Shown: piece by piece, positions 1 through 64,000 of the stretch
Layout of the letters: each line of letters begins with the position of its first letter
Numbering within the stretch: the first letter of the stretch is position 1
IMG/VR virus record: IMGVR_UViG_3300036760_000522
Location: 237,551-301,550 of that record
From: a virus
Direction: 5' to 3' (one strand)
DNA length: 64,000 nt
The notes under the pieces: generated by a model
What the model was told of the DNA's origin: nothing
The model's input: only the letters and a program-made list of their open reading frames with translations
Databases searched by the model: none
Position numbers and translations under genes: made by a program

Positions 1-1143
1 ACTTTTTTTCTCCTCAGTGCCGGTGGTAGCAGCAGCCTTGGACGGTATCAGCAATGCACGAAGCTCCACCAAATGGCTCTTGGACTTGTCAAATAGAGAC
101 AAAAAACTACGAATGTTGATGTTAGAAGCAAACGTGGGTTTCTCTGCCTGCCGGACAGGATCTGTCTCGACGGGCATGCTCGTCACAACATCCGAATCCA
201 AACTGCAACGAAACAGCAGCTTTGAATCTTCGTACGTGACTCGCACCTTGTCTTGTGGACGGTCCCCGAACTCTGCAATCATCTGCCGCAGCACTCGAAC
301 AATCTGGTCCCGAGGCACACGCAGAATGAACTTGGCGTATTCGTCCGGCGGATAGCCGTAGCGACTATGCTCTTGAACGTGCCTCGTCCAACCAAACACT
401 GACTTGATCTCGGACGAGCCGGGGACCTGGTCTTTCGCGAAACACATCCGCTCTTCAACCTGAACACGGACTGTCGGAGAACACTTGGACAAGTAACTGA
501 TCAACATAGGGACATGGTGCGCATGGATGCCAAACCCTTTGTCCTTCAGTGACGGACTGTGAAAATGACAAACACGTTGTCCGTCCGCTGCAAAAAAAGT
601 GCCGTTACCAGATGCGTACTCTGCACGAGCACTGTCGAACAACTGTGCAACACGCAACGGATTCGACTCATCGGTGCCGTCAGGTGCCAAGTAGTCCGCC
701 ACCTGTGACAAGGCTTCCCGCAAGAGTACTGTCGAGAACACGTAATCCGTATCCTGTGCGCTTCTCTTGATACTCGTAAATGCAGATTTATAGAAATCTG
801 GATCATGTGACGATCTATCAGCGGTGACGCCCTCCTCGGTACGATACTTCACCCAATGGCGGTCTCCGTCCTTGCCAGGCTCAATCTCAATCCAACCGTT
901 CAAATGCTTCAAAGCTTCGACACGATCAGCCGGCCACGAAAACATCATGGCGCCTTCACCATCAACCATTTCGCACGGTATGGACACTCGAGAGTAGTGA
1001 AAGCGGTCCTGAGAATGCACCAACATCTGGTCATCCTGTGTAGTAAACAGGTAGGCTTTCTCGTGGTCCACACTCAAAGGCTTGACTACCGAGACACGGT
1101 TCAAAGCCTCATTCAGATCCTTCAGCTGTACCCTGACCTTCAT
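1..1143 (-). CDS. dnaN: Sliding clamp (DNA polymerase III beta-type), 3' end off window
   Basis: An uninterrupted minus-strand frame starts at ATG 1143 and stays open for 381 codons to the window edge. The start MKVRVQLKDLNEALNRVS resembles the first helix of DnaN. The rest has clamp-like alternation, with segments such as FILRVPRDQIVRVLRQM, RVTYEDSKLLFRCSLDSD and INIRSFLSLFDKSKSHLVEL, the last resembling the C-terminal clamp domain. Its length matches the 360-390 residues of bacterial clamps, so it should end just outside the window. The start overlaps the stop of the upstream gene as ATGA. Clamp-loader delta and delta-prime genes in the same module support the role of polymerase processivity factor. 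The family call rests on pattern and context, not a search. Confidence 0.6.
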   Translation of the reverse strand, partial: MKVRVQLKDLNEALNRVSVVKPLSVDHEKAYLFTTQDDQMLVHSQDRFHYSRVSIPCEMVDGEGAMMFSWPADRVEALKHLNGWIEIEPGKDGDRHWVKYRTEEGVTADRSSHDPDFYKSAFTSIKRSAQDTDYVFSTVLLREALSQVADYLAPDGTDESNPLRVAQLFDSARAEYASGNGTFFAADGQRVCHFHSPSLKDKGFGIHAHHVPMLISYLSKCSPTVRVQVEERMCFAKDQVPGSSEIKSVFGWTRHVQEHSRYGYPPDEYAKFILRVPRDQIVRVLRQMIAEFGDRPQDKVRVTYEDSKLLFRCSLDSDVVTSMPVETDPVRQAEKPTFASNINIRSFLSLFDKSKSHLVELRALLIPSKAAATTGTEEKKS

Positions 1144-1418
1144 TTCATTTCTCCTTCAAACGCAGCTAGCGCCTTCTCTACTTCTTGTAGTTTGCCTTCA
1201 AAGTCTTTCAATCGCTCCTCGAGATCCGCTTGTAGCTTCTCCCGTGTCTCCTTCAGGGTCTTCGGGTTGTACCCCGCCTTCTCGATTTCCTGAGTCAGAG
1301 CAATCAGCTCCTGTTTCTTGGCGGCTAAGAGTCCACCCAAGGTGCTCCGCTTCTCCGAAGCAGCAGCATAACGTTTACTCAGCTCATCGACCTTGGCTTG
1401 AATCAGTTCTGGCGTCAT
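1140..1418 (-). CDS. Small coiled-coil protein
   Basis: This is a 92-residue, highly charged, almost wholly helical protein starting MTPELIQAKVDELSKRY. Heptad-like patterns run through most of its length, as expected for a coiled coil. I do not recognise a family. It starts inside the end of the upstream nuclease gene (35-nt overlap) and its stop overlaps the start of the clamp gene, so it is translated within the replication operon. It may be a structural or adaptor subunit for the nuclease or clamp. A longer start at 1448 is possible but would bury 65 nt in the nuclease gene. Confidence 0.6.
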   Translation of the reverse strand: MTPELIQAKVDELSKRYAAASEKRSTLGGLLAAKKQELIALTQEIEKAGYNPKTLKETREKLQADLEERLKDFEGKLQEVEKALAAFEGEMK

Positions 1419-2286
1419 ATTTTTTCTTACACCCAAACGAGTAGTCACAAAACTGGCACTGCTGACGCGTCGGCTTAGGCACGAAGACCTGATCAGGGTC
1501 CTCTCCGTCGGCTAGATGGCGTAACAGTCCACGAATCTCTACAACAACACCAAGAGTGGCCTCGTAGAGGTCGTCTAGATCATTTTTTACAGGCTCGTAC
1601 CAATCAACGCTTTCTGGTGGCCAATATCTCCAGAAAACAAAACCCACACGATCTGGCACGTAACCATAGCGACGCTCACAGAGCATTGCGTACCAAGCTA
1701 GCTGTTTGGGGTCTTCGTACTTCTCACGCCAGCGAGACCCCTTACCATCCAAGATCACACGATCGTTGTTGGGCCGGGTCCTGTGCATCATGAAGTCAGA
1801 CCGTCCTGCAAGAGTTGCGGCCGGGAGACGCAAATCCAACTTGTGCTCAACGCGAACTTTTTTGCCGAGTAACCTGTAGTGTCGAATTATCTGGAGACCA
1901 CGAGCGACTGTGGCCCGCACATCCGACATAAGTTCATTCAGGTCAACGTAGAGCGCTTTGGGATGCTCAGCGTCCCGCCAACCTAAGTACGCCTTAGGAC
2001 TCCCGTCCTTGTCCTGTGTGCGATAACGTATCGTGCGCGTCACGGTCTCGTCGACACGTGCCAATAGCCAAGCTGTGGCGTCAGCGTCCCGCCAACCCTC
2101 ATCGACATAAAATCTGCCGAACAGGTTCCCCACGGCGTCCCCATAAAGGGTCGCAAGTGTATCTGGCAACCCGGGCAAAATCGTACCGTTCACGTAACGA
2201 TGCCAATAAGCGTAGGGACAGTTCCCGTACAGCCTTCGACCGGAATACGAGATGTACCCGTCCCAAAGACCGTCAACTCTGATCAT
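1384..2286 (-). CDS. Iron-sulfur PD-(D/E)XK exonuclease (Cas4/AddB/RecB-like)
   Basis: The protein has 300 residues. The nuclease core is visible as E148, D164 (GRSDFMM) and D180-G-K182 (VILDGKG), followed by a QLAWYAML helix typical of RecB-family motif III. One cysteine lies near the N-terminus (C23, GNCPYAYW) and three at the C-terminus (C277, C280, C286: CxxCx5C). This one-plus-three layout is the iron-sulfur staple of Cas4, AddB and Dna2 nucleases. It probably trims DNA ends during phage recombination or replication, working with the adjacent SbcD and SbcC-like proteins. Its start overlaps the sbcD stop by ATGA, indicating coupled translation. No CRISPR array or other cas gene is present, so a CRISPR role is unlikely. 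Confidence 0.8.
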   Translation of the reverse strand: MIRVDGLWDGYISYSGRRLYGNCPYAYWHRYVNGTILPGLPDTLATLYGDAVGNLFGRFYVDEGWRDADATAWLLARVDETVTRTIRYRTQDKDGSPKAYLGWRDAEHPKALYVDLNELMSDVRATVARGLQIIRHYRLLGKKVRVEHKLDLRLPAATLAGRSDFMMHRTRPNNDRVILDGKGSRWREKYEDPKQLAWYAMLCERRYGYVPDRVGFVFWRYWPPESVDWYEPVKNDLDDLYEATLGVVVEIRGLLRHLADGEDPDQVFVPKPTRQQCQFCDYSFGCKKKYDARTDSSQGR

Positions 2287-3254
2287 GAAGCAATGCGAGC
2301 CCGTTCCAGATAGGCCAACGCACGTACCCGTACCTCTGGTGCAAAATCTAGCTTCTCGACACTCGTCACGAAGTCATCATCCGCGGATGTTTCAAGCTCC
2401 GTCTCAAGCTGTTTCACAAACTGATTGATCACAACAACCTGTTGGTCTTCTCTGGTCTTCCGATCGAAGTCAAAGACTTCTTCAGGCGGAGCCACAGTAA
2501 GAGGAATGTCCTCCACCTCAATGCCGTCCTGTGTGATCGTCAGGACAGCTACCTTCGGCACGCGATTGATGTTCTCGTGCGTCAATGCTCCTCGAGACAC
2601 AGCGCCTTGATTGACGAAGATTCGACCATTCAAACTTACAATGCCTTGATCCCGATGCCAATGACCGAAACAAAATACATCCGGACCGCCTTCGTAGATG
2701 AGAGTCTGATACCGGAAGACTGGCTCGCCAAAGAACTCCTCGACGTGTGCCGGCGGATTCTCGCCGGCCAACGCGTGGACCACCGCAATCAAATGTGTGT
2801 CCCCCGGTTGCTTTCGTATTGCCTGGATCTCTTCCACCGTCCGATGAGCACTATACGGAACGCCCACTACACGCACTCTCAAACCACCGTCCTCGAAGAC
2901 GACGTCACGGAGATGGCGAAAACAGGTCTGATACAAGACACCCAACGGTTGCTGAGATATCGTATCCAAATTATCCCCGACGACATCGTGGTTACCCTCA
3001 ACGCACCAGACAGGGCACGGGTAGTTCGCGTGTAGCTCCAACACCTTCACAACAAGTGCGTGAGATGTCCTGGACGCGGTCTTAACGTGAATAAAGTCTC
3101 CGCCATCCAAAACAGCCACAGCGCGACGTGCCTTAGCAATCTCTCCGATTTGTGTGAGGCTAGACAGAATCTCGGCCAGATAGTCCCCCTTCCAACTAGG
3201 AGGTGAGCGGTCAGCGGCGTGTACGTCAGTACGGTAAACAAAAACCAGACTCAT
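2283..3254 (-). CDS. sbcD: SbcD/Mre11-type metallophosphoesterase nuclease subunit
   Basis: This 323-residue protein carries the Mre11/SbcD metal-binding signatures in order: D10-x-H12 (TDVHAAD), LDGGD (D53), GNHD (87-90), H160 and GHWH (197-200). The family cuts DNA ends and hairpins as a Mn-dependent exo/endonuclease in complex with a Rad50/SbcC ATPase. The SbcC-like gene lies immediately upstream with an ATGA overlap, and the Fe-S nuclease follows in the same way, so the three probably act as one end-processing unit. Length is normal for phage SbcD (T4 gp47 class). Confidence 0.9.
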   Translation of the reverse strand: MSLVFVYRTDVHAADRSPPSWKGDYLAEILSSLTQIGEIAKARRAVAVLDGGDFIHVKTASRTSHALVVKVLELHANYPCPVWCVEGNHDVVGDNLDTISQQPLGVLYQTCFRHLRDVVFEDGGLRVRVVGVPYSAHRTVEEIQAIRKQPGDTHLIAVVHALAGENPPAHVEEFFGEPVFRYQTLIYEGGPDVFCFGHWHRDQGIVSLNGRIFVNQGAVSRGALTHENINRVPKVAVLTITQDGIEVEDIPLTVAPPEEVFDFDRKTREDQQVVVINQFVKQLETELETSADDDFVTSVEKLDFAPEVRVRALAYLERARIAS

Positions 3255-4606
3255 GCGACCTCGCTATGGACGTGCACGACCGTAATGATTTGTCCGCACG
3301 TCGGACAAACTCCGAGTTCCTTCATCTCCTGATCAAGCCGACGAAACTCCGACTCGTGGTTAGACAGGTCTTGTGACAGTTTATGGATCGTTCCAGTAAA
3401 CTCGGTAAACTTGATCAACATGCGACCAATAGCTTGCAATTGTCTGGCTTCAGCTACCAAAGCCGACGGTTCCGGAGGAATGGCCAGATTCGATGTGGAC
3501 AACAATCGGCGATAAGTCTGTGCACGCAGACTCAACGTTTCCAAGAACCTGCCAACTTGGGTCAATTCTCGCGCCTGCTGTTGAACACCGTCGTAAACCG
3601 GCAAATCACACGTAGCTGGACCCTCGGCCGCAGCAACTGTCGACGTCAGAGTCCTATGAAGAGCTTCGAAAACCACCACGAGACGCAAACACCTTGAAGC
3701 TTCTCGTATAGTGTCTGGAACCTCGATGCGAGGAGACAGTGCGCGTTCAACGTTGCCAACGAAACTGTTCAAGCGCTCTGAGCTAACCGAGTAACCGTGG
3801 ACCTGTCGAACCGCCTGATCAAGATCTCGAACCTGATAGTAATGAGGGACCTTGGGTCTCAAAGCTTTCGTGATCGCTTCGTACCAACGCTTCAAAATCA
3901 AGGCGCGGTCCAGAAACGAAACTACGACCCCGACACGTTCACGTGCAGTATTTACTGCCTGCTGCTGTTCTCGCACAGCTTCAACAGGTACTTGATCGAG
4001 GCCTACATAGCGTGTGAGTCTTCCGTTGTAGTCCGCAAGATCCTCGCATCGGACACGTCGTTCTGAAACTGCCGACTTGCGATCCTTAGAAACCAAAGAT
4101 GACGCCGAGTTGATTCCGTCCAAACGAGCCACGTCACTCAAGACATCCGCGACCACAGGTCCAGACTGGTCCAGTAAGAAGACAGGCTCGAACTGTTTGG
4201 CAATCTGGATCAGCTCCTTGCTGGTCCCGATACGAACGGTGCGAAAGTCTGGCAACAGAAAGTCAGGTGTTCCGCGCTCCAAGCCCTCATACACATCCGT
4301 CCGACCGTTCCGCGTCACCGTATAGCGGTTCTCTGAATCTCCCTTGGCCCAAACCACTTCGATCTGAGAGGTCTTGACTCGAACCGACGCAAAGCAGCGG
4401 CACTTCTTGGCTCCACGTAGGCGACGTTCACACGTCAGGCCATGTCTGACGAAGGAGGTCCCCACCGCGCCTGTCAACGCGTATCGTAAGGCCCGAGCAA
4501 TCGCACTCTTGCCGGTGTTGCTGCGACCAACGATCGAAACGAATCCTTGTACCACCAAACGGACATGTGTGATGGACTGGAAGTTGTTGACCTCGACTTC
4601 GATCAA
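3251..4606 (-). CDS. Half-length SbcC/Rad50-like ATPase ending at the zinc hook
   Basis: The 451-residue protein begins with an ABC/Rad50 N-lobe (VEVNNFQSI, then Walker A GRSNTGKSA at 27-35). A long helical coiled-coil region follows, and the protein ends 14 residues after a zinc-hook CPTC (434-437). The second half of a normal SbcC (return coiled coil, signature motif, Walker B) is absent, and the sbcD gene begins at once. The stretch FEPVFLLDQSG is kept, so it does not look like random decay. Either this is a one-lobed family that dimerises through the hook, or the C-lobe lies elsewhere. It overlaps recA by 4 nt and sbcD by 4 nt. Confidence 0.75.
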   Translation of the reverse strand: MIEVEVNNFQSITHVRLVVQGFVSIVGRSNTGKSAIARALRYALTGAVGTSFVRHGLTCERRLRGAKKCRCFASVRVKTSQIEVVWAKGDSENRYTVTRNGRTDVYEGLERGTPDFLLPDFRTVRIGTSKELIQIAKQFEPVFLLDQSGPVVADVLSDVARLDGINSASSLVSKDRKSAVSERRVRCEDLADYNGRLTRYVGLDQVPVEAVREQQQAVNTARERVGVVVSFLDRALILKRWYEAITKALRPKVPHYYQVRDLDQAVRQVHGYSVSSERLNSFVGNVERALSPRIEVPDTIREASRCLRLVVVFEALHRTLTSTVAAAEGPATCDLPVYDGVQQQARELTQVGRFLETLSLRAQTYRRLLSTSNLAIPPEPSALVAEARQLQAIGRMLIKFTEFTGTIHKLSQDLSNHESEFRRLDQEMKELGVCPTCGQIITVVHVHSEVA

Positions 4607-6063
4607 GTTTCCTCTAGAGGCGCTAACAGATCATCCTCGTCAACTGCGTCCGCAACCTCTTCAACTTCCACCTCCACATCTGACCCATCGTCCCCATCTG
4701 CATCCATGCCAAGGCTCGACAAGAGGGCGTCATCCTCGCTCACAACAGTGTCTTCCGGTTCAGGCACTAACATGTTGTCACTGTCGTCACGAATCGCTGT
4801 AAGAACCAGAGTTTTCAGTTTCTCGAAAGATGCAGAATTCTGAATCAGGTATTCTCGCAACTGCTCGCGTCCCCTGAAAGTATGGTCGGCGTACACGTAA
4901 GAAGATCCCGCCTTCTTGACAAGGCGATTGACCACCGCGGCTTCAATCAAACTGTAGTGGTCGTCGTAACCATGGTTGAATCGAATGAAGACTCCTGCGA
5001 CGCGCCCCTCCATAGCGTCTAGCTTCGACTTAACCACACGCACCCGTGTGTGGTTTCCGTACGGATAGTACACGTCCTTGCCAGTCACCTTGTCTCGGCG
5101 TTTGATACGCTCTGATTTCGTGCGGTTAAAACTCAAGCGCAAATAGGCGTAGAACTTCAACGCTTTCCCGCCAGCTGTGTTGGTATCCATCTGCGGGGCC
5201 CCGTAGCTACCGCCCCCAATCAACGATCTGGTTTGGTTTACCAGGATGAGTGCCATGCCCGTTGGAGACAACTTAGTGCTGCCCAACAACGCCGCAAGTT
5301 TTGGTAACGTATCTGAAAGTCCTCTCGCGCGAGCACCGATGGTAGCGTGTTCGTCGAGTCCCTTCTCGAGTTCGGACCTCGGAACCATGGCTGCAACAGA
5401 GTCAATCACGGCCAAATCACAACCCTGACGCATGGCCATTGCCAACAACTTCCAGCTCTCTTCCATCGAAGTCGGTTCGTAGTGCAGGAGTCGCTCCTCG
5501 AGATTGACGCCTATTTTTCGAGCATACCTGGGATTGAGAGCATGCTCGTGATCCAGATACAGGCACCAACCCCCCTGTCGTTGACACGCAGCAATAGCTT
5601 CGAGGGCAGCGGTTGTCTTACCGCTCGCCTCAGGCCCAAAGATCTCAGTGATCTTGCGTCGCGGATACCCGAGACAAATGGGCTTTCCGTTTTCCGCTAG
5701 CGTGCCGCCAATCAAGTGATCCAGAAGAAATGAACCAGAAGAAACAGAAGCGTAATTGTCACTGTGTTTGACTACTGCCTTAACCCCTGTTCGACGTTGT
5801 ATTTCAGTGCGTGCAGCAGCAACCTGCTTCGCGGATTCCGCAGCACGCTTACGTTGATCCGTCAATACCACCTGATCGGACAACGGTGAACGTGTGTTTT
5901 TGGGCTTAGCAGGCACAGGTTTCTTGTCGACTACCTCCTGCACTGCGGCTTTCACAGGTTTCTTCGCAGCATTTACTGATTCCAATTTCACTTCCTTATG
6001 GGGAACGGTCTCAACAGGGACCGACGAACTCCTCACAGAGCTGAACAACTTCCTAGCAGCCAT
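4603..6063 (-). CDS. recA: RecA recombinase with long N-terminal extension
   Basis: The protein has 486 residues. The first 95 or so are a lysine/proline-rich extension absent from bacterial RecA. The core follows, with Walker A GPEASGKT (143-150), catalytic glutamate in DHEHA (E173), Walker B LAVIDS (217-222), and the loop-2 region around SYGAPQMDTNTAGGKALKF. The C-terminus is strongly acidic (EDDLLAPLEE), as in many RecA proteins. It catalyses ATP-dependent strand exchange and here would drive recombination-dependent phage replication with RuvC-like, SbcCD-like and RecD2-like partners. Its start lies 31 nt inside the end of the upstream ruvC-like gene. Confidence 0.95.
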   Translation of the reverse strand: MAARKLFSSVRSSSVPVETVPHKEVKLESVNAAKKPVKAAVQEVVDKKPVPAKPKNTRSPLSDQVVLTDQRKRAAESAKQVAAARTEIQRRTGVKAVVKHSDNYASVSSGSFLLDHLIGGTLAENGKPICLGYPRRKITEIFGPEASGKTTAALEAIAACQRQGGWCLYLDHEHALNPRYARKIGVNLEERLLHYEPTSMEESWKLLAMAMRQGCDLAVIDSVAAMVPRSELEKGLDEHATIGARARGLSDTLPKLAALLGSTKLSPTGMALILVNQTRSLIGGGSYGAPQMDTNTAGGKALKFYAYLRLSFNRTKSERIKRRDKVTGKDVYYPYGNHTRVRVVKSKLDAMEGRVAGVFIRFNHGYDDHYSLIEAAVVNRLVKKAGSSYVYADHTFRGREQLREYLIQNSASFEKLKTLVLTAIRDDSDNMLVPEPEDTVVSEDDALLSSLGMDADGDDGSDVEVEVEEVADAVDEDDLLAPLEET

Positions 6064-6722
6064 TGCTTGAGACCCTCTTCATTTGGATCGACTGGAACCT
6101 TGGAGAACCTGAAAAAGCGCTGTCCCTCCTTAGACACCAAACCTCGATGATGGGGCCGCAGATCCTGCTCTTGAGGGCCCATACGAAAAAACGAACTCTT
6201 CTCAGACGGCGTCAGGTCCGCCACCTCCAAAGAGCCGTCGAGAACAGACCAAAACCAAGCCGCGGAACGCGCTATCAAATAGGCATCAGCTTCATCATGA
6301 GTCCAGCGTCGTACACCTGTATCGGCCTTCGCGGCTTCTTTCATGTCCTGTTTATCCATCTTGCCGCGTCGCACGGAAGGATCCAACTTGGCTAGCATCT
6401 TGACTGTCGAAGGATCGAAAAAAACAACATCTCGGCGGCACAAATAAACAGCTTCGTTGACGTACACGAACAATGCGTAGAGGCCCGGACTCCAGGACTC
6501 ACCAAAAGGCGGGGACTCGACACCGACAGCTTCGATCTCCGGGTGATCGCAAATCAACTTGACCAACAAAGATCGAAGCTGAAGGTACCGAACAAGGAAC
6601 ACTTCTCGTGCCGAAGTACGAAAGACTCCCTTGGCACGTACACGATCTGCACCCAACATCCTCGAATCGTGTACGCACCAACCGAAGCCGGTCAACGACG
6701 GATCAACACCTAGTGTGATCAA
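6033..6722 (-). CDS. RuvC-like Holliday-junction resolvase (RNase H fold)
   Basis: The 229-residue protein has the RuvC acidic tetrad in order: D7 (TLGVDPSLTGFGW), E69 (VGVESPP), and D143/D146 (HDEADAYLIA). The GVDPSLTGFG start is almost textbook RuvC. The C-terminal 70 residues are an extension beyond the catalytic fold. Lying directly upstream of recA, it probably resolves recombination intermediates before packaging. It could instead be a related RNase H-like nuclease with different junction preference. Confidence 0.85.
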   Translation of the reverse strand: MITLGVDPSLTGFGWCVHDSRMLGADRVRAKGVFRTSAREVFLVRYLQLRSLLVKLICDHPEIEAVGVESPPFGESWSPGLYALFVYVNEAVYLCRRDVVFFDPSTVKMLAKLDPSVRRGKMDKQDMKEAAKADTGVRRWTHDEADAYLIARSAAWFWSVLDGSLEVADLTPSEKSSFFRMGPQEQDLRPHHRGLVSKEGQRFFRFSKVPVDPNEEGLKQWLLGSCSAL

Positions 6723-7603
6723 ACGTTGTCAATCAAATCTGAGAAGTCATCAGACCCCGTGTCAGCAGCTACAGAAGAAGAGGCGTCGAGCCCCAACTTT
6801 TCGCTCAACTCCAGAGTCGTCATTGTACGGAACGGTATCAGTTTCTTCCCGTAGAACGCGTAGGCCTTCTCCAAAATCTCGTAATGCAAGTCCGGCCAAC
6901 GAAGTTTTCCGCTCTCGTCACGAGCTGTCCAAAAGGCCTTACCGGCAGGATCCACGTTGAAGTTCTGGTACCCACTATTTGTGCACACCAACATCAGATC
7001 TTGTGTGGCTAACGACAGGTCATTCTCCTTCAATGACTTTTGCAGCTCATTGAGCCGTTGATACACCGCGGAGCTAGGCCGCCATGGGACAACATACCAA
7101 TCCTTCTGCACGCGTTCCTTCATGAGATTGCCTTGTCGATCCGTCGGATAGACCACCAAGACTGTCGTGAAGTAGACCTTCGAGTCTCCCATCTTCTCCC
7201 AAATTTTGTCGGCTTCCGGGCCCTCTTTGCCCGTACGCATAGCGTACCCGACGCCTTCCTTGTAGTACGCTGTGGTCGGCACGAATCTAACCTGAGAAGT
7301 GTCCAGCACCTCATGGGGCTGCAACTGCCCGACTGGCTTGTTGCGTTCCTCAGCGCGTCGTGTGAGTGCCTTAACAATTCCAGTCTTCAGCTCAGCATCG
7401 GTGATATCCGGCTTTTTCAGCTTCAATGCACGCGTCACCGCTACCTTGAGCGGGCTGAAGTACAGCAAAGCCACGCGGTAGCGGTGATCTTTTTCGCCCT
7501 TGAACCATGAAGACCGTGTTGTGTACTTGGACACCTCGTCATCGGACAAGCCAATATCTGCGTCACCAACATCCGGAACTTCTACCTCAAATTCTTCTGA
7601 CAT
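6719..7603 (-). CDS. Probable single-stranded DNA-binding protein
   Basis: This 294-residue protein ends in an acidic, aromatic tail (DDFSDLIDNV), the hallmark of SSB and T4 gp32 proteins that recruit partners through the C-terminus. The middle has beta-rich segments (KVYFTTVLVVYPTDRQGN, KDWYVVPW) compatible with an OB fold, but I see no diagnostic motif. It lies between recA/ruvC and the helicase gene, the usual place for a phage SSB, and no other SSB candidate is in the window. A strong ribosome site (CTAGGAG) sits 6 nt before the ATG. Confidence 0.45.
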   Translation of the reverse strand: MSEEFEVEVPDVGDADIGLSDDEVSKYTTRSSWFKGEKDHRYRVALLYFSPLKVAVTRALKLKKPDITDAELKTGIVKALTRRAEERNKPVGQLQPHEVLDTSQVRFVPTTAYYKEGVGYAMRTGKEGPEADKIWEKMGDSKVYFTTVLVVYPTDRQGNLMKERVQKDWYVVPWRPSSAVYQRLNELQKSLKENDLSLATQDLMLVCTNSGYQNFNVDPAGKAFWTARDESGKLRWPDLHYEILEKAYAFYGKKLIPFRTMTTLELSEKLGLDASSSVAADTGSDDFSDLIDNV

Positions 7604-7689
7604 TTTTCACTCCTAGAGGGGTTTAGTGGGGAGCGGAGAACTGACAAGGGGTTTGTTTCAAGGACAGTCTCCACCACCCCGATCCTCTA

Positions 7690-8469
7690 CTACACCAAGT
7701 CATCCAAAAACTTTTGCATGGCAATTTCGTCAGGATCAGTAGGCGCGTCCTCCGCCTCTTTAAGTTCAGACGCCGCAAACAAGTCGTCGAACGCCTCTTC
7801 TGCGGTTTGCGGTTTTTCAATTTCAGGTGTCGCTTCTTCCGTTTCAACCTCTCCGTCACCTTCATTTTGTGGCGGAGAGGTTGAAACAGGACCACCTTCC
7901 AGCCAATTCAAGAGACTCTCGTCGTCATCTGGCATAGTCTTCGACGATCTAGTATCCTTTCGCGGCTCCTCCCCCTCGTCACCGTAAAACGCTCCTGTTT
8001 TGAGCGAAGAAACTATCAAGCTGCGTTGCATCCGAATAGACGACACTGTGCTTTCTAGTTCCTGATGCCGATGTCGGATCACCCGATTAACAAGTTTGAG
8101 TTCCTTGATCGCGAGACTGCATATCGAGATCTTGGAACGATCCTCTTTCAAAATGTGGTTGATCATGGCTACCCGATCTCGGAGATTGGGCAGCATGGTT
8201 ACACGCCTATCAGTCGACAGAAGATCGTCGCTTGAGACTTGGTACGCAGCCTCGTACGCAGCCAGGTCCATCTCGAGTTGGTGGAGTTCCCGGTAGACTT
8301 CGGACGAAAAGAGGCTCACACGGTTCAGGAAACCGCGCGTTTTGAAAATCAGGTCCTGTAAATACGGAGGACCGAGGGACGCTGGATCAGAAACCAGATC
8401 GACCGTCAGTGTCGCAAGCTCTTTGTAGATCTGCTCAATTCGCTCGGGGCTCACCGGTGGATACAACAC
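7690..8469 (-). CDS. Helical protein with long acidic tail (recombination or replication accessory?)
   Basis: The protein has 259 residues. About 170 are predicted helical with several charged coiled-coil-like segments (RVIRHRHQELESTVSSIRMQ), followed by a disordered acidic tail rich in E, D, P and S that ends MQKFLDDLV, resembling a peptide for partner binding. I do not recognise the family. It overlaps the helicase gene by 35 nt and precedes the SSB candidate, a context like that of recombination mediators such as UvsY. That role is inference from position and architecture only. Confidence 0.6.
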   Translation of the reverse strand: MLYPPVSPERIEQIYKELATLTVDLVSDPASLGPPYLQDLIFKTRGFLNRVSLFSSEVYRELHQLEMDLAAYEAAYQVSSDDLLSTDRRVTMLPNLRDRVAMINHILKEDRSKISICSLAIKELKLVNRVIRHRHQELESTVSSIRMQRSLIVSSLKTGAFYGDEGEEPRKDTRSSKTMPDDDESLLNWLEGGPVSTSPPQNEGDGEVETEEATPEIEKPQTAEEAFDDLFAASELKEAEDAPTDPDEIAMQKFLDDLV

Positions 8470-10663
8470 CGGTGAGTGCAGACTCCAAAACCGAGGACAA
8501 AACCGTGTTCCTATTGACCACTTGGTTGTTGTCTACAGCCCGCTGAACAGCTTGCACCGAGCCGATCAACCAAACGCGTTTCCGAGCCCTCGTCACTGCC
8601 GTGTACAGGAGATTGCGCTGCAACATGATGCCCTGTGAAGGCATGATCGGCAAAATAATGTGATCGAATTCCGAGCCTTGACAGCGATGCACGGTGACTG
8701 CGTAAGCCAGCTTCAATTTCTTCGCAGCCTCATGAGGCTCAAAGTCAACCAAGAAAACAGGGCCATCAGGATTTGTGTCGTGTATGCGAACCGACATCGT
8801 ACCGTCACGACCAATCGTTCTCAATGTTCCGACATCCCCATTGTAAACGTTGAGACGGTAGTCATTCGCGATCACCATTACTCGATCGCCCTCTCGAAAT
8901 CGTGTAGCTCCGTGTTTGTACTCGGGCGGTCCTTCAGGATTCAAAGCATCCCGCAAACTCATATTCAAACTGTCGACGCCTATTGTGCCTTTGTACTTGG
9001 GCGACAGGATCTGAAAATTGGCATGCTGATTCTTCAGTTTCACAGCCATATCCACAATCAGCTTCAGGATTGCGTCTTCGCTCTCGAGGGGTTTGAACCG
9101 AAACTCTGAAGTGGCCGCCTGCTGCAAGTTAGGCAATTGCCCACCATGAATCGCGTGTGCCGCCGAGACGATCTCCCCTTTCACAGACTGGCGAAACACC
9201 TCCGTGAGTCTGACCTGTGGAATTTTACTGCAACGAAGCAGCTCACACAAAACGTGGCCCGGTCCGACACTCGGCAACTGGGCGTCGTCGCCGACCAAAA
9301 TCAGCCGTGTTCCAGGGTGCAATGCAACCAAGAGTCGATACAGCAATTCTTGGTCGACCATGGACATCTCGTCCAAAATAACGGCGTCGGCGGTGTAGCG
9401 ACGAAAGGCATTGAAACCCCAGGACTCGCCGTCATAACCAAGAGCTCTGTGTACCGTAGAGGCTGGACGGCCAGTCATCGCTGACAACCGTTTAGCCGCG
9501 ATCCCTGTAGGAGCCATCAATTTCACATTGAGCTTGGCTTCCTCGAGTAAGTGCACAATCGCTCGAGTCGTCTGTGTTTTTCCTGTTCCAGGCAACCCTG
9601 TGATGACCAGTACGTGTTCACGGGCCAAGGTCTCGACTGCTTGTCGTTGTGACGCCGACAACGTCATGTGAGACTTTTCGTAAGCAATCAAAAATGGATC
9701 GAGGTCCACCTTGATCGTCGAGGATGTAACCAGCGATACCAAGTGCTTCGCGGTATCCCGCTCATATCTGTACAAATCGTTCAAGTAGAGACCCGCACGA
9801 TCAATCGTCACCGCCTTTTGACGTGACAAGGCCTTCACCGCTTCGTCAATCGCGCCCTTCTCGTCGGGCTTGTACTCCAACGGTTCCACATCTTCTTGCC
9901 GTGGGAGAGTCTCCAGAATCCGGAGCAACCCTGTTCGACCTAAGTAGAGATGTCCCCGTCGAGAGCCCTCCTGCAAGGCCCACAGAATGGCTCCTTGCAC
10001 ACGTCGAGGATCTGATAGTGCAACCCCTAAATGTAAAGCTACACGGTCAACCCGTGCGAAAGGCAGGAAGCCGATCTCCGTCAACCGATACGGGTTTCCC
10101 AAGATCACTCCAGGGGCTTCAGACCCAAAACGGATCATAGCCGCTTGAGTTTCCGTAGGACTGAGCCCTCCATCCCTCAGCAACACAGACAGGTCTCGTC
10201 GTTGTAGCGCTAGATCCCAAGCCAGTGTGGCGCCGGACAAGGCCTCACGCGTGACAACGTTGTTGGCCAAGTCTGAGATCTCGGATGCTTTTTCGGACAA
10301 AGCGTCAAACGTCTCTTCTTTGTACCGCTCTGCAATCAGACTGACGACGCGATAATCTGCCAACCCGTCGATGCAGCGCAGGAAAAGCACGATCTCTTGC
10401 AAATTCGGCGTGCTCAAGTAATCCCACGTACGAAACGAAAACGCGTCACCGTAGCGCTTGTTACGTGTCCACCTACCAACCAAACGAATCGGGATCCCCT
10501 CGTAAACTGTGGCAAGCCCGTACAGATTGCCCTTGGCTTTTACGGGTCTCCCAGTACCTGCGTCTAGCGACAAAATGTAGTAAGACTCTCGATTGAAAAT
10601 GATCGAGTTGACAACGCCATCAATGACGCTGTCTTCCTTCTTCGACGACTCGTCCTCGAACAC
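8435..10663 (-). CDS. RecD2-like superfamily 1B DNA helicase
   Basis: The 742-residue protein has an N-terminal region of about 330 residues with a beta-rich start and helix-hairpin-helix-like segments, as in RecD2. The helicase core follows: Walker A GLPGTGKT (356-363), motif II DEMSMVD (431-437), motif III GDDAQLPSVGPG, and the C-terminal SH3/UvrD-like pieces VTVHRCQGSEFDHIILP and YTAVTRARKRVWLIG. RecD2 enzymes are 5'-3' DNA helicases. This one may unwind DNA in replication restart or recombination. It is 3 nt from thyX upstream and overlaps the next gene downstream. Confidence 0.9.
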   Translation of the reverse strand: MFEDESSKKEDSVIDGVVNSIIFNRESYYILSLDAGTGRPVKAKGNLYGLATVYEGIPIRLVGRWTRNKRYGDAFSFRTWDYLSTPNLQEIVLFLRCIDGLADYRVVSLIAERYKEETFDALSEKASEISDLANNVVTREALSGATLAWDLALQRRDLSVLLRDGGLSPTETQAAMIRFGSEAPGVILGNPYRLTEIGFLPFARVDRVALHLGVALSDPRRVQGAILWALQEGSRRGHLYLGRTGLLRILETLPRQEDVEPLEYKPDEKGAIDEAVKALSRQKAVTIDRAGLYLNDLYRYERDTAKHLVSLVTSSTIKVDLDPFLIAYEKSHMTLSASQRQAVETLAREHVLVITGLPGTGKTQTTRAIVHLLEEAKLNVKLMAPTGIAAKRLSAMTGRPASTVHRALGYDGESWGFNAFRRYTADAVILDEMSMVDQELLYRLLVALHPGTRLILVGDDAQLPSVGPGHVLCELLRCSKIPQVRLTEVFRQSVKGEIVSAAHAIHGGQLPNLQQAATSEFRFKPLESEDAILKLIVDMAVKLKNQHANFQILSPKYKGTIGVDSLNMSLRDALNPEGPPEYKHGATRFREGDRVMVIANDYRLNVYNGDVGTLRTIGRDGTMSVRIHDTNPDGPVFLVDFEPHEAAKKLKLAYAVTVHRCQGSEFDHIILPIMPSQGIMLQRNLLYTAVTRARKRVWLIGSVQAVQRAVDNNQVVNRNTVLSSVLESALTGVVSTGEPRAN

Positions 10664-10666
10664 TGT

Positions 10667-11599
10667 CTATCGATCTATGCTAGGAACCGCGGCCATCGCC
10701 AGCGTATGAAAATGTGTGGGGTCCTTAGCGGTCGTCAAATCCAAATCAAAATTTGGAATCACAGCCTGGGCAATGAGCTTGGCCTTGAACTCGCCAACTT
10801 CACGGTCGGACAAACCGTACACGGCTATCTCCTTGTCGGACATCGAGGCCACTCGTCCCATATTTCCGATAAGGCAATTCATCTCCATGCGACTGAATGT
10901 GACGGCACAACGGGCGTAATCGACCCAAGCCTCGAAGGCCAGCGGTGCAACACAACGAGCTAAACCAGCCTTGACCCGAGCGAATTCCTGTATCTCCCAC
11001 TGAGCGTGTGAGTCCGTCCGCAGAGTCAGGAAATGGAGCAGATTGTGGAGATCAATCTTCCAGTACCACTCCGTATACAAGCCTAGACTGAGAGGAACAC
11101 GAGCAAGCTCCCGAGCGATCTCCTCGGTTAGAGCATCAACGTACCCAGAACTAACGTGGCTGTAGAGCACTTTCCACGTCGACATCCAACGATCATAGGT
11201 TTCACGGTCGGTCTGTTCACTGCGCCCCTGGCGGTTCGCACTGCTCTGTTTTCGGAAGACTTCAAACTCCGGAACGTAGAATTGTAAAGGAGCCAACGAA
11301 TACCGCATTGAGAATTCGTTCACATTTGCCGTGCGATGTCGGATCAACTGACGCGCAACGAAAATCGGCAGTTTCACGTGAAACTTCAACTCCACCATTT
11401 CTAGTGGTGTGGTGTGGTGCTGACGAACCAAATACCGGATTAGGCCACGATCGTCACTTACGGTCTTCGTGCCCGGTCCATAGGAAACCCGAGCAGCCTG
11501 TACGATCGAGGCGTCCCCGCCCATATAGTCGACGAGAGCAACGAACCCGTGATTCAAAACCGGAAAGTACTTGCCTTTGACTTCGTCTGCGGTGGGCAT
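10667..11599 (-). CDS. thyX: FAD-dependent thymidylate synthase
   Basis: This 310-residue protein carries the ThyX signature from R87 to Y100 (RHRTANVNEFSMRY, matching RHRx7S-type consensus). A C-terminal WKIDLHNLLHFLTLRTD segment matches the family's flavin and dUMP-binding helix. ThyX converts dUMP to dTMP with methylene-tetrahydrofolate, NADPH and FAD. In this module it complements ribonucleotide reductase, dCTP deaminase and a MazG-like enzyme in supplying dNTPs. It is somewhat longer than bacterial ThyX (220-260) because of an insertion and a C-terminal extension. Confidence 0.95.
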   Translation of the reverse strand: MPTADEVKGKYFPVLNHGFVALVDYMGGDASIVQAARVSYGPGTKTVSDDRGLIRYLVRQHHTTPLEMVELKFHVKLPIFVARQLIRHRTANVNEFSMRYSLAPLQFYVPEFEVFRKQSSANRQGRSEQTDRETYDRWMSTWKVLYSHVSSGYVDALTEEIARELARVPLSLGLYTEWYWKIDLHNLLHFLTLRTDSHAQWEIQEFARVKAGLARCVAPLAFEAWVDYARCAVTFSRMEMNCLIGNMGRVASMSDKEIAVYGLSDREVGEFKAKLIAQAVIPNFDLDLTTAKDPTHFHTLAMAAVPSIDR

Positions 11600-11632
11600 G
11601 GGAGCCCTAACACCGGCTCAGAAACCAAGGAT

Positions 11633-12412
11633 TTAGCACAAATCTACGAAAGCAATCTCAGAGATACACGCTGTACCGAGCTTGCGAGCCGCCTGAGCCT
11701 TCGACGACGTTGACTCCGGATCCGACATAACCAAGTACGTGAGACCGCGCACAACGGACGATTTGACCGATGCGCCTGCCTGCTCAGCCAAACGTTCAAG
11801 CTCAGCTCTAGGTCGCGACGACTTGCCTGTGAAGCACACCGACTTGCCTGTGAGCTTACCTGAAGAACGTTCCCGCAAAGAAACTCCAGCCTCCAAAATG
11901 TCATCCACCATGGCGTGGTTCTTTGTCAGCCAAGCGACCAAAGCCTCAGCTCGAGAAGGACCGACGCTTGGCACAGTACACAGCTGATTCGATCGCGCTG
12001 TCCGAAGCTTTTCCACAGTGTAGAAACCCGCCAACACGAGTGCTTCGAATGTGATCTCCCCACAAAGCGGAACACAAAGTGACCCAAGGAACTTGGGTAA
12101 GGAAACAGGTAGCGGGCGACGCAGCTCCGACAATAACTTCCTCGCAGATACCTCTCCCAAGCCAGAAATCCCGACCAAGTCCTCGTACCGAAGCCGGTAC
12201 AGGTCCGCAACAGACTCCACGTGTTTTCCGACGACGAGTTTCTCGATCACGACCTCGCCCCATTCCAAGATCCCAAGCCCTTTGACCCAGCGACGAATTC
12301 GGCCCACCGTTTGAGCCGGGCAATTTTCGACATTGGTGCAGACAAGATGCTCTCCTTCCCAGTGGACAGCGGACTGACACGCTGGACACACTTCAGGAAA
12401 CAATGCCAACAC
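11633..12412 (-). CDS. ligA: NAD-dependent DNA ligase, C-terminal fragment (Zn finger, HhH, BRCT)
   Basis: The 259-residue protein corresponds to the C-terminal half of LigA. It has a four-cysteine zinc finger (C9, C12, C25, C31), tandem helix-hairpin-helix repeats (LVGISGLGEVSARKLL, LCTVPSVGPSRAEAL) and a BRCT domain from about residue 185 (LTGKSVCFTGKSSRPRAELE). The catalytic half is encoded separately at 13086-14180, with a homing-endonuclease gene between. The break falls exactly between the OB fold and the zinc finger. This piece has its own ATG and overlaps the endonuclease gene by 20 nt, so it could be translated and reassemble with the N-terminal half. Confidence 0.88.
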   Translation of the reverse strand: MLALFPEVCPACQSAVHWEGEHLVCTNVENCPAQTVGRIRRWVKGLGILEWGEVVIEKLVVGKHVESVADLYRLRYEDLVGISGLGEVSARKLLSELRRPLPVSLPKFLGSLCVPLCGEITFEALVLAGFYTVEKLRTARSNQLCTVPSVGPSRAEALVAWLTKNHAMVDDILEAGVSLRERSSGKLTGKSVCFTGKSSRPRAELERLAEQAGASVKSSVVRGLTYLVMSDPESTSSKAQAARKLGTACISEIAFVDLC

Positions 12413-13085
12413 CCCTTTCGAAAAAACACAACAACTGATAGTTTACCCACACGGCGTGCATCTCTCGGCTCTCTACATACTTGTGCAAAGCGGACTTTTT
12501 TGCTTGTGTTTTGGGGTTCTTTTCGAGATGGTCTCCCTTAACCTCCCACACCTCGGTTATCCCGTCGGCTAGAACCAGAAAGTCCGGTATGAACCGATAG
12601 CGCACGCCTTCAAATTCGTAAGGTATCGTGAACGGTTCCACTTCATACGATCTAATTAGCAGGGCACGATCAAAAACAGCTGCCATTCTAGCTTCCCACG
12701 TGGATCTAACGTATGCAAATCCACAGATCAATTTGGGGCTCCTGATCAAGATGTGGGCTCCGTACTTGTGCCGAAGATTTGCCTCTGATACTCCGCGGGA
12801 GATCTTGGCACGAATCTCCGGAGTCCGTTCGTACTTCCCCGCGAACCCTAACCCCTTACCCTTACGGTTAGCACACATTTTCGCAATTGACGAGGAACTG
12901 TGACCGCCACTCGTGGGGTTAGAAATCTTCATACGCTCCGATTGCGCTTTTCGAATCCGCTCCGAGCGCAGGAATTCTAGACCAAAAGATGTCTTGAAGT
13001 CTTTAGCTGTGGCGTACCCGTGCGCCCTGATGTGGTTGGTGCTCAAAAACTCAGTCTTCATCCCACAGACCGGACAGACCAGCAT
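12393..13085 (-). CDS. Homing endonuclease (zinc finger, NUMOD-like, PD-(D/E)XK)
   Basis: The 230-residue protein starts with a MucR/Ros-like C2H2 finger (C4, C7, H18, H22). It continues with two NUMOD3-like DNA-binding segments (RMKISNPTSGGHSSSS, RTPEIRAKISRGVSEA) and ends with a nuclease core whose PD...ExK residues are D168, E181 and K183 (FIPDFLVL ... EVWEVKGD). This composite is typical of phage free-standing homing endonucleases. The ATG abuts the TGA of the ligase N-terminal half (TGAATG) and the stop lies inside the ligase C-terminal half, so the gene splits ligA. It probably cuts an uninterrupted ligA allele in competing phages, promoting its own spread. Confidence 0.85.
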   Translation of the reverse strand: MLVCPVCGMKTEFLSTNHIRAHGYATAKDFKTSFGLEFLRSERIRKAQSERMKISNPTSGGHSSSSIAKMCANRKGKGLGFAGKYERTPEIRAKISRGVSEANLRHKYGAHILIRSPKLICGFAYVRSTWEARMAAVFDRALLIRSYEVEPFTIPYEFEGVRYRFIPDFLVLADGITEVWEVKGDHLEKNPKTQAKKSALHKYVESREMHAVWVNYQLLCFFERGVGIVS

Positions 13086-14180
13086 TCAGACCACCTTATG
13101 TATCTTTGGAATCACGTCATTTGCCCTAGACACCAAGATCTTGTCTCCAATCTGAAGGCCTGATGCCCTGAGAAACCCAGCTGAATACAAACTAGCATTC
13201 ACGATAGTGACGCCAACCAACTGCACTGGCTCGAACACAGCCACAGGTGTCAGACGCCCGGTCCCGCCCACCTGCCACTTGACATCCAAGAGCACAGTTT
13301 CACGGGACTGCGGACGGAACTTGAATGCCACGGCAGCACGTGGTCGGCCGTGTAAATCACCCAGCTGACGGTGGAGATCAACGTCATCGTACCGGACCAC
13401 CAGACCGTCTATTTCGTAGTCCAACACGAGCCGCCTGTCGTGATACTTTTCCCAAAAAGACGTGACTTCATCGAGGGCGTAACAGGAGTACCACTCAGGC
13501 ACGTTGAAGCCGAGACTGGTCAGAAACTCGAACTGCCGACTAAACATTGCGGTCTCATGTCCGTCAACGACCTCATAAACCAACACGTTCAAATGTTCGC
13601 ACCCCTGACCATCATAGCGTTTGGCCGTCCCAGACGCAGTGTTGCGGGGATTTGAAGTAGTCGCGAAGTGCTTGGCGTGGTCCGACTTGAACAAAACTAT
13701 TTCGCCACGAACAGTCAGCTGCGAAAGAGAAGGATTTGAGATCCTCCTTGGAACTTTCATGCGGCAAACGTTCGCCGTGATGTCCTCCCCAACAGTGCCG
13801 TCACCACGTGTCAATGCCTGGACGAGCACCCCCTCTTCGTAGCGCAGACTCACAGAAATCCCGTCGAGCTTCGACACCACAACCCACGGTCCATGATTTC
13901 GAATCCCGTCGGACCAACGCTTCAATTCCTCTGGCGTTTGGACCTTGTTGAGAGATCCCATGACAAAATCATGTCGCACCTTGGACCAATTCGAAACCGG
14001 TGGCGCTCCAACAGCCTTCAACTCTGCACTAGCAGGTGCAAGCGTTCGGAGTTCGTCACACCACGAATCGTACGTTTCGTCGTCAACGACCGGTACTACA
14101 CTGTAGTAGGCGACACGAGCCTCACGAATACGCCCCTCTAATACCTGTACTCTATTCGTCGTCACGTGATGTGTGATCAT
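13086..14180 (-). CDS. ligA: NAD-dependent DNA ligase, N-terminal catalytic fragment
   Basis: The protein has 364 residues from ATG 14180. A TTG at 14198 gives 6 more but is less likely. It holds a domain-Ia-like N-terminus, the adenylation domain with nucleophile lysine in KLDG (104-107), TRGDGTVGEDIT, a conserved TASGTAKRYD segment, and most of the OB fold ending GDKILVSRANDVIPKIHKVV. It stops precisely where intact LigA continues into the zinc finger. Missing domains are encoded 670 nt downstream in another frame. The adenylation and OB parts could self-adenylate, but full nick sealing normally needs the HhH/zinc part, so the two halves may act together. Confidence 0.9.
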   Translation of the reverse strand: MITHHVTTNRVQVLEGRIREARVAYYSVVPVVDDETYDSWCDELRTLAPASAELKAVGAPPVSNWSKVRHDFVMGSLNKVQTPEELKRWSDGIRNHGPWVVVSKLDGISVSLRYEEGVLVQALTRGDGTVGEDITANVCRMKVPRRISNPSLSQLTVRGEIVLFKSDHAKHFATTSNPRNTASGTAKRYDGQGCEHLNVLVYEVVDGHETAMFSRQFEFLTSLGFNVPEWYSCYALDEVTSFWEKYHDRRLVLDYEIDGLVVRYDDVDLHRQLGDLHGRPRAAVAFKFRPQSRETVLLDVKWQVGGTGRLTPVAVFEPVQLVGVTIVNASLYSAGFLRASGLQIGDKILVSRANDVIPKIHKVV

Positions 14181-14406
14181 CGGAAAATGGTAACCCAAGC
14201 GGCACCCTCACGTCAAACAAGGGTGTGTCACTTGTGTCAAATCCGTCCGGTAAGAGAGCCTCACCGTCCAAGATCTCCATAACCGAGACCCGCACAGTTC
14301 GACCCACCAAACCTTGAAGAATCCCAGTAAGATCTCCACTCAGGGCGCCTTCAACCGCGAAACGTCCGCCTTCAAGAACTCCTAGTTGTCCTTCCAAAAG
14401 ACGCAT
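14152..14406 (-). CDS. Small hypothetical protein between ligase and RNR genes
   Basis: This 84-residue protein, starting MRLLEGQLGVLEGGRFAVEG, is hydrophobic-aliphatic with a C-terminal acidic end (FSDDHTSRDDE). I do not recognise a family. Its ATG overlaps the nrdB stop (TGATG) and its 3' end overlaps the ligase start, so it fits the continuous leftward operon. Confidence 0.55.
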   Translation of the reverse strand: MRLLEGQLGVLEGGRFAVEGALSGDLTGILQGLVGRTVRVSVMEILDGEALLPDGFDTSDTPLFDVRVPLGLPFSDDHTSRDDE

Positions 14407-15431
14407 CAGAAATCCTCCACAAAAGACACAGATCCGGTAACACCAACTTGGTACGACGCTACGCGACGCTCGAAAAAATTCGTGACTTCTTGAACATCCT
14501 GAAGAGCCATAAAGCCGAGCGGGTTTTTGGTGCCGTACTGAGGTTCAAGATCAAGCTGTGTGAGACGCTGGTCGGCCATGAACTCTAAGTAGCCCCGCAA
14601 GTCTCGGTAGGACAGCCCTGCCACGCCTGAGTCCAGGACGTCATGTGCAAACTGTGATTCAGCTTCCACAGCCTCCTGAACCATGGTCCGGACTGACGCT
14701 ACCAACTCACTGTCGAACAGTTCGGGTTCCTCTTCCCGTATGACTTTGACGATGTCGAACGCGAACCGTATGTGGCAGCTCTCATCGCGAAACACCCAGT
14801 TGGTGCCTGTCGCAAGTCCGTGTAGCAGGCCCCGGTCTCGAAGGTAGTAAACGTACGCAAACGCACCGAAGAAGAACAACCCTTCGACGCACGCAGCGAA
14901 AGCGATCAAGTTCAGAAGGAACTGCCGGCGCAACGAACGGTCGGACAACTTCTGGACGGACGCCATGGAGTTTGTCCAGCGAAAGCAAAATTCCGCCTTC
15001 TTTGCAATAGACGGAATGTTCTCCACTGCGGCGAACGCTCGGGCCCGGGCATCGTAGTCCGCAATGTAGGTGTCCAACAGGGTCAAGTAGAACTGAACGT
15101 GGAGGGCTTCCTCGTACAACTGGCGGGACAGGTACAGGCGGGCCTCAGGAGCGTTCAGGTGGCGGTACAGGGATAGGACCAGGTTGTTGGACACGATCGT
15201 GTCCCCGGTCGCGAAAAACGCTACCAGGCGCTCCACGATGTGTCTCTGACCGGTTGAGAGGCGCCCCAGGACATCCACGTCCCCCGCGAAGTCAACCTCC
15301 TCGACCGTCCAGGTGTTCTTGATAGCGTCCCGGTACTGGTCGTAAAAACGCGGATAAACCATCGGCCGTAGGGTGAGACACAGGCCGGGGTCCAACAACC
15401 GGGCCGGCCGTCGATATTCGGTCACTGACAA
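14406..15431 (-). CDS. nrdB: Class I ribonucleotide reductase, beta subunit
   Basis: The 341-residue protein matches the R2 fold. Metal-ligand helices include QLYEEALHVQFY, where E108 and H111 are ligands and Y115 sits four residues after the histidine, the place of the radical tyrosine in E. coli R2 (Y122). A second ligand pair lies in VFRDESCHIRFAFD. The C-terminus (SVSFVEDF) resembles the peptide that docks on the alpha subunit. It generates the radical for ribonucleotide reduction. It overlaps nrdA by 10 nt. Confidence 0.92.
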   Translation of the reverse strand: MSVTEYRRPARLLDPGLCLTLRPMVYPRFYDQYRDAIKNTWTVEEVDFAGDVDVLGRLSTGQRHIVERLVAFFATGDTIVSNNLVLSLYRHLNAPEARLYLSRQLYEEALHVQFYLTLLDTYIADYDARARAFAAVENIPSIAKKAEFCFRWTNSMASVQKLSDRSLRRQFLLNLIAFAACVEGLFFFGAFAYVYYLRDRGLLHGLATGTNWVFRDESCHIRFAFDIVKVIREEEPELFDSELVASVRTMVQEAVEAESQFAHDVLDSGVAGLSYRDLRGYLEFMADQRLTQLDLEPQYGTKNPLGFMALQDVQEVTNFFERRVASYQVGVTGSVSFVEDF

Positions 15432-17848
15432 GCCTCACAAGAACCGCTGTAGGCATTTTCGATGGAACACGACAAAACACCAGGCTCTACGTCCGCGATG
15501 TGTCCGTTCCCGCCGTGACCGTTCGTATACCCGCTCCCACTACTGTGGCCATTCCCGTTTTTGGGTGGGACTGTTGTTGTTTTCGCAATCCTAGTAGCCG
15601 GGCGAGATCGTAAGTAATACGTGGTCTTGAGACCTGACTTCCAAGCGTACATATACATACTCGACGCTCGACCTATGTCCGGGTTCTCCATGAACAGATT
15701 GAGAGACTGACTCTGGTCGATGTAGGGACCTCGTGCAGCGGCAAGATCGATCAGGGATCTCTGCGAGAGTTCCCAAGCCGTCCGATAAAGCACTCGCAGG
15801 TCACCAGGGATTTCTGCGATGTCGTGCACAGACCCGTCAGCAGCCTTGATACGATCCCGCACATCCTCGGTCCAAAGACCGAGACGTTTGAGATCGGACG
15901 CCAAGTACGCATTGACCTGCAAAAACTCTCCGCTCAAGGTCTCCCGCTTAAACAGGTTGGAGACTTGGGGTTCCAAACATTCACAGCACCCTGCAATCGA
16001 AGCAATCGTGGCAGTCGGAGCAATGGCAATCAGTAACGAGTTTCGTAGCCCGACCTTCTGAATGCGTTGAGACAAAGCACTCCATCGAGCAGTGTCAGAC
16101 GGTGTGACTCCCCAAGCGTCAAACTGTAGCTCCCCTTGCGAAGTCCGAGTTTCTGCAAAAGCTGGATGTTGTCCAAGTTCCTCCGCCAGATCAGCCGACG
16201 CCGACAAGGCGTGGTAGTAGATCTCTTCCGAGATCTTAGTTGAAAGACACAAGGCTTCAGGGGAGTCGAACGGCAAACGAAGCGAGAAAAAGACATCCTG
16301 TAAACCCATGAATCCCAACCCCACAGGTCGCCAACGTCGATTGGATGTTTTGGCCTTTTCAACAGGATAGAAATTCAAATCGATCACACGATCCAACTGA
16401 CGGATAGCTGAGCGGACCGTTCGGCCCAAGGCTTCAAAGTCAAACGCAGTCGCAGATAAATGACGCGACAGGTTGATCGATCCGAGATTGCAGACCGCAG
16501 TTGCATCACTTGAGGTCACTTCCAAAATCTCTGTGCACAAATTTGAAAGGTGCACAGTCCCGCCCTTGTAAGTCTGGTTGCAGGCGCGATTACTCTTGTC
16601 TTTGAACGTGAACCATCCGTTCCCTGTCTCAGCCAACGTACGCAACATTCGAGTGTACAGATCTCGGGCTTTGATGGTCTTCAGAGCCAAACCGTCCATC
16701 TCGGCTATCGCGTAGGCGGCATCAAAATCCGTTCCCCACAAGTCTGTCAAATGAGGGACGCGTTTCGGGTCAAACAGACTCCAGTCAAGGTCCTCCTCGA
16801 CTCGTCGCATGAACAAGTCCGGGATCCAATTCGCCAAATGCAAATTCGGAGTCCGCCTCGAAGGATCCCCAGTGCCGTCACGCAGCTCGAGGAACTCAAG
16901 AATGTCCGCGTGCCAGGACTCCAAATACACTGCACAAGCCCCCTTGCGCTTGCCACCCTGATTCACTGCGGCAACCGACGCGTCGAGTGTCTTCAGCCAA
17001 GGTATGACGCCGTTCGAATAGCCGTTCGTGCTCGCAATCAAACTACCCCTTGACCGTACCCTTGTGTACGAGATTCCGATCCCGCCAGAGAATTTGCTCA
17101 GCTGTGCCACAGCAGCATAGGAATCGTAGATGCTCTGCAAGGAGTCCTGAGGTGAATCGAGAAGAAAACAGGACGACAATTGCTCGTGACACGTACCTGC
17201 ATTGAAAAGAGTCGGAGAACTAGGCAGGTACGAAAGCGTCGAGAACAAACGGTAGAACTCGAGAGCCTCCGCAGTCGACTTAGCAAGGGCACACGCAATG
17301 CGCATGAAGAAGTGCTGCGGGGTTTCGATGACTTTGCGCGTCTCCGGGTGACGCAACAAATAGCGGTCATACAACGTGCGAAGCCCAAAGTACTCAAACT
17401 CTGACGTACGCTCAGGCACAATGTTCATGTTGTATTTGCGCTTCGACTGATCAACAAACTTGACCAGCCGGGAACTGATCAGCCCCAACTGATGACCAAT
17501 TGAGACTGATTGGGAAAACGAGGAGATGTCTTGACCGGTTACCTCTTTGTCGATGTAAACTGAAAGCAGTCTAGCAGCCAGCTTGGAGTACTCCGGCTCC
17601 TCAACGATAAGACTGCTTGCTGTTCGAATCGACAACTCGTCAAGCTCCTGTGTAGTTGCACGGTCGTACAGACCGCCTATGGTCTTGAGTGCAACACGCA
17701 ACGTGTCTACTGAAGTCAAACCTGTTGCAGATCGTGTGACGGCACGAACGATCTTGTTTACATCTACAGGCTCAGCCGTGCCGTCACGTTTGACGACACA
17801 CATCTGTGTTTGAACGTTCGAATCTGCAATCTGAATTTGTGGTTCCAT
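15422..17848 (-). CDS. nrdA: Class I ribonucleotide reductase, alpha subunit
   Basis: The 808-residue protein begins with an ATP-cone-like segment (VVKRDGTAEPVDVNKIVRAV), the allosteric activity site. The catalytic barrel shows SSCFLLDS, NLCTEILEV and AVCNLGSINLS around the active cysteines. The C-terminus is a flexible glycine/asparagine-rich linker followed by a redox CxxC in SGSCEACQ, which relays electrons from thioredoxin or glutaredoxin. It reduces NDPs to dNDPs for phage DNA synthesis. It is followed at once by nrdB and preceded by the delta clamp-loader gene. Confidence 0.95.
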   Translation of the reverse strand: MEPQIQIADSNVQTQMCVVKRDGTAEPVDVNKIVRAVTRSATGLTSVDTLRVALKTIGGLYDRATTQELDELSIRTASSLIVEEPEYSKLAARLLSVYIDKEVTGQDISSFSQSVSIGHQLGLISSRLVKFVDQSKRKYNMNIVPERTSEFEYFGLRTLYDRYLLRHPETRKVIETPQHFFMRIACALAKSTAEALEFYRLFSTLSYLPSSPTLFNAGTCHEQLSSCFLLDSPQDSLQSIYDSYAAVAQLSKFSGGIGISYTRVRSRGSLIASTNGYSNGVIPWLKTLDASVAAVNQGGKRKGACAVYLESWHADILEFLELRDGTGDPSRRTPNLHLANWIPDLFMRRVEEDLDWSLFDPKRVPHLTDLWGTDFDAAYAIAEMDGLALKTIKARDLYTRMLRTLAETGNGWFTFKDKSNRACNQTYKGGTVHLSNLCTEILEVTSSDATAVCNLGSINLSRHLSATAFDFEALGRTVRSAIRQLDRVIDLNFYPVEKAKTSNRRWRPVGLGFMGLQDVFFSLRLPFDSPEALCLSTKISEEIYYHALSASADLAEELGQHPAFAETRTSQGELQFDAWGVTPSDTARWSALSQRIQKVGLRNSLLIAIAPTATIASIAGCCECLEPQVSNLFKRETLSGEFLQVNAYLASDLKRLGLWTEDVRDRIKAADGSVHDIAEIPGDLRVLYRTAWELSQRSLIDLAAARGPYIDQSQSLNLFMENPDIGRASSMYMYAWKSGLKTTYYLRSRPATRIAKTTTVPPKNGNGHSSGSGYTNGHGGNGHIADVEPGVLSCSIENAYSGSCEACQ

Positions 17849-17855
17849 TGTGTCC

Positions 17856-18833
17856 TCACGCAGTCGCCGAAAGTACAGCCAATTCGACCAGCGTTCTCTT
17901 GGAACGGGCCGACCCTTTGATTTGGGATTCGAGTTTGCATAGGATTTTCATTTGACCAACCAACGCACCTTGAGTGTGTCGGCTGGTTAACGGAATCACG
18001 TTCATTTTGCAGGCGTACTCTTTTTGGCCCAAACGTGCCGCAATCACAGAAATAGAGTCGCTACGATCAAGCAAGTGTTTCGCCAGAAGCAAGCGCTCAA
18101 CTTGCTTCATCCAAGAAAATACAACAGGGACCCAAGCGGAATCCCCCATGTGGAGGTAGAGTCTGGAGATCAGATTCATCGCCTTGCCCGCGTCCCTCAG
18201 CATCACGGCGTCTGCGACCTGATAAGGTTCAACAGGTATCGCAGGGGACGCCACCAACATGACTTGGCGCAGACTGACAACTTCCTTGGGCTGTACCAGG
18301 CATTGAAGTTTCTTCAATTCATTCACAACAGCACGAAGGTTGTCACCATGAAACGCAAACAGTTTGTGCGCTACACCATCTGCCAATTTCAAACCAAGGT
18401 CTGTCGCCTCGTCTGTGATGCGCTGAACAGTCTTGTCACGTTCCCATGGTTTGAACTTCGAGATCGCCACCTTCTCAGCAAGAACTGCTACCTCGGACCA
18501 ACCGCCAGACAATTTGTCGGATCTGTAGAGAGCCACCAATGACATCGAGGCGGAATCAAATGCCCCGGACAAGTATGAAATGAACCCCTTGCCAAGCTTC
18601 AGCTCTTGCGCATTGTCGACAACGACGATGCGGGATCCGCTTTCAAAGAGAGGTGGTGTCTCACACAAAGTATGCAGAGACTCACTCGTCGTCGTGGATC
18701 CGTCCACGTAAGTAACGACCCTGTTTTTGCTCTTCCACAGAAACCGCTTGGTCTCGAATACCTTGTCTATCAGGTAATCCTCATCGCCATAAACGAGGAG
18801 GAACGGGCGCGTCTTTCTTTTGACAGCCATCAC
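17856..18833 (-). CDS. holA: DNA polymerase III clamp-loader delta subunit (HolA-like)
   Basis: The 325-residue protein starts with the HolA pattern FLLVYGDEDYLIDKVF, then a segment placing an acidic-aromatic start and a VVVDNAQELK strand where HolA has its beta-clamp-opening domain. The middle and C-terminal parts (AHKLFAFHGDNLRAVVNELKKL; MLRDAGKAMNLISRLYLHMG) match the AAA-lid and collar helices. HolA wrenches open the sliding clamp. It overlaps holB by 4 nt and shares the operon with the clamp gene, so the phage encodes several subunits of its own loader. Confidence 0.85.
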   Translation of the reverse strand: MMAVKRKTRPFLLVYGDEDYLIDKVFETKRFLWKSKNRVVTYVDGSTTTSESLHTLCETPPLFESGSRIVVVDNAQELKLGKGFISYLSGAFDSASMSLVALYRSDKLSGGWSEVAVLAEKVAISKFKPWERDKTVQRITDEATDLGLKLADGVAHKLFAFHGDNLRAVVNELKKLQCLVQPKEVVSLRQVMLVASPAIPVEPYQVADAVMLRDAGKAMNLISRLYLHMGDSAWVPVVFSWMKQVERLLLAKHLLDRSDSISVIAARLGQKEYACKMNVIPLTSRHTQGALVGQMKILCKLESQIKGSARSKRTLVELAVLSATA

Positions 18834-19762
18834 GAAAATACAGTTGCCAATGCGGCCTTGAGATGAAACGCCAAGTTAATACGAGCCGCCGAGTGATTCG
18901 ACCTCACCTGACGAAGCTCGAACCAGATGGTTTCAGATTTCGATCCAAGTGTGTTGGACAACTCGGACAACAAGGAAGCCAGATCAACATTGATCACTTT
19001 CGCAGGTGCGTGTGGCACGATCAAAAGATCTTGCACCAAAAGCTCAAGAAATCTCAGACCCAAAATCAAGTCATCACCTAACTCATCAACAATCGAAAAC
19101 AATGCGGACAAGTCGCGACGAATCCCGGCACGCAAGATCTCGACGACACGGTCACGAAGGTTCAAGCGATTGGAGCTAGCAAGCTGCACAGCTCGGCCCA
19201 CTGAGCCTTCCGCTAAGCGTGCGTACAAAAGAGCTTTGTGATCCTCATCAACGAATGATCTCAAGACACCGATTAGAAGGGCGTCGCTCAAACGATTGTA
19301 CCGAACAAGCCCACAACGAGAACGCACGGTCGGAAGGACCTGTTTCACCGAATTTGCCAGAAGGAAAAAGCGCGTTGTTCTAGACGCGCTTTCCAACGTC
19401 TTGAGAAACGCGTTGGCTGCTGCGATCGTCAGCCTGTCAGCACCGTCGACCACGACATAACGCAGTGGGGCTAGCAACGGATAGTTGCAAACAACTGATG
19501 TAGTGTCACGCACAGCTTCAACGCCGATCTCTTGATCAGCTTCTGCACTGACTACGACGAAATCTGGATGCGCGTTGCGTGCAAGCTGTCGTCGCTGCGC
19601 GGCATCATCCCCGACAGAATCTAGGAAGGCTTCAGTAACCGACAGCCTCTTGCCAACGCCGTCATCGCCCACCAACAGAAGTGGCGAAACCCAACGACCG
19701 GCTACAACACAACGCAGAAACCGAACTGCGCTATCCTGTTCGAGTACCGAGTTCAGGGACAT
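18830..19762 (-). CDS. holB: DNA polymerase III clamp-loader delta-prime subunit (HolB-like)
   Basis: The 310-residue AAA+ protein has a P-loop GDDGVGKR (33-40), a DEAD-box equivalent YVVVDGADRLTIAAANAFLKTLE, and the SRC motif in TVRSRCGLVRYNRL, the arginine finger of clamp loaders. The order and spacing match bacterial HolB. The tau/gamma motor subunit is not in this window and may lie to the left. Its start is inside the 3' end of a small zinc-ribbon gene. Confidence 0.85.
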   Translation of the reverse strand: MSLNSVLEQDSAVRFLRCVVAGRWVSPLLLVGDDGVGKRLSVTEAFLDSVGDDAAQRRQLARNAHPDFVVVSAEADQEIGVEAVRDTTSVVCNYPLLAPLRYVVVDGADRLTIAAANAFLKTLESASRTTRFFLLANSVKQVLPTVRSRCGLVRYNRLSDALLIGVLRSFVDEDHKALLYARLAEGSVGRAVQLASSNRLNLRDRVVEILRAGIRRDLSALFSIVDELGDDLILGLRFLELLVQDLLIVPHAPAKVINVDLASLLSELSNTLGSKSETIWFELRQVRSNHSAARINLAFHLKAALATVFS

Positions 19763-19931
19763 GTGACGTGTTACCTAAAACTCGAGTGTCATCGGAGTCG
19801 ACTGGAATCATCTGCAACACCACGAAGTAGTTCTGGCCACACCCGCGGCAGATAAATCGATAGGGCTCACGACCCGACCGATCCAGGTCACGACAACGAC
19901 ACTTCAAACACATCAATTGTTGGTCGGACAT
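19731..19931 (-). CDS. Small zinc-ribbon protein
   Basis: This 66-residue protein from ATG 19931 has a CLKC pair and a CRGC pair separated by about 20 residues, a zinc ribbon of unknown role. It overlaps the holB start by 32 nt and follows another zinc-ribbon gene. A longer frame exists upstream, but the ATG at MSDQQLMCLKC fits best. Confidence 0.5.
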   Translation of the reverse strand: MSDQQLMCLKCRCRDLDRSGREPYRFICRGCGQNYFVVLQMIPVDSDDTRVLGNTSHVPELGTRTG

Positions 19932-19936
19932 CCTCT

Positions 19937-20152
19937 TCAAATATTCAGCTGGCCACCGACAGCGAGTCCCCAGGTGTGTCCACACTTCACACACCGGTAC
20001 ATGCGCCGGCCTACGTACTCAGGAGCTGCAACCTTGATTTCCACAGCTGCCTGTGAATCACACCCACCGCGCGGGCACTTCACAGAAATGGTTTCCGGTT
20101 CTTGGTTTTCAGACACAATACCAGGGGTAGTACCAGCAGGATCAATAGGCAT
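19937..20152 (-). CDS. Small zinc-ribbon protein
   Basis: This 71-residue protein (MPIDPAGTTPGIVSENQEP) carries CPRGGC and CVKCGHTWG, a zinc-ribbon layout reminiscent of transcription-factor or ribosomal zinc ribbons. ATG 20152 is preceded by a GTGAGG ribosome site. An in-frame TTG at 20194 is unlikely. A copy of the recurrent GATTGGGAATTGAAG element lies about 40 nt upstream, so it may begin a transcription unit. Confidence 0.55.
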   Translation of the reverse strand: MPIDPAGTTPGIVSENQEPETISVKCPRGGCDSQAAVEIKVAAPEYVGRRMYRCVKCGHTWGLAVGGQLNI

Positions 20153-20187
20153 GGGAGTCCTCACGATGTTTGGGGGTATGTTTCGGG

Positions 20188-20207
20188 CCTTCAATTCCCA
20201 ATCGGTT
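20188..20207 (-). promoter_or_regulatory. Recurrent leader element, copy a
   Basis: The minus strand reads ACCGATTGGGAATTGAAGG. It overlaps the stop codon of the 20191-20571 gene and lies about 40 nt before the ATG at 20152. It is one of about nine matches in the window and the only clear one inside the leftward replication module. Confidence 0.5.
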
Positions 20208-20571
20208 CATTGAACAACCCCTGTAAGACACCAAGCACCCGCAAGTAGTACTGCCTGTCGACAACATCCAACAATGGCGGCTGGATTACAGCTTCCGGAT
20301 TGATCCGAATCACATCCGCCTGCGACTTGACTACCAGTTGGCTGAAAGAGTCGTCAACAAGGTAAGGCTCAATCTTGGCCCAGTCCTCAGCCAGAACTTG
20401 TATGTGTTGTCCACCAAACTCCAGGCGAACGTAACTCAAATTGCGAACATGCCCAGTCTTGACAGTGCCCTTCTTCAAAAAGACGGCCATCAAGCCGCGA
20501 GCCAACAGAGGCAGATCAGATTGCCGTAGCCGCACTGGGCGATCGACAATCTTGAAGAGCCGGTTGTCCAT
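20191..20571 (-). CDS. Hypothetical protein
   Basis: This 126-residue protein starting MDNRLFKIVDRPVRLRQSDL has mixed alpha/beta composition with no recognised motif. It lies 6 nt downstream of groEL on the same strand. Its last codons form part of a recurrent upstream element (copy a), so the 3' end is probably under dual constraint. Confidence 0.6.
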   Translation of the reverse strand: MDNRLFKIVDRPVRLRQSDLPLLARGLMAVFLKKGTVKTGHVRNLSYVRLEFGGQHIQVLAEDWAKIEPYLVDDSFSQLVVKSQADVIRINPEAVIQPPLLDVVDRQYYLRVLGVLQGLFNEPIGN

Positions 20572-20577
20572 TGGGTC

Positions 20578-22179
20578 TCACGCCGACGGTGTCGCAGCTG
20601 GCTTAGCGACACGCTTTCGAACAAGGACTTCCGACATCAAACAAGTCGTCGCCACTGAAACTGCGTTCGTCAACGCAGCCCTAACGACTTGTGCAGGGTC
20701 CACAATACCTGCTTCCCAAAAGTCCTTCAACACACCGTCCGTAACGTCCAAGCCGAGAGGATCTGCACTGTCTCGGACTAGAGCAACCGCAACAGAGCCT
20801 GAACCACCAGCGTTCTCGTTGAGTTTGCGTAGAGGAGCTTCACATGCACGTAGGACCAAACGATAACCCAACAGCTGTTCCTCGGTCAGATTCTTATCCG
20901 TCGCATCACACGTCGATGCGGCACGGAGTAATGCGACTCCCCCGCCCAAAACCACACCACCATCAATCGCTGCTCGAACCGCCGAAAGCGCGTCCTCCAT
21001 TCGAGCCTTTCGCTCCTTCATCTCGTACTCGGTAAAGGCCCCCACTTTGATGATGCAAACACCTCCTTGCAAACGACCTACACGTTCGCGCAAACGATCA
21101 GCGTCATACTCCGAGCCGCAACGATCCGCCTCTGAAAGCAACGTCGCGATTCGACTGTCGATCACTTCGGGCTTGCCCTCACCACACAAGATAGTGGTCG
21201 CCTTCGAAGTCACAGTCACACGACTAGCAGATCCGACGTATTGTAAAGGGTCCTTCTCGAAACAGGAGAATGTCATTCCTTGTTGTTTAGAAATGAAAGT
21301 TGCGCCAGTCATGATGGCAAGGTCCTCGAGAGCATCGGATTGAAATATGCCGTGGCTCGGAGCCTTGACCAAGACTGCCTTAAGCTGTCCTGCCTTGAAG
21401 TTCTGCAAGAACAACGGCAGCGCCTCACCTGTGAAATCAGGTGCAAAAACCACCAGTGCACGGTTCTCAGTGATGACTGCATTCAAAAGCGGCAGCAACG
21501 GAAGACAAGCTGAGACACCCCAGTCCGTCACCAAGATGTACGGGTTGTCGTAAACAATATCCGCACCGTCTACAGCGAACTCCGGGTGTGCCCAACCACG
21601 ATCGATTTGAGTACCGTCAACAGTGACAAGTTCAGTCTTAGTCCCTCGCCCCTCTTCGACGTTGACGATTCCGTTCTGTCCAACTTTCACAACGGCTTCG
21701 GCCACCATGTGACCGAGATCGCGATCGCCGTTTGCACACACCGTTGCAATTTTTTCAATGTCTTCTTGATCCGCAACAGATCGTGTTCGCTCTGCAAGTG
21801 ACCAAAGAATCGCTTCCAACGCACAATCCATTCCACGCTTCAGGGACACAGGCGCGGCCCCAGCAACCACCAACGACGCACCGCGTTTACACAAATACTG
21901 GGCCAAGACAATGGAAGTAGTTGTCCCATCCCCGACATCGTCACTGGTTTGTGACGCGACATCCACGAGAAGCCGAGCGCCCATCTCCTCCCACGGATCA
22001 GGTAACGAGATCTCTTTAGCAACCGACACTCCGTCCTTCGTTACCAAAGGTAGGCCGAACGTCTTCTGGAGACAGACCGTTCTACCCCTAGGACCAAGCG
22101 TTACCGCGACAGCTCTCGCCAGCTGGTCAATCCCACTCAACAACTTCGAGCGCGCGTCTGAACCAAAACGAATCGACAT
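20578..22179 (-). CDS. groEL: GroEL-like chaperonin
   Basis: The 533-residue protein starts MSIRFGSDAR at ATG 22179. A GTG at 22194 would add 5 residues. Chaperonin signatures are clear: VAVTLGPRGRTV, TKDGVSVAKEI, DDVGDGTTTS (ATP-binding DGTTT) and GGGVALLRA near the C-terminus. The bacterial GGM tail is missing. It probably folds capsid or other phage proteins. No GroES gene is adjacent, so it either uses host GroES or works without a lid, as reported for some jumbo-phage chaperonins. Confidence 0.95.
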   Translation of the reverse strand: MSIRFGSDARSKLLSGIDQLARAVAVTLGPRGRTVCLQKTFGLPLVTKDGVSVAKEISLPDPWEEMGARLLVDVASQTSDDVGDGTTTSIVLAQYLCKRGASLVVAGAAPVSLKRGMDCALEAILWSLAERTRSVADQEDIEKIATVCANGDRDLGHMVAEAVVKVGQNGIVNVEEGRGTKTELVTVDGTQIDRGWAHPEFAVDGADIVYDNPYILVTDWGVSACLPLLPLLNAVITENRALVVFAPDFTGEALPLFLQNFKAGQLKAVLVKAPSHGIFQSDALEDLAIMTGATFISKQQGMTFSCFEKDPLQYVGSASRVTVTSKATTILCGEGKPEVIDSRIATLLSEADRCGSEYDADRLRERVGRLQGGVCIIKVGAFTEYEMKERKARMEDALSAVRAAIDGGVVLGGGVALLRAASTCDATDKNLTEEQLLGYRLVLRACEAPLRKLNENAGGSGSVAVALVRDSADPLGLDVTDGVLKDFWEAGIVDPAQVVRAALTNAVSVATTCLMSEVLVRKRVAKPAATPSA

Positions 22180-22201
22180 CAGGTCACAGAACACCGGAAC
22201 C

Positions 22202-22420
22202 CTACGTCGAGTCGACGACTTCCCCTTTTAACCACCGACCTGCCAAGGCCAGCTCCACACCATCGTACGACATTTGCACAAGCTGTTCAGGGGGTGGTTT
22301 CATTGTCACAACGTAGGCACGACCCAAGTAGTACTGGTGCGCAACCACATCCTTGAGATCGAGACCACGATAGTACATTGCTAGCTCAGTACCTCCCGAC
22401 AACAAGTAGGTGCGTACCAT
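22202..22420 (-). CDS. Small hypothetical protein upstream of groEL
   Basis: This 72-residue protein (MVRTYLLSGGTELAMYYRGL) has a beta-rich pattern. It occupies the usual groES position but shows no GroES mobile loop or length match (about 95), so it should not be called GroES. Function unknown. Confidence 0.5.
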   Translation of the reverse strand: MVRTYLLSGGTELAMYYRGLDLKDVVAHQYYLGRAYVVTMKPPPEQLVQMSYDGVELALAGRWLKGEVVDST

Positions 22421-22421
22421 C

Positions 22422-23150
22422 TCAAGAAATAAGCGGCGTCACGCTCTCCGCTATGGACACACTATCTGAAGCTTGACGATCAAGTGGCAAAGAACCGATC
22501 ACCGAAGCACCACTTGGAAGAACCACATTGCTCGAAACTTGAACATTCAAGACTTGTCCGTTGTAATCCGAGTAGGGACCAAAACTGCGTCCACCTGAAA
22601 TCAAATTGGAAGCATTGAATGGCGTCCACAATGATTGAGGATCAGTAGTCCACACAGACATCGTGGAGGGGCCGACCAAAAAGCTTGCGAAGCGTGTTCC
22701 AGAAATAGCAGCAGCCGAGTTCCAAAACAATGTCGCAGACACAACCGCCCCCACTTCGAAGATCAAAGGCGCAACGACGTTAGCGACTTCGACACCCGCT
22801 GAATTTCGAATCCGAGCAAACGGTCGATTGTCCGTGGTGAGCCCGATACCCAAATAGTTGACCGGCGCAGAAGGCACGTCCGTCAAGAACGCAACAAAAC
22901 GTTGGACCCCTGGAGAACCCACTACGAAGTTCACCGAAAGGGTGCCACGTGATCCTGCGAAACGACCAAGCAGCGAAAATACGCCAGCACCCTCACGATT
23001 TTCAATCACACCAGGTAAAGCCCGAAACGCTTGATTTGATCCAACCCTAGAGCCAGCCCACGTTGGTGTCGACCAAGGGGTGCCAGGAGAAACCGGCGTT
23101 CCAAGGTCGAATTGTGCTGAGAGACCTGAAGCGTTTTGCAACTGGGACAT
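22422..23150 (-). CDS. LamG/concanavalin-like virion protein candidate
   Basis: The 242-residue protein has an almost all-beta composition rich in S, G, V and T, with a laminin-G/concanavalin-like run (GVFSLLGRFAGSRGTLSVNF). It resembles the N-terminal half of the LamG-PhoD protein at 61118. Such domains occur in phage tail fibres and surface-decorating proteins that bind sugars. There is no signal peptide. The neighbours are small and do not fix the role. Confidence 0.5.
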   Translation of the reverse strand: MSQLQNASGLSAQFDLGTPVSPGTPWSTPTWAGSRVGSNQAFRALPGVIENREGAGVFSLLGRFAGSRGTLSVNFVVGSPGVQRFVAFLTDVPSAPVNYLGIGLTTDNRPFARIRNSAGVEVANVVAPLIFEVGAVVSATLFWNSAAAISGTRFASFLVGPSTMSVWTTDPQSLWTPFNASNLISGGRSFGPYSDYNGQVLNVQVSSNVVLPSGASVIGSLPLDRQASDSVSIAESVTPLIS

Positions 23151-23174
23151 CAACAAGCTATGTTCAAAAACAGA

Positions 23175-24464
23175 TCAACCGATGAGGCTAAGAAAATCAA
23201 CTTCTTGGGCTTTTGTCGCTTCAAGACGTTCACGAGTCAATCGCACTCGCCCACACGCTGTCATGTAGGAGTCCTTGTCGCGTTCAATTCCGAAGAATCG
23301 TACGTCTTCTTCCAAGGCCGCAACCAATGTCGTCCCCGATCCACAGTACGGGTCTAACGTCAAACCATGCTTCGGCGTCGACAACTTGACCAACCAACGG
23401 ATCAATTTGACAGGTTTTCGCGTCGGATGAAGGTTCTCAACCTGACCGTCAAGCGTTGCTTCACGATCAGACGCCTTGGGGACGTAACGCAATGGGGACT
23501 CGAACTGGTGATAGAACCTCGACACAGGTGCATCTCCGTAGGACAAGGTGCCTGTCTTCTCTTCCGTCGGTCGTTGCTCCTCCAAAGCTCGAACGGGACA
23601 ACCTTCAACACACTTCCAAACAATCAATGTCTCGGGTTGATCTGAAGCCATCTGATTACCGTAGGCTGACGAGAACGTGCCGCCCGACGTTTTTTGAAAA
23701 CGTGCAGCTCCTTGAGCATGAGGAGCGACTTCCGCCACTCCGGTCTGCTCACAACCAGGAGCATGTTCAAACAAACAGTTGGGTGGCCAACGCCCCTCTT
23801 CCTTGACATCATTGGCTCCTGACAAATCAGACGAATTCTTCCACGAGTTTCGACGTACTCCGCCACGTCGTTTGATCTCCTCAACCTGTTGGCGGTGCTC
23901 TTCAAAGTCCTTGCGATTCGCATGACGAACACGCGCAGCATCGATGTTGATCCCGCCCGTGCCGTACTCCGAAACGTTCTCGGCAAGTGTGCCGATGAGA
24001 GGCTTGCGACAAACCAGGATCGGTTCCCACACAGGCTTCAATCCTGTACCAAGACCAGGGTGGCCTGGCAGTGTTTTGCTTTTGGGCATTCCTTGACTCT
24101 GGATCCACACCAGCCCGCTAGAATGGTCGGCGATCGTGTCTCGAAATTGAAACCCTGCAAAGCGAGCTCCCATCGACAACAAGTCCCAAGTACGTGTTCC
24201 ACTAAAAAATAAAACGTGAGCGCCTGGCTTCACGACTCGAAAGATCTCGTGCCACGTAGGGATTGATGGGATATCCCATTTGCGACCTGCAAAGTCACCA
24301 GTCTTGAGATCCGCTCCTTTTAAGTAAGCAAGGATCTGTTCCGGACTCGGCTCCTTACCTAAGCCGTAAGGCGGATCGAAAACCGCCGAGTCGAAGGTGT
24401 TACTGGGGAGCTCCTTGAGAGTCGGCAGACATTCACCGAGTACAATTTGATTTTCGTAATCCAT
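23175..24464 (-). CDS. Beta-class DNA methyltransferase (N6-adenine or N4-cytosine)
   Basis: The 429-residue protein starts at ATG 24464 (MDYENQIVLGECLPTLKEL). Motif IV FDPPYGLG comes early and the SAM-binding motif I LDPYCGSGTT late, the order of beta-class MTases. A target-recognition region of about 250 residues lies between. Typical substrates are adenine N6 or cytosine N4. Specificity cannot be read from sequence. No restriction enzyme is adjacent, so it is probably an orphan methylase protecting phage DNA or marking replication. It is divergent from the small + strand gene at 24487, with only 22 bp between starts. Confidence 0.9.
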   Translation of the reverse strand: MDYENQIVLGECLPTLKELPSNTFDSAVFDPPYGLGKEPSPEQILAYLKGADLKTGDFAGRKWDIPSIPTWHEIFRVVKPGAHVLFFSGTRTWDLLSMGARFAGFQFRDTIADHSSGLVWIQSQGMPKSKTLPGHPGLGTGLKPVWEPILVCRKPLIGTLAENVSEYGTGGINIDAARVRHANRKDFEEHRQQVEEIKRRGGVRRNSWKNSSDLSGANDVKEEGRWPPNCLFEHAPGCEQTGVAEVAPHAQGAARFQKTSGGTFSSAYGNQMASDQPETLIVWKCVEGCPVRALEEQRPTEEKTGTLSYGDAPVSRFYHQFESPLRYVPKASDREATLDGQVENLHPTRKPVKLIRWLVKLSTPKHGLTLDPYCGSGTTLVAALEEDVRFFGIERDKDSYMTACGRVRLTRERLEATKAQEVDFLSLIG

Positions 24465-24486
24465 TGCTGTCTCATCAAAACTAGAA

Positions 24487-24738
24487 ATGCCACCCTCACA
24501 GTTCCCGCTCACACGCGAAGAGCAGTACTCATGGGACACCGCGTTTGCAATCGCGTTCGTAAAAGAGGTCTGCGCTGTCTCAAACGAAAACAGTCGAACG
24601 TTAGATGATGTGCTTGAAAGTCTCGACCAAGAAACACGACCTGAACTCACAGCCAGGGCGATCAAAATAGCGGATGCCTCAGTAAGACAATTACGAAACT
24701 GGCGGCTCCACAGTCCAAAGACAGGTGTTCTCGTCTAA
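24487..24738 (+). CDS. Small hypothetical helical protein
   Basis: This 83-residue protein (MPPSQFPLTREEQYSWDTAF) is mainly helical and ends with a basic segment (VRQLRNWRLH). It is one of two rightward genes inside the leftward block, followed after 27 nt by the metalloprotease-like gene. No family recognised. Confidence 0.5.
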   Translation: MPPSQFPLTREEQYSWDTAFAIAFVKEVCAVSNENSRTLDDVLESLDQETRPELTARAIKIADASVRQLRNWRLHSPKTGVLV

Positions 24739-24765
24739 TTCACTTGTCGAATCCAAACTCTCGAG

Positions 24766-25317
24766 ATGAAGTTCGTCTGCCGCATCTACGGAAACGATTG
24801 GGACTCATTCGTCTCGACATGGGCCTCCACATGTTACGACTTCGTACGAGATGCCCTTGGACCTTATCAGAAGGAACCATTACCTGAGATCCTCGACCTA
24901 TCAGATGCACTGCACGCGAGCGGGGCCAATGCGTCGTTCCATCCTGTAACAGGGCAGATCTGTCTTTCACGATCCGTCACGGATCATTTACCTGGGATCA
25001 CACTCGAGAAGTTGACACACGAGTTGACACACGCAAGCCTCGCAGACTTCCCTGAAGGGGACATGTTCTACGAGGAAGGTTTTGTAGATTACATGGTTTG
25101 GGTGATGTCCCACGCACCGACCTGGGGAGAACACCAGATTGCGATGAGAGCCGCTGCGTCGTTCAACATCAAATGTCGGCAAGATCGAGCTAAGCACGAT
25201 CTCTCAGATTATGATCGCAAGCGTTGGGCCGGCGGAGTGTATTGCTCACACATGCACGGCCCTTGGATCATTGCTCGGATGCGTACCCGCAAAGCGGAAC
25301 ACAACTTCACCTGGTAA
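24766..25317 (+). CDS. Zincin-like metalloprotease candidate (HELTH)
   Basis: The 183-residue protein carries a canonical HExxH zinc site, HELTH at 85-89, with an acidic stretch EEGFVDYM about 14-20 residues on that could supply the third ligand, as in gluzincins. It is small for a secreted protease and has no signal peptide, so it probably acts inside the cell. Its gene converges on the sigma-like gene, with 3 nt between stops. Two further HExxH proteins occur in this window without obvious similarity to this one. Confidence 0.6.
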   Translation: MKFVCRIYGNDWDSFVSTWASTCYDFVRDALGPYQKEPLPEILDLSDALHASGANASFHPVTGQICLSRSVTDHLPGITLEKLTHELTHASLADFPEGDMFYEEGFVDYMVWVMSHAPTWGEHQIAMRAAASFNIKCRQDRAKHDLSDYDRKRWAGGVYCSHMHGPWIIARMRTRKAEHNFTW

Positions 25318-25320
25318 CAG

Positions 25321-26034
25321 CTAGATGTGACGTTGAATCACTTTCTCGATCCGTGGTTGATGTTTTTTCAACCACTGGTGAGGATACGACCGGGCCATAC
25401 CCCACACCTCAGCGAGTTCCTGATCAGTCAGACCATCGAGCTTCGCAAGAAACCACTCTGGCGCACGTTTGTCGATCTTGGACAGGTCATCCAAAATCCC
25501 CTTGACGACATGTCGAGGAAGCAAATTGTCGAGAGCTTGAAAGGTTTCAACATTGTCGACGTCTAAGTCACCACCAATAGCTTCTCGCCGGCTTTCAATG
25601 CTGCGAAAAGCGTCCACTAGGAGATTGTGTGCGATCTTGAAAATGAAAGATTCTGCTTCACGTAGCTCGATGCCAGCTCTCGGCTGAACCCGACCACCCG
25701 ACAGTTTCAACAACAGCTGTGACACGACTTCTTGGACAAGTTCTGGATCCTTTGCCTTCATCAACAACATTTTGTAGAGTCGTTGACCGAAGCTACGTCC
25801 ATAGCCAGAGGGCAGCCGAGTGGGATCGACCTTGGTGCCAAGAGTTACGTTGGGCGGTGGATCCATCACGACGCCGCTATTCAAAAAGAGAGCGTACGTC
25901 GTTCGACCAATCGTGTCAGCCAGATCCGCAGCAAGGACCAGGAAGACCTGAGCGACTCGGTACCCCCACGGCAGTGCTCGGTAAAGCCTAACGCTTACGT
26001 GCGAAGCCCGAGCAACGAGTAGTCGAATCGTCAC
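25321..26034 (-). CDS. Sigma-70-family (ECF-like) factor
   Basis: The 237-residue protein has a region-2-like core (AKDPELVQEVVSQLLLKL, FIFKIAHNLLVDAFRSIESRR, as in ECF sigma 2.1-2.4) and a C-terminal helix-turn-helix (LTDQELAEVWGMARSYPHQWLKKH) as in region 4. GTG 26034 lies 2 nt after the stop of the second sigma-like gene. An internal ATG at 25866 (MDPPPNV) would remove an odd hydrophobic leader and may be the true start. It probably redirects host RNA polymerase to phage promoters such as the recurrent elements of the right half. Confidence 0.75.
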   Translation of the reverse strand: MTIRLLVARASHVSVRLYRALPWGYRVAQVFLVLAADLADTIGRTTYALFLNSGVVMDPPPNVTLGTKVDPTRLPSGYGRSFGQRLYKMLLMKAKDPELVQEVVSQLLLKLSGGRVQPRAGIELREAESFIFKIAHNLLVDAFRSIESRREAIGGDLDVDNVETFQALDNLLPRHVVKGILDDLSKIDKRAPEWFLAKLDGLTDQELAEVWGMARSYPHQWLKKHQPRIEKVIQRHI

Positions 26035-26036
26035 AA

Positions 26037-27224
26037 CTACCGGAAGGATACAACAAGATCCTCAAGTCGTTCGCATCCAACGCGGTTCCGGACCTCTTCG
26101 ATAGCAGAGAGGTAGACATCCGACGGAATGTCCTCTCTGTCCGCAAATTGTTGGTCCCACGACGAAGAGGAGTCTTCAAGGCGTGTTTCGTGTACCCCCT
26201 GATCTGTCAACACAACCAACGCATCCCCTGACAACGGTCGCTCTTTGTGACGGCGATCCCGTGTACGAAAAACGTTCTTCAGGTGATTTATCACAGCTCG
26301 TGACAGGTAGCTCTTGAAACCTTGAATGATCGTGTTGTCCTGCTTCGCCACCCAAAGAGGCGCTTTGGGATTGAAGTCTCGGACAAAATATGAAGACTTG
26401 GCAAGCGTCTCAATGTCGGCCACCAAGTAACGGGCTTTCAAAGAAAAGAGACGTCCCTCTACCGGACGCGGGATCCAATACGTTGAATCCCGTTTCGACT
26501 TCCAGAGAGCCTGACGCCACTGGACCCGAGTGATTGACAGCGCAGAAAGGATCTCGGCGACGCCAACCGTCCTGCTTGGCCTAACCTTGATAGCGTCGAC
26601 GTAGCGATCCAGGAATTTAGCACTCAAGAGGCGGCACCAGACGTCCTGCACAAATTCATTCAGTGCCTCTCCACACGCCCGAGTCATCTTGGCCACCAAC
26701 GACTTGACGAACCCTCCATACGACGAAACCACCTGAGTATTGTTCTTAGGAAGCCCGGAGGGCCACTTCCAGACCAGAAACAGTCTGATCCTCACGTGGC
26801 GGCAAAAAGCCTCGAGAACGGCTCCTGGTAAGATCCGTGCGTTCCTAGGAAGCCTTAAGAGGTGTATCCGACTTTCGATTCGAACGATGTCTGGTCCCCA
26901 ATAGACGGTTTGTCTCGAACAGAGCTTCACCCCCTCAACGAGATTGGGTTGGACCTCAACCCAATCAGGGTCCCGCAGAGTCATTTGAGTCAATCGAAAC
27001 CACTGGTGTGGCGACAGCCCCAGGTAGTTGATCGTTTCGGTGTGTGACATGGCACGTGGAAGGTGACGAGAAGAGTCGAAACGCTCCAAGGTCTGAAGCC
27101 GTTCAAGCTCGCTGATCAAGTAATCAAGCGAGCAACCTATCCTGCGTGCCTCTTCTTCTAACCAACCACCATGTAGAGCCTTCAGTTCCGAGTAGTTTTG
27201 TGGGATCCCAGCCAAACAGTTCAT
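26037..27224 (-). CDS. Divergent sigma-factor-like protein
   Basis: The protein has 395 residues from ATG 27224. A TTG at 27263 is in frame. Between about 200 and 330 it shows a split region-2 pattern: EALNEFVQDVWCRLLS, then after an insertion FKSYLSRAVINHLKNVFRTRDRRHKE, the helix that melts DNA in sigma 2.3-2.4. An N-terminal HTH-like segment (YLGLSPHQWFRLTQ) is also present. It is the first gene of the leftward module and sits directly upstream of the ECF-like gene, so the two probably form a transcription cascade. Family assignment is moderate. Confidence 0.5.
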   Translation of the reverse strand: MNCLAGIPQNYSELKALHGGWLEEEARRIGCSLDYLISELERLQTLERFDSSRHLPRAMSHTETINYLGLSPHQWFRLTQMTLRDPDWVEVQPNLVEGVKLCSRQTVYWGPDIVRIESRIHLLRLPRNARILPGAVLEAFCRHVRIRLFLVWKWPSGLPKNNTQVVSSYGGFVKSLVAKMTRACGEALNEFVQDVWCRLLSAKFLDRYVDAIKVRPSRTVGVAEILSALSITRVQWRQALWKSKRDSTYWIPRPVEGRLFSLKARYLVADIETLAKSSYFVRDFNPKAPLWVAKQDNTIIQGFKSYLSRAVINHLKNVFRTRDRRHKERPLSGDALVVLTDQGVHETRLEDSSSSWDQQFADREDIPSDVYLSAIEEVRNRVGCERLEDLVVSFR

Positions 27225-27280
27225 TCGAAAATTCCCTGAGAGCAAGAGCTCGGAGTTGTGCAACCCGACAGAGTTTCCGA

Positions 27281-27308
27281 GTTACAAGACAAGGACAGAC
27301 AACGTCAA
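27281..27308 (-). promoter_or_regulatory. Candidate sigma-70-like promoter of the leftward module
   Basis: On the minus strand TTGACG (27308-27303) and TGTAAC (27286-27281) are separated by 16 nt, a fair host-type -35/-10 pair. It lies 57 nt before the first leftward gene, where an early promoter is expected. The -10 match is weak (4 of 6). Confidence 0.35.
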
Positions 27309-27427
27309 TCCAAAATCGAAGCACTACCTTATTTCATTAAACAGTGTTGACGAAAATCGGATCCAGAAGAACCATGACAATTGTCCACAGAGATCCCACA
27401 GAGGACTCTTCATCAACAGGTGAGAAA

Positions 27428-27946
27428 ATGCCTACAAGCCCAAGTGAATCAAAGTTCGAGTTAGCTCAGCGAGAACTAGTTCAAGCAGCTCAGAACAAAC
27501 TCTTCACCACACAGGTGGACACACCTGTGTTCTCGATCCCCTCGACGCCTCACGATCAGAAGGTCTTCGGGCTGCTCGCCAAAGCTTGGATCCTTTGGGC
27601 AACAGGCTCTGACCCTCTTCCCACCATCGACAAAATAGGAAAACCCCACGAGGCGGGTAGAGCACTTCACCTCATGGCTCTCGATCATTGGAAACGAGCC
27701 ATTCAAGCCTTGGCTCGTTCATCTCTTCAGTTCCCGATCAACCAGGACGCTCTATCGTCCAATCAGGAAGCTTTCCTGTGCTTCCAGCGGGCTCTTCTGC
27801 TTAGTTCAAGCTATCAGCTACCTTCCACCAACAGCATCCATTGGTCGTTTGTTGCCTCCTTTCCTACACTTGCGATCAGCTACCTTACACACACTCTCTC
27901 TTCTTCACCACCCAAGTCTGTCTCTCCATCCATGAGAGGTCATTGA
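27428..27946 (+). CDS. Hypothetical protein next to the origin-like region
   Basis: This frame encodes 172 residues from ATG 27428, which has an AGGTGAG ribosome site. An earlier ATG at 27374 is possible. The first 130 residues look protein-like (FELAQRELVQAAQNKLF, VFGLLAKAWILWAT). The last 40 are S/P-rich and less convincing. The DNA carries several inverted repeats, including 9-bp arms at 27509-27530, and a TTGTCCACA near-match to a DnaA box lies just upstream at 27381. Coding status is uncertain. Confidence 0.4.
   Translation: MPTSPSESKFELAQRELVQAAQNKLFTTQVDTPVFSIPSTPHDQKVFGLLAKAWILWATGSDPLPTIDKIGKPHEAGRALHLMALDHWKRAIQALARSSLQFPINQDALSSNQEAFLCFQRALLLSSSYQLPSTNSIHWSFVASFPTLAISYLTHTLSSSPPKSVSPSMRGH
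27509..27530. repeat. Perfect inverted repeat, 9-bp arms
   Basis: ACACAGGTG and CACCTGTGT are separated by GACA. This is one of a series of dyads between 27.5 and 28.96 kb. Confidence 0.8.
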
Positions 27947-28649
27947 CTCTTTGTCCCCAACGGGCTCCGTCTTCATCACCGGCATCACTACTATGAGGAT
28001 TGCTAGTACGAGGATTGCGATTGCTACTACTTGCTGAGTTACGAGTTTCTGGATTTGAGCTTTCTGAATTTGAGCTTTCTGGATTATTGATTGTTGAAGC
28101 GTTAGTATGATTTGCAGCAGTATGATTTGAAGCAGTAGTTATTGAGTTAGTATGATTTGAGTTGCTACTATTTTCGGGGTACCGAACTTCGTGAGAGAAT
28201 ATCCGAAGATCGAAATGATCATGATCTGAGTGAGCATGGACCATGATCTAGGATCATGGAAGAATCCCTACAGGGATTCTGTTCATTTGATCTTGATGAT
28301 CTGTTGCTGAGAGATAGCAATAGATCATGCTCCACTACTTGAGTACTAGCTGTCAGTTGATCTCGTCCTTGTGAACAGCTTAGGTTGGGAGTCTGTGGGA
28401 TCGACACATTACCCAATCCACTCATGATCCATCGGATGGATGGATCTTCGGTCAGTTGGATTTTTTTGACGTCCTTAGTGTGATGAAGTGACCCGACGTT
28501 CATTGTGCTCTCAAACAGCTGACGGTTGATAGGAGATCCTGTTAACTCCTAGAGGACCACTACACCGGCTCGGACCTGTTGGACAAGGAGATCTTTTTGG
28601 TCGGATGGTCGGAAGAGGTTTGGACTTCTGTTGGTGTAGGTGAGTGAAG
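27947..28649. other. Non-coding origin-like / regulatory region
   Basis: No convincing gene lies in these 700 bases. Left part: AT-rich repeats, with three 15-bp units (28040-28084; last two TTGAGCTTTCTGAAT and TTGAGCTTTCTGGAT) and three 11-bp AGTATGATTTG units (28104, 28119, 28149). Right part: 12 GATC sites between 28208 and 28446, about one expected by chance, with perfect dyads CCATGATC/GATCATGG (28241-28259), AGAATCCC/GGGATTCT (28261-28280) and GATCCATC/GATGGATC (28426-28446). It is where leftward transcription gives way to mixed strands. Iterons, an AT-rich tract and GATC clustering together resemble a replication origin. A minus-strand N/S/T-rich frame across the repeats looks like a repeat artefact. 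Confidence 0.5.
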
Positions 28650-28970
28650 ATGCTCAGTCGAATGAAGCTGTCGGATGTTAAGTGGGATCCCACCGTGCTC
28701 ATCGAGTTACCCGCTCCGCTTCGCGTAGCGGAGAGCCTTGCGTTGAAGTTCCAGATCACCCGTCAGGTTGATCGACGTTGGTGGCGACTCGACGTTGTAG
28801 GAATCTTCCGTGTCACACAGGTAGGCTTCGACGCTCAGAAAGGCCTCTCACGGCAGCTTCTGAGCGTCGAAGCCTCAGGACCTCCGCCAGTGTGGCAGAG
28901 CGTTCGAAAGCCTCCCAGAATCGAAACCACGTGGAGTCCTGCTAGGTCTCCACGTCAGCCCATCATCTAG
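28650..28970 (+). CDS. Hypothetical protein containing an 18-bp inverted repeat
   Basis: This frame encodes 106 residues from ATG 28650 (AGGTGAG ribosome site 4-10 nt before). Content such as DVKWDPTVLIELPAPLRVAESLALKFQ and RRWWRLDVVGIFRVTQ looks protein-like, with a basic, proline-rich tail. The DNA holds a palindrome GTGGGATCCCAC (28682), a stem CTCCGCT/AGCGGAG (28714-28733), an 18-bp perfect inverted repeat (28823-28875) and an 8-bp one (28929-28955). Either coding and structure overlap, or the frame is not a gene. Confidence 0.45.
   Translation: MLSRMKLSDVKWDPTVLIELPAPLRVAESLALKFQITRQVDRRWWRLDVVGIFRVTQVGFDAQKGLSRQLLSVEASGPPPVWQSVRKPPRIETTWSPARSPRQPII
28823..28875. repeat. Perfect 18-bp inverted repeat with 17-nt loop
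   Basis: Arms AGGCTTCGACGCTCAGAA and its exact reverse complement flank a 17-nt loop. The transcript would fold into a very stable hairpin. No T-run follows, so it is not a classical terminator. Confidence 0.85.
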
Positions 28971-29125
28971 TAGAGCGAGACGCTTCGTTACTAAAGCTAC
29001 CCTGGTCCCTGTTGGACGATCGGCCTCGCGGAACACTCCGAGTCAAGGGCGAAGCAAAGGTCCGCGTAGCTGGAGCCCTGGAGCCCTGTTGGTCTATCCC
29101 ACACTTGTTCACAGGACGTTTAGAA

Positions 29126-29551
29126 ATGAAAGCAGTGAGCCTTTACCAACCGCATGCGTCGTTAGTCAGGATCGGCGTCAAGAAATTCGAAACGCGTAGT
29201 TGGGAGACCCGGTACCGAGGCCCACTAGCGATCCATGCGACCAAGGCCTTCCCACGTCAGTACGTGGCGCTCAGCGTGACGGCTCCGTTTTTCAAAGCTC
29301 TGCGAGACGAGTTCCCTCTACCAGCCGGCGCAGTCCTTTGCGTCGTGGATCTAGTCGACTGCATTTCGACAAGTGAGGCTCTTCAACAAGACCTGATTTC
29401 AGATGAGGAACGACTGTTCGGAGATTACAGCCCGAATCGGTTCGCGTGGAAGCTACAGCTTCTCGATGTTTTTGAGCGTCCCATCCACGCTCGAGGCGGA
29501 CAACGCATCTGGGAGTGGATCCCTCCTCAGAAGTTCACGACGTACGTGTAA
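29126..29551 (+). CDS. ASCH/PUA-like domain protein
   Basis: The 141-residue protein starts MKAVSLYQPHASLVRIGVKK at ATG 29126. It continues with ETRSWETRYRGPLAIHATKA, the diagnostic start of ASCH domains (a PUA-related RNA-binding fold). The C-terminal half is VLCVVDLVDCIS ... FAWKLQLLDVFERPI, also typical. ASCH proteins are thought to bind or process RNA or modified nucleosides, and phages often carry them. The start chosen matches the family start. The preceding 155 nt hold no convincing gene. Confidence 0.8.
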   Translation: MKAVSLYQPHASLVRIGVKKFETRSWETRYRGPLAIHATKAFPRQYVALSVTAPFFKALRDEFPLPAGAVLCVVDLVDCISTSEALQQDLISDEERLFGDYSPNRFAWKLQLLDVFERPIHARGGQRIWEWIPPQKFTTYV

Positions 29552-29895
29552 CCAAACCCTGTTGCTGAGGTCGAAGAGGTCGTGGACGAGCCGCTGTAGA
29601 AGATGATTGTCGGCGGCGGTGCAGGACGAATCGGTACGATCTTCAAATCTTTGAACTCCGTAACGATGTCATTCAGGAGTTGCATGATCCTGACGTCGCC
29701 GCCTTGATCCGGATGATATTTCTTAGCGAGCTGTCGGTGTGTCTTGGACACCTCGTCTTTCAAAGCCTCAAGCTCTTGCACTGCTGTATTGTACGGCAGT
29801 GCCTGAAGCCGCAGAATCTTGCCTTGTGTGATTCCAAGCTTCGCAATGAGCTCGTTCGCAGTCTTACGTTCGGCAGGAGTCAGTGATGTTTCCAT
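29527..29895 (-). CDS. J-domain-like co-chaperone
   Basis: The 122-residue protein has the J-domain helix II-III signature RQLAKKYHPDQGGD with the invariant HPD, after an N-terminal helical part (ERKTANELIAKLGITQ). The C-terminus is a low-complexity S/T/G tail. It could recruit host DnaK, complementing the phage GroEL, or act as a T-antigen-like replication adaptor. It overlaps the convergent ASCH gene by 25 nt. Confidence 0.7.
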   Translation of the reverse strand: METSLTPAERKTANELIAKLGITQGKILRLQALPYNTAVQELEALKDEVSKTHRQLAKKYHPDQGGDVRIMQLLNDIVTEFKDLKIVPIRPAPPPTIIFYSGSSTTSSTSATGFGYTYVVNF

Positions 29896-29924
29896 CTCTA
29901 TTCAACAGCGGCACAAATAAAAAC

Positions 29925-30500
29925 TCAGACCGAAGGACCTGTCACAATATCTTGTCCTTGGTAGTGACTCTTGAGCCCGTCCGAGCCGTATGGATGATTA
30001 CACGCGGTTGCGAGCTTCGTGAAATTGATCTGTGCGATCTTCATTCCCGGCCACAACTGAATAGGCCACGGCCCGTGGTTGACGATTTCCAAGGTCAGGC
30101 GTCCGTCCCACCCAGGATCAACAAATCCTGCGGTCACATGAACCGCTAGGAAGCACCTGCCCCAGGTCGACTTTCCCTCGACCCTAGCTAGAACGTTGGC
30201 AGGACAGGTGATGTTCTCGTTGAGAGCTCCCAACACACAATACTTGGGTTGGAGGACCCAACCCGAAGAACTCATGTTGTGGCGCTCGAAAACTGGTTTT
30301 TTCTCAGGTCGTCTCAAATCAATGAGGTCTGTTGCATTCACCCAAAGAGGCGGAAGCAACAGAGTTTCGTGCAACGTGACATCGTAACTTGCAGGTTGAA
30401 TTTGGTCGTGATTGAAGGGCTTGATATAACCTAGCTCAGCAAGCCTTTCAATGTCACGATCGCACAACGGTCCTACAGGCACTGACGGTATTGTATCCAT
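29925..30500 (-). CDS. dcd: dCTP deaminase / dUTPase-family enzyme
   Basis: The 191-residue protein has the Dcd pattern: IQPASYDVTLHETLLLPP at the N-terminus, and EGKSTWGRCFLAVHVTAGFVDPGWDGRLTLEIVNH with the catalytic glutamate in TLE and the conserved TAGFxDPGW loop. It forms dUMP or dUTP from dCTP, which feeds ThyX. A bifunctional deaminase/dUTPase is possible. It complements the RNR-ThyX set in the left module. Confidence 0.88.
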   Translation of the reverse strand: MDTIPSVPVGPLCDRDIERLAELGYIKPFNHDQIQPASYDVTLHETLLLPPLWVNATDLIDLRRPEKKPVFERHNMSSSGWVLQPKYCVLGALNENITCPANVLARVEGKSTWGRCFLAVHVTAGFVDPGWDGRLTLEIVNHGPWPIQLWPGMKIAQINFTKLATACNHPYGSDGLKSHYQGQDIVTGPSV

Positions 30501-30523
30501 ATGGCGGACTACAACACCATGGG

Positions 30524-30865
30524 TCAGGCGCCTGCTTTCTTGTGCTTTGTGACCAACGACAAACGTTGTGGGGTTTCGTAACCGAGAAAGACGGCTGTGA
30601 CGTAGATCCCGATCCCTTCCTTTTCGAGCGCACGTGGTGTGACGCTGACTTGTCCGTAGCCGACCCGCCCATCGTTAACACGAAACGAACAAGGCAGAAT
30701 CAACTGTGACAATTCTGCGCGCCAGGTCTCGCCGTAAGTGAGTGAATCTGGATCAGGTTCTGTTTGAGTCAGTTCCCGAAACTTCTCGAGCACGACCCCT
30801 CGTGTGAGTTCGATCCAAAAAGGAAGCCCCGCAAAACCAACGTATCCCTCAGCAGCCACAAACAA
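30524..30865 (-). CDS. Hypothetical protein
   Basis: This 113-residue protein (MFVAAEGYVGFAGLPFWIEL) is beta-rich with a plausible globular composition. No family recognised. It lies 23 nt upstream of the dCTP deaminase on the same strand and probably shares its transcript. Confidence 0.55.
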   Translation of the reverse strand: MFVAAEGYVGFAGLPFWIELTRGVVLEKFRELTQTEPDPDSLTYGETWRAELSQLILPCSFRVNDGRVGYGQVSVTPRALEKEGIGIYVTAVFLGYETPQRLSLVTKHKKAGA

Positions 30866-30931
30866 GGCAAAGTCAGTAAAAGATCCAGGGATAACTAGCC
30901 TATTTGGTTCATAGGCGGAGCCTTGGATCCC

Positions 30932-30953
30932 TGCTAGGTTGGGCTTTCCGTCG
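30932..30953 (+). repeat. 22-bp direct repeat, copy 1
   Basis: Starts TGCTAGGTTGGGCTTTCCGT. It is identical over 22 bp to 34264-34285, and each copy is followed 10-15 nt later by CGGAGAAATTGAAA. This copy precedes the candidate small-RNA promoter by about 30 nt. Confidence 0.75.
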
Positions 30954-30980
30954 TCTCAGGATGGCGGAGAAATTGAAATG

Positions 30981-31008
30981 TTGACGAGCCTCGCGCGTTT
31001 GTTATCAT
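30981..31008 (+). promoter_or_regulatory. Sigma-70-like promoter of candidate small RNA
   Basis: TTGACG (30981-30986) and TATCAT (31003-31008) are spaced by 16 nt, placing transcription start near 31014-31016, exactly at the base of the hairpin RNA. Confidence 0.6.
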
Positions 31009-31013
31009 AGGCT

Positions 31014-31104
31014 TCGGCGTTGCGTCGAACGGCCTCTAGCAGTTGGTGTCCCCCCTCTTACTGCTGGTGAGTGTCGTCGATGCAACGCCGAATTAGTTTT
31101 TGTC
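31014..31104 (+). ncRNA. Candidate structured small RNA
   Basis: This intergenic stretch pairs end to end. TCGGCGTTGCGTCGA (31014-31028) pairs with TCGATGCAACGCCGA (31077-31091) over 15 bp, with one G-U. Inside, AGCAGT (31038-31043) pairs with ACTGCT (31060-31065), leaving a C-rich loop (TCCCCCCTCTT). TTTTT follows at 31097-31101, as in an intrinsic terminator, and a good promoter precedes it. At about 75-90 nt it is tRNA-sized but lacks D-, anticodon- and T-arm signatures. The C-rich loop could pair with Shine-Dalgarno sequences. Function is inference. Confidence 0.55.
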
Positions 31105-31110
31105 GTTTCG

Positions 31111-31130
31111 GATCGACTGGGAATTGAATG
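31111..31130 (+). promoter_or_regulatory. Recurrent leader element, copy b
   Basis: GATCGACTGGGAATTGAATG lies just after the small RNA. No obvious plus-strand gene follows, so this copy may be fortuitous or belong to the RNA unit. Confidence 0.35.
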
Positions 31131-31138
31131 GTGGGACA

Positions 31139-31411
31139 TCACCGTCGAACAACGAGCTGCGGTGGATCGACGTAACGATCATCACTCGTGAACTTGAATC
31201 CTTTGATCGGCTCACCGACGGCAGCTAGTGCAAGAGCGTTGGTGGCGACGGCAATCAAATCGGCAGTTTTCACGACTTCCCACGCCCAAGGCTGACGGAT
31301 CTCTAGTCTGAGCAATCCGTTCGGATCCGCGGAAGCTCTAAACTTTAGAGTCGAACTGAGTTCGAAGATCTTCACAGGTCCCCTTCCACCAGTATTCGTC
31401 GAATCCGACAT
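31139..31411 (-). CDS. Small hypothetical protein
   Basis: This 90-residue protein (MSDSTNTGGRGPVKIFELSS) has a beta-rich N-terminal half and a helical middle (ADLIAVATNALALAAVGEPI). No family recognised. It overlaps the secreted-protein gene upstream by 40 nt. Confidence 0.5.
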   Translation of the reverse strand: MSDSTNTGGRGPVKIFELSSTLKFRASADPNGLLRLEIRQPWAWEVVKTADLIAVATNALALAAVGEPIKGFKFTSDDRYVDPPQLVVRR

Positions 31412-31665
31412 TTTGATGTCACCTTGCCGTCCTGGTCCGTGAAGGTGATCTCATTCTCAGAAGAGCCTTTGCGGCGCCAACGAATGATCGCCGGAAGTCG
31501 GGATCCGATCGGATGACACGATATTGTGTCGAGCAGTTGTCGACCTCCGTCCACTGCATAGAGATTAGGACGGTCACGTGTCACCGTAACGTGGCGGTAG
31601 GTTTCGGCGCTCGCTACAGCTTCCGTGAAAATCACCAACAGACAGAACGTTGAGAATTTGGACAT
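31372..31665 (-). CDS. Small secreted protein
   Basis: The 97-residue protein starts with a Sec-type signal peptide (MSKFSTFCLLVIFTEAVASA, cleavage after ASA). The mature part is basic with two cysteines that could form a disulfide. It would act in the envelope or be exported. No family recognised. Confidence 0.5.
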   Translation of the reverse strand: MSKFSTFCLLVIFTEAVASAETYRHVTVTRDRPNLYAVDGGRQLLDTISCHPIGSRLPAIIRWRRKGSSENEITFTDQDGKVTSKCRIRRILVEGDL

Positions 31666-31734
31666 CTCTTACTCTTGTGGATGGAATAAACTTGTTGACT
31701 TCCCATTGTGGAGAGACAAGCTCAATAGTGTGAT

Positions 31735-31764
31735 GTGGTGTTGTAGTATATTGGGAATTGAAGG
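31735..31764 (+). promoter_or_regulatory. Recurrent leader element, copy c (extended)
   Basis: Contains GTAGTATATTGGGAATTGAA and lies 44 nt upstream of the RRM gene. Thirty bases are identical to copy g at 49075-49104 on the other strand. Confidence 0.6.
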
Positions 31765-31807
31765 CAGGATCAAAGGAACTCACCCGTCGAGAGAAAGTAA
31801 GAGTGAA

Positions 31808-32161
31808 ATGAAGCGATTGTTTGTTGGAAACCTGTCTTACGCGACTAGCGTGGACGAATTCAGGACTCTTTTCACACGATTCGGCACACTACGTTCTGTG
31901 GACATCGTCACTGATCGTGAGACCGGCCAAAGCCGCGGTTTCGGGTTCGCAGAGTTCACAACTGATCAAGCCGCCGAAGACTGTGCGACGTCTCTGCACA
32001 AGTCCAATTTCGGCGGTCGGCCCATCATTGTTCAGGAAGCTGTCCAGAAGCCAAGGACTCGGAAAGAATTTTCGCAACCGCCGCCAGACCCAGAAGTGCA
32101 TCGTCGCCCACAACGTCGGGATCACCGACGTGATCGGCCGAGCCGGGATTACAACGATTGA
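31808..32161 (+). CDS. RRM-type RNA-binding protein
   Basis: The 117-residue protein from ATG 31808 consists of one RNA-recognition motif with RNP2 LFVGNL (4-9) and RNP1 RGFGFAEF (43-50), followed by a basic, disordered tail (RRPQRRDHRRDRPSRDYND). It resembles bacterial Rbp-type glycine/arginine-tailed RRM proteins. It probably binds single-stranded RNA and could steer phage or host mRNA translation or stability. It is preceded by an extended copy of the recurrent leader element. Confidence 0.9.
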   Translation: MKRLFVGNLSYATSVDEFRTLFTRFGTLRSVDIVTDRETGQSRGFGFAEFTTDQAAEDCATSLHKSNFGGRPIIVQEAVQKPRTRKEFSQPPPDPEVHRRPQRRDHRRDRPSRDYND

Positions 32162-32335
32162 GTCTGTAAGCGACTTGTGCGCTGTGCACGTCTCGAGGTA
32201 CAAGTTCTCCACGACGTACAAAAGAAGATTTGTAGAGCGTGATTTGCCCGCTCCACGGAACCAGTGGCGATGGTGTAGCAGCTTGCACCGTTCGTGTTAG
32301 GTACTCAAAATCGTGTGGGTGAATCCAAAAACTGA

Positions 32336-32863
32336 TCAACCGATCAATCTTTCGTTTGCGATCATGCCGGTGTTCTTCCCATTGACCAGACAAAGCGTCC
32401 GGAGCTTGGACGCAGCGTTGACAGGGCCGCTGCTCTCGAGTGAATAGGGTGGATCAGAAAGCGTCGCAGCGTCGTTCAATGCAACAGATTTTGGATAGGC
32501 GTCGACGACAACTCGCAGAATTGCCGCCTCACACTTGCCGAGTTCACGATACCAAAACTCTGCAAGTGCGCGACCAGTTGGCAAAGGATCGAAGTCTCCT
32601 AGGATTGCTCGGCCGCTCTCGGTGATGTCTACCCCGTCGATGTTGAAGCCTTTGATGTAGCCCTGCGTACGCAGCCTCGACGCTGCGTTGACAGGGCCAC
32701 TGCTCGTCGTCGAGTAACGAGCGATGATAGTGGCTTGAGTCAACGTTAGACGCCCGTGCTGTGCCAATACAGACAAGATCGCACGCTCACACTTGGAAAT
32801 AGGTTGTCGATCCAAAACCTGAGTTGCAGTGCTTTCCTCCTTGGGAGGCTTACCGTTCGTCAT
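32336..32863 (-). CDS. Duplicated winged-helix protein (C-terminal module of HerA/DUF87-type ATPases)
   Basis: This 175-residue protein contains two related winged-helix repeats: KCERAILSVLAQHGRLTLTQ ... SSGPVNAASRLRTQGYIKG and KCEAAILRVVVDAYP ... SSGPVNAASKLRTLCLVNG, joined by LPTGRALAEFWYRELGK. I know this pattern as the C-terminal tail of phage and bacterial HerA/DUF87-type ATPases. ATPase remnants lie just upstream on the same strand, so this is probably the surviving tail of a decayed gene. It could still bind DNA alone. It has its own ATG. Confidence 0.65.
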   Translation of the reverse strand: MTNGKPPKEESTATQVLDRQPISKCERAILSVLAQHGRLTLTQATIIARYSTTSSGPVNAASRLRTQGYIKGFNIDGVDITESGRAILGDFDPLPTGRALAEFWYRELGKCEAAILRVVVDAYPKSVALNDAATLSDPPYSLESSGPVNAASKLRTLCLVNGKNTGMIANERLIG

Positions 32864-32941
32864 CTGGGCTCTTTGGGTGGGCTCTTTGCGACTCGTTGTT
32901 GGCGTGGAAAGGTGGGCGTTGTACGTAGTACGAACAAGGTC

Positions 32942-33321
32942 TCACACACGTCTTCGTTGTGTGATGAGTGTTACACCGATTCCTCGTTTACGGCCGCGTT
33001 GAATCAAATTCAGCCAAGCGCCTACAAGCGGGCGGTTACGAGGATCAGGATTTTGTTGCAGGTAAACGTCAGCCTCTTCACAGAAGACGTGTATGGGATT
33101 GCGGTTTCGGATGAGCAGTTCGTTGGCAAAGTCGAGTAGGAATCGCTGACGTTCTCCATCACTCGACAAAAGCTCAAGGTCCAAAACACACGAAAGGTTC
33201 TTCGACGCAATGAGATTCGCGATCAGCTTTCCGCGCCTCGAATCGCCAATAACCCAAACGTCGAAGTGACTGCCTCAAGCGGCAGGCTAAGGTCTCGGGA
33301 AAGTACGAGGCTTGCAGGCAT
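32942..33321 (-). pseudogene. Decayed HerA/DUF87-type ATPase
   Basis: Two fragments in different frames. From ATG 33321 (preceded by GGTGAG) the frame reads SRDLSLPLEAVTSTFGLLAI and stops (TGA) near where the Walker A loop should be. From about 33226 another frame reads KLIANLIASKNLSCVLDLEL, then ERQRFLLDFANELL, IHVFCEEADVYL (Walker B) and RGRKRGIGVTLITQR, and stops at 32942. The order matches a HerA-type ATPase with the segment after Walker A deleted and the region beyond LITQR lost. The winged-helix tail follows at 32863. Confidence 0.65.
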
Positions 33322-33331
33322 CACTCACCAC

Positions 33332-34024
33332 TTACCCAAGTTCCCCTAAAACAGCTGTGGAAATATCGGGAGGCGTCCAGCCCTCTGGCTTTTCAACCTT
33401 GCCGTCTTCACGAAATTTGACAGTACCATCTGGCCCTCGCTTAGCCATGTTCGAGCGCTGCACTTCATCCCAAACACGATCCAACGGTATTCCGAATTCT
33501 AGTGCGGTCCCCACGACAACGTAAGTCAAATCGGCAAGCCCGTCCGCAAGCCCAATGAGATCAACCTGATTTGGGAATTCCCAGGCAGTGTCACCTATAA
33601 CACGTCGGGCACCCAACGCTTCCATGACCTCCTCGCACTCTTCGTAGATCAGTTTTCCACGAAGTTGGACACGTGCTAGTGCGGGAACTTCAGGGAAGCG
33701 CAAAACAGGTTGTCCCATAACACGGTGGAAATCACGGACGTCACCAAGAAGCCGACACATTCCCCGGTCTTCTTCATCAAAGCACTCATCGGAATAGTCG
33801 TCGGCGACGGCACAGACGACACTCGCGTCCGTTGTTATTTTCGAAATGCGACCACCTGTGATGTGATCGTAAACCTTGCAGCCTTCCGACATGAACACGC
33901 GAGCGTCGTGTAGTTCACGCTTGATCTGGTCAAGATTGAGTTGGCCGTCTTCAGTAGTGACCAAAGGCTCCCAGAACTCCTTCCAGGTTTTTTCGTAATC
34001 AGGTGTTTCGTTCTCAGTCGTCAT
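33332..34024 (-). CDS. MazG-like NTP pyrophosphohydrolase
   Basis: This 230-residue protein has an all-alpha PRA-PH/MazG-type core. LRGKLIYEECEEVMEAL supplies the ExxE pair and ADGLADLTYVVVGTALEFG the ExxD-like half, followed by WDEVQRSNMAKRGPDG. The N-terminal 90 residues include an FHRVMGQPV element seen in related Cof-like/MazG phage proteins. It probably hydrolyses (d)NTPs, or an alarmone such as ppGpp, adjusting pools during infection. It overlaps the next upstream gene by ATGA. Confidence 0.8.
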   Translation of the reverse strand: MTTENETPDYEKTWKEFWEPLVTTEDGQLNLDQIKRELHDARVFMSEGCKVYDHITGGRISKITTDASVVCAVADDYSDECFDEEDRGMCRLLGDVRDFHRVMGQPVLRFPEVPALARVQLRGKLIYEECEEVMEALGARRVIGDTAWEFPNQVDLIGLADGLADLTYVVVGTALEFGIPLDRVWDEVQRSNMAKRGPDGTVKFREDGKVEKPEGWTPPDISTAVLGELG

Positions 34025-34206
34025 TCGACAATCTCTCCAGGGACCTCTTTGGACTTGTCCCAGTTCTCCGGCAGCTGGACCTTGATGCGGAAGATCGTGT
34101 ACCCGTCCTTTTCAAGGCGGGCTTGCCACACAGGTTGAGGAGTCGCTGTCGACGTGTAGATGCGCTCTTCGCCCGGTCGCAATGCAATCCAAAAATAGGT
34201 CGTCAT
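34021..34206 (-). CDS. Small hypothetical protein
   Basis: This 61-residue protein (MTTYFWIALRPGEERIYTST) is beta-rich. It shares an ATGA overlap with the MazG-like gene, so it is probably translationally coupled to it. A purine-rich ribosome site (GGAAAGAGGAAAG) precedes the ATG, with a weak leader-like GGAACATTGAAAAGG further up. Confidence 0.5.
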   Translation of the reverse strand: MTTYFWIALRPGEERIYTSTATPQPVWQARLEKDGYTIFRIKVQLPENWDKSKEVPGEIVE

Positions 34207-34263
34207 TCTCGTGTCTTTCCTCTTTCCTTTTCAATGTTCCTTCTCGCGATGCAAGGCGCCTTC

Positions 34264-34285
34264 TGCTAGGTTGGGCTTTCCGTCG
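34264..34285 (+). repeat. 22-bp direct repeat, copy 2
   Basis: Identical to 30932-30953 and followed by CGGAGAAATTGAAA at 34301-34314. This copy overlaps the 3' end of the zinc protein gene. A looser relative (GGATGGCGAATAAATTGAAA) is near 63016. Confidence 0.75.
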
Positions 34286-34288
34286 CCT

Positions 34289-34651
34289 TCATTGGGTGGT
34301 CGGAGAAATTGAAACCAACTTCCCCAACACCTTTGCGTATTCGCCGAACAGGAGCGCACGCTTGTACAATTTCCAACACTTGCGACAGATGAAAGGCTGG
34401 CAGGTTTCCGTGTCAAGTACGAAACGGTGATCGTGTCCGCCCCGACCGTGACCCTTAACACCGGTCTTCTTGCTAATCTTGCCTTTCGGGTGTGGTGTCC
34501 CTTTCGGCAGGAGTTTTCCGCACAGGCTGGGGCTGTCGATTGCGTCCTCACAGCCGTTCTTCTCAGCCAACTTGAGCTCTGTTCCAACGAGGAGCCGAAT
34601 GTGCCACGTACCCGAGCTGTACCGTGATTCACAGAAAGCATATTGAGACAT
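34289..34651 (-). CDS. Zinc-binding hypothetical protein
   Basis: The 120-residue protein from ATG 34651 (MSQYAFCESRYSSGTWHIRL) contains histidine/glycine-rich (KGHGRGGHDHRF) and CRKCW segments that together could bind zinc. A C-terminal helix follows. It resembles a common phage small zinc-finger layout but I cannot name the family. Confidence 0.5.
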   Translation of the reverse strand: MSQYAFCESRYSSGTWHIRLLVGTELKLAEKNGCEDAIDSPSLCGKLLPKGTPHPKGKISKKTGVKGHGRGGHDHRFVLDTETCQPFICRKCWKLYKRALLFGEYAKVLGKLVSISPTTQ

Positions 34652-34734
34652 TTTGGACAGAGAAGCGTTACAATGTGAAACGGACCAAAAAAGCACTCGA
34701 TTTTTAGGCCTCGCAATTCGTAGTAACAGGTAAC

Positions 34735-35853
34735 ATGCAAAACACCAGCACTGCCTACGGTTCTGTTCTTGTCGGGCTTGAAGCTCGCTTAGTGAAAATC
34801 ACAGCTACCGCGACGCCTAATAGTTCGCTGTGCATTGTTGGATTACCTGAAGCCGCAATGCGGGAAACTCGTTTGCGCGTCTGTGTGGTAGCTCATCCGC
34901 TCAACGTCAAAGTCGTCGTGCACGATCTCCCGGAAGGAGTGTCTACGGCTCCTCTAGATCTGGCAATCGCTGCCGCAATCATGCGAGCTTTAGGAACACC
35001 TGTTGCAGCTGATCCTGCAACAATTTTCGTGGGCGCGTTGGCACCTGACGGCGCAGTCCGTTCCGTGTCCGGAGTTCTCTGTCGGATCGACACGACACGC
35101 CCGATCGTTGTACCTTCTGAAAATGCTTGGGAAGCAGGTCTCGTACCCGGAGCAGAGTGTTACACGTTGCTAAACTTCCATCAATTGAGAGGTGAACTCG
35201 CCCGTATCCAACCGCACCAACTGTCAGATCACACTCGCGACGGGGCTGTGCGGGCCAGCCCACAATTTGAAGACCTTTCCGAGCCCTTGAAGATCGCCTA
35301 TCAGGCGTGTGTTGGTCACAAACGTCTCTTGCTCGTCGGTCGCCCGGGAGTTGGTAAGACAATACTTGCTCGGGTTCTCGCGTCGAGCATGGAACCCCTC
35401 TCTCCTGAAGAGAGCTTGGAAGTCGCCAAGGTCTACAGCGTGTGTGGCCTAGCGAACGCTCTAACGAAACAACGACCGTTTCGAGCACCTCACCATACGG
35501 TCTCTGAAGCCGGCTTGGTCGGCGGGGGTGTTAATCCGCGGCCGGGTGAGGTCTCTCTCGCTCACCGAGGCGTTCTGTTCCTCGACGAAGTACTTGAATA
35601 CACACTATCGCGGCTTACTAGCCTTGGTGGCGTTCTCCGGAGCCAGGAAGCCGTGTTTGCACGCTCAGGCGCCGTCGTCAGACTTCCAGCGGTACCCGCT
35701 GCGGTCATAGCCGCGTCGAACCCCTGCCCGTGCGGATATTTGGGTTCGGAGATCCGCTCGTGTCGCTGCTCTGAAGAGACGGTACGGAAGTACCAAAAAC
35801 GTCTCGCTGAGTGTGCAGAAATTCTCGGTCTCCACATCGTCAACATAACATGA
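34735..35853 (+). CDS. ComM/YifB-like AAA+ ATPase, C-terminally truncated
   Basis: The 372-residue protein keeps the N-terminal Lon-like domain of ComM/YifB (VGLEARLVKITATATPNSSLCIVGLPEAA) and the Mg-chelatase AAA+ core: Walker A GRPGVGKT (202-209), FRAPHHTVSEAGLVGG, Walker B GVLFLDEV and the NPCPCGY zinc-like motif. It ends soon after, lacking the roughly 130 C-terminal residues (SGPLLDRID and the sensor-2/lid region) of normal 500-residue ComM. ComM drives branch migration in natural transformation. This version may be impaired or may assemble with a host partner. It is coupled to the next gene by ATGA. Confidence 0.85.
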   Translation: MQNTSTAYGSVLVGLEARLVKITATATPNSSLCIVGLPEAAMRETRLRVCVVAHPLNVKVVVHDLPEGVSTAPLDLAIAAAIMRALGTPVAADPATIFVGALAPDGAVRSVSGVLCRIDTTRPIVVPSENAWEAGLVPGAECYTLLNFHQLRGELARIQPHQLSDHTRDGAVRASPQFEDLSEPLKIAYQACVGHKRLLLVGRPGVGKTILARVLASSMEPLSPEESLEVAKVYSVCGLANALTKQRPFRAPHHTVSEAGLVGGGVNPRPGEVSLAHRGVLFLDEVLEYTLSRLTSLGGVLRSQEAVFARSGAVVRLPAVPAAVIAASNPCPCGYLGSEIRSCRCSEETVRKYQKRLAECAEILGLHIVNIT

Positions 35854-36638
35854 AACTACTGAAGATCATCGGATACCTGTTCTCGGCCTATGCGGCCTTC
35901 GTGTTGGTTCGTCAGGGGATCACCTATTTGCGTGCAGGTGTGATCACCGAAGCGGATCACCGAAGTTTCGAATCTGAGGCTGCCAAGCTGGTTGGCGGAG
36001 ACACAACAGCGGCACGGTATGATCGAGCTGCCCGACAATTCGTCATTCACGTAGACCTCGAAAAGCCTGCGCAGTGGATCCCCAACGACTTCATGAGTCG
36101 CGTTGAGGCTTGTCGTGACCAGGCTACAAGCGACATCAAGAAACTGGCGGGTTACAAGGTGACGTGGAAGCACATCTACCGCAACCGGACGACGGACCAA
36201 ACCCACGAACGTGTGGTCAGTCCGAAAGACTGTCTCGAAGTCCAGGACAACTTCGCTCGGCACACTTTCAGTCCACGCGACTTACAAGATCTTGAGCGGT
36301 TCGCTGCGTCAGAAATGGGACAACGCACGTCGAATGTGTCCGGCGACCCCCAACTTGAGTCAGTAATCACAGGCTCCAAGTTCGATAGCGCGACGCGGGC
36401 CTACCGCACAGAGATCACGTTCATTCGAAATGACCTTGATATCCGGCGTGGCGATACGCACACAGTCGCACCAGACGCTGTCTCGAGCACGCTCAACGAT
36501 CTCTGTCGAGCCCCCATGTTCAAAGAGATTATCGAGCTTGGTGGCACCTTCCAGATGGATTACGTCATCGCGGATCGCCAGCAGAAACCGTTGTCGCAGT
36601 TCACAGTTCAATCTGAGCACTGTCCAAGGACCAGATGA
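35850..36638 (+). CDS. Membrane-anchored hypothetical protein
   Basis: The 262-residue protein from ATG 35850 has one N-terminal transmembrane segment (IIGYLFSAYAAFVLVRQGI) and a hydrophilic domain of about 235 residues with paired cysteines, so it is likely anchored in the inner membrane facing the periplasm. No family recognised. It overlaps the ComM stop (ATGA) and the next gene's start, forming a three-gene run. Confidence 0.55.
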   Translation: MKLLKIIGYLFSAYAAFVLVRQGITYLRAGVITEADHRSFESEAAKLVGGDTTAARYDRAARQFVIHVDLEKPAQWIPNDFMSRVEACRDQATSDIKKLAGYKVTWKHIYRNRTTDQTHERVVSPKDCLEVQDNFARHTFSPRDLQDLERFAASEMGQRTSNVSGDPQLESVITGSKFDSATRAYRTEITFIRNDLDIRRGDTHTVAPDAVSSTLNDLCRAPMFKEIIELGGTFQMDYVIADRQQKPLSQFTVQSEHCPRTR

Positions 36639-37207
36639 CGACTCCCCAGCAACTGGAAAAGCGAGCCGCGTTTCTGACTCACAAACACGGAATCCCATCA
36701 CTCGGCGTCACAGGTTCTTACCACGACGCACCGCTCCGTCGGGTCGAATTTGTCTTACATGAGGGAGCTCACTGGATAACACTAGGTTACACGACGGTGC
36801 CATCCAGAGCCACACAGAAGACCTCGGAGCTGTTTGAGCGAATGACACCGACGACAGCGGACTCGTTGGAAATCGACACCGCTTTCGTAACCTATCTCGC
36901 AGGTTGTGCGCTCAATTTGTGGTACGATCCAATGCCCATCATCGATTCAGCCTGCCGAAATCTGGTATGCCACAACACCTTGGCTGCGACAGCGACCGGA
37001 AGTCGCGCAGTCGTCATTGAGGCCTGGAAAAGACAGGTCTTGAGCCGTACCGCTCGAAGACGCCTGCGTGACATGACAGTCCGCCTTGTGTTGTGGTTCT
37101 CTCCGAGGTCAAAGCCGCTCACCAAGCTACCGACCTGGATCGGCAGTACACCATTGTGGGCTGACGACCGCGCTGTGAAGCTACCGTTCTGGATGGATCC
37201 TAGTTAG
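36635..37207 (+). CDS. HExxH-containing hypothetical protein
   Basis: The 190-residue protein has HEGAH inside VEFVLHEGAHWITLG, matching HExxH zinc sites. A possible third ligand is less clear (SLEIDTAFVTYLAG). The C-terminal half is basic. It may be a small metallopeptidase-like protein. It overlaps the upstream gene by 4 nt. Confidence 0.5.
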   Translation: MTTPQQLEKRAAFLTHKHGIPSLGVTGSYHDAPLRRVEFVLHEGAHWITLGYTTVPSRATQKTSELFERMTPTTADSLEIDTAFVTYLAGCALNLWYDPMPIIDSACRNLVCHNTLAATATGSRAVVIEAWKRQVLSRTARRRLRDMTVRLVLWFSPRSKPLTKLPTWIGSTPLWADDRAVKLPFWMDPS

Positions 37208-37471
37208 TCTAGGGATCGGCAACTCCAGATGGTGCGCACGCGGCTCAGCAAGTTGGGCAGCTTTGTCGAGGTGAAGGGCGTAGACCTCCATGATCCGTGT
37301 GAACTCTTTACCTCGTATCTCACTGAGTTTCCAACGCACGTCTACGCCAGGCATTACGTACGTAGGCGCATCTTCGAAGTCAAAAGTGTCGCACACCACA
37401 ATCATGTGGGTTGCACCTTTCCGAACGCCCTCGTCGAACCAACCACTGATGTCTTGGGTGCTCGCTGCCAC
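37181..37471 (-). CDS. Small hypothetical protein
   Basis: The 96-residue alpha/beta protein begins at GTG 37471 (MAASTQDISGWFDEGVRKGA). The start is fixed by a GAGGTGAGG ribosome site that merges with a copy of the recurrent element. HMIVVCDTFDFEDAPTYVM is a conserved-looking strand-loop. No family named. Confidence 0.6.
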   Translation of the reverse strand: MAASTQDISGWFDEGVRKGATHMIVVCDTFDFEDAPTYVMPGVDVRWKLSEIRGKEFTRIMEVYALHLDKAAQLAEPRAHHLELPIPRLTRIHPER

Positions 37472-37480
37472 AGTCCCTCA

Positions 37481-37499
37481 CCTCAATTCCCAATCGATT
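37481..37499 (-). promoter_or_regulatory. Recurrent leader element, copy d
   Basis: The minus strand reads AATCGATTGGGAATTGAGG and runs into the ribosome site 10 nt before GTG 37471. A GGCAGGGATC block lies just upstream. Confidence 0.6.
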
Positions 37500-37652
37500 T
37501 CTGATCCCTGCCTCGGAGGGCTCACAAGTCTCGTGTGTCGATCCACCACGAGATCAAAAACTGGACCATACGCTCTCGGTTGGGACCAGTTTTTATCTTG
37601 ATAGTGCCGACGATCATAGGATCCGGAATCTGGGGTGGCGGACCGGGCGGAG

Positions 37653-38069
37653 CTATACCAATCTGTCCTGAACGCGCGGGCCCGCTTGGACAGCGTCTCG
37701 AACCTTCACGTAGAACGTGACGCGACGCTTCCCCAGATCTGCTTGGCGTTGCCAACCAGCGGTTCGAATCTTCATTTTCTTGGCTGTAGCCAAATTGGTT
37801 TGGGCCTCTTCAGCGCGAGCAGCCTCAGCCTGGATCTTGCGTTCTGCCCAAGCGAGCAGTTCGCTTTGTGCCTGTACCATCTCGCCGGGGTTCCGTGCGA
37901 GAACCACCACGTCTTCGGTGATCGCTAGTTCCGGAACACGGTCCTCCGTGTCGACTTCCGGTGTCGGCTCCGATGCTGCCGCGATGACGGGATCCTGGTG
38001 CTCCACCAGCGAAGAAGGGACATCCGGTGTTTCTGGTTCTGTGGCCATCCCCGCAAAATACCAGATCAT
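37653..38069 (-). CDS. Phage-type basic helical protein
   Basis: The protein has 138 residues from ATG 38069, placed by the leader element directly upstream. After an acidic N-terminal half it has a helical, alanine-rich segment (ERKIQAEAARAEEAQTNLAT) and a basic end (KKMKIRTAGWQRQADLGKRR, then VTFYVKVRDAVQAG). I have seen this C-terminal pattern in phage ORFans, where it usually continues further, so the reading frame here may be shortened. Function unknown. Confidence 0.6.
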   Translation of the reverse strand: MIWYFAGMATEPETPDVPSSLVEHQDPVIAAASEPTPEVDTEDRVPELAITEDVVVLARNPGEMVQAQSELLAWAERKIQAEAARAEEAQTNLATAKKMKIRTAGWQRQADLGKRRVTFYVKVRDAVQAGPRVQDRLV

Positions 38070-38075
38070 GTTTCA

Positions 38076-38109
38076 GTCTTCAATGCCCAATCGGTCCGAC
38101 CCCTACCGG
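38076..38109 (-). promoter_or_regulatory. Recurrent leader element, copy e
   Basis: The minus strand has GGTAGGGGTCGG, then ACCGATTGGGCATTGAAGAC, ending 6 nt before ATG 38069. It closely matches copy i at 58036. Confidence 0.65.
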
Positions 38110-38119
38110 AAAGCAAGTG

Positions 38120-39439
38120 ATGTCGAAAATAAACGTTTTGATGGGCCGAATTGACCGACGAGACTACCAAATCTCGGTCATCGGTCTGGGCTACGTCGGG
38201 TTGCCCTTAGCGCTCGCCTTCTCGAAGAGAGGGTTCCCTGTTCTAGGCATCGACGTCGATCGACACAAAGTCGACAAGGTCAACCGACGAATATCGTACC
38301 TGAGCCACGTACCTAGCTCGCGGTTCGACGAATGTACGGCCCCCTTCAAAGCAACAACGGATTTTGAAGAGCTTCGCTTCGCGGACGCGATTCTGATTTG
38401 TGTACCGACGCCTTTGGATCATCACCAACAACCCGACATGCAATACGTCGAAGCGACCGTCGATGAAGTGAAAAGATGGTTGCGATCCGACCAACTCATT
38501 GTACTCGAGTCCACGACCTATCCCGGGACAACCGATGAGTTCATTCAACCGTTCTTGAGAAACCAAGACATACGCCTCGGACGCCCAACCAGCTTCTACC
38601 TCGCCTATTCTCCTGAACGCGAGGACCCCGGCAACACACAATTCTCGACGACCACGACGCCGAAACTTGTCGGAGGAGTTGATCCAGATTCAACTGAGCT
38701 CGCAGCACACCTCTACGGAACGATCGCTCCTGTAGTCCGCGTCGCAAATTCCCGAGTGGCCGAGGCTGCAAAACTCACTGAGAACATTTTCCGTGCGGTC
38801 AATATTGCGCTCGTCAACGAACTCAAAATCGTGTTCGACAAGATGGGGATCGATGTCTGGCAAGTGCTTGACGCGGCTGCAACTAAGCCGTTCGGCTTCA
38901 TGCGCTTCAATCCGGGTCCCGGTTGGGGAGGGCACTGCATACCGGTCGATCCGTTCTACTTGAGCTGGAAAGCGAGAGCATACGGAGTAACGCCAAAATT
39001 CATCGAGCTTGCGGGCGAGATCAATATCCGCATGCACGAGTACGTTGTAGGAAAGCTCGTCGAGGGGCTCAACGCCCAAGGAAAGGCACTACGTGATGCC
39101 AAGGTGTTGATTCTCGGCGTCGCCTACAAGGCAAACGTGGACGATTGCCGGGAGAGCCCTGCCTTCCCGATCATGGCGATGATTGTGAAGTTGGGCGGGA
39201 GTGTCCGCTACCACGACCCTCTAGTCAGCCGTATCCCTCATCTCAGAGACTGGCCCGCCTTCGTTGGGGCTGAGTCAGACCCGCTTGACGAAGCCGTTCT
39301 CAGAGGCTCTGACGCGGTCCTTGTAGTGACGGCACACTCGGCTGTCGACTACGAGATGGTCGGTAAGTACGCCAGTCTCATCGTCGACAGCCGAGGGGTG
39401 TTCAAACCTGAGCAGACCTCGCAGCTTGTACGTGCCTGA
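38120..39439 (+). CDS. UDP-sugar 6-dehydrogenase (UDP-GlcNAc/ManNAc type)
   Basis: The 439-residue protein starts at ATG 38120 after GGAAAGCAAG. It shows the NAD-binding GLGYVG (22-27), SPERE (164-168), the catalytic cysteine C273 in GPGWGGHCIPVDP, and the C-terminal VLILGVAYKANVDDCRESPA. The extended GGHCIPVDP and SPEREDPG motifs fit the WbpA/TviB/WbpO type, which oxidise UDP-HexNAc to uronates, better than UDP-glucose dehydrogenase. The product would feed capsule or O-antigen synthesis. As an isolated phage gene it is probably an auxiliary gene that alters the host surface. Confidence 0.9.
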   Translation: MSKINVLMGRIDRRDYQISVIGLGYVGLPLALAFSKRGFPVLGIDVDRHKVDKVNRRISYLSHVPSSRFDECTAPFKATTDFEELRFADAILICVPTPLDHHQQPDMQYVEATVDEVKRWLRSDQLIVLESTTYPGTTDEFIQPFLRNQDIRLGRPTSFYLAYSPEREDPGNTQFSTTTTPKLVGGVDPDSTELAAHLYGTIAPVVRVANSRVAEAAKLTENIFRAVNIALVNELKIVFDKMGIDVWQVLDAAATKPFGFMRFNPGPGWGGHCIPVDPFYLSWKARAYGVTPKFIELAGEINIRMHEYVVGKLVEGLNAQGKALRDAKVLILGVAYKANVDDCRESPAFPIMAMIVKLGGSVRYHDPLVSRIPHLRDWPAFVGAESDPLDEAVLRGSDAVLVVTAHSAVDYEMVGKYASLIVDSRGVFKPEQTSQLVRA

Positions 39440-40040
39440 ACTCCCCATGCGGACAGTAGTGGCCCGTTTGTGGATTTAGGAACCCCCAATCGTCCTCAGA
39501 CCGATCTGCCACACGAGGACCTGTTCGACAAAGCGTCCAACAACCTGTCTGTAGCAACGTAACCCGGTGAAACGTGTCGTGGCGCCACCGATTGACGTGC
39601 CCCGGAAGGAGCTTGCGGCCGATGATTTTGCGGTCTGGCATCAAACGCTCTTCGATGTACCCGCCAGTCAGTATGATGCTCGAACCCCACACCCAGCCGT
39701 GGTTGTGAAGTTCAGGATCGGCGTCCCCGCGAAAGAAGTAGTGTAAGTAGTAGCTGGTGCCAGTCGTGGGAGGGTCTTTGCGTCGCAAGTAAACACGCAG
39801 CAGGTAAGGATCCCGGGCTTCGCCTACTAGGAGGCCTTGGAACTTGAAGTGGCTCGTGAGAACGAGCCGCCACAACATGTTGGTCAACTTGCTGCCCGAC
39901 CAACGATCTTGACGCGCGCGGCGTACCAAGACGTCCGAAACTTGTTCGAAGTCTAGACCGACCGACGAACTCAGGTCAGTGAACACTCCACGAATAACAC
40001 CGATCAGTGCGAGTCGTACCGGATCTTGAGGCTGTCCCAC
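39402..40040 (-). CDS. Cupin-like hypothetical protein
   Basis: The 212-residue protein has a cupin-like half: YLHYFFRGDADPELHNHGW (HxH), SIILTGGYIEE, and RHDTFHRVTLL (final histidine). I know this arrangement from phage and bacterial cupins with HDHPW-type motifs, which often bind a metal and may act on sugars or peptides. The N-terminal 90 residues are helical. The stop overlaps the end of the convergent dehydrogenase gene. Confidence 0.65.
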   Translation of the reverse strand: MGQPQDPVRLALIGVIRGVFTDLSSSVGLDFEQVSDVLVRRARQDRWSGSKLTNMLWRLVLTSHFKFQGLLVGEARDPYLLRVYLRRKDPPTTGTSYYLHYFFRGDADPELHNHGWVWGSSIILTGGYIEERLMPDRKIIGRKLLPGHVNRWRHDTFHRVTLLQTGCWTLCRTGPRVADRSEDDWGFLNPQTGHYCPHGEFRHVQAARSAQV

Positions 40041-40618
40041 AACCTCCGATAGCCTTGTATGTCCATCTTGGCGGCCTCAGCCAAGTTGGCCTTGAGCCAA
40101 TTGTAGAACGGGGCAACGTCTCGTCGGCCCGCAGGATAGTACGAAGTGTCCTGATTGAATTTGTTGCCTTTGGGTCCTGTGATTTCCTGTCGATGTCGGA
40201 CAGACCATTCGATCTGGGTTGCTCCGATGGCAAGTCCTGTACTGGTCTCGATTTGCACCGGCGTCGTGCCGCCTGGGTTGATGTCGACTCCTCGTTCGGT
40301 TGACTCGTGCAGATCGATTTCCCCTGGATGGTCGACGAGAATGTCTTGTATGAACCCCTTGATCTTGTCGTAGTCGGAGTGTTCCGGAAGTGCCTTGCTC
40401 ATGCCATCCATCCACTGGTCGCGGTCACCTGGGTAGCGGTTGGACGGGAGAAGAATCATCGTACGGACTTTCTTCCCACGCTTGCCAGCGTTGGTGAGCT
40501 CCCAAACTCGGAACTGATCCCGGTAGCGGTGGATTCGGACATTGCCGACCTCAGTTTGTTGGCCAAGTTGGAGGCCTGAAGCTTTGAACCTTCGGACTAC
40601 GTTGGACACAGCTGTCAT
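40004..40618 (-). CDS. Hypothetical protein with VSNVVRRF N-terminus
   Basis: The 204-residue protein starts MTAVSNVVRRFKASG, an N-terminal pattern shared with genes at 54613, 54812 and 55561. The rest is mixed alpha/beta, with no family recognised. It overlaps the cupin gene by 37 nt and abuts csrA. Confidence 0.6.
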   Translation of the reverse strand: MTAVSNVVRRFKASGLQLGQQTEVGNVRIHRYRDQFRVWELTNAGKRGKKVRTMILLPSNRYPGDRDQWMDGMSKALPEHSDYDKIKGFIQDILVDHPGEIDLHESTERGVDINPGGTTPVQIETSTGLAIGATQIEWSVRHRQEITGPKGNKFNQDTSYYPAGRRDVAPFYNWLKANLAEAAKMDIQGYRRLWDSLKIRYDSH

Positions 40619-40824
40619 GGCTCTTGATCCTCAGGATCCTCAGGATCCTCTGCGGTAGAGATCGGATTGACGGGTAATTGAAGGGCTTCGGCGCGAAGCA
40701 CAAGGTACGAACGAGGCGCAACGATTCCGATTTTTACGGAACTACGGTGAAGCTCCGTAATTTCCAAGACGATGTCGTCTCCGATCAGGATTTTCTGGCC
40801 CTTGCGCCTTGAGATAATCAACAT
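40615..40824 (-). CDS. csrA: CsrA-like translational regulator
   Basis: The 69-residue protein begins MLIISRRKGQKILIGDDIVL and continues SSVKIGIVAPRSYLVLRAEA, a near-standard CsrA (strand 1 and strand 5 RNA-binding residues present). The tail is EDPEDPEDQEP, from 9-bp DNA repeats. CsrA dimers bind GGA motifs in mRNA leaders and block translation. A phage copy could repress host genes or time its own. Confidence 0.9.
   Translation of the reverse strand: MLIISRRKGQKILIGDDIVLEITELHRSSVKIGIVAPRSYLVLRAEALQLPVNPISTAEDPEDPEDQEP
40625..40649. repeat. Tandem 9-bp repeats in csrA tail
   Basis: About three GATCCTCAG units encode the EDP repeats. Confidence 0.8.
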
Positions 40825-40853
40825 ACATTCACCATCAGTGAAACAAAAGAGGA

Positions 40854-41276
40854 CTAGTTGACCTCGATCCAGTGCTCTCGGATCCCCTGAATAAGGTCCG
40901 GGCCTGACACACCATTGCTCATAGCGGCAACGAGCAACGCCACGAAGAATTTGAAGAGCGGATCCCTATCAAGTTCCGCCCTCTGTCCGTCAGGCAGCTT
41001 CGCAGCTATTGGATCAAGATTCGGCGACCCGTAGGCTTGTTTGAAGTCGTCATAACAGCGCTCGAGAAGCCGAGCCCCTTCGTCGGCTGAAAGAGGCTGC
41101 GCAGTCCAGACTTGAAGGGATTCAAGGATCCCTTCCGGCTCCAAGTTTGCCGCGATTGTCCAACACTCAATCATTGCCAAAGAGACCTTAGGCGCCACCT
41201 GCAAGATGTCCTGGCACACCCGTATGGGATTTTCACGGAACGACTTTTGAAAAGAGGCTGCGTCACGTAAGTCCAT
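40854..41276 (-). CDS. Hypothetical helical protein
   Basis: This 140-residue, largely helical protein (MDLRDAASFQKSFRENPIRV) carries the conserved-looking segment LFKFFVALLVAAMSNG near its end. No family recognised. It overlaps the GNAT-like gene upstream by 14 nt. Confidence 0.55.
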   Translation of the reverse strand: MDLRDAASFQKSFRENPIRVCQDILQVAPKVSLAMIECWTIAANLEPEGILESLQVWTAQPLSADEGARLLERCYDDFKQAYGSPNLDPIAAKLPDGQRAELDRDPLFKFFVALLVAAMSNGVSGPDLIQGIREHWIEVN

Positions 41277-41688
41277 TGGCGTTCTCGACTTTCACTTGTG
41301 ATGGGACTTGTCCAGGGAACCAAAAACTGGGTGGCGACACGTCCCATTCGAGACGATCTGGTGTCTCGCCAACGACCTGAAAACCGAAACGCAAGAGACC
41401 CTCCGCGAAGCGCTTGGTCTGAACGTTCTCGACATAAATCCCCAGATTTGGGTAGCGCTGTTTCAGGTGCTCGAACAGAGTTGTGAAGGCACCACTGCCC
41501 GGCTTGGTTGCATTCAAGTTTGCGAGATCGATTGCGTCGTGCCACTCACCGCGGATGTACCTGCTTGAAACCCGCACGTAGAGCGCATCAAAGCCCGGAA
41601 AGTCGACGTACGCGTTTCTCGACAGGAGCCGTCCGTTGACTCTCCGGCCTTTGTGCCAGTAGAGGGAGAGGAACTTGTCGAGTTTCAC
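41263..41688 (-). CDS. GNAT-like acetyltransferase-fold protein
   Basis: The 141-residue protein resembles the C-terminal half of a GNAT domain. GSGAFTTLFEHLKQRYPNLG lies where the acetyl-CoA loop and helix sit, followed by IYVENVQTKRFAEGLLRFGFQVV, typical of the beta5-alpha4 part. The usual R/Q-x-x-G-x-G/A loop is only partly recognisable, so substrate and activity are unsure. Confidence 0.5.
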   Translation of the reverse strand: MKLDKFLSLYWHKGRRVNGRLLSRNAYVDFPGFDALYVRVSSRYIRGEWHDAIDLANLNATKPGSGAFTTLFEHLKQRYPNLGIYVENVQTKRFAEGLLRFGFQVVGETPDRLEWDVSPPSFWFPGQVPSQVKVENANGLT

Positions 41689-41981
41689 GACACTGTCTGA
41701 CTGCGGACAACTTCGGCTTCGTCCGCAGTAGCGTGCATACTTGGGACAACTTGACGGAAGTCGTCACAGATTGCAACAGGCCGGTAGTCGGAGGTGAATA
41801 CGTGCCCGTCGACCAATTTCGCCAAAGTCACGGCCTCTAGCAAAACGAGGCCGGTGCGCTCAAACTTGCCACTTTCCAACATCACTAGGTAGGTCATGTT
41901 GTTTACTACGAATCCAGAGGCCTCGGAATCGAGTACTTTCTTGACACATACGGGCGTCGATGCGAAATGGGTCAAACGCAT
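41685..41981 (-). CDS. Small hypothetical protein with start overlapping a divergent gene
   Basis: The 98-residue beta-rich protein (MRLTHFASTPVCVKKVLDSE) has an ATG at 41981-41979 sharing CATG with the divergent plus-strand start at 41980. No promoter fits between them. Its promoter would lie within the opposing gene. Function unknown. Confidence 0.5.
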   Translation of the reverse strand: MRLTHFASTPVCVKKVLDSEASGFVVNNMTYLVMLESGKFERTGLVLLEAVTLAKLVDGHVFTSDYRPVAICDDFRQVVPSMHATADEAEVVRSQTVS

Positions 41982-42453
41982 GGCTTACGATCCTCACAAA
42001 CGATCTGCCGAGTGTCCTGATTCAGACGCGACGACTGAAAAGGCGATAGAGGTGGAATTCGCGATCCCTACGTTGTTGACACAAGACCAACAACGTAGGC
42101 TTCTCGACCTCTTGGACGAGATCGTCCGGAGCCCCTGGAACCAACCCGAAGAAGGAGTTCATTGGGTCAGCGGCACAGGATCAAAACCCGTCTGGTCCCA
42201 GGCTGACGCAACTTTCCTTGGCAAACCCGCAAATCCCGATGCACCATTGTCAGGAGAGCCTGAATTTCAAGATGATGTGTTGCACGTTTGCACAACGGCA
42301 CGAGGCTTCATGAGCCCAAAAGAACGAGAACGCGAGTTTCGAAAACGCAAGTCAGTTCGTCTTTGTGTCGAGTGCAATGAACCACAATTTGAGACTCCCT
42401 CAGGCGTCACGTGCAAAAATGGCCACGGCGGTGTAGGTAGCGTTGAGAAATGA
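41980..42453 (+). CDS. Hypothetical protein with C-terminal zinc-like knuckles
   Basis: The 157-residue protein (MAYDPHKRSAECPDSDATTE) has a folded middle part and a C-terminal CVECNEPQ ... CKNGH element that could bind zinc. It overlaps the next gene by ATGA and its start codon overlaps a divergent one. Confidence 0.5.
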   Translation: MAYDPHKRSAECPDSDATTEKAIEVEFAIPTLLTQDQQRRLLDLLDEIVRSPWNQPEEGVHWVSGTGSKPVWSQADATFLGKPANPDAPLSGEPEFQDDVLHVCTTARGFMSPKEREREFRKRKSVRLCVECNEPQFETPSGVTCKNGHGGVGSVEK

Positions 42454-42719
42454 CGAGTCAAGAACAGCTAGCACTTTGGGTCGAAGGTACACCAGTTCAC
42501 CGCGGTAAAAAAGAGAACCCTGACAATGAATGCTGCCCAGACTTTTCGTGCTGCAAACCCGATCTGTTGCAACCCAAACCGGTCAGAGAGGCTTACGTCG
42601 CAGCCGACGAAGCGACTCGAATGAAGCTCCTAGGCACATTCCTGCAAGCAGCTCTTAGCGTCCTCGCACCCGACAAATCGGTCTACGTAGCCGCGGGCGA
42701 GCCAACTGAGCCCAACTGA
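42450..42719 (+). CDS. Small cysteine-rich phage protein
   Basis: The 89-residue protein begins MTSQEQLALWVEGTPVHRGK and includes CCPDFSCCKPDLL. I recall this short CCPDFSCC motif from phage ORFans. It may bind metal. Coupled to the upstream gene by ATGA. Confidence 0.6.
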   Translation: MTSQEQLALWVEGTPVHRGKKENPDNECCPDFSCCKPDLLQPKPVREAYVAADEATRMKLLGTFLQAALSVLAPDKSVYVAAGEPTEPN

Positions 42720-42734
42720 GGAGAGGTGAACGAC

Positions 42735-42998
42735 ATGAACCCCCAACTTGGTCAGAACCTCACTCTGACGGTTTCGGTATTCGTTTTAGGGTTAGCTATC
42801 TGCACCATCTTTGTAGTCGTCACCAAAGACCGCAAGCACAGAGCTCTCATGCGTCGCATGGAGCTATACCGAGAGTGGATAGAGACCGTGCCGACTATGG
42901 CCGAACCCGAACGCACACAAGGGCGGCAGCACATTGAACGGATCTTGACTTCAGGTCGCGATGACGATTTTCGAGGTCCTTGGGAAAACCGAGCATGA
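42735..42998 (+). CDS. Small membrane protein
   Basis: This 87-residue protein from ATG 42735 (GAGGAGAGG ribosome site) has a transmembrane segment (LTVSVFVLGLAICTIFVVV) and a cytoplasmic, charged tail. The position just after two small genes suggests one operon. Role unknown; it could be a holin- or spanin-like protein, but nothing specific supports that. Confidence 0.5.
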   Translation: MNPQLGQNLTLTVSVFVLGLAICTIFVVVTKDRKHRALMRRMELYREWIETVPTMAEPERTQGRQHIERILTSGRDDDFRGPWENRA

Positions 42999-43008
42999 TA
43001 CCCCCTCT

Positions 43009-43479
43009 TCAGGCATTTCCGCCAGGCTGAGTTCCTCGAAGCGGTTGGGCTGGGAAAACCGTTTGAAAGATCTCGACAGCCTCCGTCGAGAGCGGCATGA
43101 TCGGTATGGCAAATCCACGATCAAGAAGAGTTGATATTAGCCTGAGAAATGTTTCTGGACTTCTTCCCAAAGTAGCCTGACTCAATAGTTTGGTCAGATC
43201 GCGGTCGCTTGCTTGAGTCTGGGTGGTTGTGACAAAATCCGCCCACTCTTTGAGCAGGACTTCTTCGACAGCTCCAGGCACGTATGCAACTGTGATGTTG
43301 AACTCTTTGTCTTGGGTCTTGAGCTGAAATACGAGACAGTCAGGTCCGGCGTTTACGACGTAGCGAAGCCCGACGAACATGTCCTCAGGCTCGAATCCAA
43401 GCCGCCGGAACAGCTGGTGGACCCCCCAAAGCTCGCGGAGGTACGGTTTTCGATAGAGCTTTGACTTGGCGTGTTTCAT
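43009..43479 (-). CDS. Hypothetical protein
   Basis: This 156-residue protein begins with a basic stretch (MKHAKSKLYRKPYLRELWGV) and contains alternating strands (LRYVVNAGPDCLVFQLKTQD). No family recognised. It is 8 nt downstream of the next minus-strand gene. Confidence 0.5.
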   Translation of the reverse strand: MKHAKSKLYRKPYLRELWGVHQLFRRLGFEPEDMFVGLRYVVNAGPDCLVFQLKTQDKEFNITVAYVPGAVEEVLLKEWADFVTTTQTQASDRDLTKLLSQATLGRSPETFLRLISTLLDRGFAIPIMPLSTEAVEIFQTVFPAQPLRGTQPGGNA

Positions 43480-43487
43480 GTCCGCTG

Positions 43488-43703
43488 TTAAAGGACACCA
43501 GGCTTAAGGAGGCTTGCCGAGAAACTGTGCACAGATTGGATCCGTGCTCTTATTTCTGGGCTGTGATCTAGTACGCTCGCGAGAGCTTCCGCGATGGCAC
43601 GTGGCCGTGTCTCAGGAGGCAGCCCAGCGCTAAAAGCGATAGTCCGATAGAGCCCTTTCAACGCTTCTATCTCTGAGACGAGTTGCGCTTCACGCTTGTT
43701 CAT
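43488..43703 (-). CDS. Small helical hypothetical protein
   Basis: This 71-residue, all-helical protein (MNKREAQLVSEIEALKGLYR) overlaps the upstream gene by 14 nt. No motif seen. Confidence 0.45.
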   Translation of the reverse strand: MNKREAQLVSEIEALKGLYRTIAFSAGLPPETRPRAIAEALASVLDHSPEIRARIQSVHSFSASLLKPGVL

Positions 43704-43953
43704 CGGCTTCCAGTCCGAGAACGCAATTCAGGTACGGAGGAACTTTGGAATCAGCCCAACGCGTCTTCAATTCCTGCACCGTCAAACGACCGTCGTAGTA
43801 AGCCTTGACGTCATCCTTCGGACCGGTGGCGTGCATCAACTTGTAGTTGTGGCCGTCGACAATGATGTGGATCCAAATCCTCGCCATACCGTGACCAGGC
43901 TGACCAGACAGCTGGTATTCCTCGTACTCCGTCGCGTGTGTTTCAATGTTCAT
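43690..43953 (-). CDS. Small hypothetical protein
   Basis: This 87-residue alpha/beta protein (MNIETHATEYEEYQLSGQPG) contains MARIWIHIIVDGHNYKLMHA. A GGAAGG ribosome site lies before the ATG. No family recognised. Confidence 0.55.
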   Translation of the reverse strand: MNIETHATEYEEYQLSGQPGHGMARIWIHIIVDGHNYKLMHATGPKDDVKAYYDGRLTVQELKTRWADSKVPPYLNCVLGLEADEQA

Positions 43954-43971
43954 GATCTGCCCTTCCTTCAG

Positions 43972-44445
43972 TCACAAAGCCTCAGCGATTTCACGGAGCT
44001 TGTCGGCCTTGTCCTTCGGGCTGCGTTTTTCACATACTTGCCAATACAAGATGGATCCGTTGCACAAACGCTCCGCTGTTTGACGGACTTGTGATGGAAC
44101 GCGACCAGCTCCGAACACGTGCTCTAGTATACCCCACAACGTGCGCTGCAACACTACGGCTGTTTCGTTGAGCTGTTGTATTGAGACACTTTCCCCATTT
44201 TCGATTAGTCTCTCGACTGCATTCACCGCCTTCAAAATCTTCTTGCGATAATTCGGATTGTAAGGAATTGTGCGGACAGCCTGCGCTAGACGCTCCACTT
44301 CCTCTTGTGTGACGTCCTCCGGCAGCTTGAACGAAATGCGGAGATCTGGTCTTAGCCAGAACTTGTGTAGGATCTCGCCAGTGCCGGGTTTGACGGCGTC
44401 TGCAACCGGTTCTGTGGACACGACTTTCAATTCTTCCTCTGACAT
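43972..44445 (-). CDS. Hypothetical protein
   Basis: The 157-residue protein (MSEEELKVVSTEPVADAVKP) has a helical C-terminal two-thirds (AERLCNGSILYWQVCEKRSP). No family recognised. It is 18 nt from the next gene and ends a compact run of five small minus-strand genes. Confidence 0.55.
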   Translation of the reverse strand: MSEEELKVVSTEPVADAVKPGTGEILHKFWLRPDLRISFKLPEDVTQEEVERLAQAVRTIPYNPNYRKKILKAVNAVERLIENGESVSIQQLNETAVVLQRTLWGILEHVFGAGRVPSQVRQTAERLCNGSILYWQVCEKRSPKDKADKLREIAEAL

Positions 44446-44745
44446 TTACGACACCTCCAGAAGCTCACCCAGAAAACTGTTCAGCCTTCCGGGGTTCGTG
44501 TAACCACGTGCCATACGGACCGTTCCGTAGGCGTACCAGTGAGCGCGAGGATCTAAGTCCTCCGCTTTTGCGCGAGCTGCCGGGACGGCGTCTAATGCAC
44601 GTTGATGTTTTTTGAAAGGACCAAGAAGCAGCCCCGTCCGCGTCCCGTCAACGACGCTCACGTAATAAGGGCCCGGCCTGGCGTCGGCCTTTTGGACGCG
44701 CCCTGTCGTCGGCGGATGTGTGTAACACAAGATCCGTTTCGACAT
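44446..44745 (-). CDS. Conserved phage-type hypothetical protein
   Basis: This 99-residue protein from ATG 44745 contains GPYYVSVVDGTRTGLLLGPF and GTVRMARGYTNPGRLN, a pattern I recall from small proteins of phages and prophages. Function unknown. The ATG overlaps the upstream stop (TGATG). Confidence 0.65.
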   Translation of the reverse strand: MSKRILCYTHPPTTGRVQKADARPGPYYVSVVDGTRTGLLLGPFKKHQRALDAVPAARAKAEDLDPRAHWYAYGTVRMARGYTNPGRLNSFLGELLEVS

Positions 44746-45041
44746 CACTTCCTGCCTCTGACTACGAGTTTGTAAATCTCGACACATTTCGGACCGACGT
44801 GACGACTCGCTAGATGGTGGGCGGTGATTCGTGTCTCGAGATCCCAACCGCCAACCGCATTGGGCTTTTTCGATCCATTGGGTTGCACATGACCGCAAAG
44901 ACTTGAAGTATCGATTCCGCCGCTGAACTTCAACCCGATTTTCGGGCTCACCTGACGAATGTGCCAACGACTGGATGAGCTCGCTAAAGAACCCTCACAG
45001 AAGGAGTATTCGGGAGTTTTGGGCTTGAATAGGGAAACCAT
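44745..45041 (-). CDS. Conserved hypothetical with Cys and GWDL motif
   Basis: The 98-residue protein contains a central CGHVQP, GGWDL, then HVGPKCVEIYKLV, a pattern seen in phage ORFans. Possible metal binding by scattered Cys/His. Translationally coupled to the next gene. Confidence 0.55.
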   Translation of the reverse strand: MVSLFKPKTPEYSFCEGSLASSSSRWHIRQVSPKIGLKFSGGIDTSSLCGHVQPNGSKKPNAVGGWDLETRITAHHLASRHVGPKCVEIYKLVVRGRK

Positions 45042-45129
45042 GCCCCTATTCTACGTTTCCTGCGGACCAGCAATTGAATCTGTTTTGACACTGTGCCCCG
45101 AATTGACAAAAAACGTGCCGCTTGTTAGC

Positions 45130-45154
45130 GTGGTTGTCTACTGGGAACTGAAGG
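45130..45154 (+). promoter_or_regulatory. Recurrent leader element, copy f
   Basis: GTGGTTGTCTACTGGGAACT then GAAGG lies 28 nt upstream of the GTG start at 45183, opening a rightward gene pair. Confidence 0.5.
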
Positions 45155-45182
45155 GCTGGAGCGCGAGGCAAGGACAAAGCCG

Positions 45183-45536
45183 GTGACCAAGATTTGCGAG
45201 ATCGACCAAACCGAGTGGGAGGCGTGGGTAGCTGGGCGCCCGCCAGAAGTGAGAAATCTCTGTCGGACATTTCCTCCTGACCGTCTTTATCGGATGAAGT
45301 CCGGTCACCGGGTGACGATTTGTAGTTATTCAGAAAACGGGACAATGATGGTGGATGTGCGGGGTGAATACAACAAAATCACATTCGAGCGAACTGTCTT
45401 TGGCGTGAAGCCAGAGGACCTCGAAGAGTGTGAGCTTCCTGGAGAAGGGGAAGAACTCGGCGCAATGCTCACAGAGCCAAAAGAAATCGAAAACCTCCTT
45501 GACGGGATGCGTGAACACATGAAAGATCAACAATGA
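45183..45536 (+). CDS. Hypothetical acidic protein
   Basis: This 117-residue protein from GTG 45183 (MTKICEIDQTEWEAWVAGRP) has a beta-rich core (MKSGHRVTICSYSENGTMMV) and an acidic tail. No family recognised. It overlaps the following gene by ATGA. Confidence 0.55.
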   Translation: MTKICEIDQTEWEAWVAGRPPEVRNLCRTFPPDRLYRMKSGHRVTICSYSENGTMMVDVRGEYNKITFERTVFGVKPEDLEECELPGEGEELGAMLTEPKEIENLLDGMREHMKDQQ

Positions 45537-45832
45537 GTGTGGACGTTGTAGTAATGAATCGAGAAACCGCCGCAGTCGTCAATCTGGATATTGGTCGCCT
45601 AGACTCTGCACAGATTCGTCACGTTGACGGGCGCGGCTACGTCAACGTGACAGGTCTCGGTGTTGAGGGAAGAGTTGGTCTTTTGAAGTACTTAGATGGA
45701 CATGACTGGACGGTTCGGATGGAAACGACGCACGTACCAGATTTGTATCTGCGTGACGTGTCCGCGGACCCGCCACAACCTTCTGTGTTTTGGTTGCTGG
45801 AACGCCAAACAGCACGGAATCGCTTGCTCTAG
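45533..45832 (+). CDS. Hypothetical protein, 3' end altered by duplication
   Basis: The 99-residue protein (MSVDVVVMNRETAAVVNLDI) is beta-rich. Its last 23 codons include the first copy of a 43-bp direct repeat. The reading frame ends in sequence inserted between the repeats, so the native C-terminus has probably been replaced. Confidence 0.5.
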   Translation: MSVDVVVMNRETAAVVNLDIGRLDSAQIRHVDGRGYVNVTGLGVEGRVGLLKYLDGHDWTVRMETTHVPDLYLRDVSADPPQPSVFWLLERQTARNRLL

Positions 45833-45924
45833 TATTTGTTCTCGCGACCAACCTCACGCGGGAACAGCTTCGTAACTTGAAGCGGACCCGCCACAACCTT
45901 CTGTGTTTTGGTTGCTGGAACGCC
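45764..45924. repeat. 43-bp exact direct repeat flanking a 75-bp insert
   Basis: Copies at 45764-45806 and 45882-45924 begin GCGGACCCGCCACAACCTTC. The 75 bp between encode LVFVLATNLTREQLRNL in one frame, a relative of the C-terminus of the gene at 47854-48153. Confidence 0.85.
45816..45882 (+). repeat. Left arm of inverted repeat flanking the Kelch/FGE gene
   Basis: About 67 bp, roughly 80 percent identical to the reverse complement of 47854-47920. Both encode the peptide LVFVLATNLTR. Confidence 0.75.
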
Positions 45925-45985
45925 GGCTTGGAGGGCCATCAGGCAGCAGATTTGACAATCCGTGAATCGGGATAACACTTAGTTG

Positions 45986-47839
45986 ATGTTATTTAAGTAC
46001 CCGTCTCTGGTTTCAGTTGTCCTGCTCCTAGCCTGTAGCGATCACCAAGATTCGGTTGGACCTGTTGGCCGTGTCACACAGGCTGTAAGTTACGTTTCTG
46101 ATTCACTAAATTGCGGTGCCAGCGGCTACCAATGTAAAGGCGGTCGCACCTGTCAGACTGGCCATTGTACCCCGGTTTGGATCCCCATGTCGACCGTCGG
46201 CGCACCCGCGCCTCGGTTTGCCGCAGCTGCAACAGCCTACGAAGGGAAGTACCTGGTTGCAGGTGGCTGCACGAGTTACGACCTAAATGCGCCGGCAGAA
46301 ATTACGGCGTCAATTTACGATCCCGCGACTGATACGTGGTCTGAATTTCCGTCGTTCGACATTGAAGACAGGCGTAATCTGTCCGTGTTGTTTACGGTTC
46401 CGGACGGACTGTATTCTCTCGGCGGTGAAACACAATGCCGGCATGCCGGCATCTCCTCCTATCATACACTGGTGAAGTACGACCCGATTGGTTTGAAATG
46501 GGACCGACTCCCGTACGAAGAAGACACCATCAACGCAGGCTACAACAAGTCGATTACTGTCATTCCAGGGACCAATGAGATTTTTATCTATGGTGGTGGA
46601 GGAGGCAATGGTCCGGCCTGGTGGTATGCAGATCGCGGAAGTTTCCCTCTTCTCGAAGACACATGGCTGAGCTGGACACATCCCGGTTGCCCACTTTCCG
46701 GATGCATACGCGGAGGGGCTTTTACGACCTTCTACGACGCAGGCTTCATCCGTGTCATGGGAGGAGATCCTACCTACGGAACAGCGCCCGCAGGTTTGTC
46801 ATTCGAACTTGCAACCAGCACTTGGTCAAACTGGACGGTACCAGCCGGGACCCCGGACTTCCAAAACGACTTTTCAAACTACTCCAACACAGCTCCGACG
46901 GGTGTCGACACCGGCACGCGACTCATGTACGTCTCGGAGACGGGGAACGTCGCCATTTACGATCGCGCCTTAGGCACGTGGTCGACGGATGTTACCGCGC
47001 CGCCTAGCGGCTTCTGTGCGGGCGGATCAGCCGCTTACGTGGACGGTGAACTCGTCGTGTACTCCGGAAGCTGTGACGGCGTTCTAGCGTCCGTTGGTGC
47101 GCGCTATCAGGCGCCAGCTCCGGGATTGGCGTTCACACCAACGGTGTCAGTTACAAGCACAAGTACGACATTCACTGTCGGAGAGGTGACCCGACTCGTC
47201 ACCTTCAATGATCCATTTGGGATCGATGAGACTGAAGTCACGGCTGCGCAATACCAGGAATGTGTCACGGCTTCTTCTTGCACGGCTGCTGCGACCGGTG
47301 GCGCATGCACAAGCGGAGTCTCGGGTCTTGAACAACACCCAATCAACTGTGTCACTTACGCACAGTCCGGGGCTTACTGCTCTTGGGCCGGTAAGCGACT
47401 GCCGACCCAGCAAGAGTGGGAATACGCCGCTAGGCACAACGACCCGACCACCCACAAGTACCCTTGGGGCAACAGCACGGCGGATTACAACACGAAGTGC
47501 AACTTCTCCGTCACAACCGACGGCTACGTCGCCACAGCCCCAGTAGGCAGCTTCCCTGCTGGAAACAGCGCCCTTGGCCTCCAAGACATGGCGGGCAACG
47601 TCTGGGAGTGGACCTCGAGCCCAGCCTGCTTCAACGAAACCGGGGATTGTACGAATTGCCCGGCCGGTGGTTGTGCAAGTGCTTGCGACGTTTGCGGCAG
47701 CCCAGATCGTGTCTTCAAAGGCGGAGGTTTCACACACGCGCTTGCCTACACGCGTTCGGCATTTCGCTCTTACAACGACCCAAGCTACTCGACAGACATC
47801 CTCGGTTTTCGTTGCGCCAAGAACACCGTTGTTCCCTAG
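45986..47839 (+). CDS. Lipoprotein with Kelch-like repeats and FGE/sulfatase-modifying domain
   Basis: The 617-residue protein has a lipoprotein signal (VVLLLAC, C17 lipid-anchored). A short Cys-rich EGF-like stretch (SLNCGASGYQCKGGRTCQTG) follows, then Kelch-like beta-propeller segments (YLVAGGCTSYD, GLYSLGGET, EIFIYGGGGG) to about 385. The C-terminal FGE-sulfatase domain runs through GKRLPTQQEWEYAARH, MAGNVWEWT, FKGGGFTHA and GFRCAK. Such surface proteins are widespread in Myxococcota and most such domains are not true formylglycine enzymes. It would face the periplasm or outside. Very unlike its small phage neighbours, and inverted repeats bracket it, so it is probably acquired cargo. Confidence 0.85.
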   Translation: MLFKYPSLVSVVLLLACSDHQDSVGPVGRVTQAVSYVSDSLNCGASGYQCKGGRTCQTGHCTPVWIPMSTVGAPAPRFAAAATAYEGKYLVAGGCTSYDLNAPAEITASIYDPATDTWSEFPSFDIEDRRNLSVLFTVPDGLYSLGGETQCRHAGISSYHTLVKYDPIGLKWDRLPYEEDTINAGYNKSITVIPGTNEIFIYGGGGGNGPAWWYADRGSFPLLEDTWLSWTHPGCPLSGCIRGGAFTTFYDAGFIRVMGGDPTYGTAPAGLSFELATSTWSNWTVPAGTPDFQNDFSNYSNTAPTGVDTGTRLMYVSETGNVAIYDRALGTWSTDVTAPPSGFCAGGSAAYVDGELVVYSGSCDGVLASVGARYQAPAPGLAFTPTVSVTSTSTTFTVGEVTRLVTFNDPFGIDETEVTAAQYQECVTASSCTAAATGGACTSGVSGLEQHPINCVTYAQSGAYCSWAGKRLPTQQEWEYAARHNDPTTHKYPWGNSTADYNTKCNFSVTTDGYVATAPVGSFPAGNSALGLQDMAGNVWEWTSSPACFNETGDCTNCPAGGCASACDVCGSPDRVFKGGGFTHALAYTRSAFRSYNDPSYSTDILGFRCAKNTVVP

Positions 47840-47853
47840 TGACAGGAACTGTC

Positions 47854-47920
47854 TCACAATTTGAGGAGCTGATCCCGTGTGAGGTTCGTCGCGAGGACAA
47901 ATACTAACTCAAACGACTCC
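47854..47920 (-). repeat. Right arm of inverted repeat flanking the Kelch/FGE gene
   Basis: Pairs with 45816-45882. It forms the 3' end of the minus-strand gene 47854-48153. Confidence 0.75.
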
Positions 47921-48153
47921 CTACCATTTGAACTTGTGACGATTCCAGCAGCACGGGCGAATTTGGTAGCACCTTCACAAATCTCGACTTCTGCCCAAAG
48001 GTCGACGTCATTGCGAACTTCGTAGCGCAACGCCCGTCCGATCTCTTTTTGATCCGCAGTGGAGTACACAGGGACTTGTCCCGATGTTGTGGCAAGCGCT
48101 GGTAAGGCAGACGCTGGCAGCGCGTCGCTGGCGCTGAGGATGTTGATCCACAT
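47854..48153 (-). CDS. Hypothetical protein with LVFVLATNLTR C-terminus
   Basis: This 99-residue protein from ATG 48153 (MWINILSASDALPASALPAL) has a beta-rich middle and ends ELVFVLATNLTRDQLLKL. That ending also appears in the insert at 45.8 kb. No family recognised. It follows the 48155-48406 gene immediately. Confidence 0.5.
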   Translation of the reverse strand: MWINILSASDALPASALPALATTSGQVPVYSTADQKEIGRALRYEVRNDVDLWAEVEICEGATKFARAAGIVTSSNGRESFELVFVLATNLTRDQLLKL

Positions 48154-48154
48154 G

Positions 48155-48406
48155 CTACACGCCCTCGTCAACGATGAGGTTGAGGACCCGTCCCTTTACG
48201 TAGATGCTCTTCTTGACGGTCTTGTCCCAGACGCAGTGGCTATCTTCGATCGAGAAAAAAGCCTTCAAGACGCGTGAAGTAGTCTTGACTGTCGTGTTGC
48301 TGAGTCCTGGATTGACGAAATCTCTAGTGATAGTGACAGAGAGAACCCGGTCACCATCTTCTAGGATGTCTCCTGCGTTCAGGGCTTCGAGAGTCTCTGC
48401 GGTCAT
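48155..48406 (-). CDS. Small hypothetical protein
   Basis: This 83-residue protein (MTAETLEALNAGDILEDGDR) is beta-rich (VLSVTITRDFVNPG, SRVLKAFFSI). No family recognised. Its stop is 1 nt before the next start. Confidence 0.5.
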   Translation of the reverse strand: MTAETLEALNAGDILEDGDRVLSVTITRDFVNPGLSNTTVKTTSRVLKAFFSIEDSHCVWDKTVKKSIYVKGRVLNLIVDEGV

Positions 48407-48435
48407 GACGTCGCGGATACGAGGCCCCCTGATCC

Positions 48436-48996
48436 TTACGGCTTCGAAGTGGACTTCCCTTTCAAGTTCTGTACGCGTGTGATTTCCTCAGCCGTATGTG
48501 GCGTCCCGCCTGCGTTGATCCCCAGGTACAGATCGAGTACTTCGTCGCGAGTCTCCAAGGAACAAACGCGCCATTTGAAAGTGTGAGACAACGTGCGAAG
48601 CTTACCTGTGAATTCCTTGTAACGATGACCAAAGACCCTGAGGTCGTTTCGCAAGAATTTACGTACTGCTTCGAGTCGTTGCTTGCCGTCAACAATGGTA
48701 TACGGTCCTCGGTAATCCCGGCCCCAACCAGGGCAGTTGAAGGTGAGATTCCTTCCGACTTCGCCGCCTCGTAAGGCGTACTCGACGTAGGCGACTTGTT
48801 GCGCTTCCGTCCAAACATGCGCACGCTGGAAGTCCGGCTCAAGATCAAGAGGGGCCACCCTCTCTTCAGTCTGGTGCTGGATGTGTTCCTCGAGGTAAGT
48901 CCAAAAGACGTCGATTTCGTAATGCGCGTGCGGAAATTGGGGGATGTCGTTGAAGTCCATTCCCTTTTCACTTGCGGCTTGCGGCTTGTTGGTCAT
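48436..48996 (-). CDS. DUF262-type protein (ParB/GmrSD N-terminal-like)
   Basis: The 186-residue protein has the DUF262 signature. LEPDFQRAHVWTEAQQVAYV, ALRGGEVGRNLTFNCPGW, then YTIVDGKQRLEAVRKFLRND, where the IVDGxQRL motif is the NTP-binding/ParB-like hallmark. In GmrSD-type enzymes this domain hydrolyses NTP to license DNA cleavage. The HNH DUF1524 half is absent here, so it may be a decoy, antitoxin-like or regulatory protein. Copy g of the leader element lies about 80 nt upstream. Confidence 0.8.
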   Translation of the reverse strand: MTNKPQAASEKGMDFNDIPQFPHAHYEIDVFWTYLEEHIQHQTEERVAPLDLEPDFQRAHVWTEAQQVAYVEYALRGGEVGRNLTFNCPGWGRDYRGPYTIVDGKQRLEAVRKFLRNDLRVFGHRYKEFTGKLRTLSHTFKWRVCSLETRDEVLDLYLGINAGGTPHTAEEITRVQNLKGKSTSKP

Positions 48997-49074
48997 TTGC
49001 AGCCTACTACGAATCCGGGTGCCTAAAAATCGAGGGTTGTTTCGGGACTGCGACAGATTGCTCTTTTCTGGTTT

Positions 49075-49104
49075 CCTTCAATTCCCAATATACTACAACA
49101 CCAC
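49075..49104 (-). promoter_or_regulatory. Recurrent leader element, copy g (extended)
   Basis: On the minus strand the 30 bases equal copy c (31735-31764). It lies between the divergent genes at 48996 and 49119. Confidence 0.6.
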
Positions 49105-49118
49105 ACCACATCACAAAA

Positions 49119-49478
49119 ATGTCCACCGCTCACCCAGTTCGCTCGTGCACAGTATGCATGCTTCGTGGTAAGAATACACTAGCGAAATACGTTGCATCTG
49201 GAGAGGGCCTGAGACCCCTGCAATGGTACGAATGTGAAGACCACGGGGAAGGTGATCACGAGGAAGCTGGTGGGGGGCGTCGAGCCTCTCGTGAACCGAT
49301 TGAAGCTTGGTTCGATCGTGTGTTGCCTAAAGAAACAAGCGTAGAAGAATTGATCGACAAGTCCTCGTTGGGGGATCCCGAAGCCAAACGAATCCGGTCC
49401 ACTGCAAACCCGGATCTCGTCAACAAAGTTTTGAAACGGACTGACGAGATCTCATCACGAGGAAGCAACAAATCATGA
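49119..49478 (+). CDS. Hypothetical protein with N-terminal zinc-like motif
   Basis: The 119-residue protein from ATG 49119 (MSTAHPVRSCTVCMLRGKNT) has CTVC and ECEDH elements that could bind zinc, then a helical, charged C-terminal half. Overlaps the next gene by ATGA. Confidence 0.5.
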   Translation: MSTAHPVRSCTVCMLRGKNTLAKYVASGEGLRPLQWYECEDHGEGDHEEAGGGRRASREPIEAWFDRVLPKETSVEELIDKSSLGDPEAKRIRSTANPDLVNKVLKRTDEISSRGSNKS

Positions 49479-49777
49479 ACCGGCGGAACTTCTTCCTAGC
49501 AGCCTCGGGTCTCTTCTTGTCAGTTGAGACGGACATTCATCGCGCTTACTCGTTCCTCCGGCCGCCTGAAAGACCGCGACACGTCGGCGCCTTTTGGGTG
49601 ACTTCGAAAGACGGCCTTGAGCTAGAAGTCGGGATAGACGAGGCTGTTAAAACGAGATTTTGGAAAGGTGACCGGACCGGCGTGATCATTGTAAAGTACG
49701 TTCGGGAAGATCCTTCAGATCTTGCGTGCCGGGCTGAACGCTCCCGACTGGTTGCGTGGGAGATTGTTAACGGGTAG
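49475..49777 (+). CDS. Small protein with twin-arginine-like signal
   Basis: The 100-residue protein starts MNRRNFFLAASGLFLSVETD, which matches the Tat motif RRxFL plus a hydrophobic run. The mature part is a compact beta-rich domain. A true Tat substrate encoded by a phage would be unusual. Sec export is an alternative. Confidence 0.55.
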   Translation: MNRRNFFLAASGLFLSVETDIHRAYSFLRPPERPRHVGAFWVTSKDGLELEVGIDEAVKTRFWKGDRTGVIIVKYVREDPSDLACRAERSRLVAWEIVNG

Positions 49778-49788
49778 TTGGTACTGAG

Positions 49789-50511
49789 ATGAAATTGCGT
49801 CCTACTATAATTGCAATTATTGCAACAACGGTTGTTGCAATACCATTCGGTTTTCTTGGCGTCTTCGTCCGACGACAGAGCACAGAACTGGAAGCACTCC
49901 GTACCGAGACCCAAACACTCCAACGCACACTTGCGGCACAAGCTGTGCCTCAAGCTACAATATCTAAACAAGCTGCGCTCCCCCCGGCGGACATCCTAGG
50001 CGTCAAGCTTGGAATGGAAGTCACAGAAGCCATAGCGACTTTGAGACGTCAAGGCTTTCTAATCACAGGTGACACGACAACCCGTGTCGTAGCCCACGTC
50101 TATCCTGACGACGACGACTGGCCTCTGAAGGATTCCGTTGTCTCGGATCTGGTTGTGGATTTGAACACGAACCTGCGAGTTGTTTCCAAGATCTTCTTTC
50201 ACAAATCATACAAGTCGCTCGTACCGCTCGAAGAGTTCCAAGCTGCTATGACTAAGCAGTACGGTAAACCGACGTGGGAAGGTGCCGGTACCTACGCTAT
50301 CGGGGGCTTCCTTAACCTGAAGTGGCTTTACCCGTCCGACGGATCTGACTGCTTAAAAGGAACGGCTTGGCCGTCAACTGAATGGCCGCCCTCTCTCCCC
50401 GAGACTTGTGCATTTGCACTGACGGTCAACGCCTCGGTGGACACAGGGACTAAGTCCCACAACAAATTCGTGACCAGTTTTGCGTTGCGGCTCGGTGACC
50501 CCAAGGGTTAG
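49789..50511 (+). CDS. Membrane-anchored protein with coiled coil
   Basis: The 240-residue protein has an N-terminal transmembrane helix (IIAIIATTVVAIPFGFLGV), a short coiled coil (STELEALRTETQTLQRTLAA) and a periplasmic globular domain with a cysteine pair. It follows the Tat-like gene by 11 nt. No family recognised. Confidence 0.55.
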   Translation: MKLRPTIIAIIATTVVAIPFGFLGVFVRRQSTELEALRTETQTLQRTLAAQAVPQATISKQAALPPADILGVKLGMEVTEAIATLRRQGFLITGDTTTRVVAHVYPDDDDWPLKDSVVSDLVVDLNTNLRVVSKIFFHKSYKSLVPLEEFQAAMTKQYGKPTWEGAGTYAIGGFLNLKWLYPSDGSDCLKGTAWPSTEWPPSLPETCAFALTVNASVDTGTKSHNKFVTSFALRLGDPKG

Positions 50512-50526
50512 ACTAGGAAGCCCACG

Positions 50527-51186
50527 ATGGCATTCGTCGCACACAGTGTTGTCGGTCTAGGACCTGACGACGTCCCATACCTCCGCTGCCCTAATACCCA
50601 CAGGCCGGTTGCGGCGGAATGTGATCATGAAAACTACTGGCGTTGCACTGGCTGCGGTCATGGAGTGGACATACTCCTCGAAAAGTACGGACCACTCGCG
50701 CTCAAGAAGGGGCAAAAACCTGTTACGGACGCGTTGGGACACTACGTGATTGGTCTCACAGGGGGAACTTCACCTCGTCTGTCTCTCCATTGTCATAAAG
50801 CTTCAACGAAAAGAACGCTTGTCTACTATAGGGGCGAGGGCGTGTATATCTGTGGCTGTTGCAACGCGGATGTGACGGCCCTCCGCTCCGAGTACAAACA
50901 GCGAATTGAAGAGACCCAACAACCGTTGAAAGAGGAGGCCAAAATGGAGGAGTCCAACGTAGAAGCTGAGCCACAAGATCCGTACGTGGTGCATCGCAAG
51001 AAGCCAGAGACTGTAACTAAGGAGCAAGAAGGATCCGCAGTTGTGGCTCTCGGAAAAAACGATCCCATACAATGTCCCCAATGCGGCGTTAAGGCGTCTC
51101 GCTTGGCCTACGAACCTACGGTCAGTGGCTTTGTCTCACGGCTGCTCTGCCCCTATTGCGGGAAGCCTATCGAGGAACACCAGTGA
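50527..51186 (+). CDS. Multi-zinc-ribbon protein
   Basis: This 219-residue protein contains three or more cysteine pairs: RCTGCGHG, CGCCNAD, and QCPQCGVK ... LLCPYCGKPIEEH at the C-terminus, typical of zinc ribbons. The middle is a charged linker (EETQQPLKEEAKMEESNVEA). It may bind nucleic acid. Its stop overlaps the next start (TGATG). Confidence 0.55.
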   Translation: MAFVAHSVVGLGPDDVPYLRCPNTHRPVAAECDHENYWRCTGCGHGVDILLEKYGPLALKKGQKPVTDALGHYVIGLTGGTSPRLSLHCHKASTKRTLVYYRGEGVYICGCCNADVTALRSEYKQRIEETQQPLKEEAKMEESNVEAEPQDPYVVHRKKPETVTKEQEGSAVVALGKNDPIQCPQCGVKASRLAYEPTVSGFVSRLLCPYCGKPIEEHQ

Positions 51187-51890
51187 TGACGTCCATGAAG
51201 ATCACAGTACACGTCGACGACTTTGGACAACTTGTCGTTGCGGCTCAACGTGTTGTTGATGCCGTTAGAGACTTCCAAAAGCTCGTTGGCTGCAAAGAAG
51301 CTCAAGGCTTTGAGCTGGCCTACCGTATGGTAGGGACGGCAGCACCACGTGTTGTGAGTGTTAAGAAATCGAAACCGCCTAAACAAGTTAAACCAACAAA
51401 AATCACATTGCACGATCGCATGGTCGAGGCGCTGCAACGAAATGAAAATGCTCAAACAGCGCGGGAAATCATGCAAGAGGTCCTTAAGACCGGGCCTGTG
51501 TCCGCGACCAATCCGAAAAACTACATCAGCTTCCTGCTCTCGAAACGAGAAGACCTCTTCGAGAAGATCTCACACGGAAAATATCGACTGGTACCGAAAC
51601 TGGCGAACGGGTCCAACCCAAAACCTCCACGAAGCGTCCAACCAGTACCGGAACTGAGCCAATCAAAGGTGTTCGAAGGTAAACCAGCCCTCCTACAAGC
51701 GATGGCAGAGGCGCTCAGCGTGAGATCTCTTCGTTATCCCAGCGAACTCATAAAGCAGCTTCAGGCCTCGAAGACACACAGTCTCCGACCGATTGATGAG
51801 GAACAGATCAAAGCACTACTCAAAGATCCAAGTCTCTTCACCCGGGACAAAAACAAGCGATGGCATCCCTTCGCTCGAACAGGCAAGTAG
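51186..51890 (+). CDS. HARE-like winged-helix protein
   Basis: The 234-residue protein has a basic linker, then HDRMVEALQRNENAQTAREI ... NYISFLLSKREDLFEKISHG, KYRLV, matching the HARE-HTH winged helix seen in RNA-polymerase delta and chromatin proteins. A second, weaker helical domain (LLQAMAEALSVRSLRYPSEL) follows. It may be a transcription regulator. Start at ATG 51186. Confidence 0.55.
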   Translation: MTSMKITVHVDDFGQLVVAAQRVVDAVRDFQKLVGCKEAQGFELAYRMVGTAAPRVVSVKKSKPPKQVKPTKITLHDRMVEALQRNENAQTAREIMQEVLKTGPVSATNPKNYISFLLSKREDLFEKISHGKYRLVPKLANGSNPKPPRSVQPVPELSQSKVFEGKPALLQAMAEALSVRSLRYPSELIKQLQASKTHSLRPIDEEQIKALLKDPSLFTRDKNKRWHPFARTGK

Positions 51891-51912
51891 CTGTGGCCTT
51901 GTGACACACCAC

Positions 51913-52146
51913 ATGACTTACGAAGCATGCGTCGGTGTTGCGAAGCTCCAAAGCGTGCTCATCTACCGTCACCACGATGGCCTAGATTCTGCCCGAAAGT
52001 TTTCAGGCGATCGGTCCCGCGGCACTGGCGGCTGGAACTACCAACACGGGAGCACGCATTTCGAGGAACCTGAGAGGTGGCGGATCCCCACGACGGTCAG
52101 CGATTTGGAGCTTTGCCAAAAGAGCCCCGGGTGTGAGATGTCATGA
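51913..52146 (+). CDS. Small hypothetical protein
   Basis: This 77-residue protein from ATG 51913 (GTG 51901 also in frame) reads MTYEACVGVAKLQSVLIYRH. Rich in H, R, W and G. It is coupled to the next gene by ATGA, which supports translation. Confidence 0.45.
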   Translation: MTYEACVGVAKLQSVLIYRHHDGLDSARKFSGDRSRGTGGWNYQHGSTHFEEPERWRIPTTVSDLELCQKSPGCEMS

Positions 52147-52595
52147 GTGACCTGAAGCGTCGAGAGCTGTTCGAGAGAAAAGAAACGATACTGAAACTCC
52201 TCCTCGACGAGGTACTTCAAGGTCTCAAACTTTTAGGGTTAACGTCGGAAGCCCCGTACAAGCTTGTAGGCTTCATCGCTGATCTTGCCGACAATGATCA
52301 GGGGGCGAAATTCGGAAAAGCTTTGATGGAGAAAATGATCCACTACGATCCTGTCCAGGGAACGGAACATTGTACGACCATGAGGGATTCTCGAGAGCCG
52401 AGCCTTTTGCGAGGATACGTCTACGGCTCATATGACAGCGTCATCAGGCCTTTCTCGCCTGGGATAGCAGATCAGCTAGGTAGTAGAAAACAAGGGGAAC
52501 TGCCTGTTGTTGTGTTTGCTGGGGACGGTGCTTCTTTGTTTTCCCTCAGACACGACGCTGTCAAGTACGTGCCGGTCGTCGAGCTCATTCCCTAA
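52143..52595 (+). CDS. Hypothetical protein
   Basis: This 150-residue protein begins with helices (MSDLKRRELFERKETILKLL) and ends with strands (LPVVVFAGDGASLFSLRHDA). No family recognised. Confidence 0.55.
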   Translation: MSDLKRRELFERKETILKLLLDEVLQGLKLLGLTSEAPYKLVGFIADLADNDQGAKFGKALMEKMIHYDPVQGTEHCTTMRDSREPSLLRGYVYGSYDSVIRPFSPGIADQLGSRKQGELPVVVFAGDGASLFSLRHDAVKYVPVVELIP

Positions 52596-52624
52596 GCCCA
52601 CAGAACCCGCGGAAAGCAAGTCCT

Positions 52625-53275
52625 GTGACGAGTGGCCAGCTGAGAGCAAGAGTCGTTGAGCTGGCTATCATGCACAGCAAGACGAGTATCGAGCCTGTTA
52701 CTGCGGTGATTTGGATCCGAAAGAGGGACACGACCCAAATCTCGTTGGTCGAGATTTGCCCCACAGCACGCTCAGGTCCCTACTCCGCTCAGTTCCATGC
52801 GGGAATTTATTTCGACTTTCCGCTATCCATCTACATTGGTTCCCGTAGTCAGCTTGAACGCTATAGAGTCCTTGATCCAAAATTGGTGCCAGACATTATC
52901 GAAGGGGACATCGTTCTCGATCAATACGGAGAGGCCAGAAAGTTGATCGGCGACCTTCTCACGCCGCTTGTCGAGACAGAGCACGACAAATTAGCGAGAG
53001 AGCTTGGTGGTGTGAAGAGGGACCAGGCATGGTTCTGGGTACGCCAGCTTAGTGCCGATGAGATGAAACGCCTTTACGAAGCCCTGTGCAGAGATTTGGG
53101 ACGCGCCCCCCTACCTGTTCACGGGTTCATACAAGTTGGATCTGCGGACTTGGACACGAAGCTCCAAGCTCTGGTCACAGAGTGGTGGGACGAATGTGAG
53201 GAGACTTCTCGCGATTCGCTTGTACGACTCGCACGGAAAGCTTACCAGCTTGGGTGCATCGAAAAGGAAGGTTGA
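52625..53275 (+). CDS. Hypothetical protein
   Basis: This 216-residue protein from GTG 52625 (ribosome site GGAAAG) has an alpha/beta N-terminal half (VTAVIWIRKRDTTQISLVEI) and a helical C-terminal half. No family recognised. Confidence 0.55.
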   Translation: MTSGQLRARVVELAIMHSKTSIEPVTAVIWIRKRDTTQISLVEICPTARSGPYSAQFHAGIYFDFPLSIYIGSRSQLERYRVLDPKLVPDIIEGDIVLDQYGEARKLIGDLLTPLVETEHDKLARELGGVKRDQAWFWVRQLSADEMKRLYEALCRDLGRAPLPVHGFIQVGSADLDTKLQALVTEWWDECEETSRDSLVRLARKAYQLGCIEKEG

Positions 53276-53287
53276 GTGGAAATTCGA

Positions 53288-53548
53288 ATGCCGACACCTG
53301 AAGAGGCCGCCAAGGAGGTGTCAGATATTTGCACACGGCCATGGCCGCCCAACAATCTGTTGTGCGTTAAGACCGTCCCAGCCCGGTCCTTCGTTCTCAG
53401 TGGGAATGAGCCTTGGCCGAAGGAAATTCGTTTCGGGCACATCCGTCGCATGGGCAACACGATCTTGCCAACGGTCTATACCGACCAAGGCGGTGTCTGC
53501 TATGAATCTCTCGAGGCGATGGTCCAAGCTGGTTGGTACGTGGACTGA
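53288..53548 (+). CDS. Small hypothetical protein
   Basis: This 86-residue protein from ATG 53288 (MPTPEEAAKEVSDICTRPWP) may alternatively start at GTG 53276. A compact alpha/beta composition. Follows the previous gene directly. Confidence 0.5.
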   Translation: MPTPEEAAKEVSDICTRPWPPNNLLCVKTVPARSFVLSGNEPWPKEIRFGHIRRMGNTILPTVYTDQGGVCYESLEAMVQAGWYVD

Positions 53549-53561
53549 CAGAAGGAAATAC

Positions 53562-53711
53562 ATGTCGCGTAATATCCCTATCTGTCTGTACTTGTTGATC
53601 ACAACAAGTTGTGCGGCAGCCTCCAAATCATGCACTGAAAGTGACGACGCAAGCAAAGATTCCCAGGCGTTGGGGGCCATCCAGGTGAGGCGCTCTGCGT
53701 CGTTGAAGTGA
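53562..53711 (+). CDS. Small secreted or lipoprotein
   Basis: The 49-residue protein starts MSRNIPICLYLLITTSCAAA, a short signal peptide with a lipobox-like TTSC. An AAGGAAA ribosome site precedes ATG 53562. The remaining 30 residues are hydrophilic. Too short to classify. Confidence 0.45.
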   Translation: MSRNIPICLYLLITTSCAAASKSCTESDDASKDSQALGAIQVRRSASLK

Positions 53712-53738
53712 CGATGCGAAAACTTCCAAAGGAAGAGC

Positions 53739-54182
53739 ATGAGCAAAGCAATTCCAGTCAAAGTCGCTAGAGGTATTGCGATCGAGTCAGATCTGACTCA
53801 CGTTGTCGTGATCGGATTCGACGAACGCGAGAACATGTTTCAAGCCGCAACCTTTGGTTTGCGCGATAAGCGCGACAAAGAGAACGCCGCTGCCATGGGC
53901 GACTACCTCATGAGCATAGTGGGCGCAGACCTCGCGCAAGGAAAATCATTTGAGGACTTCAGACCAAGCAGCCCTATCGGCAAGGAGGAGCTGATTCACA
54001 AACTCGCGCAAGCAGTGATGAGCCATCCGTATCGCCATTTGGTTTATGAGGGTTTACGAAAAGAGTACCAAGACGCCCAACTTCAAGCGACTCTGGAGCT
54101 GAAGCTAAGAACCGCGTACGAGGCCGGCTACGCCGGTGGTGTCGCACAAGTAGCGGCCGACGTTGTGGCCGCAGGTCCCTGA
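53739..54182 (+). CDS. Hypothetical protein
   Basis: This 147-residue protein (MSKAIPVKVARGIAIESDLT) has an N-terminal beta sheet and C-terminal helices ending in an A/G/V-rich tail (GYAGGVAQVAADVVAAGP). Ribosome site GGAAGAG. No family recognised. Confidence 0.55.
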   Translation: MSKAIPVKVARGIAIESDLTHVVVIGFDERENMFQAATFGLRDKRDKENAAAMGDYLMSIVGADLAQGKSFEDFRPSSPIGKEELIHKLAQAVMSHPYRHLVYEGLRKEYQDAQLQATLELKLRTAYEAGYAGGVAQVAADVVAAGP

Positions 54183-54190
54183 AAGATCCT

Positions 54191-54616
54191 ATGGCTATCC
54201 TCGACGGCAAGCCTGTAGACGACGACGTGATTGATCCTGCGAAGCACAGGTTCATTGGACTATTCCGGTATCCACGACCCCCGACAAGTTCGGGCTACAT
54301 CGTATGCTCTTGTGGAACCACCCTCCAATACTTACAGGAAGGTCACGAGCACTGGCAAAGAGGTCACTTCGACTCACCGCAGTACGAGACTAGGTCGATG
54401 AAAATCGAGACACGTCACAAGGAAGCTCCGACGTGTCTACACGACAACGAGCCACTCCGCTACATCGGCTACTTGTGGAGCTGTCAAGACGAGCCAGCTC
54501 ACGAGCTTTACACGTGTGCTCAGTGTCAGCGCAACTACCAGTTCCTGGTTCCACAACCAGTCGTTACACAACCAAATACCTCTCCGGATCCTTTGATGCC
54601 CGTCCGTGAGTTGTGA
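54191..54616 (+). CDS. Hypothetical zinc-binding protein
   Basis: The 141-residue protein has cysteine/histidine pairs in CSCGTTLQYLQEGHEHW and YTCAQCQRNY, suggesting zinc binding. Overlaps the next gene by GTGA. Confidence 0.5.
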   Translation: MAILDGKPVDDDVIDPAKHRFIGLFRYPRPPTSSGYIVCSCGTTLQYLQEGHEHWQRGHFDSPQYETRSMKIETRHKEAPTCLHDNEPLRYIGYLWSCQDEPAHELYTCAQCQRNYQFLVPQPVVTQPNTSPDPLMPVREL

Positions 54617-54789
54617 CCTCTGTTGCCAACGTTGTCGCCAGATACAAGTTGGCCAATACTAAGAAGTGGCCTGACGGCCGACTTCGCGCAAAACTCGGTG
54701 ACAAAGTTTACCAAATGGCACCTGGACCATTTGGCACAGCATCCACGGTCAACGGGGTTGTCTTTTTGTCCCGAGGTCAGGTCTCGTGA
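54613..54789 (+). CDS. Small protein with VANVVARY N-terminus
   Basis: This 58-residue protein, read directly from GTG 54613, begins MTSVANVVARYKLANTKKW and ends FLSRGQVS. It shares the N-terminal pattern with the next gene and with 40618, and its GTGA overlap with the upstream stop supports translation. Confidence 0.55.
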   Translation: MTSVANVVARYKLANTKKWPDGRLRAKLGDKVYQMAPGPFGTASTVNGVVFLSRGQVS

Positions 54790-54811
54790 CTAACTGGTGG
54801 GTTAAGGGTTG

Positions 54812-55168
54812 ATGTCCTCCGCAGCCAACGTTGTTCGTCGATACACGACTCGCAAGATCGCTACCAAGCTTCGTCTAGGACCGGGCCGCAAGGACGAGAG
54901 AGCGTCGGAGTCCCTTGCCAAGATTCGACTCAAATCACGAAATCGTGGTGACCTCGAATCCGCGATCATCTCTGCTGGCTACCACGCCAAGAAGCTCAAG
55001 CAAACGATGTACGTCTACCAAGGGAATTCGTACATGCACACAATTTGGCAAGTCTCGGAGAGACCTGGACACTACTTGAACCCTGTCAACAACACGGGAG
55101 AGCAAGTTGTGTCTGTCACTACTGACCTTACAGTCACATTCTACGACGTGGTTCGGACTGACGAGTAA
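54812..55168 (+). CDS. Hypothetical protein with AANVVRRY N-terminus
   Basis: The 118-residue protein begins MSSAANVVRRYTTRKIATKL, matching the N-terminal motif of the previous gene. The body is basic then beta-rich. Ends 9 nt from a convergent gene. Confidence 0.55.
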   Translation: MSSAANVVRRYTTRKIATKLRLGPGRKDERASESLAKIRLKSRNRGDLESAIISAGYHAKKLKQTMYVYQGNSYMHTIWQVSERPGHYLNPVNNTGEQVVSVTTDLTVTFYDVVRTDE

Positions 55169-55177
55169 TCAGCGCTT

Positions 55178-55561
55178 TCAAATACACACGAGTTGATCGA
55201 TTACTTCCTTGGCGTCGATCTCACCACGCCAATGACGCAAAAGAACGTTTCGATTTCGGTTGATGAACTTGACAACCTGTCTTTTGACGTTGCCAGGTAA
55301 CGTACCCAAGACTTGAGGCGGACTCGTCAGCCGTACTGACACTGCATCCTTCAACCCCTCGGTTGTGATCTTCTCCCCAAGTACAACTTTGATTCTGGGA
55401 CCGTGTTGGGCGTCTGCTCCTGCAAACTCTCCCGCAGAGATCCAAATAACGGCGCCTACGACACCTGTGGTCGAAGGTCGAAGGTTGGACATTGCTTCGA
55501 CGCAAAATCCTGCTGCCTTCTGTTTCTGAAAGTGCGCAGCTACTCGTTTGGCGGAGGTCAC
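55178..55561 (-). CDS. Hypothetical protein with AKRVAAHF N-terminus
   Basis: This 127-residue protein begins MTSAKRVAAHFQKQKAAGFC, a fourth relative of the N-terminal motif, here on the minus strand. The remainder is beta-rich (VGAVIWISAGEFAGAD) then helical. No family recognised. Confidence 0.55.
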   Translation of the reverse strand: MTSAKRVAAHFQKQKAAGFCVEAMSNLRPSTTGVVGAVIWISAGEFAGADAQHGPRIKVVLGEKITTEGLKDAVSVRLTSPPQVLGTLPGNVKRQVVKFINRNRNVLLRHWRGEIDAKEVIDQLVCI

Positions 55562-55573
55562 GTGACGAGTATA

Positions 55574-55888
55574 TCAGATCTGAGAGTACGCTGTACGAAG
55601 CCTGCGACACGCTGAATCCCCTGGCTTGACCGCCTGCCGGCAAACGTCTGGACGCTTCGCGTAGACAGAACATCGAACGCTCTTGAGTACCGTCCCCTTC
55701 AGGGCGACACAAGCGGTGACCTCGTGCCCCTTTAAGGGACCCGCCTTCTGTTCGCGCACCACAGCCCGTAGGGCTCCGTAGAGAGGCCTCCCGTCGATTG
55801 CTCTGGAGAAGGCCTCCAAAGGCCCTGGGTAGAGCACGTGGAGCCGTACGAACCGCTTTTCAAGCCTCTTCTCGTCCTCTCTCAACAT
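55574..55888 (-). CDS. YkgJ-like Cys-cluster protein
   Basis: The 104-residue protein ends with SVRCSVYAKRPDVCRQAVKP, GDSACRRLR, resembling the RPxxC(R) cluster of YkgJ/UPF0153 proteins, which bind zinc or iron. The N-terminal CxxC of the family is replaced by a single cysteine (VTACVALKG). Role unknown. Confidence 0.6.
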   Translation of the reverse strand: MLREDEKRLEKRFVRLHVLYPGPLEAFSRAIDGRPLYGALRAVVREQKAGPLKGHEVTACVALKGTVLKSVRCSVYAKRPDVCRQAVKPGDSACRRLRTAYSQI

Positions 55889-55929
55889 CTGACGGTTTCA
55901 AGATTCTACTCTTACTTGTGAGCTTTCTT

Positions 55930-56118
55930 TCATCCCTCTGGAATACTGCGTAAGTACGATTCACGGCCCAAGCTCAGGAACAAGAGCAGCGCGAGCAGCT
56001 CCTCACCTGAAGGCACGTCCCAATCGTGTGTGCAGTAGGGCTGATTCTCATCCAAGTCAAACAAGGTCCTTCCCCCGAACATTTTGAGCTCGGGGGGGTT
56101 GGTCCTGGACGTCAACAT
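55930..56118 (-). CDS. Small hypothetical protein
   Basis: 62 residues (MLTSRTNPPELKMFGGRTLF) with a leucine-rich end. No motif. Moderately supported by strand context only. Confidence 0.35.
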   Translation of the reverse strand: MLTSRTNPPELKMFGGRTLFDLDENQPYCTHDWDVPSGEELLALLLFLSLGRESYLRSIPEG

Positions 56119-56191
56119 GTAACGGTGCCCTGTGTCGGTGATACAACACCGCCACCGATGATTCCTAGCAACACCAGTACTTGATAAAAAT

Positions 56192-56593
56192 TCACAGCTT
56201 AGCCCCTCCGATTCGTGAGAGATAATCGACGTGATCTAGTGTCTCTTCGACTTGCCGACCAGTCAATGACCACGGCTCGTTTTGTGGAAGCCGCGCGATG
56301 CAGGCCCATTTGAACGATTGGTGCAGTTGCACAGCACGTACATCATCCTTGAGGTAGTCGGCGAGAATGGCCAGAGCAAGTTGTGCTGGTCCGGATCCTC
56401 CATACCCCCACTCGAAACCTGTCGGGCTGTGATTGACAAGATCGAGACGCAATGGCAATGAGCTTCCGTCAACTCGTCTCACTTGACACGTCTGATCTTC
56501 GTCACGTGTGCCGGTGTACAGGCAGCCCTCAGCCATTCTCTTGCGCACCCCTGCCGCGAACTCTTCTGGGAAACCCCCAACTTCTTCTTCCAT
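56192..56593 (-). CDS. DUF6166-like protein
   Basis: The 133-residue protein includes GFEWGYGGSGPAQLALAILA and the following LHQSFKW, matching the DUF6166 signature found in phages and bacteria. Function unknown. The ATG at 56593 follows a recurrent leader element by a few bases. Confidence 0.75.
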   Translation of the reverse strand: MEEEVGGFPEEFAAGVRKRMAEGCLYTGTRDEDQTCQVRRVDGSSLPLRLDLVNHSPTGFEWGYGGSGPAQLALAILADYLKDDVRAVQLHQSFKWACIARLPQNEPWSLTGRQVEETLDHVDYLSRIGGAKL

Positions 56594-56596
56594 TAC

Positions 56597-56628
56597 CCTT
56601 CAACTCCAATCAACTCGATCCCTACCAC
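56597..56628 (-). promoter_or_regulatory. Recurrent leader element, copy h
   Basis: On the minus strand GTGGTAGGGATC, then a GATTGGAGTTGAAGGG block ending 3 nt before ATG 56593. It also lies at the 3' end of the upstream gene. Confidence 0.55.
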
Positions 56629-56924
56629 GGTCTTGACCACAGCTGGTGATCGATTTCGCCGTCGTCAGAGACTTCGAACCCGTGCGCCTTCAGCCACGGA
56701 TCGTCAAATTCAACTTCCCCAGATCTTTTCTTGTACTTGTAGGGGATCCGAGCTGCCTTGAGATAAACTCGAACGTCGTCACTAAAAGGTGGAGGTTTAC
56801 CTGTGATGGTGGCGACTAGACCGCGGATCTGTCCCTTGAGACCGACCAGGAACTCGCCATTGCACTGATTGAGCTGCTGACACCTTGCGACGATCAAGGC
56901 CTTGACGTCTTCCTCGCTCATCAT
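56622..56924 (-). CDS. Hypothetical protein
   Basis: The 100-residue protein (MMSEEDVKALIVARCQQLNQ) is helical in its first half. The end contains GEVEFDDPWLKAHGFEVSDD. No family recognised. Confidence 0.5.
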   Translation of the reverse strand: MMSEEDVKALIVARCQQLNQCNGEFLVGLKGQIRGLVATITGKPPPFSDDVRVYLKAARIPYKYKKRSGEVEFDDPWLKAHGFEVSDDGEIDHQLWSRPW

Positions 56925-57041
56925 GTGCGCCCTGCTTTCCCTCGGTTCCTGTTTCAGATTACACCGCTATGCGGGCCGGGGATCTCTTCACAGTACACCA
57001 GCTCTTGCCAACCTGTCAAATCGCGTAGTAGCGTCGGAGCG

Positions 57042-57329
57042 ATGGAAACCAAAAAGAAGGCGCCTCGAAAATGGGCCGAACCGCGCTTCAGAGGCTTCGG
57101 AGAGACCGAATTAAGTGAAACCGATCTCGAGATGCATTACCCTGAGTACCAACTACAAATGTTGGACTTGAGGAAGGCACTCTTCATCGCAGCAAGCCAG
57201 GCTATGCTTACGCGTACCGCCGGGGTAGGTCCTTCTTCTGTGTCTCTAAAAGCAGCAAAAGCTGCACATGAATACGCCCAGACGGCGACTAAATTTTGGA
57301 GTGAGCAGGAGTACGACGACCGTGACTGA
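57042..57329 (+). CDS. Hypothetical protein
   Basis: The 95-residue protein from ATG 57042 (METKKKAPRKWAEPRFRGFG) has a basic start and helical rest (AAKAAHEYAQTATKFW). It overlaps the next gene by GTGA-type coupling. Confidence 0.55.
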   Translation: METKKKAPRKWAEPRFRGFGETELSETDLEMHYPEYQLQMLDLRKALFIAASQAMLTRTAGVGPSSVSLKAAKAAHEYAQTATKFWSEQEYDDRD

Positions 57330-57636
57330 CAGAATTCGAACCCTGACCGTCGTACTCGATGCCGACTATCGAGATGACGATCTCGAATCACTCCTCACAG
57401 CAATCAAGATGGTTCGAGGTGTCGATGATGTTCAATTTGGTGAAGTCGTCAATTACAAGGACTGGATAGCCCGTCGTGCAGTGAAGACTGAACTCCAGCA
57501 CGAACTGCTCAAAGCAATCAACGGCGTGTTCGAAGAAAAGGCTTGGATAGCCCGTCGTGCAGTGAAGACTGAACTCCAGCACGAACTGCTCAAAGCAATC
57601 AACGGCGTGTTCGAAGAAAAGGCTCGAAGCTTGTGA
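57322..57636 (+). CDS. Hypothetical protein with exact internal duplication
   Basis: The 104-residue protein from GTG 57322 begins MTDRIRTLTVVLDADYRDDD, followed by a segment (VVNYKD) and two identical 27-residue repeats (WIARRAVKTELQHELLKAIN...). Without the duplication it would be 77 residues. The N-terminal part resembles a small ferredoxin-like fold. No function known. Confidence 0.6.
   Translation: MTDRIRTLTVVLDADYRDDDLESLLTAIKMVRGVDDVQFGEVVNYKDWIARRAVKTELQHELLKAINGVFEEKAWIARRAVKTELQHELLKAINGVFEEKARSL
57463..57624. repeat. Perfect 81-bp tandem duplication
   Basis: 57463-57543 and 57544-57624 are identical base for base, in frame, within a gene. A recent event. Confidence 0.95.
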
Positions 57637-58034
57637 GCAAGCCAACAACCGTGCTCCTCGACTACGAGCTGCCTTGCTTGGCTGAAATCCTCGCTTGGGA
57701 ACATGCTCCCAAATTCATACTCACGATCTGGGTAAAACCTAACGTCCGAGAGTTGGTCTACCGTGGGGCTCCGCACACCTGCGTGACGATGACGCCAGAA
57801 GAAGTCGTGAACTCTCCGACGTGGACCGTGTTCATCTCGCCCGATTTCGACTTGGTCAGGTCTTGGCACAAATCGGTTGCGTGGCCAAGATATCGGCCTC
57901 CATCAAATGGCATTTGGCTCCGCCCCGAAGGCCCTGAGATTGACACTTGGCCCAATTGCATCAATGCGCCAAGCTTTGATGTTCGATTGAAGTCTCGACT
58001 GCTGCACGAGCTCGAGGTACGAGATAAGCTGTGA
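57633..58034 (+). CDS. Hypothetical protein
   Basis: 133 residues from GTG 57633 (MSKPTTVLLDYELPCLAEIL), alpha/beta with WTVFISPDFDLVRSWHKSVA. No family recognised. Start overlaps the upstream stop. Confidence 0.55.
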   Translation: MSKPTTVLLDYELPCLAEILAWEHAPKFILTIWVKPNVRELVYRGAPHTCVTMTPEEVVNSPTWTVFISPDFDLVRSWHKSVAWPRYRPPSNGIWLRPEGPEIDTWPNCINAPSFDVRLKSRLLHELEVRDKL

Positions 58035-58035
58035 C

Positions 58036-58069
58036 GTGGTAGTGATTAGACCGATTGGGAATTGAAGAC
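58036..58069 (+). promoter_or_regulatory. Recurrent leader element, copy i
   Basis: GTGGTAGTGATTAG, then ACCGATTGGGAATTGAAGAC ends 7 nt before the Tad2-like ATG at 58076. One of the best matches; nearly superimposes on copy e. Confidence 0.65.
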
Positions 58070-58075
58070 GAAAAC

Positions 58076-58570
58076 ATGTCCATCGAAAGAGGTCTATTTC
58101 ATTTCGCGAAGCATCAGGACCTGACGTTTGGCGAAGCTCTCGAAGCCTTGAAGGCAGGCCAACTAGTCAGGCGTCCATCTTTCAATAGTGGTTCGCACCT
58201 CTACCTCGAAGACAGCTTGTCGGTGAAAATCCGGGCAGGTGCCTACAAGGGCACAACTCGCTCCTACGAGCTTTTCATCGCCCTTTGCCAAGCTCGTTCT
58301 GGAAAACACTACAACTCGTTCACAAACGAGTGGGTCCCCTACCGGGATAAACATCAACCGGGTTGGACTCCGTCTCAAGCCGACATGCTAGCTACCGATT
58401 GGCTCGTGGTCCTACCGACGCCCGTTCCTGAGAGCAAACCAGAGAAGCCACGCAAGAAGGGCCGTCAAATATTTCCGAAGGCCCATTACGCTCATCTGAA
58501 GAAGCTGTCACGTACGCGTGCGAAGGCATCCAAGAAGCGGATGCCGACAAGTTCCCGTCGACCAGGGTGA
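58076..58570 (+). CDS. Tad2-like (DUF2829) anti-Thoeris protein with basic tail
   Basis: The 164-residue protein has the DUF2829 layout. LTFGEALEALKAGQLVRRPS starts the domain, HLYLEDSLSVKI follows, and WTPSQADMLATDWLVV closes it, as in Tad2. Tad2 proteins sequester the cyclic ADP-ribose-type signals of Thoeris defence. A basic tail of about 50 residues (KPRKKGRQIFPKAHY...) is added here, unusual for the family and perhaps for RNA or DNA binding. It follows leader element i, so it may open a transcription unit. DUF2829 members also include untested proteins. Confidence 0.75.
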   Translation: MSIERGLFHFAKHQDLTFGEALEALKAGQLVRRPSFNSGSHLYLEDSLSVKIRAGAYKGTTRSYELFIALCQARSGKHYNSFTNEWVPYRDKHQPGWTPSQADMLATDWLVVLPTPVPESKPEKPRKKGRQIFPKAHYAHLKKLSRTRAKASKKRMPTSSRRPG

Positions 58571-58848
58571 AAGTGCCCCGACCTGTCTGTCCGGTTCGTC
58601 TCTCCGTGGAGACTATTGCCCACGTCGACCGTATCGTTGCGAAATTGAGACGACAGAATCACGACCTTGAAGTGAACCGTTCGAAGGTTCTTCGGGTTGT
58701 CATTCTTCAGGGGATTGTGGATCTTGAGGTAACACGACGCGATCGATCCCGATCGCGAAACCGATCCCGGGCGGAGCTACAGATTCCACACCAACATTTT
58801 TTGGGTCCTGGGACTCCTCTGAGTTCCCGTTCCCGCCGTTCGAGCTAA
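58567..58848 (+). CDS. Ribbon-helix-helix DNA-binding candidate
   Basis: 93 residues from GTG 58567. VRLSVETIAHVDRIVAKLRR then VNRSKVLRVVILQGI resembles the MetJ/Arc ribbon-helix-helix. The C-terminal part is arginine/serine-rich and overlaps the opposite gene. It may be a transcription regulator. Coupled to the Tad2-like gene. Confidence 0.55.
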   Translation: MKVPRPVCPVRLSVETIAHVDRIVAKLRRQNHDLEVNRSKVLRVVILQGIVDLEVTRRDRSRSRNRSRAELQIPHQHFLGPGTPLSSRSRRSS

Positions 58849-59158
58849 GACCTGTGTCCTGGACTTCACTTCCACGCCATCGCGCTCTGTCGTCGACTTG
58901 ACGCGCTCTGTCGTCGGACTCCCGTTTACGATCCAGCTTACGAGATCGTTCTATGTTTGCTCGTGAGAGGCGGAAGAATTCGAGAAGCTCTTCATACGTT
59001 CGAACACGAAAGGTGCACCCATCAGGCGGAGGGAAAACGATTTCGTAAACAGGTCGATTTCCTTCCCGCTTGTTTTGGTATTCGACGAGCTCGTCGACAC
59101 TGAGTGTGACCGTCGTGTCCGGCAAGTTAGACAAGGTCATAGTAGGCATGCCCGTCAT
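58700..59158 (-). CDS. Hypothetical protein with disordered tail
   Basis: The 152-residue protein has a compact N-terminal domain (VTLSVDELVEYQNKREGN, FRVRTYEELLEFFRLSR) and a charged, disordered tail. ATG 59158, 59149 or 59140 could be the start. It overlaps the convergent RHH gene by about 150 nt, so one of the tails may be overpredicted. Confidence 0.5.
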   Translation of the reverse strand: MTGMPTMTLSNLPDTTVTLSVDELVEYQNKREGNRPVYEIVFPPPDGCTFRVRTYEELLEFFRLSRANIERSRKLDRKRESDDRARQVDDRARWRGSEVQDTGLSSNGGNGNSEESQDPKNVGVESVAPPGIGFAIGIDRVVLPQDPQSPEE

Positions 59159-59243
59159 GCTAACTGGAGATCAACACAGATCAAGCATGATTTGGCTCCG
59201 ACCACTTTATAGTCAAACTGTCGCGTCTTGGGACGGTGACCCA

Positions 59244-59642
59244 TCAGACCTCACTGAGGAGGAGATCGAAATCAATGCCGTCTTCTTCATCGTCAGGTTT
59301 TGAAGTACCCGGCTTCGGCGGCATGGGAGCATTTTGGAGAAGATCCTGAGCTTCCACTGTTGCCACAGCCGCGTGGCGCTTCTTTCTGTGCTCCGCCAGC
59401 TTGGCTTCTACAACAACTTCTGACGCTCTCCGTCCAGTCTTCCGCGTTCCCTTCCGCGCTTCGACTACTTGCCGGATGGCCTCTGTGGCAGGGGCGCGTG
59501 TTTGCCACATGCTTTCGAGTCCGACCTTGACGGCCGCGTTCACTATCGTAGTCCGCGTCGCTGCGGGATACTCACCTTCCAGCAATGAAAGCAGACTCTC
59601 AGACTCCTTTGACAAGTGAACTGGTACGACTTTCTGTGGCAT
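59244..59642 (-). CDS. Ribbon-helix-helix-type protein
   Basis: 132 residues from ATG 59642 (MPQKVVPVHLSKESESLLSL). The VPVHLSKES ... ATRTTIVNAAVKVGLESM pattern fits a ribbon-helix-helix. A basic middle and acidic C-terminus follow. Longer starts up to 59777 would overlap the next gene heavily. Possibly a phage regulator. Confidence 0.55.
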   Translation of the reverse strand: MPQKVVPVHLSKESESLLSLLEGEYPAATRTTIVNAAVKVGLESMWQTRAPATEAIRQVVEARKGTRKTGRRASEVVVEAKLAEHRKKRHAAVATVEAQDLLQNAPMPPKPGTSKPDDEEDGIDFDLLLSEV

Positions 59643-59943
59643 CTTTCGACTCAACACCATACCGCCTAGCGTGGAACGAAACTTTGTAACCGTCGGTGGT
59701 GGCAACTTCGAATCGACGACGTTGTACATGTCGAACACATTCACGGAACGCGTGATCGTTTTCTCTGCAACTGTCATCCAAAGTATCGATGTCGTCGAGA
59801 AGTCGGAACAGGTAGCCCGCTACGGCTTCCCATTCTTCCGGAGTCTTAACCGTACTCGCTACGAGGCGTGTGTCGGCGGTGTCTTCGTTGCGTGACATGG
59901 TTTCAACTTCCACGTAATCACGCTCACCTGAGATTGCAAGCAT
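59599..59943 (-). CDS. Hypothetical protein
   Basis: 114 residues (MLAISGERDYVEVETMSRNE), a helical middle (EEWEAVAGYLFRLLDDIDTL) and basic end. It overlaps the ribbon-helix-helix gene start by 44 nt. No family recognised. Confidence 0.45.
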   Translation of the reverse strand: MLAISGERDYVEVETMSRNEDTADTRLVASTVKTPEEWEAVAGYLFRLLDDIDTLDDSCRENDHAFRECVRHVQRRRFEVATTDGYKVSFHARRYGVESKDATESRTSSLVKGV

Positions 59944-59971
59944 TGTGAAACATTCAGCTAAAACCGTGCTC

Positions 59972-60601
59972 TCAGCCTTGCGTAGCGGTCCCTTTCCCGA
60001 GCCATCCCACGCGTGGCTCTACGAAGTTCGCAATGCCAGAGGCCGAAGCCAGAGACATTGGAACACCATCCTTGGTCAATCCCAGTTTTTCCGCCAAGGC
60101 TAGGCGCTCACACAAGAGGTCTCTACGTTCTGGTCTCGTAAGATCTCCTAGCTCAAAAGATCCTTTTCCCATACCAATGGTCGTTGGGAGACCTGCCACA
60201 CCGTAGTTCTTCATACCCGCGAGCCAAGCTCCAACACATTTCAATTTGCGAGCTAGGGCGTACTCCCATCCGAGAAAATCTGTCTCGTCAGTGAGCTTGT
60301 CGTTGGGAGGTGTCCTGCTGGCAAAAACATGTCCCATCTCGTGGATGACTTCGGCTGCGTCAGACACAGTCCGGACGAACCAAGGATCACAAACGATAAC
60401 ACGTCTCTTCCACAAACAACCAAGCCCTGCATTGAATGGTGCGGGACTAAAGTCGTCAAGGCCTTCGTAGTTGAAATCATCAGGGGCGTCGACCCCTGTC
60501 TTGACTCCTCCGTAGAAGCCAAGCTTTGAGATCACGACGTCTCCGCCCCACCTACGTGCCTGGCGTTGGAGCCGGTGTATCAAGTCTTCGCTGGGGGTCA
60601 C
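59972..60601 (-). CDS. HEMGH metalloprotease-like protein
   Basis: The 209-residue protein has HEMGH in AAEVIHEMGHVFASRTPPND, with the downstream TDETDFLGWEYALARKL giving an E/D-rich third-ligand region. A conserved-looking GWEYALAR follows. It is probably a zinc-binding peptidase-like protein; no signal peptide. Third HExxH protein in the window. Confidence 0.6.
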   Translation of the reverse strand: MTPSEDLIHRLQRQARRWGGDVVISKLGFYGGVKTGVDAPDDFNYEGLDDFSPAPFNAGLGCLWKRRVIVCDPWFVRTVSDAAEVIHEMGHVFASRTPPNDKLTDETDFLGWEYALARKLKCVGAWLAGMKNYGVAGLPTTIGMGKGSFELGDLTRPERRDLLCERLALAEKLGLTKDGVPMSLASASGIANFVEPRVGWLGKGTATQG

Positions 60602-60645
60602 AGCTACAGTTTAGCACAGTGAAGCGTGCAGCTGGGTATTCAGGA

Positions 60646-60674
60646 TTGTCAAGACAAAGCAAAATGTCTAAGAT
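60646..60674 (+). promoter_or_regulatory. Sigma-70-like promoter with near-leaderless start
   Basis: TTGTCA (60646-60651) and TAAGAT (60669-60674) with a 17-nt spacer put the start of transcription near 60681, only about 6 nt before ATG 60687. Confidence 0.45.
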
Positions 60675-60686
60675 GGGATCCGCGAA

Positions 60687-60941
60687 ATGTCTGGTGACCT
60701 GCTACACGACGCGAACAACCGAATTGTTACGGCCACCTTGAAGCTCGAGTTGTATTTGCTCGAGAACGATGGCAAAGGCATTGGCCGGGAAAACGTGCTC
60801 GAGGTTGTGTCGATTTTGAGGGGGCCGCAACAGCACGTGTGGGTTGCAGAAGTCGCGAACGGGGCCCAAGTCTGCATTCACTGCGATGAGCGTTGGCTCG
60901 AGGGCTCTATGCCAACCACGCCGTGCAAGGTGTCAGCGTGA
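60687..60941 (+). CDS. Small hypothetical protein
   Basis: 84 residues (MSGDLLHDANNRIVTATLKL), beta-rich with two cysteines near VCIHCDERW. It is preceded by a good sigma-70-like promoter and has almost no leader. Confidence 0.5.
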   Translation: MSGDLLHDANNRIVTATLKLELYLLENDGKGIGRENVLEVVSILRGPQQHVWVAEVANGAQVCIHCDERWLEGSMPTTPCKVSA

Positions 60942-61110
60942 CAGGTCAGACAGTCACAGGTCAGACAGTCACAGGTGTCCCAATGGTGGGGTTTTCGGGT
61001 ACCGAGGAGGCTTCCTCTGCCGGGAAGGGGAGTGCCTGGTTCCAGGGCGCGAGGAACGCAGGCTGCCAATCACGTTTGACGAGCTTCGTGCCAAGTGGCA
61101 GTTGCTCTAA
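60939..61110 (+). pseudogene. Possible frame-disrupted small gene
   Basis: A frame ending at 61110 reads GVFGYRGGFLCREGECLVPG, then RLPITFDELRAKWQLL and looks protein-like, but it has no start codon after the upstream gene. The 15-bp tandem repeat at 60945-60974 (GTCAGACAGTCACAG twice) lies just where a start is expected, so a repeat expansion may have broken the gene. Confidence 0.3.
60945..60974. repeat. 15-bp tandem repeat
   Basis: GTCAGACAGTCACAG occurs twice in exact tandem, preceded by a partial third unit (GTGACAG). Confidence 0.9.
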
Positions 61111-61117
61111 CGACAGG

Positions 61118-62995
61118 TCAGATGTTGATCGTGAAAGCCAGCGACGCCAGTTGAGTCCCAGTACCGTCAAACCCACGCCACGTAACGTCTAAGCTCGAAC
61201 CCCCCGAGTCTTCGATCTGCATGGTCCCGAACTGGTTTGTTCCGGTGAACACCCCGGAGCTGTACGTTGCGCCACCGTAACTGCCCGGGCTCACAATGTC
61301 GAGCGGAGCCGCTTGAAACGTACGGATCGGCTCTCCGCCTCCGGAAAGGAAATCGTGATGACTTCCGTCGTCGATGCCGAGGAAGTGTCCATCAGCAGAA
61401 AGCACGATTACTCTACCGGAACAGTTGGCATTGATATGGCTGACGAGTTCAGCTCGCTCTGTCGTAAAACCGCCCCAATGATCTGCGCCAGCCGTCGCAA
61501 CTCCCCCGAACACGCGAGGGCATACCCACACGATCAAGTATCCAGAGGAATTTGACAACAGATTTTTGAACCACGTTTTCTGCGCAGACCCCAACATGCT
61601 CTTGGAAGAATTGTCAGTGGCCGAGTCGAGGCTAGCAGCAGAGCGTTGATCGGTGAGAACAAATCTTACGCGACCTACGTCGAACGTTTGGTAGATTGAC
61701 GTGCCCTCAACAAGAGGATAGTGCGGCACGCGAACACGATACGTTGCACAAGAAGCTACTTTGCTCGGTGAGCTGGCGTCGCTGTTGTTCGGGCCGTAGT
61801 CGTGATCGTCCCACATGGATGCCGTGGGCACGTTACTGAACAGTTCGGCTTGTCGTGGTTGAGACAAGATCTCGTCGTAAGCCGCGTTGAACAAAGCTGG
61901 ATCGTTAACGGCAATGTTGTTGTAATGTGAATCTCCGAGATGCAAGAACAGTAGCGGATCCAGTTCTCGGATCGTGTCGAATACTACTGCGTTGGATGCT
62001 TTGAGAGCGTCGCCTGCGAAAGCCACCGTGAACGAGGCATTGCCGGACGGTGCAGTGCGGAAGCCACCCGTAGGACCTTCTATGGCCTCCTCGTCTATCT
62101 GCACTTCGTAAGTGTACTCTGTGTCCGCATCGAGCCCTGTGATCGCAAACTTAGCGGCTTCGTCGTGGACGACATCAACCGGATCCGTGTACACAGTGCC
62201 ACCAGGACCAGTGACAGCCAAACGCACGGCACTAGCGGCGTACGTGAGCTTCACCACCACCGTTGCACCAGCTTCAGTGAGTGCCCCTACCCAGAGCGAC
62301 TTCACTGTCGGAACCAAGAGACCAAATTCCTCACCCAACGTATCGTTGTAGGAGTCCAGGATCTGTTCGTCCGTTAGCGCAATGCCGTCGATCTCGATTC
62401 CGAATACGTCTGGCGCGACAGTACCAGCATAGTTGATGGACAGTTGCCCAGCAGTGGACCCTGTCGAAGCAACCAAGACTCCAGACGGAGGACCGTACGG
62501 AATTCCGTTCACAAAGAACTGGACGACGACACCGCCAGCAACAGCGCGTCGACGCATTACCACGTGGAAAGGCACGTCAAACGCAGGCAATCCGCGTTGT
62601 AGAGGACCGGCAGAGAAGTACGCGTCTAAACCCGCATCATGCTCACCGAGGTAGGTGAGAGTGTTCTGACTTGTCAACCTGATCGCCCAAATGACATTCG
62701 TCGGATCAGACTCCCCGACTCCTTGAAAGGCGCAAACCCAGACGTTGGTTGGTACTCCACGAAGGATGAGCAGCAGTTGTACAGTGATGTCCCCGTAGAG
62801 GCGCAAAGAGGCGTCGGAAACACCGTTTCTGTTCACCACGCCAGAGGGCGACATTCCGATGGTGTTTTCGTAGACCTGACGAAAAATCGTGGTCGGCCCT
62901 GTCAGATTTAACCCGTTGCCAGAGGCATCGAGTAGGCTTTCGCAGTCGAAACGCGCCAGTGGGTTGTGTCGGTTATCGAACTTGTGTAGTCGCAT
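61118..62995 (-). CDS. LamG + PhoD-like phosphoesterase, virion candidate
   Basis: The 625-residue protein from ATG 62995 starts with a LamG/concanavalin-like domain to about 235, then an FN3/purple-acid-phosphatase-type beta domain (VRLAVTGPGG, YEVQIDEEAIEG). The metallophosphatase part shows FAGDALKAS, LHLGDSHYNN, WDDHDYGPNN and VLSADGHFLG, the metal ligands of PhoD-like enzymes. There is no signal peptide, which suggests a virion-bound enzyme. It might hydrolyse phosphodiesters such as teichoic acid or LPS phosphate. A longer start at 63070 is less likely. Confidence 0.8.
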   Translation of the reverse strand: MRLHKFDNRHNPLARFDCESLLDASGNGLNLTGPTTIFRQVYENTIGMSPSGVVNRNGVSDASLRLYGDITVQLLLILRGVPTNVWVCAFQGVGESDPTNVIWAIRLTSQNTLTYLGEHDAGLDAYFSAGPLQRGLPAFDVPFHVVMRRRAVAGGVVVQFFVNGIPYGPPSGVLVASTGSTAGQLSINYAGTVAPDVFGIEIDGIALTDEQILDSYNDTLGEEFGLLVPTVKSLWVGALTEAGATVVVKLTYAASAVRLAVTGPGGTVYTDPVDVVHDEAAKFAITGLDADTEYTYEVQIDEEAIEGPTGGFRTAPSGNASFTVAFAGDALKASNAVVFDTIRELDPLLFLHLGDSHYNNIAVNDPALFNAAYDEILSQPRQAELFSNVPTASMWDDHDYGPNNSDASSPSKVASCATYRVRVPHYPLVEGTSIYQTFDVGRVRFVLTDQRSAASLDSATDNSSKSMLGSAQKTWFKNLLSNSSGYLIVWVCPRVFGGVATAGADHWGGFTTERAELVSHINANCSGRVIVLSADGHFLGIDDGSHHDFLSGGGEPIRTFQAAPLDIVSPGSYGGATYSSGVFTGTNQFGTMQIEDSGGSSLDVTWRGFDGTGTQLASLAFTINI

Positions 62996-63071
62996 GAAGG
63001 TTCCCTTCGTCCTTGGATGGCGAATAAATTGAAAAAAGGAACCCTTGCGTTTCGATATGTAGTGAGGCATT

Positions 63072-63308
63072 GTGGAACACTCAGACGACTCTGTTCTTGT
63101 TTTCCCAGGTACGACCTTTGTTGAGTGTCGTGGCGGATGCGGATGGCATGTACCGTTGATGTCAGATGATCCAAGAGTTCAAACCGGCATCCTTTGTCAC
63201 GAGTGCAACCCGGAGACTCGGGGAAAGACGTTGATGAAATGTGACTGCGACGGGTGCAATTACGGCAAGACACACACGGGGGTCTGGACGAACCGCGAAC
63301 GAAACTGA
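63072..63308 (+). CDS. Small Cys-rich zinc protein
   Basis: 78 residues from GTG 63072. Cysteines cluster in VECRGGCGWHV, CHECNPET and CDCDGCNYG, so zinc binding is likely. An ATAAATTGAAAAAAGG tract related to the 34.3-kb repeat lies about 40 nt upstream. Confidence 0.5.
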   Translation: MEHSDDSVLVFPGTTFVECRGGCGWHVPLMSDDPRVQTGILCHECNPETRGKTLMKCDCDGCNYGKTHTGVWTNRERN

Positions 63309-63467
63309 ACATCAAACGAGAGCCGAAGCAGTCCGGTGTTGTAGCTCAGCGAACCCAATCAGGCAGACAGAACACTACAAGAAGCAGAATCGTGACAAGC
63401 GACTAAAGGCCGTCTAGCCCGTGTCGGGGAAACAAACCTATCTCCGCAAAGCCCCTGAGACGTACAA

Positions 63468-63953
63468 GTGGCAATCCACGGACTGATGCTCCTCAGGACA
63501 TCGACAAAACCACGCTTGCGACGAGTACGATTTGACCGTACGGGAGACCGCGAGGATCTTTTACGCGTTGGGTATGTCGCCCAAAATAGCCCTCGAGTAA
63601 AACATGAAAGCAGCTTCCGTCAGATGTTGAGAGATGAGATCGAACGCCTTGCTCGGGAAACGGCGAACCCGGATTGGGGTTGTGAAAATGAGTCGTCGAT
63701 CGCAAAAGCTGATTGGGAGTGGGCGACTTCCTTCCTCGCTCAAGCGACTGCCCGTGGTTTGCCTGAACCGACGGTAGCTCCGTGCGGGGACGGCTCAGTT
63801 CACCTGACTTGGTTTCGGCAACGCGATCGCATCGTGATCGAGCACAAAGGTCAACTGACGTTCTTTTCCTCAGCGGTAGGGGAGACCTACGATACTGGCC
63901 CCTTGTCGTCTGACGAGATTGCCTTGGACTGCGTTGTCAACTTCATGTTATAG
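63468..63953 (+). CDS. Hypothetical protein
   Basis: 161 residues from GTG 63468 (an ATG at 63486 is possible). The C-terminal half reads VHLTWFRQRDRIVIEHKGQL, a beta-rich pattern. The 160 nt before it hold no convincing gene. No family recognised. Confidence 0.5.
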   Translation: MAIHGLMLLRTSTKPRLRRVRFDRTGDREDLLRVGYVAQNSPRVKHESSFRQMLRDEIERLARETANPDWGCENESSIAKADWEWATSFLAQATARGLPEPTVAPCGDGSVHLTWFRQRDRIVIEHKGQLTFFSSAVGETYDTGPLSSDEIALDCVVNFML

Positions 63954-63963
63954 TGAGGAGACA

Positions 63964-64000
63964 ATGTCGACCCCGAGACCGCTCCAGTGGCGTCGGCGCC
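63964..64000 (+). CDS. Start of a gene running off the right edge
   Basis: ATG 63964 follows a GTGAGGAG ribosome site by 5 nt and the frame MSTPRPLQWRRR stays open to the edge. Too short to identify. Confidence 0.45.
   Translation, partial: MSTPRPLQWRRR

Follow-up and report, generated by a model that had tools for sequence, protein, structure and literature searches.

A short repeated element with a possible promoter role differs in presence between two closely related phages

Small repeated cassettes between phage genes have been described in T4-like phages as PeSLs, early-promoter/stem-loop cassettes (Arbiol 2010; Comeau 2014), which PMC4503421 ties to shuffling among small accessory genes. 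In jumbo phages with their own RNA polymerases, early promoter motifs are AT-rich, about 10 nt long and centred near -10 (PMC7598289). The element analysed here is built around the core GAYTGGGAAYTGAAGG, which is present in 11 copies in the window, a stretch of 64,000 nt (bases 237551–301550 of the 301.5-kb phage record G000; 21% of the record), and in approximately 15 non-coding copies across the record. It shares with the jumbo-phage motifs conservation upstream of presumed early operons and concentration in a small-gene region (PMC7598289). In contrast, those motifs occur in phages with multisubunit polymerases, whereas the core is a 16-nt G-rich block; no multisubunit (phiKZ-type) RNA polymerase beta subunit was matched in this phage by a model that matches 9 control bacteria, and a very diverged subunit could escape it. 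The likeness to PeSLs lies in a repeated small intergenic phage cassette, putatively regulatory, that is gained or lost between relatives (8 of 12 sites). PeSLs combine an early promoter of host type with a terminating stem-loop, whereas the core is not of the sigma-70 type and does not appear to have a stem-loop as a consistent part; unlike PeSLs, the core cassettes come and go singly between close phages, leaving the neighbouring gene unmoved. Since the host-type sigma-70 promoter is lacking, we do not claim the element as a PeSL.

Promoters of single-subunit phage polymerases of the T7/SP6 type form one contiguous, strongly conserved block with a purine end, as the core does, and we take its AATT-GAAGG to recall the SP6 start. 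A search of the phage for a T7-type polymerase with PF00940 gave no match, but its control was silent as well. The putative mobile promoters and REP/MITE-type repeats of bacteria are short, arrive upstream of unrelated genes and vary in presence between relatives, also as seen here. Unlike these, the core element has no inverted ends, and only its right edge looks defined.

The recurrence of the core exceeds chance. A search allowing up to three mismatches yielded 12 matches in the window, compared with 1.54 ± 1.23 (largest 5) in 100 dinucleotide shuffles, and pieces of GATTGGGAATTGAAGG topped an unbiased count of over-represented 9- to 12-mers at 18–62 kb. A sequence-only model built from 13 copies recovered the 11 window copies at E <= 1.3e-5, with the next best hit only at E = 2; as these 11 copies sat in its training set, the mismatch search and the word counts constitute the independent evidence. 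Across the record, the model gave five more hits, and one additional core match, shared with the relative described below, lies at record 120611. An exact match at record 63607 was discounted because it reads in frame I-D-W-E-L-K, as chance matches in unrelated contigs do, and a weak match at record 174904 was left out of the count. The window accordingly holds 11 of the approximately 15 non-coding copies found by the full-record motif search (binomial P about 2e-5). The initial annotation had listed about nine copies; all nine exist, several of them displaced by a few to ~17 nt (31735, 45130 and 58036 are 31749, 45139 and 58053), and two more were found at 27724(-) and 40669(+). Among viral contigs, the pattern of core plus upstream box occurs in one relative only, G001. 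Core-only matches elsewhere are single, mostly in-frame D-W-E-L-K and chance-like, and the more distant contigs G002–G004 and G014–G018 contain no core copies.

In a logo of 18 copies, with each orthologous pair entered once, 16 contiguous positions, G-A-Y-T-G-G-G-A-A-Y-T-G-A-A-G-G, carry ~1.6 bits each, and conservation drops on either side. Copy 45139 has three changes from the core, copy 56597 is one base short, and copies 38077 and 58053 end in GAAGA instead of GAAGG. The complement of the core may resemble tRNA T-loops (TTCAATTCCC). The second upstream block proposed initially, (G)GTAGRGATC, most often has its start 14 nt ahead of the core. Five of the 11 window copies (37480, 38077, 40669, 56597 and 58053) show it clearly, as do record 124923, record 161979 and G001:151607, and elsewhere it is missing or displaced; at <=0.5 bit per position in the logo, it is weak and a minority feature. 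Upstream of the core, copies 31749 and 49075 differ from the others in carrying TGTGATGTGGTGTTGTAGTA, and the two agree at 35 of 36 nt through GAAGG but not past it. That this 36-nt unit stops exactly at GAAGG suggests that the right edge of the cassette usually coincides with the core end. A common upstream hairpin, convincing by eye at several copies (for example, TGATCC...GGATCA at the tRNA-linked copy), was dropped, as its excess over shuffles was weak. Folding around the core copies gave a mean z of -0.64 (s.e. 0.26) versus -0.10 at random sites, and no consistent hairpin or RNA-structure signal was found around the core.

The copies are arranged with respect to genes (Table 1). Ten of the 11 window copies are intergenic according to a simple codon-model gene caller. 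A called same-strand start is less than 100 nt away for six copies, where random intergenic sites would give 1.9 (P 0.005). Two more copies face genes that escaped the caller: one, at 31808, encodes the RRM protein (Pfam E 7e-19), and the other, at 58076, matches a PHROG family (E 7e-12). A same-strand start codon thus lies 3–78 nt from the core in 8 of 11 window copies. The exceptions amount to three or four of the approximately 15 record copies: 31115, 40669 and record 120611 have no same-strand gene nearby, and 27724 is ~460 nt from one. The copies cluster where small genes lie in mixed orientation, and 38077, 31749 and 49075 occupy divergent intergenic regions. The closeness of 37480, 38077, 56597 and 58053 to start codons, noted earlier, holds, and the distance over all copies varies from 0 nt at record 140412, where GAAGG abuts ATG, to 78 nt. 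At longer distances, the gene usually has its own Shine-Dalgarno site (AAAGGAGGATCGTCATG at G001:151607; ACAGGAG at G001:132582), as does the gene at 19937-20152(-), whose GTGAGGAC is separate from the core. The usual ribosome site of the phage is GTGAGGA-like. A separate repeated block (49005–49034) lies between copy 49075 and its gene.

Table 1. Core copies, upstream boxes and sigma-like genes in the window (window coordinates)
Feature	Position	Strand	Remarks
Core copy	20188..20203	-	35 nt before ATG of gene 19937-20152(-); core also in G001
ECF-like sigma factor gene	25321..26034	-	SigZ model E 3e-8, well below curated cut-off; candidate partner only
Weakly sigma-like gene	26037..27263	-	TIGR02937 E 7e-4, Pfam region 2 E 0.009; candidate partner only
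Core copy, diverged	27724..27739	-	~460 nt before two sigma-like genes; core also in G001
Core copy	31115..31130	+	No close downstream same-strand gene; core also in G001
Core copy	31749..31764	+	43 nt before RRM-protein gene 31808-32161(+); missing from G001; 36 nt common with 49075
Core copy	37480..37495	-	8 nt before GTG of gene 37181-37471(-)
Box GGCAGGGATC of copy 37480	37503..37512	-	
Core copy	38077..38092	-	7 nt before ATG of gene 37653-38069(-); divergent intergenic region
Box GGTAGGGGTC of copy 38077	38098..38107	-	
Box GGTAGAGATC of copy 40669	40654..40663	+	
Core copy, diverged, with box	40669..40684	+	Inside called minus-strand ORF; no close downstream same-strand gene
Core copy, diverged	45139..45154	+	28 nt before GTG of gene 45183-45536(+)
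Core copy	49075..49090	-	78 nt before ATG of gene 48436-48996(-)
Core copy, one base short	56597..56611	-	3 nt before ATG of gene 56192-56593(-)
Box GGTAGGGATC of copy 56597	56617..56626	-	Contains stop codon of gene 56622-56924(-)
Box GGTAGTGATT of copy 58053	58038..58047	+	
Core copy	58053..58068	+	7 nt before ATG of gene 58076-58570(+)

Two closely related phages show that the element is gained and lost rapidly. G001 (IMGVR_UViG_3300037424_001177, a 159-kb contig), the sole close relative compared, is colinear with G000 in reverse, with about 85–96% identity over long blocks, and the comparison covers the stretches that were sampled. At 8 of 12 comparable sites, the core is present in only one of the two phages, within conserved flanks: in G000 only at window 31749 and record 124923, 140412 and 161979, and in G001 only at 44296, 62253, 132582 and 151607. 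Both phages have it at window 20188, 27724 and 31115 and at record 120611. Against a background of 17.7% of intergenic 15-mers locally unconserved in the aligned stretches, the one-sided fraction is high (binomial P about 2e-4), a test that is only rough, as sites pooled from the two genomes are biased towards polymorphic ones; with the G000 sites by themselves, 4 of 8 are one-sided (P 0.04). The four shared cores have about 4 changes in 64 positions and are not clearly more conserved than their surroundings. This one-sided presence, by gain or loss, is what is new here: the rewiring of phage transcription during gene shuffling has so far mostly been deduced from distant comparisons, and here two close relatives display filled and empty sites of small, putatively regulatory cassettes, with one insertion breaking a tRNA gene.

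That insertion, at record 124923, is the clearest of the events. The tRNA-Glu(CTC) of G001, 76 nt long and starting GTCCCAT, is intact, while in G000 the same flanks hold a ~54-nt stretch ending GTAGGGATCAGATCGATTGGGAATTGAAGG where the 5' acceptor strand stood, and only a 67-nt tRNA remnant is called. In the simplest reading of the two sequences, the element arrived here and would have broken the tRNA-Glu. This copy, which lies after a terminator-like hairpin and ahead of tRNAs, proves insertion and says nothing of function. At G001:132582, two copies of GTAGTAAGA, a 9-bp direct repeat of which G000 has a single copy, flank a 31-bp insert with GAAGG at its end; the insertion at G001:151607 is ~63 bp; and at G001:62253 and record 140412, the two phages differ over just ~20 nt surrounding the core, between flanks that otherwise match. 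In pairwise alignments inspected by eye, the difference ends on its right side 0–1 nt from GAAGG at 62253, 124923, 132582, 140412 and possibly 44296, 3–8 nt off at 151607 and 161979, and 43 nt off at 31749, whereas on its left side it begins anywhere from about 3 to 50 nt upstream. Comparable variation in presence, accompanied by direct repeats of 10 and 18 bp, is seen in a second repeat family (class III), which ends GGAKAAATTGAAAC and has AATTGAA near its right end in common with the core. The usually fixed right edge, the variable left edge and the variable direct repeats resemble end-defined insertion. It is nonetheless improbable that both families moved by one dedicated, unrecognised mechanism with a fixed right end and a free left end; such a mechanism, if real, would leave variable direct repeats or small deletions and paste new switches before phage genes.

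With roughly even confidence, we regard the core as part of a small mobile 5'-regulatory cassette of this phage lineage, most likely a putative promoter. Most comparable copies being one-sided, and one having cut into a tRNA gene, the element looks like a small moving gene switch whose gain and loss continue. The cassette would consist of the 16-bp core, in many cases preceded by GTAGRGATC 14 nt upstream, and would form units of roughly 20–65 bp whose right edge is usually the core end, and transcription would start in or next to the core. Short gene units would be served in this way, including many small genes of unknown function, the RRM protein and possibly the sigma-like genes, and the core may also drive part of the tRNA block. 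On a conservative view, movement would proceed by recombination through short homologies, selected for promoter gain. A promoter would explain the orientation to starts, the variable start distance, the copies in divergent regions, the tRNA-linked copy and the concentration among small genes in mixed orientation, which need many transcription starts. Against it stand the lack of a recognised polymerase gene, the non-sigma-70 motif, the copies that face no same-strand gene (31115, 40669 and record 120611) and the shared cores without clear extra conservation. If the core is a promoter, the sites above provide a ready list of gained and lost units; if it is not, they represent a phage mini-mobile element that moves by a mechanism not recognised.

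It is plausible that the core would be read by the host polymerase together with a phage sigma-like protein. Two adjacent sigma-like genes lie downstream of copy 27724, and a third protein with sigma region 4 is encoded elsewhere in the phage, near record 230.4–231.1 kb; nothing ties these proteins to the core. The predicted structure of the ECF-like protein (pLDDT 42) was not used. As stated in the initial annotation, the core does not resemble a sigma-70 promoter: sigma-70-like hits on the region are near the shuffle level, and only one overlaps a copy, 49075. An ECF -35 element (GGAACT in the core) was dismissed, since for genes with a start codon 0–8 nt away it would place the transcription start within the gene itself.

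It is possible, but doubtful, that the core is instead a transcribed 5'-leader module, such as an mRNA stabiliser, a translation enhancer or the target of a phage RNA-binding regulator, for example the RRM protein, with the GTAG box, where present, belonging to a promoter in front of it. The box lies about where a -10 element would sit were the RNA to begin at the core, both variable core positions are T/C, which pairing RNA could tolerate opposite G, and one copy precedes the RRM gene. However, the box is lacking from many copies, start codons lie at no constant distance, one of the copies is linked to a tRNA and no RNA-structure signal was found around the core. We give a similarly low weight to a selfish mini-element with GAAGG as its right end, moved by an unrecognised enzyme, its proximity to genes chiefly reflecting the loss of intragenic insertions and any regulation being secondary. 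The right edges within 1 nt of GAAGG at 62253, 124923, 132582 and 140412 with variable left edges, the destroyed tRNA gene, the direct repeats at G001:132582 and in class III, the lack of extra conservation and the copies facing no gene are in its favour, but the strong orientation to starts is unexpected of neutral insertion, and the edges at three sites are 3–8 or 43 nt off. Neither terminal inverted repeats, a fixed target duplication nor a transposase was identified for the core element, and no reverse transcriptase was found in the phage by a search whose control gave a match, although a host enzyme may supply this activity.

Of the two functions initially suggested, the repeat itself being confirmed, the promoter is thus favoured but unproven, with copies upstream of genes, before the tRNA block and at varying distance from genes with their own Shine-Dalgarno sites; the translation leader with GAAGG as the ribosome site is unsupported and very unlikely. 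Four window copies do lie 3–8 nt ahead of a start codon, but two of these, 38077 and 58053, read GAAGA, GAAGG abuts ATG with zero spacer at record 140412, the spacing ranges over 0–78 nt, one copy is tRNA-linked, the phage prefers GTGAGGA, and the separate AGGAG/AAGGAGG sites that follow several cores argue against the core in this role. Less probable still is that the copies are solitary repeats of CRISPR-like kind, as in RNA anti-CRISPRs, or some other known structured RNA: we take the core tail ...GGGAATTGAAGG and the class III tail ...GGAGAAATTGAAAC to recall the 3' handles of some CRISPR repeats, but Rfam gave no match even in a permissive search, no consistent hairpin surrounds the core, and copies are placed directly ahead of start codons.

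The recurrent intergenic element, whose core spans 16 bp, has replaced the 5' acceptor strand of tRNA-Glu(CTC) in the phage studied here (G000), and the counterpart gene in its close relative G001 is intact. Presence in one phage but not in the other is also observed for copies of class III, the third repeat family of the phage, with the consensus CTGCTARGTTG..TTTCCGTCGTCTTC..GGAKAAATTGAAAC. Direct repeats lie on either side of two class III copies in G001; their lengths are 10 bp (CATGGCGTCA) and 18 bp (TACGACAACATTTTCGAG).

A second repeated block, CTCGATTTTNAGGCCTCNNNATTCGTAGTA, is positioned directly 5' of start codons. The window contains three copies, compared with zero expected by chance, and two copies are retained in G001. 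This block may constitute another promoter class.

Among the other genes in the window, the one for an RRM-type RNA-binding protein belongs to a kind that, to our knowledge, is not common among phages. The unit of the tandem duplication, being 81 nt, is a multiple of three, and the duplication overlaps a called gene.

Coordinates of repeats and genes in the window and in other stretches (L038, L040, L044, L045 and L046)
Feature	Window	Elsewhere	Evidence
tRNA-Glu(CTC) lacking 5' acceptor strand		L038:7855-7921(-) (record 124855-124921)	
Class III repeat	30931-30978(+), 34263-34314(+)	L038:3160(-), L040:17270(+), L044 about 3000(-), L045:9182(-), L046:3125(-)	
Second repeated block	34696-34725(+), 41904-41933(-), 49005-49034(-)	L038:14502-14531(+)	3 window copies, 0 expected by chance
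RRM-type RNA-binding protein gene	31808-32161(+)		Pfam RRM_1, E 7e-19
GroEL-like chaperonin gene of phage	20578-22179(-)		PHROG 5725, E 1e-125
Protein with sulfatase-modifying-factor (FGE) domain and kelch-like repeats	45983-47839(+)		
Tandem 81-nt duplication	57457-57618(+)		98% identical

Follow-up and report, generated by a model that had tools for sequence, protein, structure and literature searches.

The window analysed here is a stretch of 64,000 nucleotides (C1:237551-301550) from the 301,550-bp genome of a huge phage (record G000), from which a 212-kb sample was taken for background statistics; positions are those of the window unless they carry the prefix C1. Gene orientation changes at a block of inverted repeats at 27509-28955, and leftward of the element described below are encoded two sigma-like proteins, a DNA methylase, GroEL, HolB, HolA, RNR, a ligase, RecD2, RecA and an SbcCD-like protein. 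The replication and nucleotide genes of this set (HolA, HolB, RecA, RecD2, RNR and ligase) are mostly transcribed away from the element, and holA and holB were used as the synteny anchor with relatives. A DnaB-like helicase is encoded at C1:145 kb, and no DnaA gene was found in the phage. The region is laid out as follows:

17856-19762, minus strand: homologues of holA and holB (DNA polymerase III delta and delta prime; PF21694, PF06144, PF13177)
23175-24665: N6/N4 methylase
25321-26034, minus strand: second sigma-like protein (SigZ/ECF-like; NCBIfam TIGR02959, E 3e-8, below the cut-off)
26037-27263, minus strand: sigma-70-like protein, the first leftward gene (its matches to Sigma70_r2 and sigma70-ECF are weak and fall below cut-offs)
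27428-27946, plus strand: gene of 172 aa, family unassigned, at the left border of the element; holds the dyads at 27509 and 27693
27650-28450: support interval of a GC-skew switch in a genome-wide fit, best position 28050
27947-28200: AT-rich, low-complexity stretch with 15-bp periodicity, a candidate DNA-unwinding element or unstructured linker
28200-28643: noncoding, strongly foldable stretch with dyads at 28217, 28241, 28261, 28296 and 28426
28644-28970, plus strand: ORF of 108 aa, a doubtful gene; holds the dyads at 28682, 28714, 28823 and 28929

Eight perfect dyads had been claimed for the block in an earlier, sequence-only reading, and all eight were found in the sequence at their places; the arms of the dyad at 28261-28280, however, measure 9 bp and not 8 bp, and an additional 9-bp dyad at 27693-27719 had been overlooked. 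The eight dyads are:

27509-27530: 9-bp arms, loop of 4
28241-28259: 8-bp arms, loop of 3
28261-28280: 9-bp arms, loop of 2
28426-28446: 8-bp arms, loop of 5
28682-28693: palindrome of 12 bp
28714-28733: 7-bp arms, loop of 6
28823-28875: perfect inverted repeat with 18-bp arms and a 17-nt loop
28929-28955: 8-bp arms, loop of 11

When loops of at most 20 were allowed, the block contained 7 dyads with arms of at least 8 bp (0.36 expected) and 12 with arms of at least 7 bp (1.4 expected), and first-order simulations of the window reached a maximum of 3 and 7 such dyads, respectively, per 1450 bp. An inverted-repeat scan confirmed that no other 1450 bp of the window are as dense as the block, as had been claimed; when the scan was extended beyond the window in the same genome, however, C1:8.3-9.8 kb proved denser, with 16 such dyads, and this stretch is a CRISPR array. 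The 18-bp arms at 28823-28875 (1.5e-5 expected in 64 kb with loops of at most 20) are the only dyad that is individually beyond chance, and this hairpin does not have the form of an intrinsic terminator, as no T-run lies 3' of the stem. Long perfect inverted repeats are also found elsewhere in the genome, at C1:5954-5990 (18 bp), C1:18594-18645 (24 bp) and C1:18767-18802 (18-bp arms that make up a 36-bp palindrome), and some of these adjoin genes.

A search of viral contigs with six proteins returned a single contig close to the phage, L003 (159 kb, about 93% identical), which covers the region; no further close relatives were found among the genome contigs, nor by DNA in phage records. The open reading frame at 27428-27946 is a real gene, because 24 of its 36 substitutions relative to L003 fall in third codon positions, and the dyad at 27509 is a chance dyad inside this coding gene. 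Conservation of the arms, which the sequence-only reading had offered as a check on its claim, holds in part: in L003 the dyad at 27509 is broken and those at 27693 and 28929 are changed, and the dyads within 28083-28934 are identical. The latter fall within 852 bp that match L003 without a single difference and end abruptly on the right; this run is not evidence of constraint, because a coding stretch (22611-23356) is also identical to L003 over 746 bp and recent recombination explains the identity equally well. L003 neither supports nor refutes constraint on the central dyads. At 5322-5734, L003 carries an additional ORF, presumably with a DUF488-like motif, between the 108-aa ORF and an ASCH gene; the window counterpart at 28971-29126 is without this ORF.

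The other seven of the eight dyads belong to one noncoding-rich element of about 1 kb, approximately 27947-28965. Its left part contains GTTAGTATGATTTG-type copies at 28101, 28116 and 28146, arranged as tandem repeats with a period of 15, and 27950-28200 folded worse than 193 of 200 shuffles (z +1.67). The stretch 27947-28643 is noncoding by codon likelihood, and an N/S-rich ORF on the minus strand (27885-28244) was rejected as a gene, being without codon-position bias relative to L003. Further right, folding far exceeded that of shuffles, with z scores of -5.0 on the plus strand (DNA and RNA) and -2.3 on the minus strand for 28180-28640, and of -4.4 and -4.7, respectively, for 28640-28965. 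The densest GATC cluster of the 212 kb sampled (12 in 300 bp; marginal, P about 0.05) also falls within 28200-28643. The 108-aa ORF has a codon likelihood of about zero; its stop and frame are kept in L003 despite differences in the last 30 nt. Neither the 172-aa nor the 108-aa protein matched Pfam, PHROG or NCBIfam. Searches of Rfam at gathering and relaxed thresholds gave only chance-level matches at the element, and models of GOLLD, ROOL and OLE did not recognise it; regularly spaced identical repeats, as in a CRISPR array, were likewise not found there. The dyads had been suggested to be cruciforms, protein sites or RNA structures controlling a switch: structure beyond that of shuffles is indeed present, but nothing points to control of a switch.

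GC skew of the genome is negative from about 140 to 265 kb and, in the remainder, approximately zero or slightly positive. When two switches were fitted to the 212 kb, one fell at C1:265,600, which is window position 28,050, and 0.1% of positions fit as well as this one. At 4-fold degenerate sites, skew changes across the switch from -0.125 to +0.036 in minus-strand genes, and plus-strand genes have values of -0.17 to -0.19 in the left arc and -0.06 to -0.07 in the right arc. Because the change is present in both gene-strand classes, gene orientation alone is insufficient to account for the switch. It should be noted that skew to the right of the element is about zero, not strongly positive, and that the fit places the second switch only loosely (124.8-216.5 kb). 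A first impression, of a skew terminus situated directly across the genome from the block, was abandoned once the fit had been made. Furthermore, at lengths of 100, 200 and 400 bp alike, the element contains the least stable DNA of the 212 kb sampled, which marks 27947-28200 as the candidate DNA-unwinding element. The genome therefore displays both a skew switch beyond gene orientation and a DNA-unwinding element in the sense of a locally least stable duplex, as looked for in a bidirectional origin. A DnaA-type oriC was not recognised, with a single TTGTCCACA at 27381 and no cluster of DnaA boxes.

The TerL of the phage is closest to that of LR745208.1, an uncultured 485-kb phage (41% identical), the replication module of which has the same gene order (holB-holA-RNR-RecD2-RecA-SbcCD). 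In LR745208.1, skew reaches its minimum at 434,960, and within the sampled genome the 400 bp of lowest stability are found at 435,404, about 3 kb upstream of holA. The dyad block of highest density, with more than 12 short hairpins, occupies 434.6-436.8 kb, upstream of holB-holA; this element also folds strongly beyond shuffles. No DNA similarity was found between the window and the element region of LR745208.1. Thirteen contigs sharing the LR745208.1 TerL were screened, and holA was present in 8 of these. Stability scans of the relatives covered 27-35 kb around holA, and the least stable 400 bp were found 1.3-3.3 kb upstream of holA in LR745208.1, G002, G003, G004, G008, G010 and G012; in G011, where gene B has shifted 14 kb away, they lie immediately upstream of that gene, and G009 is an exception to the pattern. 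The layout in the LR745208.1-TerL group is element, gene B, holB, holA, with the element 1-3 kb from holB, whereas in the window the element is 8.4 kb from holB with other genes between. Gene B was found in neither G000 nor G001, and the 172-aa and 108-aa window proteins, considered as its homologues, showed no homology to it by hhalign.

A skew switch at the element is clear in three of six phages (G000, LR745208.1 and G009, where the switch is at 33.6 kb and the element at 34.5 kb) and weak in G011; G002 has weak skew of opposite sign, and G008 gives no skew support at the element. By dyad density in 800-bp windows, the element ranks in the top 0.06% in LR745208.1, 0.15% in G009, 0.7% in G000, 4% in G008, 5% in G002 and 32% in G011. 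Counterparts in the relatives consist of structured stretches around a low-complexity linker, with a base composition that changes, and identity between them was 73% over 597 bp in G002/G003 and 71% over 173 bp in G004/G008. In these two comparisons, 7-17 pairs were kept through two-sided changes versus about 5 in shuffles, where pairs were predicted from one sequence alone and some comparisons were within the shuffle range; the kept pairs showed no strand preference. The element of the window can be matched to that of the relatives by place and properties, not by sequence. A motif common to G004, G008 and G010, GGGAGNCCGAAGGNCGACCG, was taken as a generic hairpin because beyond these three it is carried only by unrelated contigs. 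In G009, an ORF of 474 aa (L076 17055-18480), which is presumably TnpB/Cas12-like, directly adjoins the presumed origin element.

A replication origin is the best single explanation for this locus because the skew switch, the least stable DNA, the hairpin-rich flank and the recurrence before holB-holA come together in it, and the element at about 27947-28965 is probably the origin of the phage, or its core, with a melting element and a hairpin-forming flank. The dyad enrichment is not separated from a general intergenic hairpin excess in phages, the intergenic DNA of which tends toward more hairpins than coding DNA. The huge phage would replicate bidirectionally from the element. A putative phage initiator would bind within 28200-28650, to the palindromes or to the GATC-rich repeats (the element offers palindromes and degenerate 15-bp repeats as candidate binding sites); alternatively, a transcript of 28200-28650 might serve as preprimer. 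Melting would then take place in the AT-rich 15-bp repeats at 27950-28200, the phage replisome, including the DnaB-like helicase and the clamp-loader subunits HolA and HolB, may be loaded on both strands, and the 18-bp hairpin at 28823 would flank the origin core. E. coli oriC, ori-lambda and P1 oriR likewise lie near replication genes and combine a least stable AT-rich stretch with adjacent repeats and a GATC cluster; in contrast to oriC and iteron origins, however, the element has neither DnaA boxes nor 19-22 bp iterons and carries many different short palindromes. Origins of the ColE1 type with an RNA II preprimer also place a structured beside an unstructured stretch at the origin, and would work alike if RNA primes replication here; their sequence is unrelated.

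It is also possible, though unlikely, that the element is, or for the most part encodes, a large noncoding RNA, structured except for an internal linker and transcribed near replication genes, and that the skew switch results from transcription or chance. Folding far beyond shuffles in both the window and LR745208.1, a linker less structured than shuffles, the same arrangement in the counterparts and the pairs kept in G002/G003 and G004/G008 are all consistent with an RNA; however, folding and kept pairs occur on both strands, as expected of DNA palindromes, no Rfam family matches, and a skew switch in both gene-strand classes is left unexplained. GOLLD and ROOL, large ornate phage RNAs for which internal disordered linkers are mentioned (PMC12286853), are alike in being large structured phage elements; the element described here lacks a match to them in Rfam and lies outside the tRNA island of the phage, which holds 14 tRNA genes at C1:119-125 kb (L010 9145-15333). 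Less likely still is an ordinary long intergenic region between divergent gene blocks, with the dyads acting as operators and terminators. The change in gene orientation, the two adjoining sigma-like genes and the terminator-like form of 28261-28280 would suit such a region, but promoter- and terminator-like sites are no commoner than in shuffles, and it predicts neither the least stable DNA, nor a skew switch in both strand classes taken separately, nor the same coincidence in LR745208.1 and G009.

Two further explanations were weighed against a replication origin. That the repeats came with a mobile or mosaic segment in a recent exchange is suggested by the abruptly ending identity of 28083-28934 in phages otherwise differing by 7%, but the identical run in ordinary coding sequence nearby, the absence of transposase and integrase from the segment and the positional counterparts in other phages make this very unlikely. 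A packaging site (pac/cos) is the most improbable of the readings considered. The pac site of P1 is methylation-controlled, and the GATC cluster together with the N6/N4 methylase recalls it; however, TerL lies 40 kb away, the skew switch and melting element would be unexplained, and a P1-like pac was rejected on account of the marginal GATC cluster.

Huge-phage origins are known from skew curves, and to our knowledge none has been described base by base; among the papers searched, none dealt with this element or with hairpin-rich origins of huge phages. Approximately 30% of huge phages show GC skew of bidirectional replication (PMC7162821), and the skew-inferred origins of Al-Shayeb et al. 2020 (PMC7162821) likewise concern metagenomic huge phages with a GC-skew switch, to which base-level anatomy and a comparison across relatives are added here. 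The locus provides a concrete 1-kb candidate origin for a huge phage and a layout that can be searched for in others, namely a melting stretch with a hairpin-rich flank upstream of holB-holA, and it raises the question of by what means a phage lacking DnaA initiates the bidirectional replication of 300 kb of DNA. More tentatively, and against the balance of probability, a lineage of huge phages may share a large structured, origin-associated element that heads the replisome genes, 700-1000 nt in length and built of hairpin domains on either side of an unstructured linker, with a sequence that turns over quickly and a layout and helices that persist; such an element may be a new class of large phage RNA priming or controlling replication.

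Outside the element, the CRISPR array (C1:8.5-9.9 kb) is part of a phage-borne type I-C-like system at C1:2668-9865 that encodes Cas5c, Cas8c and Cas7c, along with an ORF of 793 aa that did not match Cas3, after which about 18 repeats follow; neither cas1 nor cas2 was found among the ORFs scanned at this locus, which is similar to the I-C variant reported from huge phages (PMC7162821). The last repeats of the array alter both hairpin arms and keep the stem. Tandem repeats were seen in the window at 57463-57624, a perfect duplication of an 81-bp unit, and at 60940-60976, a perfect 15-bp repeat of ACAGGTCAGACAGTC.

Follow-up and report, generated by a model that had tools for sequence, protein, structure and literature searches.

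The window analysed here, 64 kb at the right-hand end of a virus record, carries a 618-aa open reading frame encoding a Kelch/FGE protein with a predicted lipoprotein signal. The product is most likely a 'moron', a lipoprotein of host type that binds at the envelope and whose gene has been ameliorated. The fuller reading, which we hold tentatively and with somewhat less than even confidence, is that the gene was acquired long ago from a Myxococcota-type source, that its product would be an exported lipoprotein in which a Kelch propeller stands between a Cys-rich segment and a non-catalytic FGE domain, and that it would serve as an envelope binding protein on the infected cell, with superinfection exclusion or receptor modulation as the leading roles. 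The domain layout, the single copy, the kinship, the missing FGE cysteines, and the phage-like composition are observed; we infer that the protein is lipidated and expressed during infection, as well as its location, its ligand, and its use to the phage.

The Kelch/FGE gene and its surroundings

The virus record (G000) is 301,550 bp (301.6 kb) long and is a genuine jumbo phage because it contains terminase, portal, and head protease genes (at ~215–226 kb of the record). Genes for UvsX/RecA, a RecD-like helicase, ribonucleotide reductase, GroEL, and a DNA methylase lie within the window, and more host-like genes there encode a UDP-glucose dehydrogenase, a ChlI/Mg-chelatase-like ATPase, and a PhoD-like phosphatase (listed with 38027–39439, 34735–35853, and 61118–63070). 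The sole close relative detected was a 159-kb contig (G001), whose RecA is 95% identical. G001 is collinear with the window only to ~37.2 kb, that is, it stops before the Kelch locus, and therefore the gain of the Kelch gene is not readable from it. No syntenic relative spanning the locus was found among viral contigs scanned with four neighbour proteins, the PhoD-like gene, and the UDP-glucose dehydrogenase. The upstream cluster and the small minus-strand gene had no match in phage DNA and protein collections, and the latter had no family or phage relative in Pfam, NCBIfam, PHROG, and phage collections. Only 14 bp separate the stop codon of this small gene (47854–47856) from the Kelch gene's 3' end; the small gene probably starts at ATG 48153, beside the end of another minus-strand ORF. 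A GmrSD_N/DUF262-like protein (48436–48996, minus strand) adjoins the locus; it has relatives with 47–61% identity in three other viral contigs, which showed no further clear synteny.

Table 1 Features of the Kelch/FGE locus (window coordinates).
Feature	Position	Strand	Description
Upstream small ORF, 117 aa	45183–45536	+	Possible transcriptional neighbour; no family above cut-off
Upstream small ORF, 99 aa	45533–45832	+	Start overlaps preceding stop; C-terminus enters 43-bp repeat and left arm
43-bp direct repeat, copy 1	45764–45806	+	100% identical to copy 2
Left inverted arm	45806–45879	+	Truncated; copies the final 24 codons of the 47854–48171 gene
43-bp direct repeat, copy 2	45882–45924	+	100% identical to copy 1
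Kelch/FGE lipoprotein gene	45983–47839	+	TTG start (alternative ATG 45986); 618 aa; open frame with Pfam, NCBIfam, and PHROG matches
Lipoprotein-type signal peptide	45983–46036	+	Lipobox LLAC, lipidation Cys at aa 18, Ser at +2; sequence pattern
MXAN_6577-like Cys-rich segment	46016–46171	+	aa 12–63, CGASGYQCKGGRTCQTGHC; NF041328, E 2.6e-4
Kelch beta-propeller	46208–47110	+	~aa 76–376; PF24681, E 1.2e-13; AlphaFold2, Foldseek
FGE/SUMF-type (C-type-lectin-like) domain	47192–47821	+	aa 404–613; PF03781, E 3e-43
Small ORFan gene	47854–48171	-	105 aa from TTG; convergent with Kelch gene
Right inverted arm	47857–47930	-	Coincides exactly with the final 24 codons of the intact small minus-strand gene (its 3' coding end)

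The preliminary description had placed a large host-like lipoprotein gene among small ORFans, and the ORF with its Kelch and FGE matches bears this out. The gene lies at 283.5–285.4 kb of the record in one copy, with no paralogue elsewhere in the record, and no clear promoter was seen beside it. The N-terminus (MMLFKYPSLVSVVLLLAC, followed by S) shows the lipobox pattern LLAC ahead of S, behind a short hydrophobic stretch, and the protein is a predicted bacterial lipoprotein. A second lipoprotein-like ORF of 112 aa (MHQLSLIALFFIVGC...; L150) occurs at 181721–182059 of G000 on the minus strand.

Behind the signal, the Cys-rich segment gave a partial N-terminal match to NF041328 (MXAN_6577-like) at 20.9 bits, against a curated cut-off of 100, so that the protein falls outside this family; the segment is conserved in Myxococcota Kelch lipoproteins. 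The Kelch half scored 51.3 bits with PF24681 (cut-off 50). Folded with its own alignment, it gave an AlphaFold2 model with a pTM of 0.73 that matched Kelch domains in Foldseek (E 2e-15), and the strand list suggests about six blades. The FGE half, supplied by a separate AlphaFold run, scored 148.7 bits with PF03781 (FGE-sulfatase; gathering threshold 23.3); pLDDT was mostly >80, and Foldseek matched FGE, CalU17, PvdO, and PorK.

Alignment to human FGE in the PDB showed that both cysteines of the copper-binding pair (human C336/C341) are missing from the phage domain. The catalytic Cys motif is also missing from the aligned Myxococcota FGE relatives. On these two grounds, the phage protein is unlikely to function as a formylglycine-generating enzyme.

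Cellular relatives and origin of the two halves

The call of a host-like gene was upheld by the closest homologues, since the cellular relatives of both halves are mainly from Myxococcota. In a scan of 84,980 species, the best FGE relatives were mostly from Myxococcales and Deltaproteobacteria MAGs. In a sample of the phylum Myxococcota, in which about three candidates per genome were scored at most, FGE relatives were present in 286 of the 377 genomes at E <= 1e-12, the best being 53% identical over nearly the whole domain. Myxococcota lipoproteins also align over the Cys-rich and Kelch half with 21–27% identity and motif positions in common. The host phylum would be Myxococcota, an assignment made because of this protein kinship and nothing else.

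Two sets of Myxococcota lipoproteins each resemble one part of the phage protein. The Cys-rich Kelch lipoproteins (e.g. L116, L153–L160) have in common with it the signal, the Cys-rich segment, the 'CTPxWxxMST.GAPxxR' junction, and the Kelch repeats, whereas those examined stop after the propeller without an FGE domain; the phage protein has about one blade fewer in the alignment. The FGE/SUMF-domain lipoproteins (e.g. L120, L128) resemble it in a lipobox-like start, a Cys-rich linker, and the missing catalytic Cys pair, and their FGE domain is 40–53% identical to that of the phage, but unlike the phage protein they have no Kelch propeller. A fusion of the two halves was present in none of the cellular ORFs examined in a non-exhaustive search. 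The PorK/GldK ring lipoproteins of the T9SS are also lipoproteins with an FGE-like domain, but they have no Kelch half and belong to a different pathway; the phage protein scored 69.7 bits against the NCBIfam equivalog cut-off of 350.

A check for composition bias, proposed together with the suggestion that a host gene had been captured, revealed none: the gene is typical of the phage in codon usage (z -0.39) and GC3 (z +0.67), and a recent capture is not indicated. Because of this, any acquisition would appear to be old enough for amelioration.

Possible roles of the protein

Binding is the usual task of propellers and of the C-type-lectin-like FGE fold. In the favored reading, the infected cell would make and export the Kelch/FGE lipoprotein, and the lipid anchor would hold it in the outer membrane or facing the periplasm. 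The propeller and the C-type-lectin-like domain would then bind a receptor, a glycan, or an envelope protein, and this binding would alter the surface interactions of the infected cell. A plausible order of preference for the outcome would be superinfection exclusion, then receptor modulation, then altered cell contacts. The adhesion, masking, and exclusion roles raised in the preliminary description are likewise putative. None of the defence-system models matched the Kelch protein. Proteins of the T5 Llp type are phage-encoded lipoproteins as here, but T5 Llp and the other known superinfection-exclusion lipoproteins are of small size (PMC9586334); the ~600 aa of the Kelch/FGE lipoprotein count against an exclusion role, and the Llp type has a known receptor and no domain in common with it.

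More specifically, a Myxococcota jumbo phage may display a fused Kelch-FGE lipoprotein, derived from host surface-lipoprotein families, on the infected cell to rewire recognition or exclude rival phages; in this form we consider the proposal doubtful. Should export and lipidation take place in infected cells, the phage would encode a lipoprotein of unusual size, with two binding modules. It would then point to a Myxococcota host for this jumbo-phage lineage and give a handle on what two myxobacterial lipoprotein families, abundant but poorly understood, do.

The protein may instead be a passenger, or a 'moron' that alters behaviour by changing cell-cell recognition, adhesion, grazing, or predation and not by excluding phages. 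Such lipoproteins form very large, lineage-specific families in Myxococcota, which speaks for this alternative; we regard it as unlikely but deserving of consideration.

A virion or whisker/tail-associated adhesion protein appears still less probable. Kelch proteins occur in the jumbo phages PhiPA3, Noxifer, Phabio, EL, and CBB, several of them annotated as virion proteins, and CBB_552 was found in the virion (PMC5259590). Those of PhiPA3, CBB, and EL are, as here, Kelch propellers encoded by a large phage; however, identity in the best structural matches is 13–19%, and no FGE half is reported for them (PMC5259590). Against a virion role stand the predicted lipoprotein signal and the distance of the gene from the annotated portal, terminase, and protease. 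Moreover, its sequence kin are cellular Myxococcota lipoproteins, while the phage PHROG matches are weak and confined to the Kelch half.

That the protein is an enzyme acting on host products, through formylglycine generation, EgtB-like sulfoxide synthesis, or PvdO-like oxidation, is improbable: the FGE/EgtB/PvdO fold would fit, but the FGE Cys pair is missing from the phage protein and its Myxococcota relatives, and the scores are far under the equivalog cut-offs.

Inverted arms and direct repeats at the locus

The inverted arms reported on both sides of the gene (about 67 bp and 80% identical in the preliminary description) were confirmed as 74 nt with 77% complementarity, and LVFVLATNLTR is indeed encoded in both, on the plus strand in the left arm and on the minus strand in the right. 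The best ungapped inverted match scored 40, whereas none scored above 20 when 44–50 kb was dinucleotide-shuffled 25 times, indicating that the arms are true homology and not chance.

The left arm is a relic of the small minus-strand gene with the first three quarters missing, and it lies between the two identical copies of the 43-bp direct repeat. In tblastn, residues 77–104 of the small gene matched the left arm, and no other copy was found in the record. The similarity reaches no further than the stop codon at one end, and at the other it gives out a few bases at most from the 24-codon limit. The 17 differences between the arms fall at codon positions 1, 2, and 3 in the numbers 3, 3, and 11 (position-3 excess, P = 0.008). 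This concentration at third positions suggests that the left copy diverged mainly while protein-coding, whether as part of a paralogue or of the gene's counterpart in another phage. The chance of the 43-bp direct repeat pair staying unchanged at the divergence of the arms is ~1e-5, and for this reason the direct duplication is far more recent than the divergence that separated the arms. An old gene fragment may have come first, with a later small tandem duplication leaving the fragment between the copies. The repeat structure is ordinary gene-fragment debris, and the arms are no part of how the protein would act.

A chimera, in which host DNA was joined to a phage contig during assembly, might account for a sole large host-like ORF amid small ORFans with a perfect 43-bp repeat close by; it is nevertheless very improbable, given phage-typical codon use and GC3 and the next phage gene only 14 bp away. 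Highly improbable, too, is that the arms are inversion sites or terminate a mobile element whose cargo is the Kelch/FGE gene, as their inverted placement on both sides of it might suggest. Arms of 77% identity have a longest exact run of 10 nt in common and differ by coding-type substitutions; the right arm lies inside an intact gene, and the record holds no further arm copies. A search of the record for resolvase/invertase-family (serine) recombinases gave no PF00239 match. An invertible segment, the mark of which would be near-identical inverted sites together with an invertase, was rejected, and an invertible cassette or transposon ends are unlikely because of the short exact run, the arm within an intact gene, and the missing serine recombinase. 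The data do not support the earlier proposal that the arms testify to capture or inversion of the gene; one arm is where the small flanking gene ends and the other is its diverged relic.

FGE-fold domains are frequent targets of diversity-generating retroelements (DGRs). The Kelch/FGE gene has a C-terminal domain of the FGE/C-type-lectin type, and the Foldseek matches of this half extend to Treponema TvpA (2y3c). However, no template repeat for the 3' end of the gene was found in the sequence of the record, and no reverse transcriptase was found in the record, which may be incomplete; a DGR target was therefore rejected as a candidate and is extremely improbable. DGR-diversified lipoproteins likewise carry a display domain of the C-type-lectin type (cited in PMC10907252), but the Kelch/FGE locus differs from them in the absence of both DGR components from the record.

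Other repeats occur in the window. A dispersed element (CTTCAATTCCCAATCGGT / CTTCAATTCCCAATATACTACAACACC) is present at 20189, 37481, 38078, and 49076 on the plus strand and at 58067 and 31763 on the minus strand, and also at L114:18195 on the minus strand; one copy is kept in the relative G001, and the element is a candidate phage promoter or regulator site. A second repeated element (TACTACGAATCC..GCCTAAAAATCGAGT) has copies ~78–80% alike at 41904 and 49005 on the plus strand and at 34725 on the minus strand. An 81-bp tandem duplication (57457–57618), a multiple of three in length, is 98% identical between its copies and lies within the ORF at 57453–57869.

Follow-up and report, generated by a model that had tools for sequence, protein, structure and literature searches.

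Tad2-family proteins soak up bacterial alarm molecules. Those that antagonize Thoeris are homotetramers with two signal pockets that bind gcADPR or His-ADPR and rescue phages from this defence. An open reading frame (ORF) in a large phage genome resembles these proteins and ends in a strongly basic tail, which raises the question of whether it encodes a Thoeris antagonist, a sponge for some other immune signal, or a Tad2 fold put to a different use. We examined it in the window, a 64,000-nucleotide stretch corresponding to bases 237551-301550 of a virus record of 301,550 bases (301.5-kb).

The gene and its setting

The 60 proteins scanned in the window included matches to the RecD-like helicase, ribonucleotide reductase, RecA/UvsX, NAD-dependent ligase, ThyX and GroEL families, a set expected of a large tailed phage. 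The terminase shares 41% identity with that of an uncultured 485-kb phage. A close relative is represented by a 159-kb contig (L207; IMGVR_UViG_3300037424_001177), whose TerL is 97% identical. No Tad2 match was found in that record, which, judging from its extent and the position of TerL, probably stops short of the orthologous place, and the missing match therefore says nothing about conservation.

Several other features of the genome were observed. A 186-aa protein with a GmrSD_N (DUF262-type) domain is encoded at 48436-48996 (-), and the ORF at 57268-57636 contains an in-frame 81-bp tandem duplication (57457-57618, 98% identical) that repeats a 27-residue unit. Two predicted lipoproteins (45983-47839, +, and L108:2068-4650), of which one combines Kelch repeats with an FGE-sulfatase domain and the other is GGSGG-rich, are reminiscent of myxobacterial secreted proteins, which may be a weak hint at the host. 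Several unrelated proteins (54613 and 54812, +; 55561 and 40618, -; L100:455; L103:15555; L106:11464, -) open with much the same peptide, approximately [AS]xxVVxRY at the N-terminus, which is possibly a targeting or maturation signal.

The Tad2-like locus comprises the following features.

58031..58067, +: repeated leader element, core 58053-58067 (GATTGGGAATTGAAG), 8 nt before the ATG
58076..58570, +: Tad2-like ORF, 164 aa, from the ATG at 58076 to a TGA ending at 58570
58121..58411, +: Tad2-like (DUF2829) core, residues 16-112; PF11195 match 6.1e-14; clade profile matched end to end, 71.5 bits
58172..58198, +: RPSFNSGSH, residues 33-41, in place of the family R-x-G-W-N-G-K-G-M loop and one residue shorter
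58301..58348, +: about 16 extra residues (GKHYNSFTNEWVPYRD) ahead of the terminal HQPGW motif; their precise position is ambiguous
58361..58402, +: conserved terminal motif GWTPSQADMLATDW, residues 96-109
58412..58567, +: basic C-terminal tail, residues 113-164, net charge +15, tail pI 11.9

A first-pass annotation had placed the ORF at 58076-58570, after a leader element, with a clear DUF2829 core; all three descriptions hold. The leader is a real repeat: 13 copies of its core occur within two mismatches in the whole genome, against none for the reversed control, and 15 sites exceed the shuffled background of a weight matrix, with the site at 58053 scoring highest. Sites of the leader pattern are distributed as follows.

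Leader TTGGGAATTGAAG sites, +: 58053, 31749, 31115, 40669, 45139
Leader TTGGGAATTGAAG sites, -: 49090, 38092, 37495, 27739, 20203; five more sites lie outside the window

The copy at 38092 (-) has the same 8-nt spacing to an ATG as that at 58053, while several others lack a clear ORF start directly after them, and no leader precedes the second Tad2-like gene of this phage (see below). The pattern had no exact match in other IMG/VR contigs. Its role is possibly that of a promoter or a translational leader.

A Tad2 domain with a changed loop

The PF11195 match spans residues 17-112 of the protein and positions 2-73 of the 73-position profile, and its score of 52.8 bits is twice the curated cut-off of 25 bits. 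The best-matching relatives of solved structure in the PDB are HgmTad2 (1.9e-8), AcrIIA7 (3.1e-8), SPO1 Tad2 (3.6e-5 and 4.1e-5) and ModTad2 (1.1e-4). PHROGs matches were chiefly to families of unknown function, neither Tad2-like copy of the phage matched NCBIfam, and querying IMG/VR with just the protein found no close relative. Among the three profiles compared, that of the protein's own clade scored 71.5 bits, compared with 34.1 for Hgm/Spt and 27.7 for SPO1/Mod.

The domain departs from its relatives in two segments. GWNGK is a near-invariant signature of the family, although outside Pfam's formal definition of PF11195, and is kept by the four solved relatives and by almost every other member; the present ORF reads S-F-N-S and is one residue short there. 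In an alignment of 157 rows (155 relatives plus the two copies of this phage), the relatives' conservation was 0.99 at G35, 1.00 at W36 and 0.94 at K38, where the ORF has S, F and S. The relatives were retrieved by patterns built on the terminal motif and FG.AL and not on GWNGK, so the conservation of GWNGK is not simply a product of how the relatives were chosen, as that of the terminal motif partly is. The gcADPR pocket is described in a review as lying between loops beta1-beta2, beta3-beta4 and beta4-alpha3 and helix alpha3 (PMC12043709). From sequence order, we assigned GWNGK to the beta1-beta2 loop, which would make it a pocket-lining segment. The second departure, the insertion of about 16 residues, corresponds to a gap in 66 of 66 aligned relatives. 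Its placement depends on the profile: the Hgm/Spt profile puts the extra residues between beta2 and beta5, and with the clade profile they fall on both sides of the last strand.

The rest of the domain is well kept. The terminal GWxxSQxDxLAxDW motif is present, and the strictly conserved R33, N37, W97, S100, D103, D108 and W109 are all retained. In its WxPSQxDxLAxDW form the motif is nearer to the VPS of SPO1 Tad2 and the TPS of ModTad2 than to LAS, the form in most relatives, and since these two proteins carry such variants, the T-P change falls within tested variation.

The basic tail and the second copy

The 52-residue tail contains 17 K/R (10 Lys, nine of them encoded by AAG, and 7 Arg) and two D/E. 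Over the last 50 residues it is the most basic C-terminus of the 251 proteins of at least 90 aa called in the record, an approximate number since genes were called with a simple codon-score script; the next reaches +9, and the mean is -0.3 (sd 4.1). Among stop-free non-coding stretches of 52 codons from this genome, 0.5% are at net +15 or above, most of them Arg-rich, and 22 of 86,131 overlapping stretches combine such a charge with 10 Lys or more. At 0.02 per codon, the codon score of the tail frame is uninformative.

No comparable tail was found among about 170 family relatives. A first set, 80 IMG/VR loci and a few phage records, held no basic tail. Apparent long tails in its L024, L058 and L082 contain the terminal GW..DW motif and mark only the point at which the profile match stopped. 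In a second set of relatives (91 matching ORFs in 95 loci), four C-terminal extensions of at least 50 residues had net charges of -6, -4, +4 and -6. The tail had no match in the PDB and only weak hits among the phage's other proteins, and neither the IMG/VR protein search nor the 159-kb relative yielded an orthologue for testing selection on it. The earlier description of an unusual basic tail of about 50 residues is thus borne out. From its charge alone, the part suggested for it in binding nucleic acid or in localisation is plausible. A search of the record for a PhuZ-type tubulin found none, though one of divergent sequence could have escaped it, which leaves localisation to a phage nucleus without support.

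The phage carries a second Tad2-like gene, of 114 aa, whose product shares the loop deletion and ends in a basic tail that is shorter and contains PKKKRK.

L002:1432-1776 (G000:C1 about 21425-21769): second Tad2-like gene, PF11195 match 1.7e-9

Its tail has net +5 over 26 residues and resembles the first in composition only; local similarity was not significant (p 0.26-0.46). In a poorly resolved tree, in which long-branch attraction is possible, the two copies form a sister pair (support 100/87), each on a long branch (1.5 and 5.4 changes per column), and nest in an uncharacterised HLYLE clade that also holds Serratia phage Tlacuache and relatives from IMG/VR. Both have the loop deletion and the TPS variant, in agreement with a common origin.

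A probable sponge for an immune signal and its known relatives

We consider it somewhat probable that the protein is a divergent Tad2-family sponge for a nucleotide-type immune signal, with a ligand perhaps unlike the known ones and a tail that binds polyanions. Family membership follows from homology and the sponge role is inferred. The protein would presumably oligomerise, bind its ligand stoichiometrically and so keep the effector of a signalling defence (Thoeris, CBASS or related) switched off. The ligand may differ from those of the known family members because two pocket-side segments, the loop and the insertion, are changed. The Lys/Arg-rich tail, probably disordered, may bind DNA, RNA or phosphate-rich ligands, thereby keeping the sponge near nucleic acid or increasing its affinity for charged signals. 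This reading draws on the PF11195 score, the matches to solved Tad2 proteins, the full-length clade match and the retained conserved residues, and is further backed by the second copy, with its loop deletion and basic tail, and by a tail charge beyond background. Against it stand the GWNGK loop, constant in the four solved relatives and altered here, so that binding could be lost, a tail without homologue, the purely compositional likeness of the two tails, and searches that gave no orthologue for testing selection on the tail.

The first-pass annotation had called the protein a Thoeris antagonist. The family assignment stands, and Thoeris antagonism is one possibility among several, since cyclic dinucleotides, as well as gcADPR and His-ADPR, are ligands of family members (PMC12043709; PMC13299392), the clade is uncharacterised and the loop is altered. 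We regard a standard antagonist that binds gcADPR like SPO1 Tad2, with a dispensable tail, as unlikely: homology to SPO1 Tad2 and the form of the terminal motif speak for it, but the clade profile scores, the changed loop and the range of ligands in the family speak against it. Loss of nucleotide-signal binding by the Tad2 fold and its repurposing, for instance as a nucleic-acid-binding or regulatory protein worked by the tail, would fit the loop residues lost in both copies, the long branches and the strong tail charge; the well-kept remainder of the domain, terminal motif included, and the retention of two copies in one genome make it a little less likely again.

We think it improbable that the tail is incidental, downstream DNA read through after loss of an ancestral stop codon and with no function of its own. 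The closest named relative (99 aa) does stop right after the domain, and the uninformative codon score and the tail's want of a homologue also speak for read-through. However, equally basic non-coding frames are rare and mostly Arg-rich, unlike this Lys-containing tail, and the second copy's tail is likewise basic. The boldest extension of the sponge reading, and the one to which we give least credence, is that two paralogous sponges with a remodelled pocket take up an undescribed signal and are tethered by their tails to phage nucleic acid; the signal would then be caught at the site of infection sensing. Differences in the pocket have gone together with different immune signals among Tad2 relatives, and the loss of a near-invariant loop and gain of a polybasic tail make the present protein a candidate for binding a new ligand or for being a localised, non-diffuse sponge. 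A merely drifted sponge would be of minor interest.

The favoured reading, a divergent sponge, can be set beside the known systems. The closest named relative, an ORF of Serratia phage Tlacuache (L003:3959-4258; 46% identity), shares the HLYLE clade, but has an intact loop and no insertion. SPO1 Tad2 (Bacillus phage SPO1 gp34.65; PDB 8sme, 8smf), which binds 1''-3' gcADPR and not 3'3'-cGAMP (PMC11722364), has the same domain and the W-x-P-S-Q-x-D-x-L-A-x-D-W motif. ModTad2/MoTad2 (9eib, 8v3e) shares the domain with a WTPS variant of the terminal motif, and reportedly counters type II Thoeris via His-ADPR binding (PMC13299392). Unlike the present protein, SPO1 Tad2 (about 90 aa) and ModTad2/MoTad2 (88-89 aa) are tail-less with GWNGK intact, as are HgmTad2 (8kbi), its best single-sequence PDB match, and SptTad2 (8wjd). 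The last two reach a similar domain length through additional residues that follow the strands and precede the GW motif. A long insertion between beta2 and beta5 is reported for cyclic-dinucleotide binding in HgmTad2-type proteins (PMC12043709), and its correspondence to the extra residues here is ambiguous and profile-dependent. AcrIIA7 (9kzr), a 158-aa member of the same domain family that is annotated as a type II CRISPR inhibitor, also carries an extension, at its N-terminus rather than, as here, at the C-terminus.
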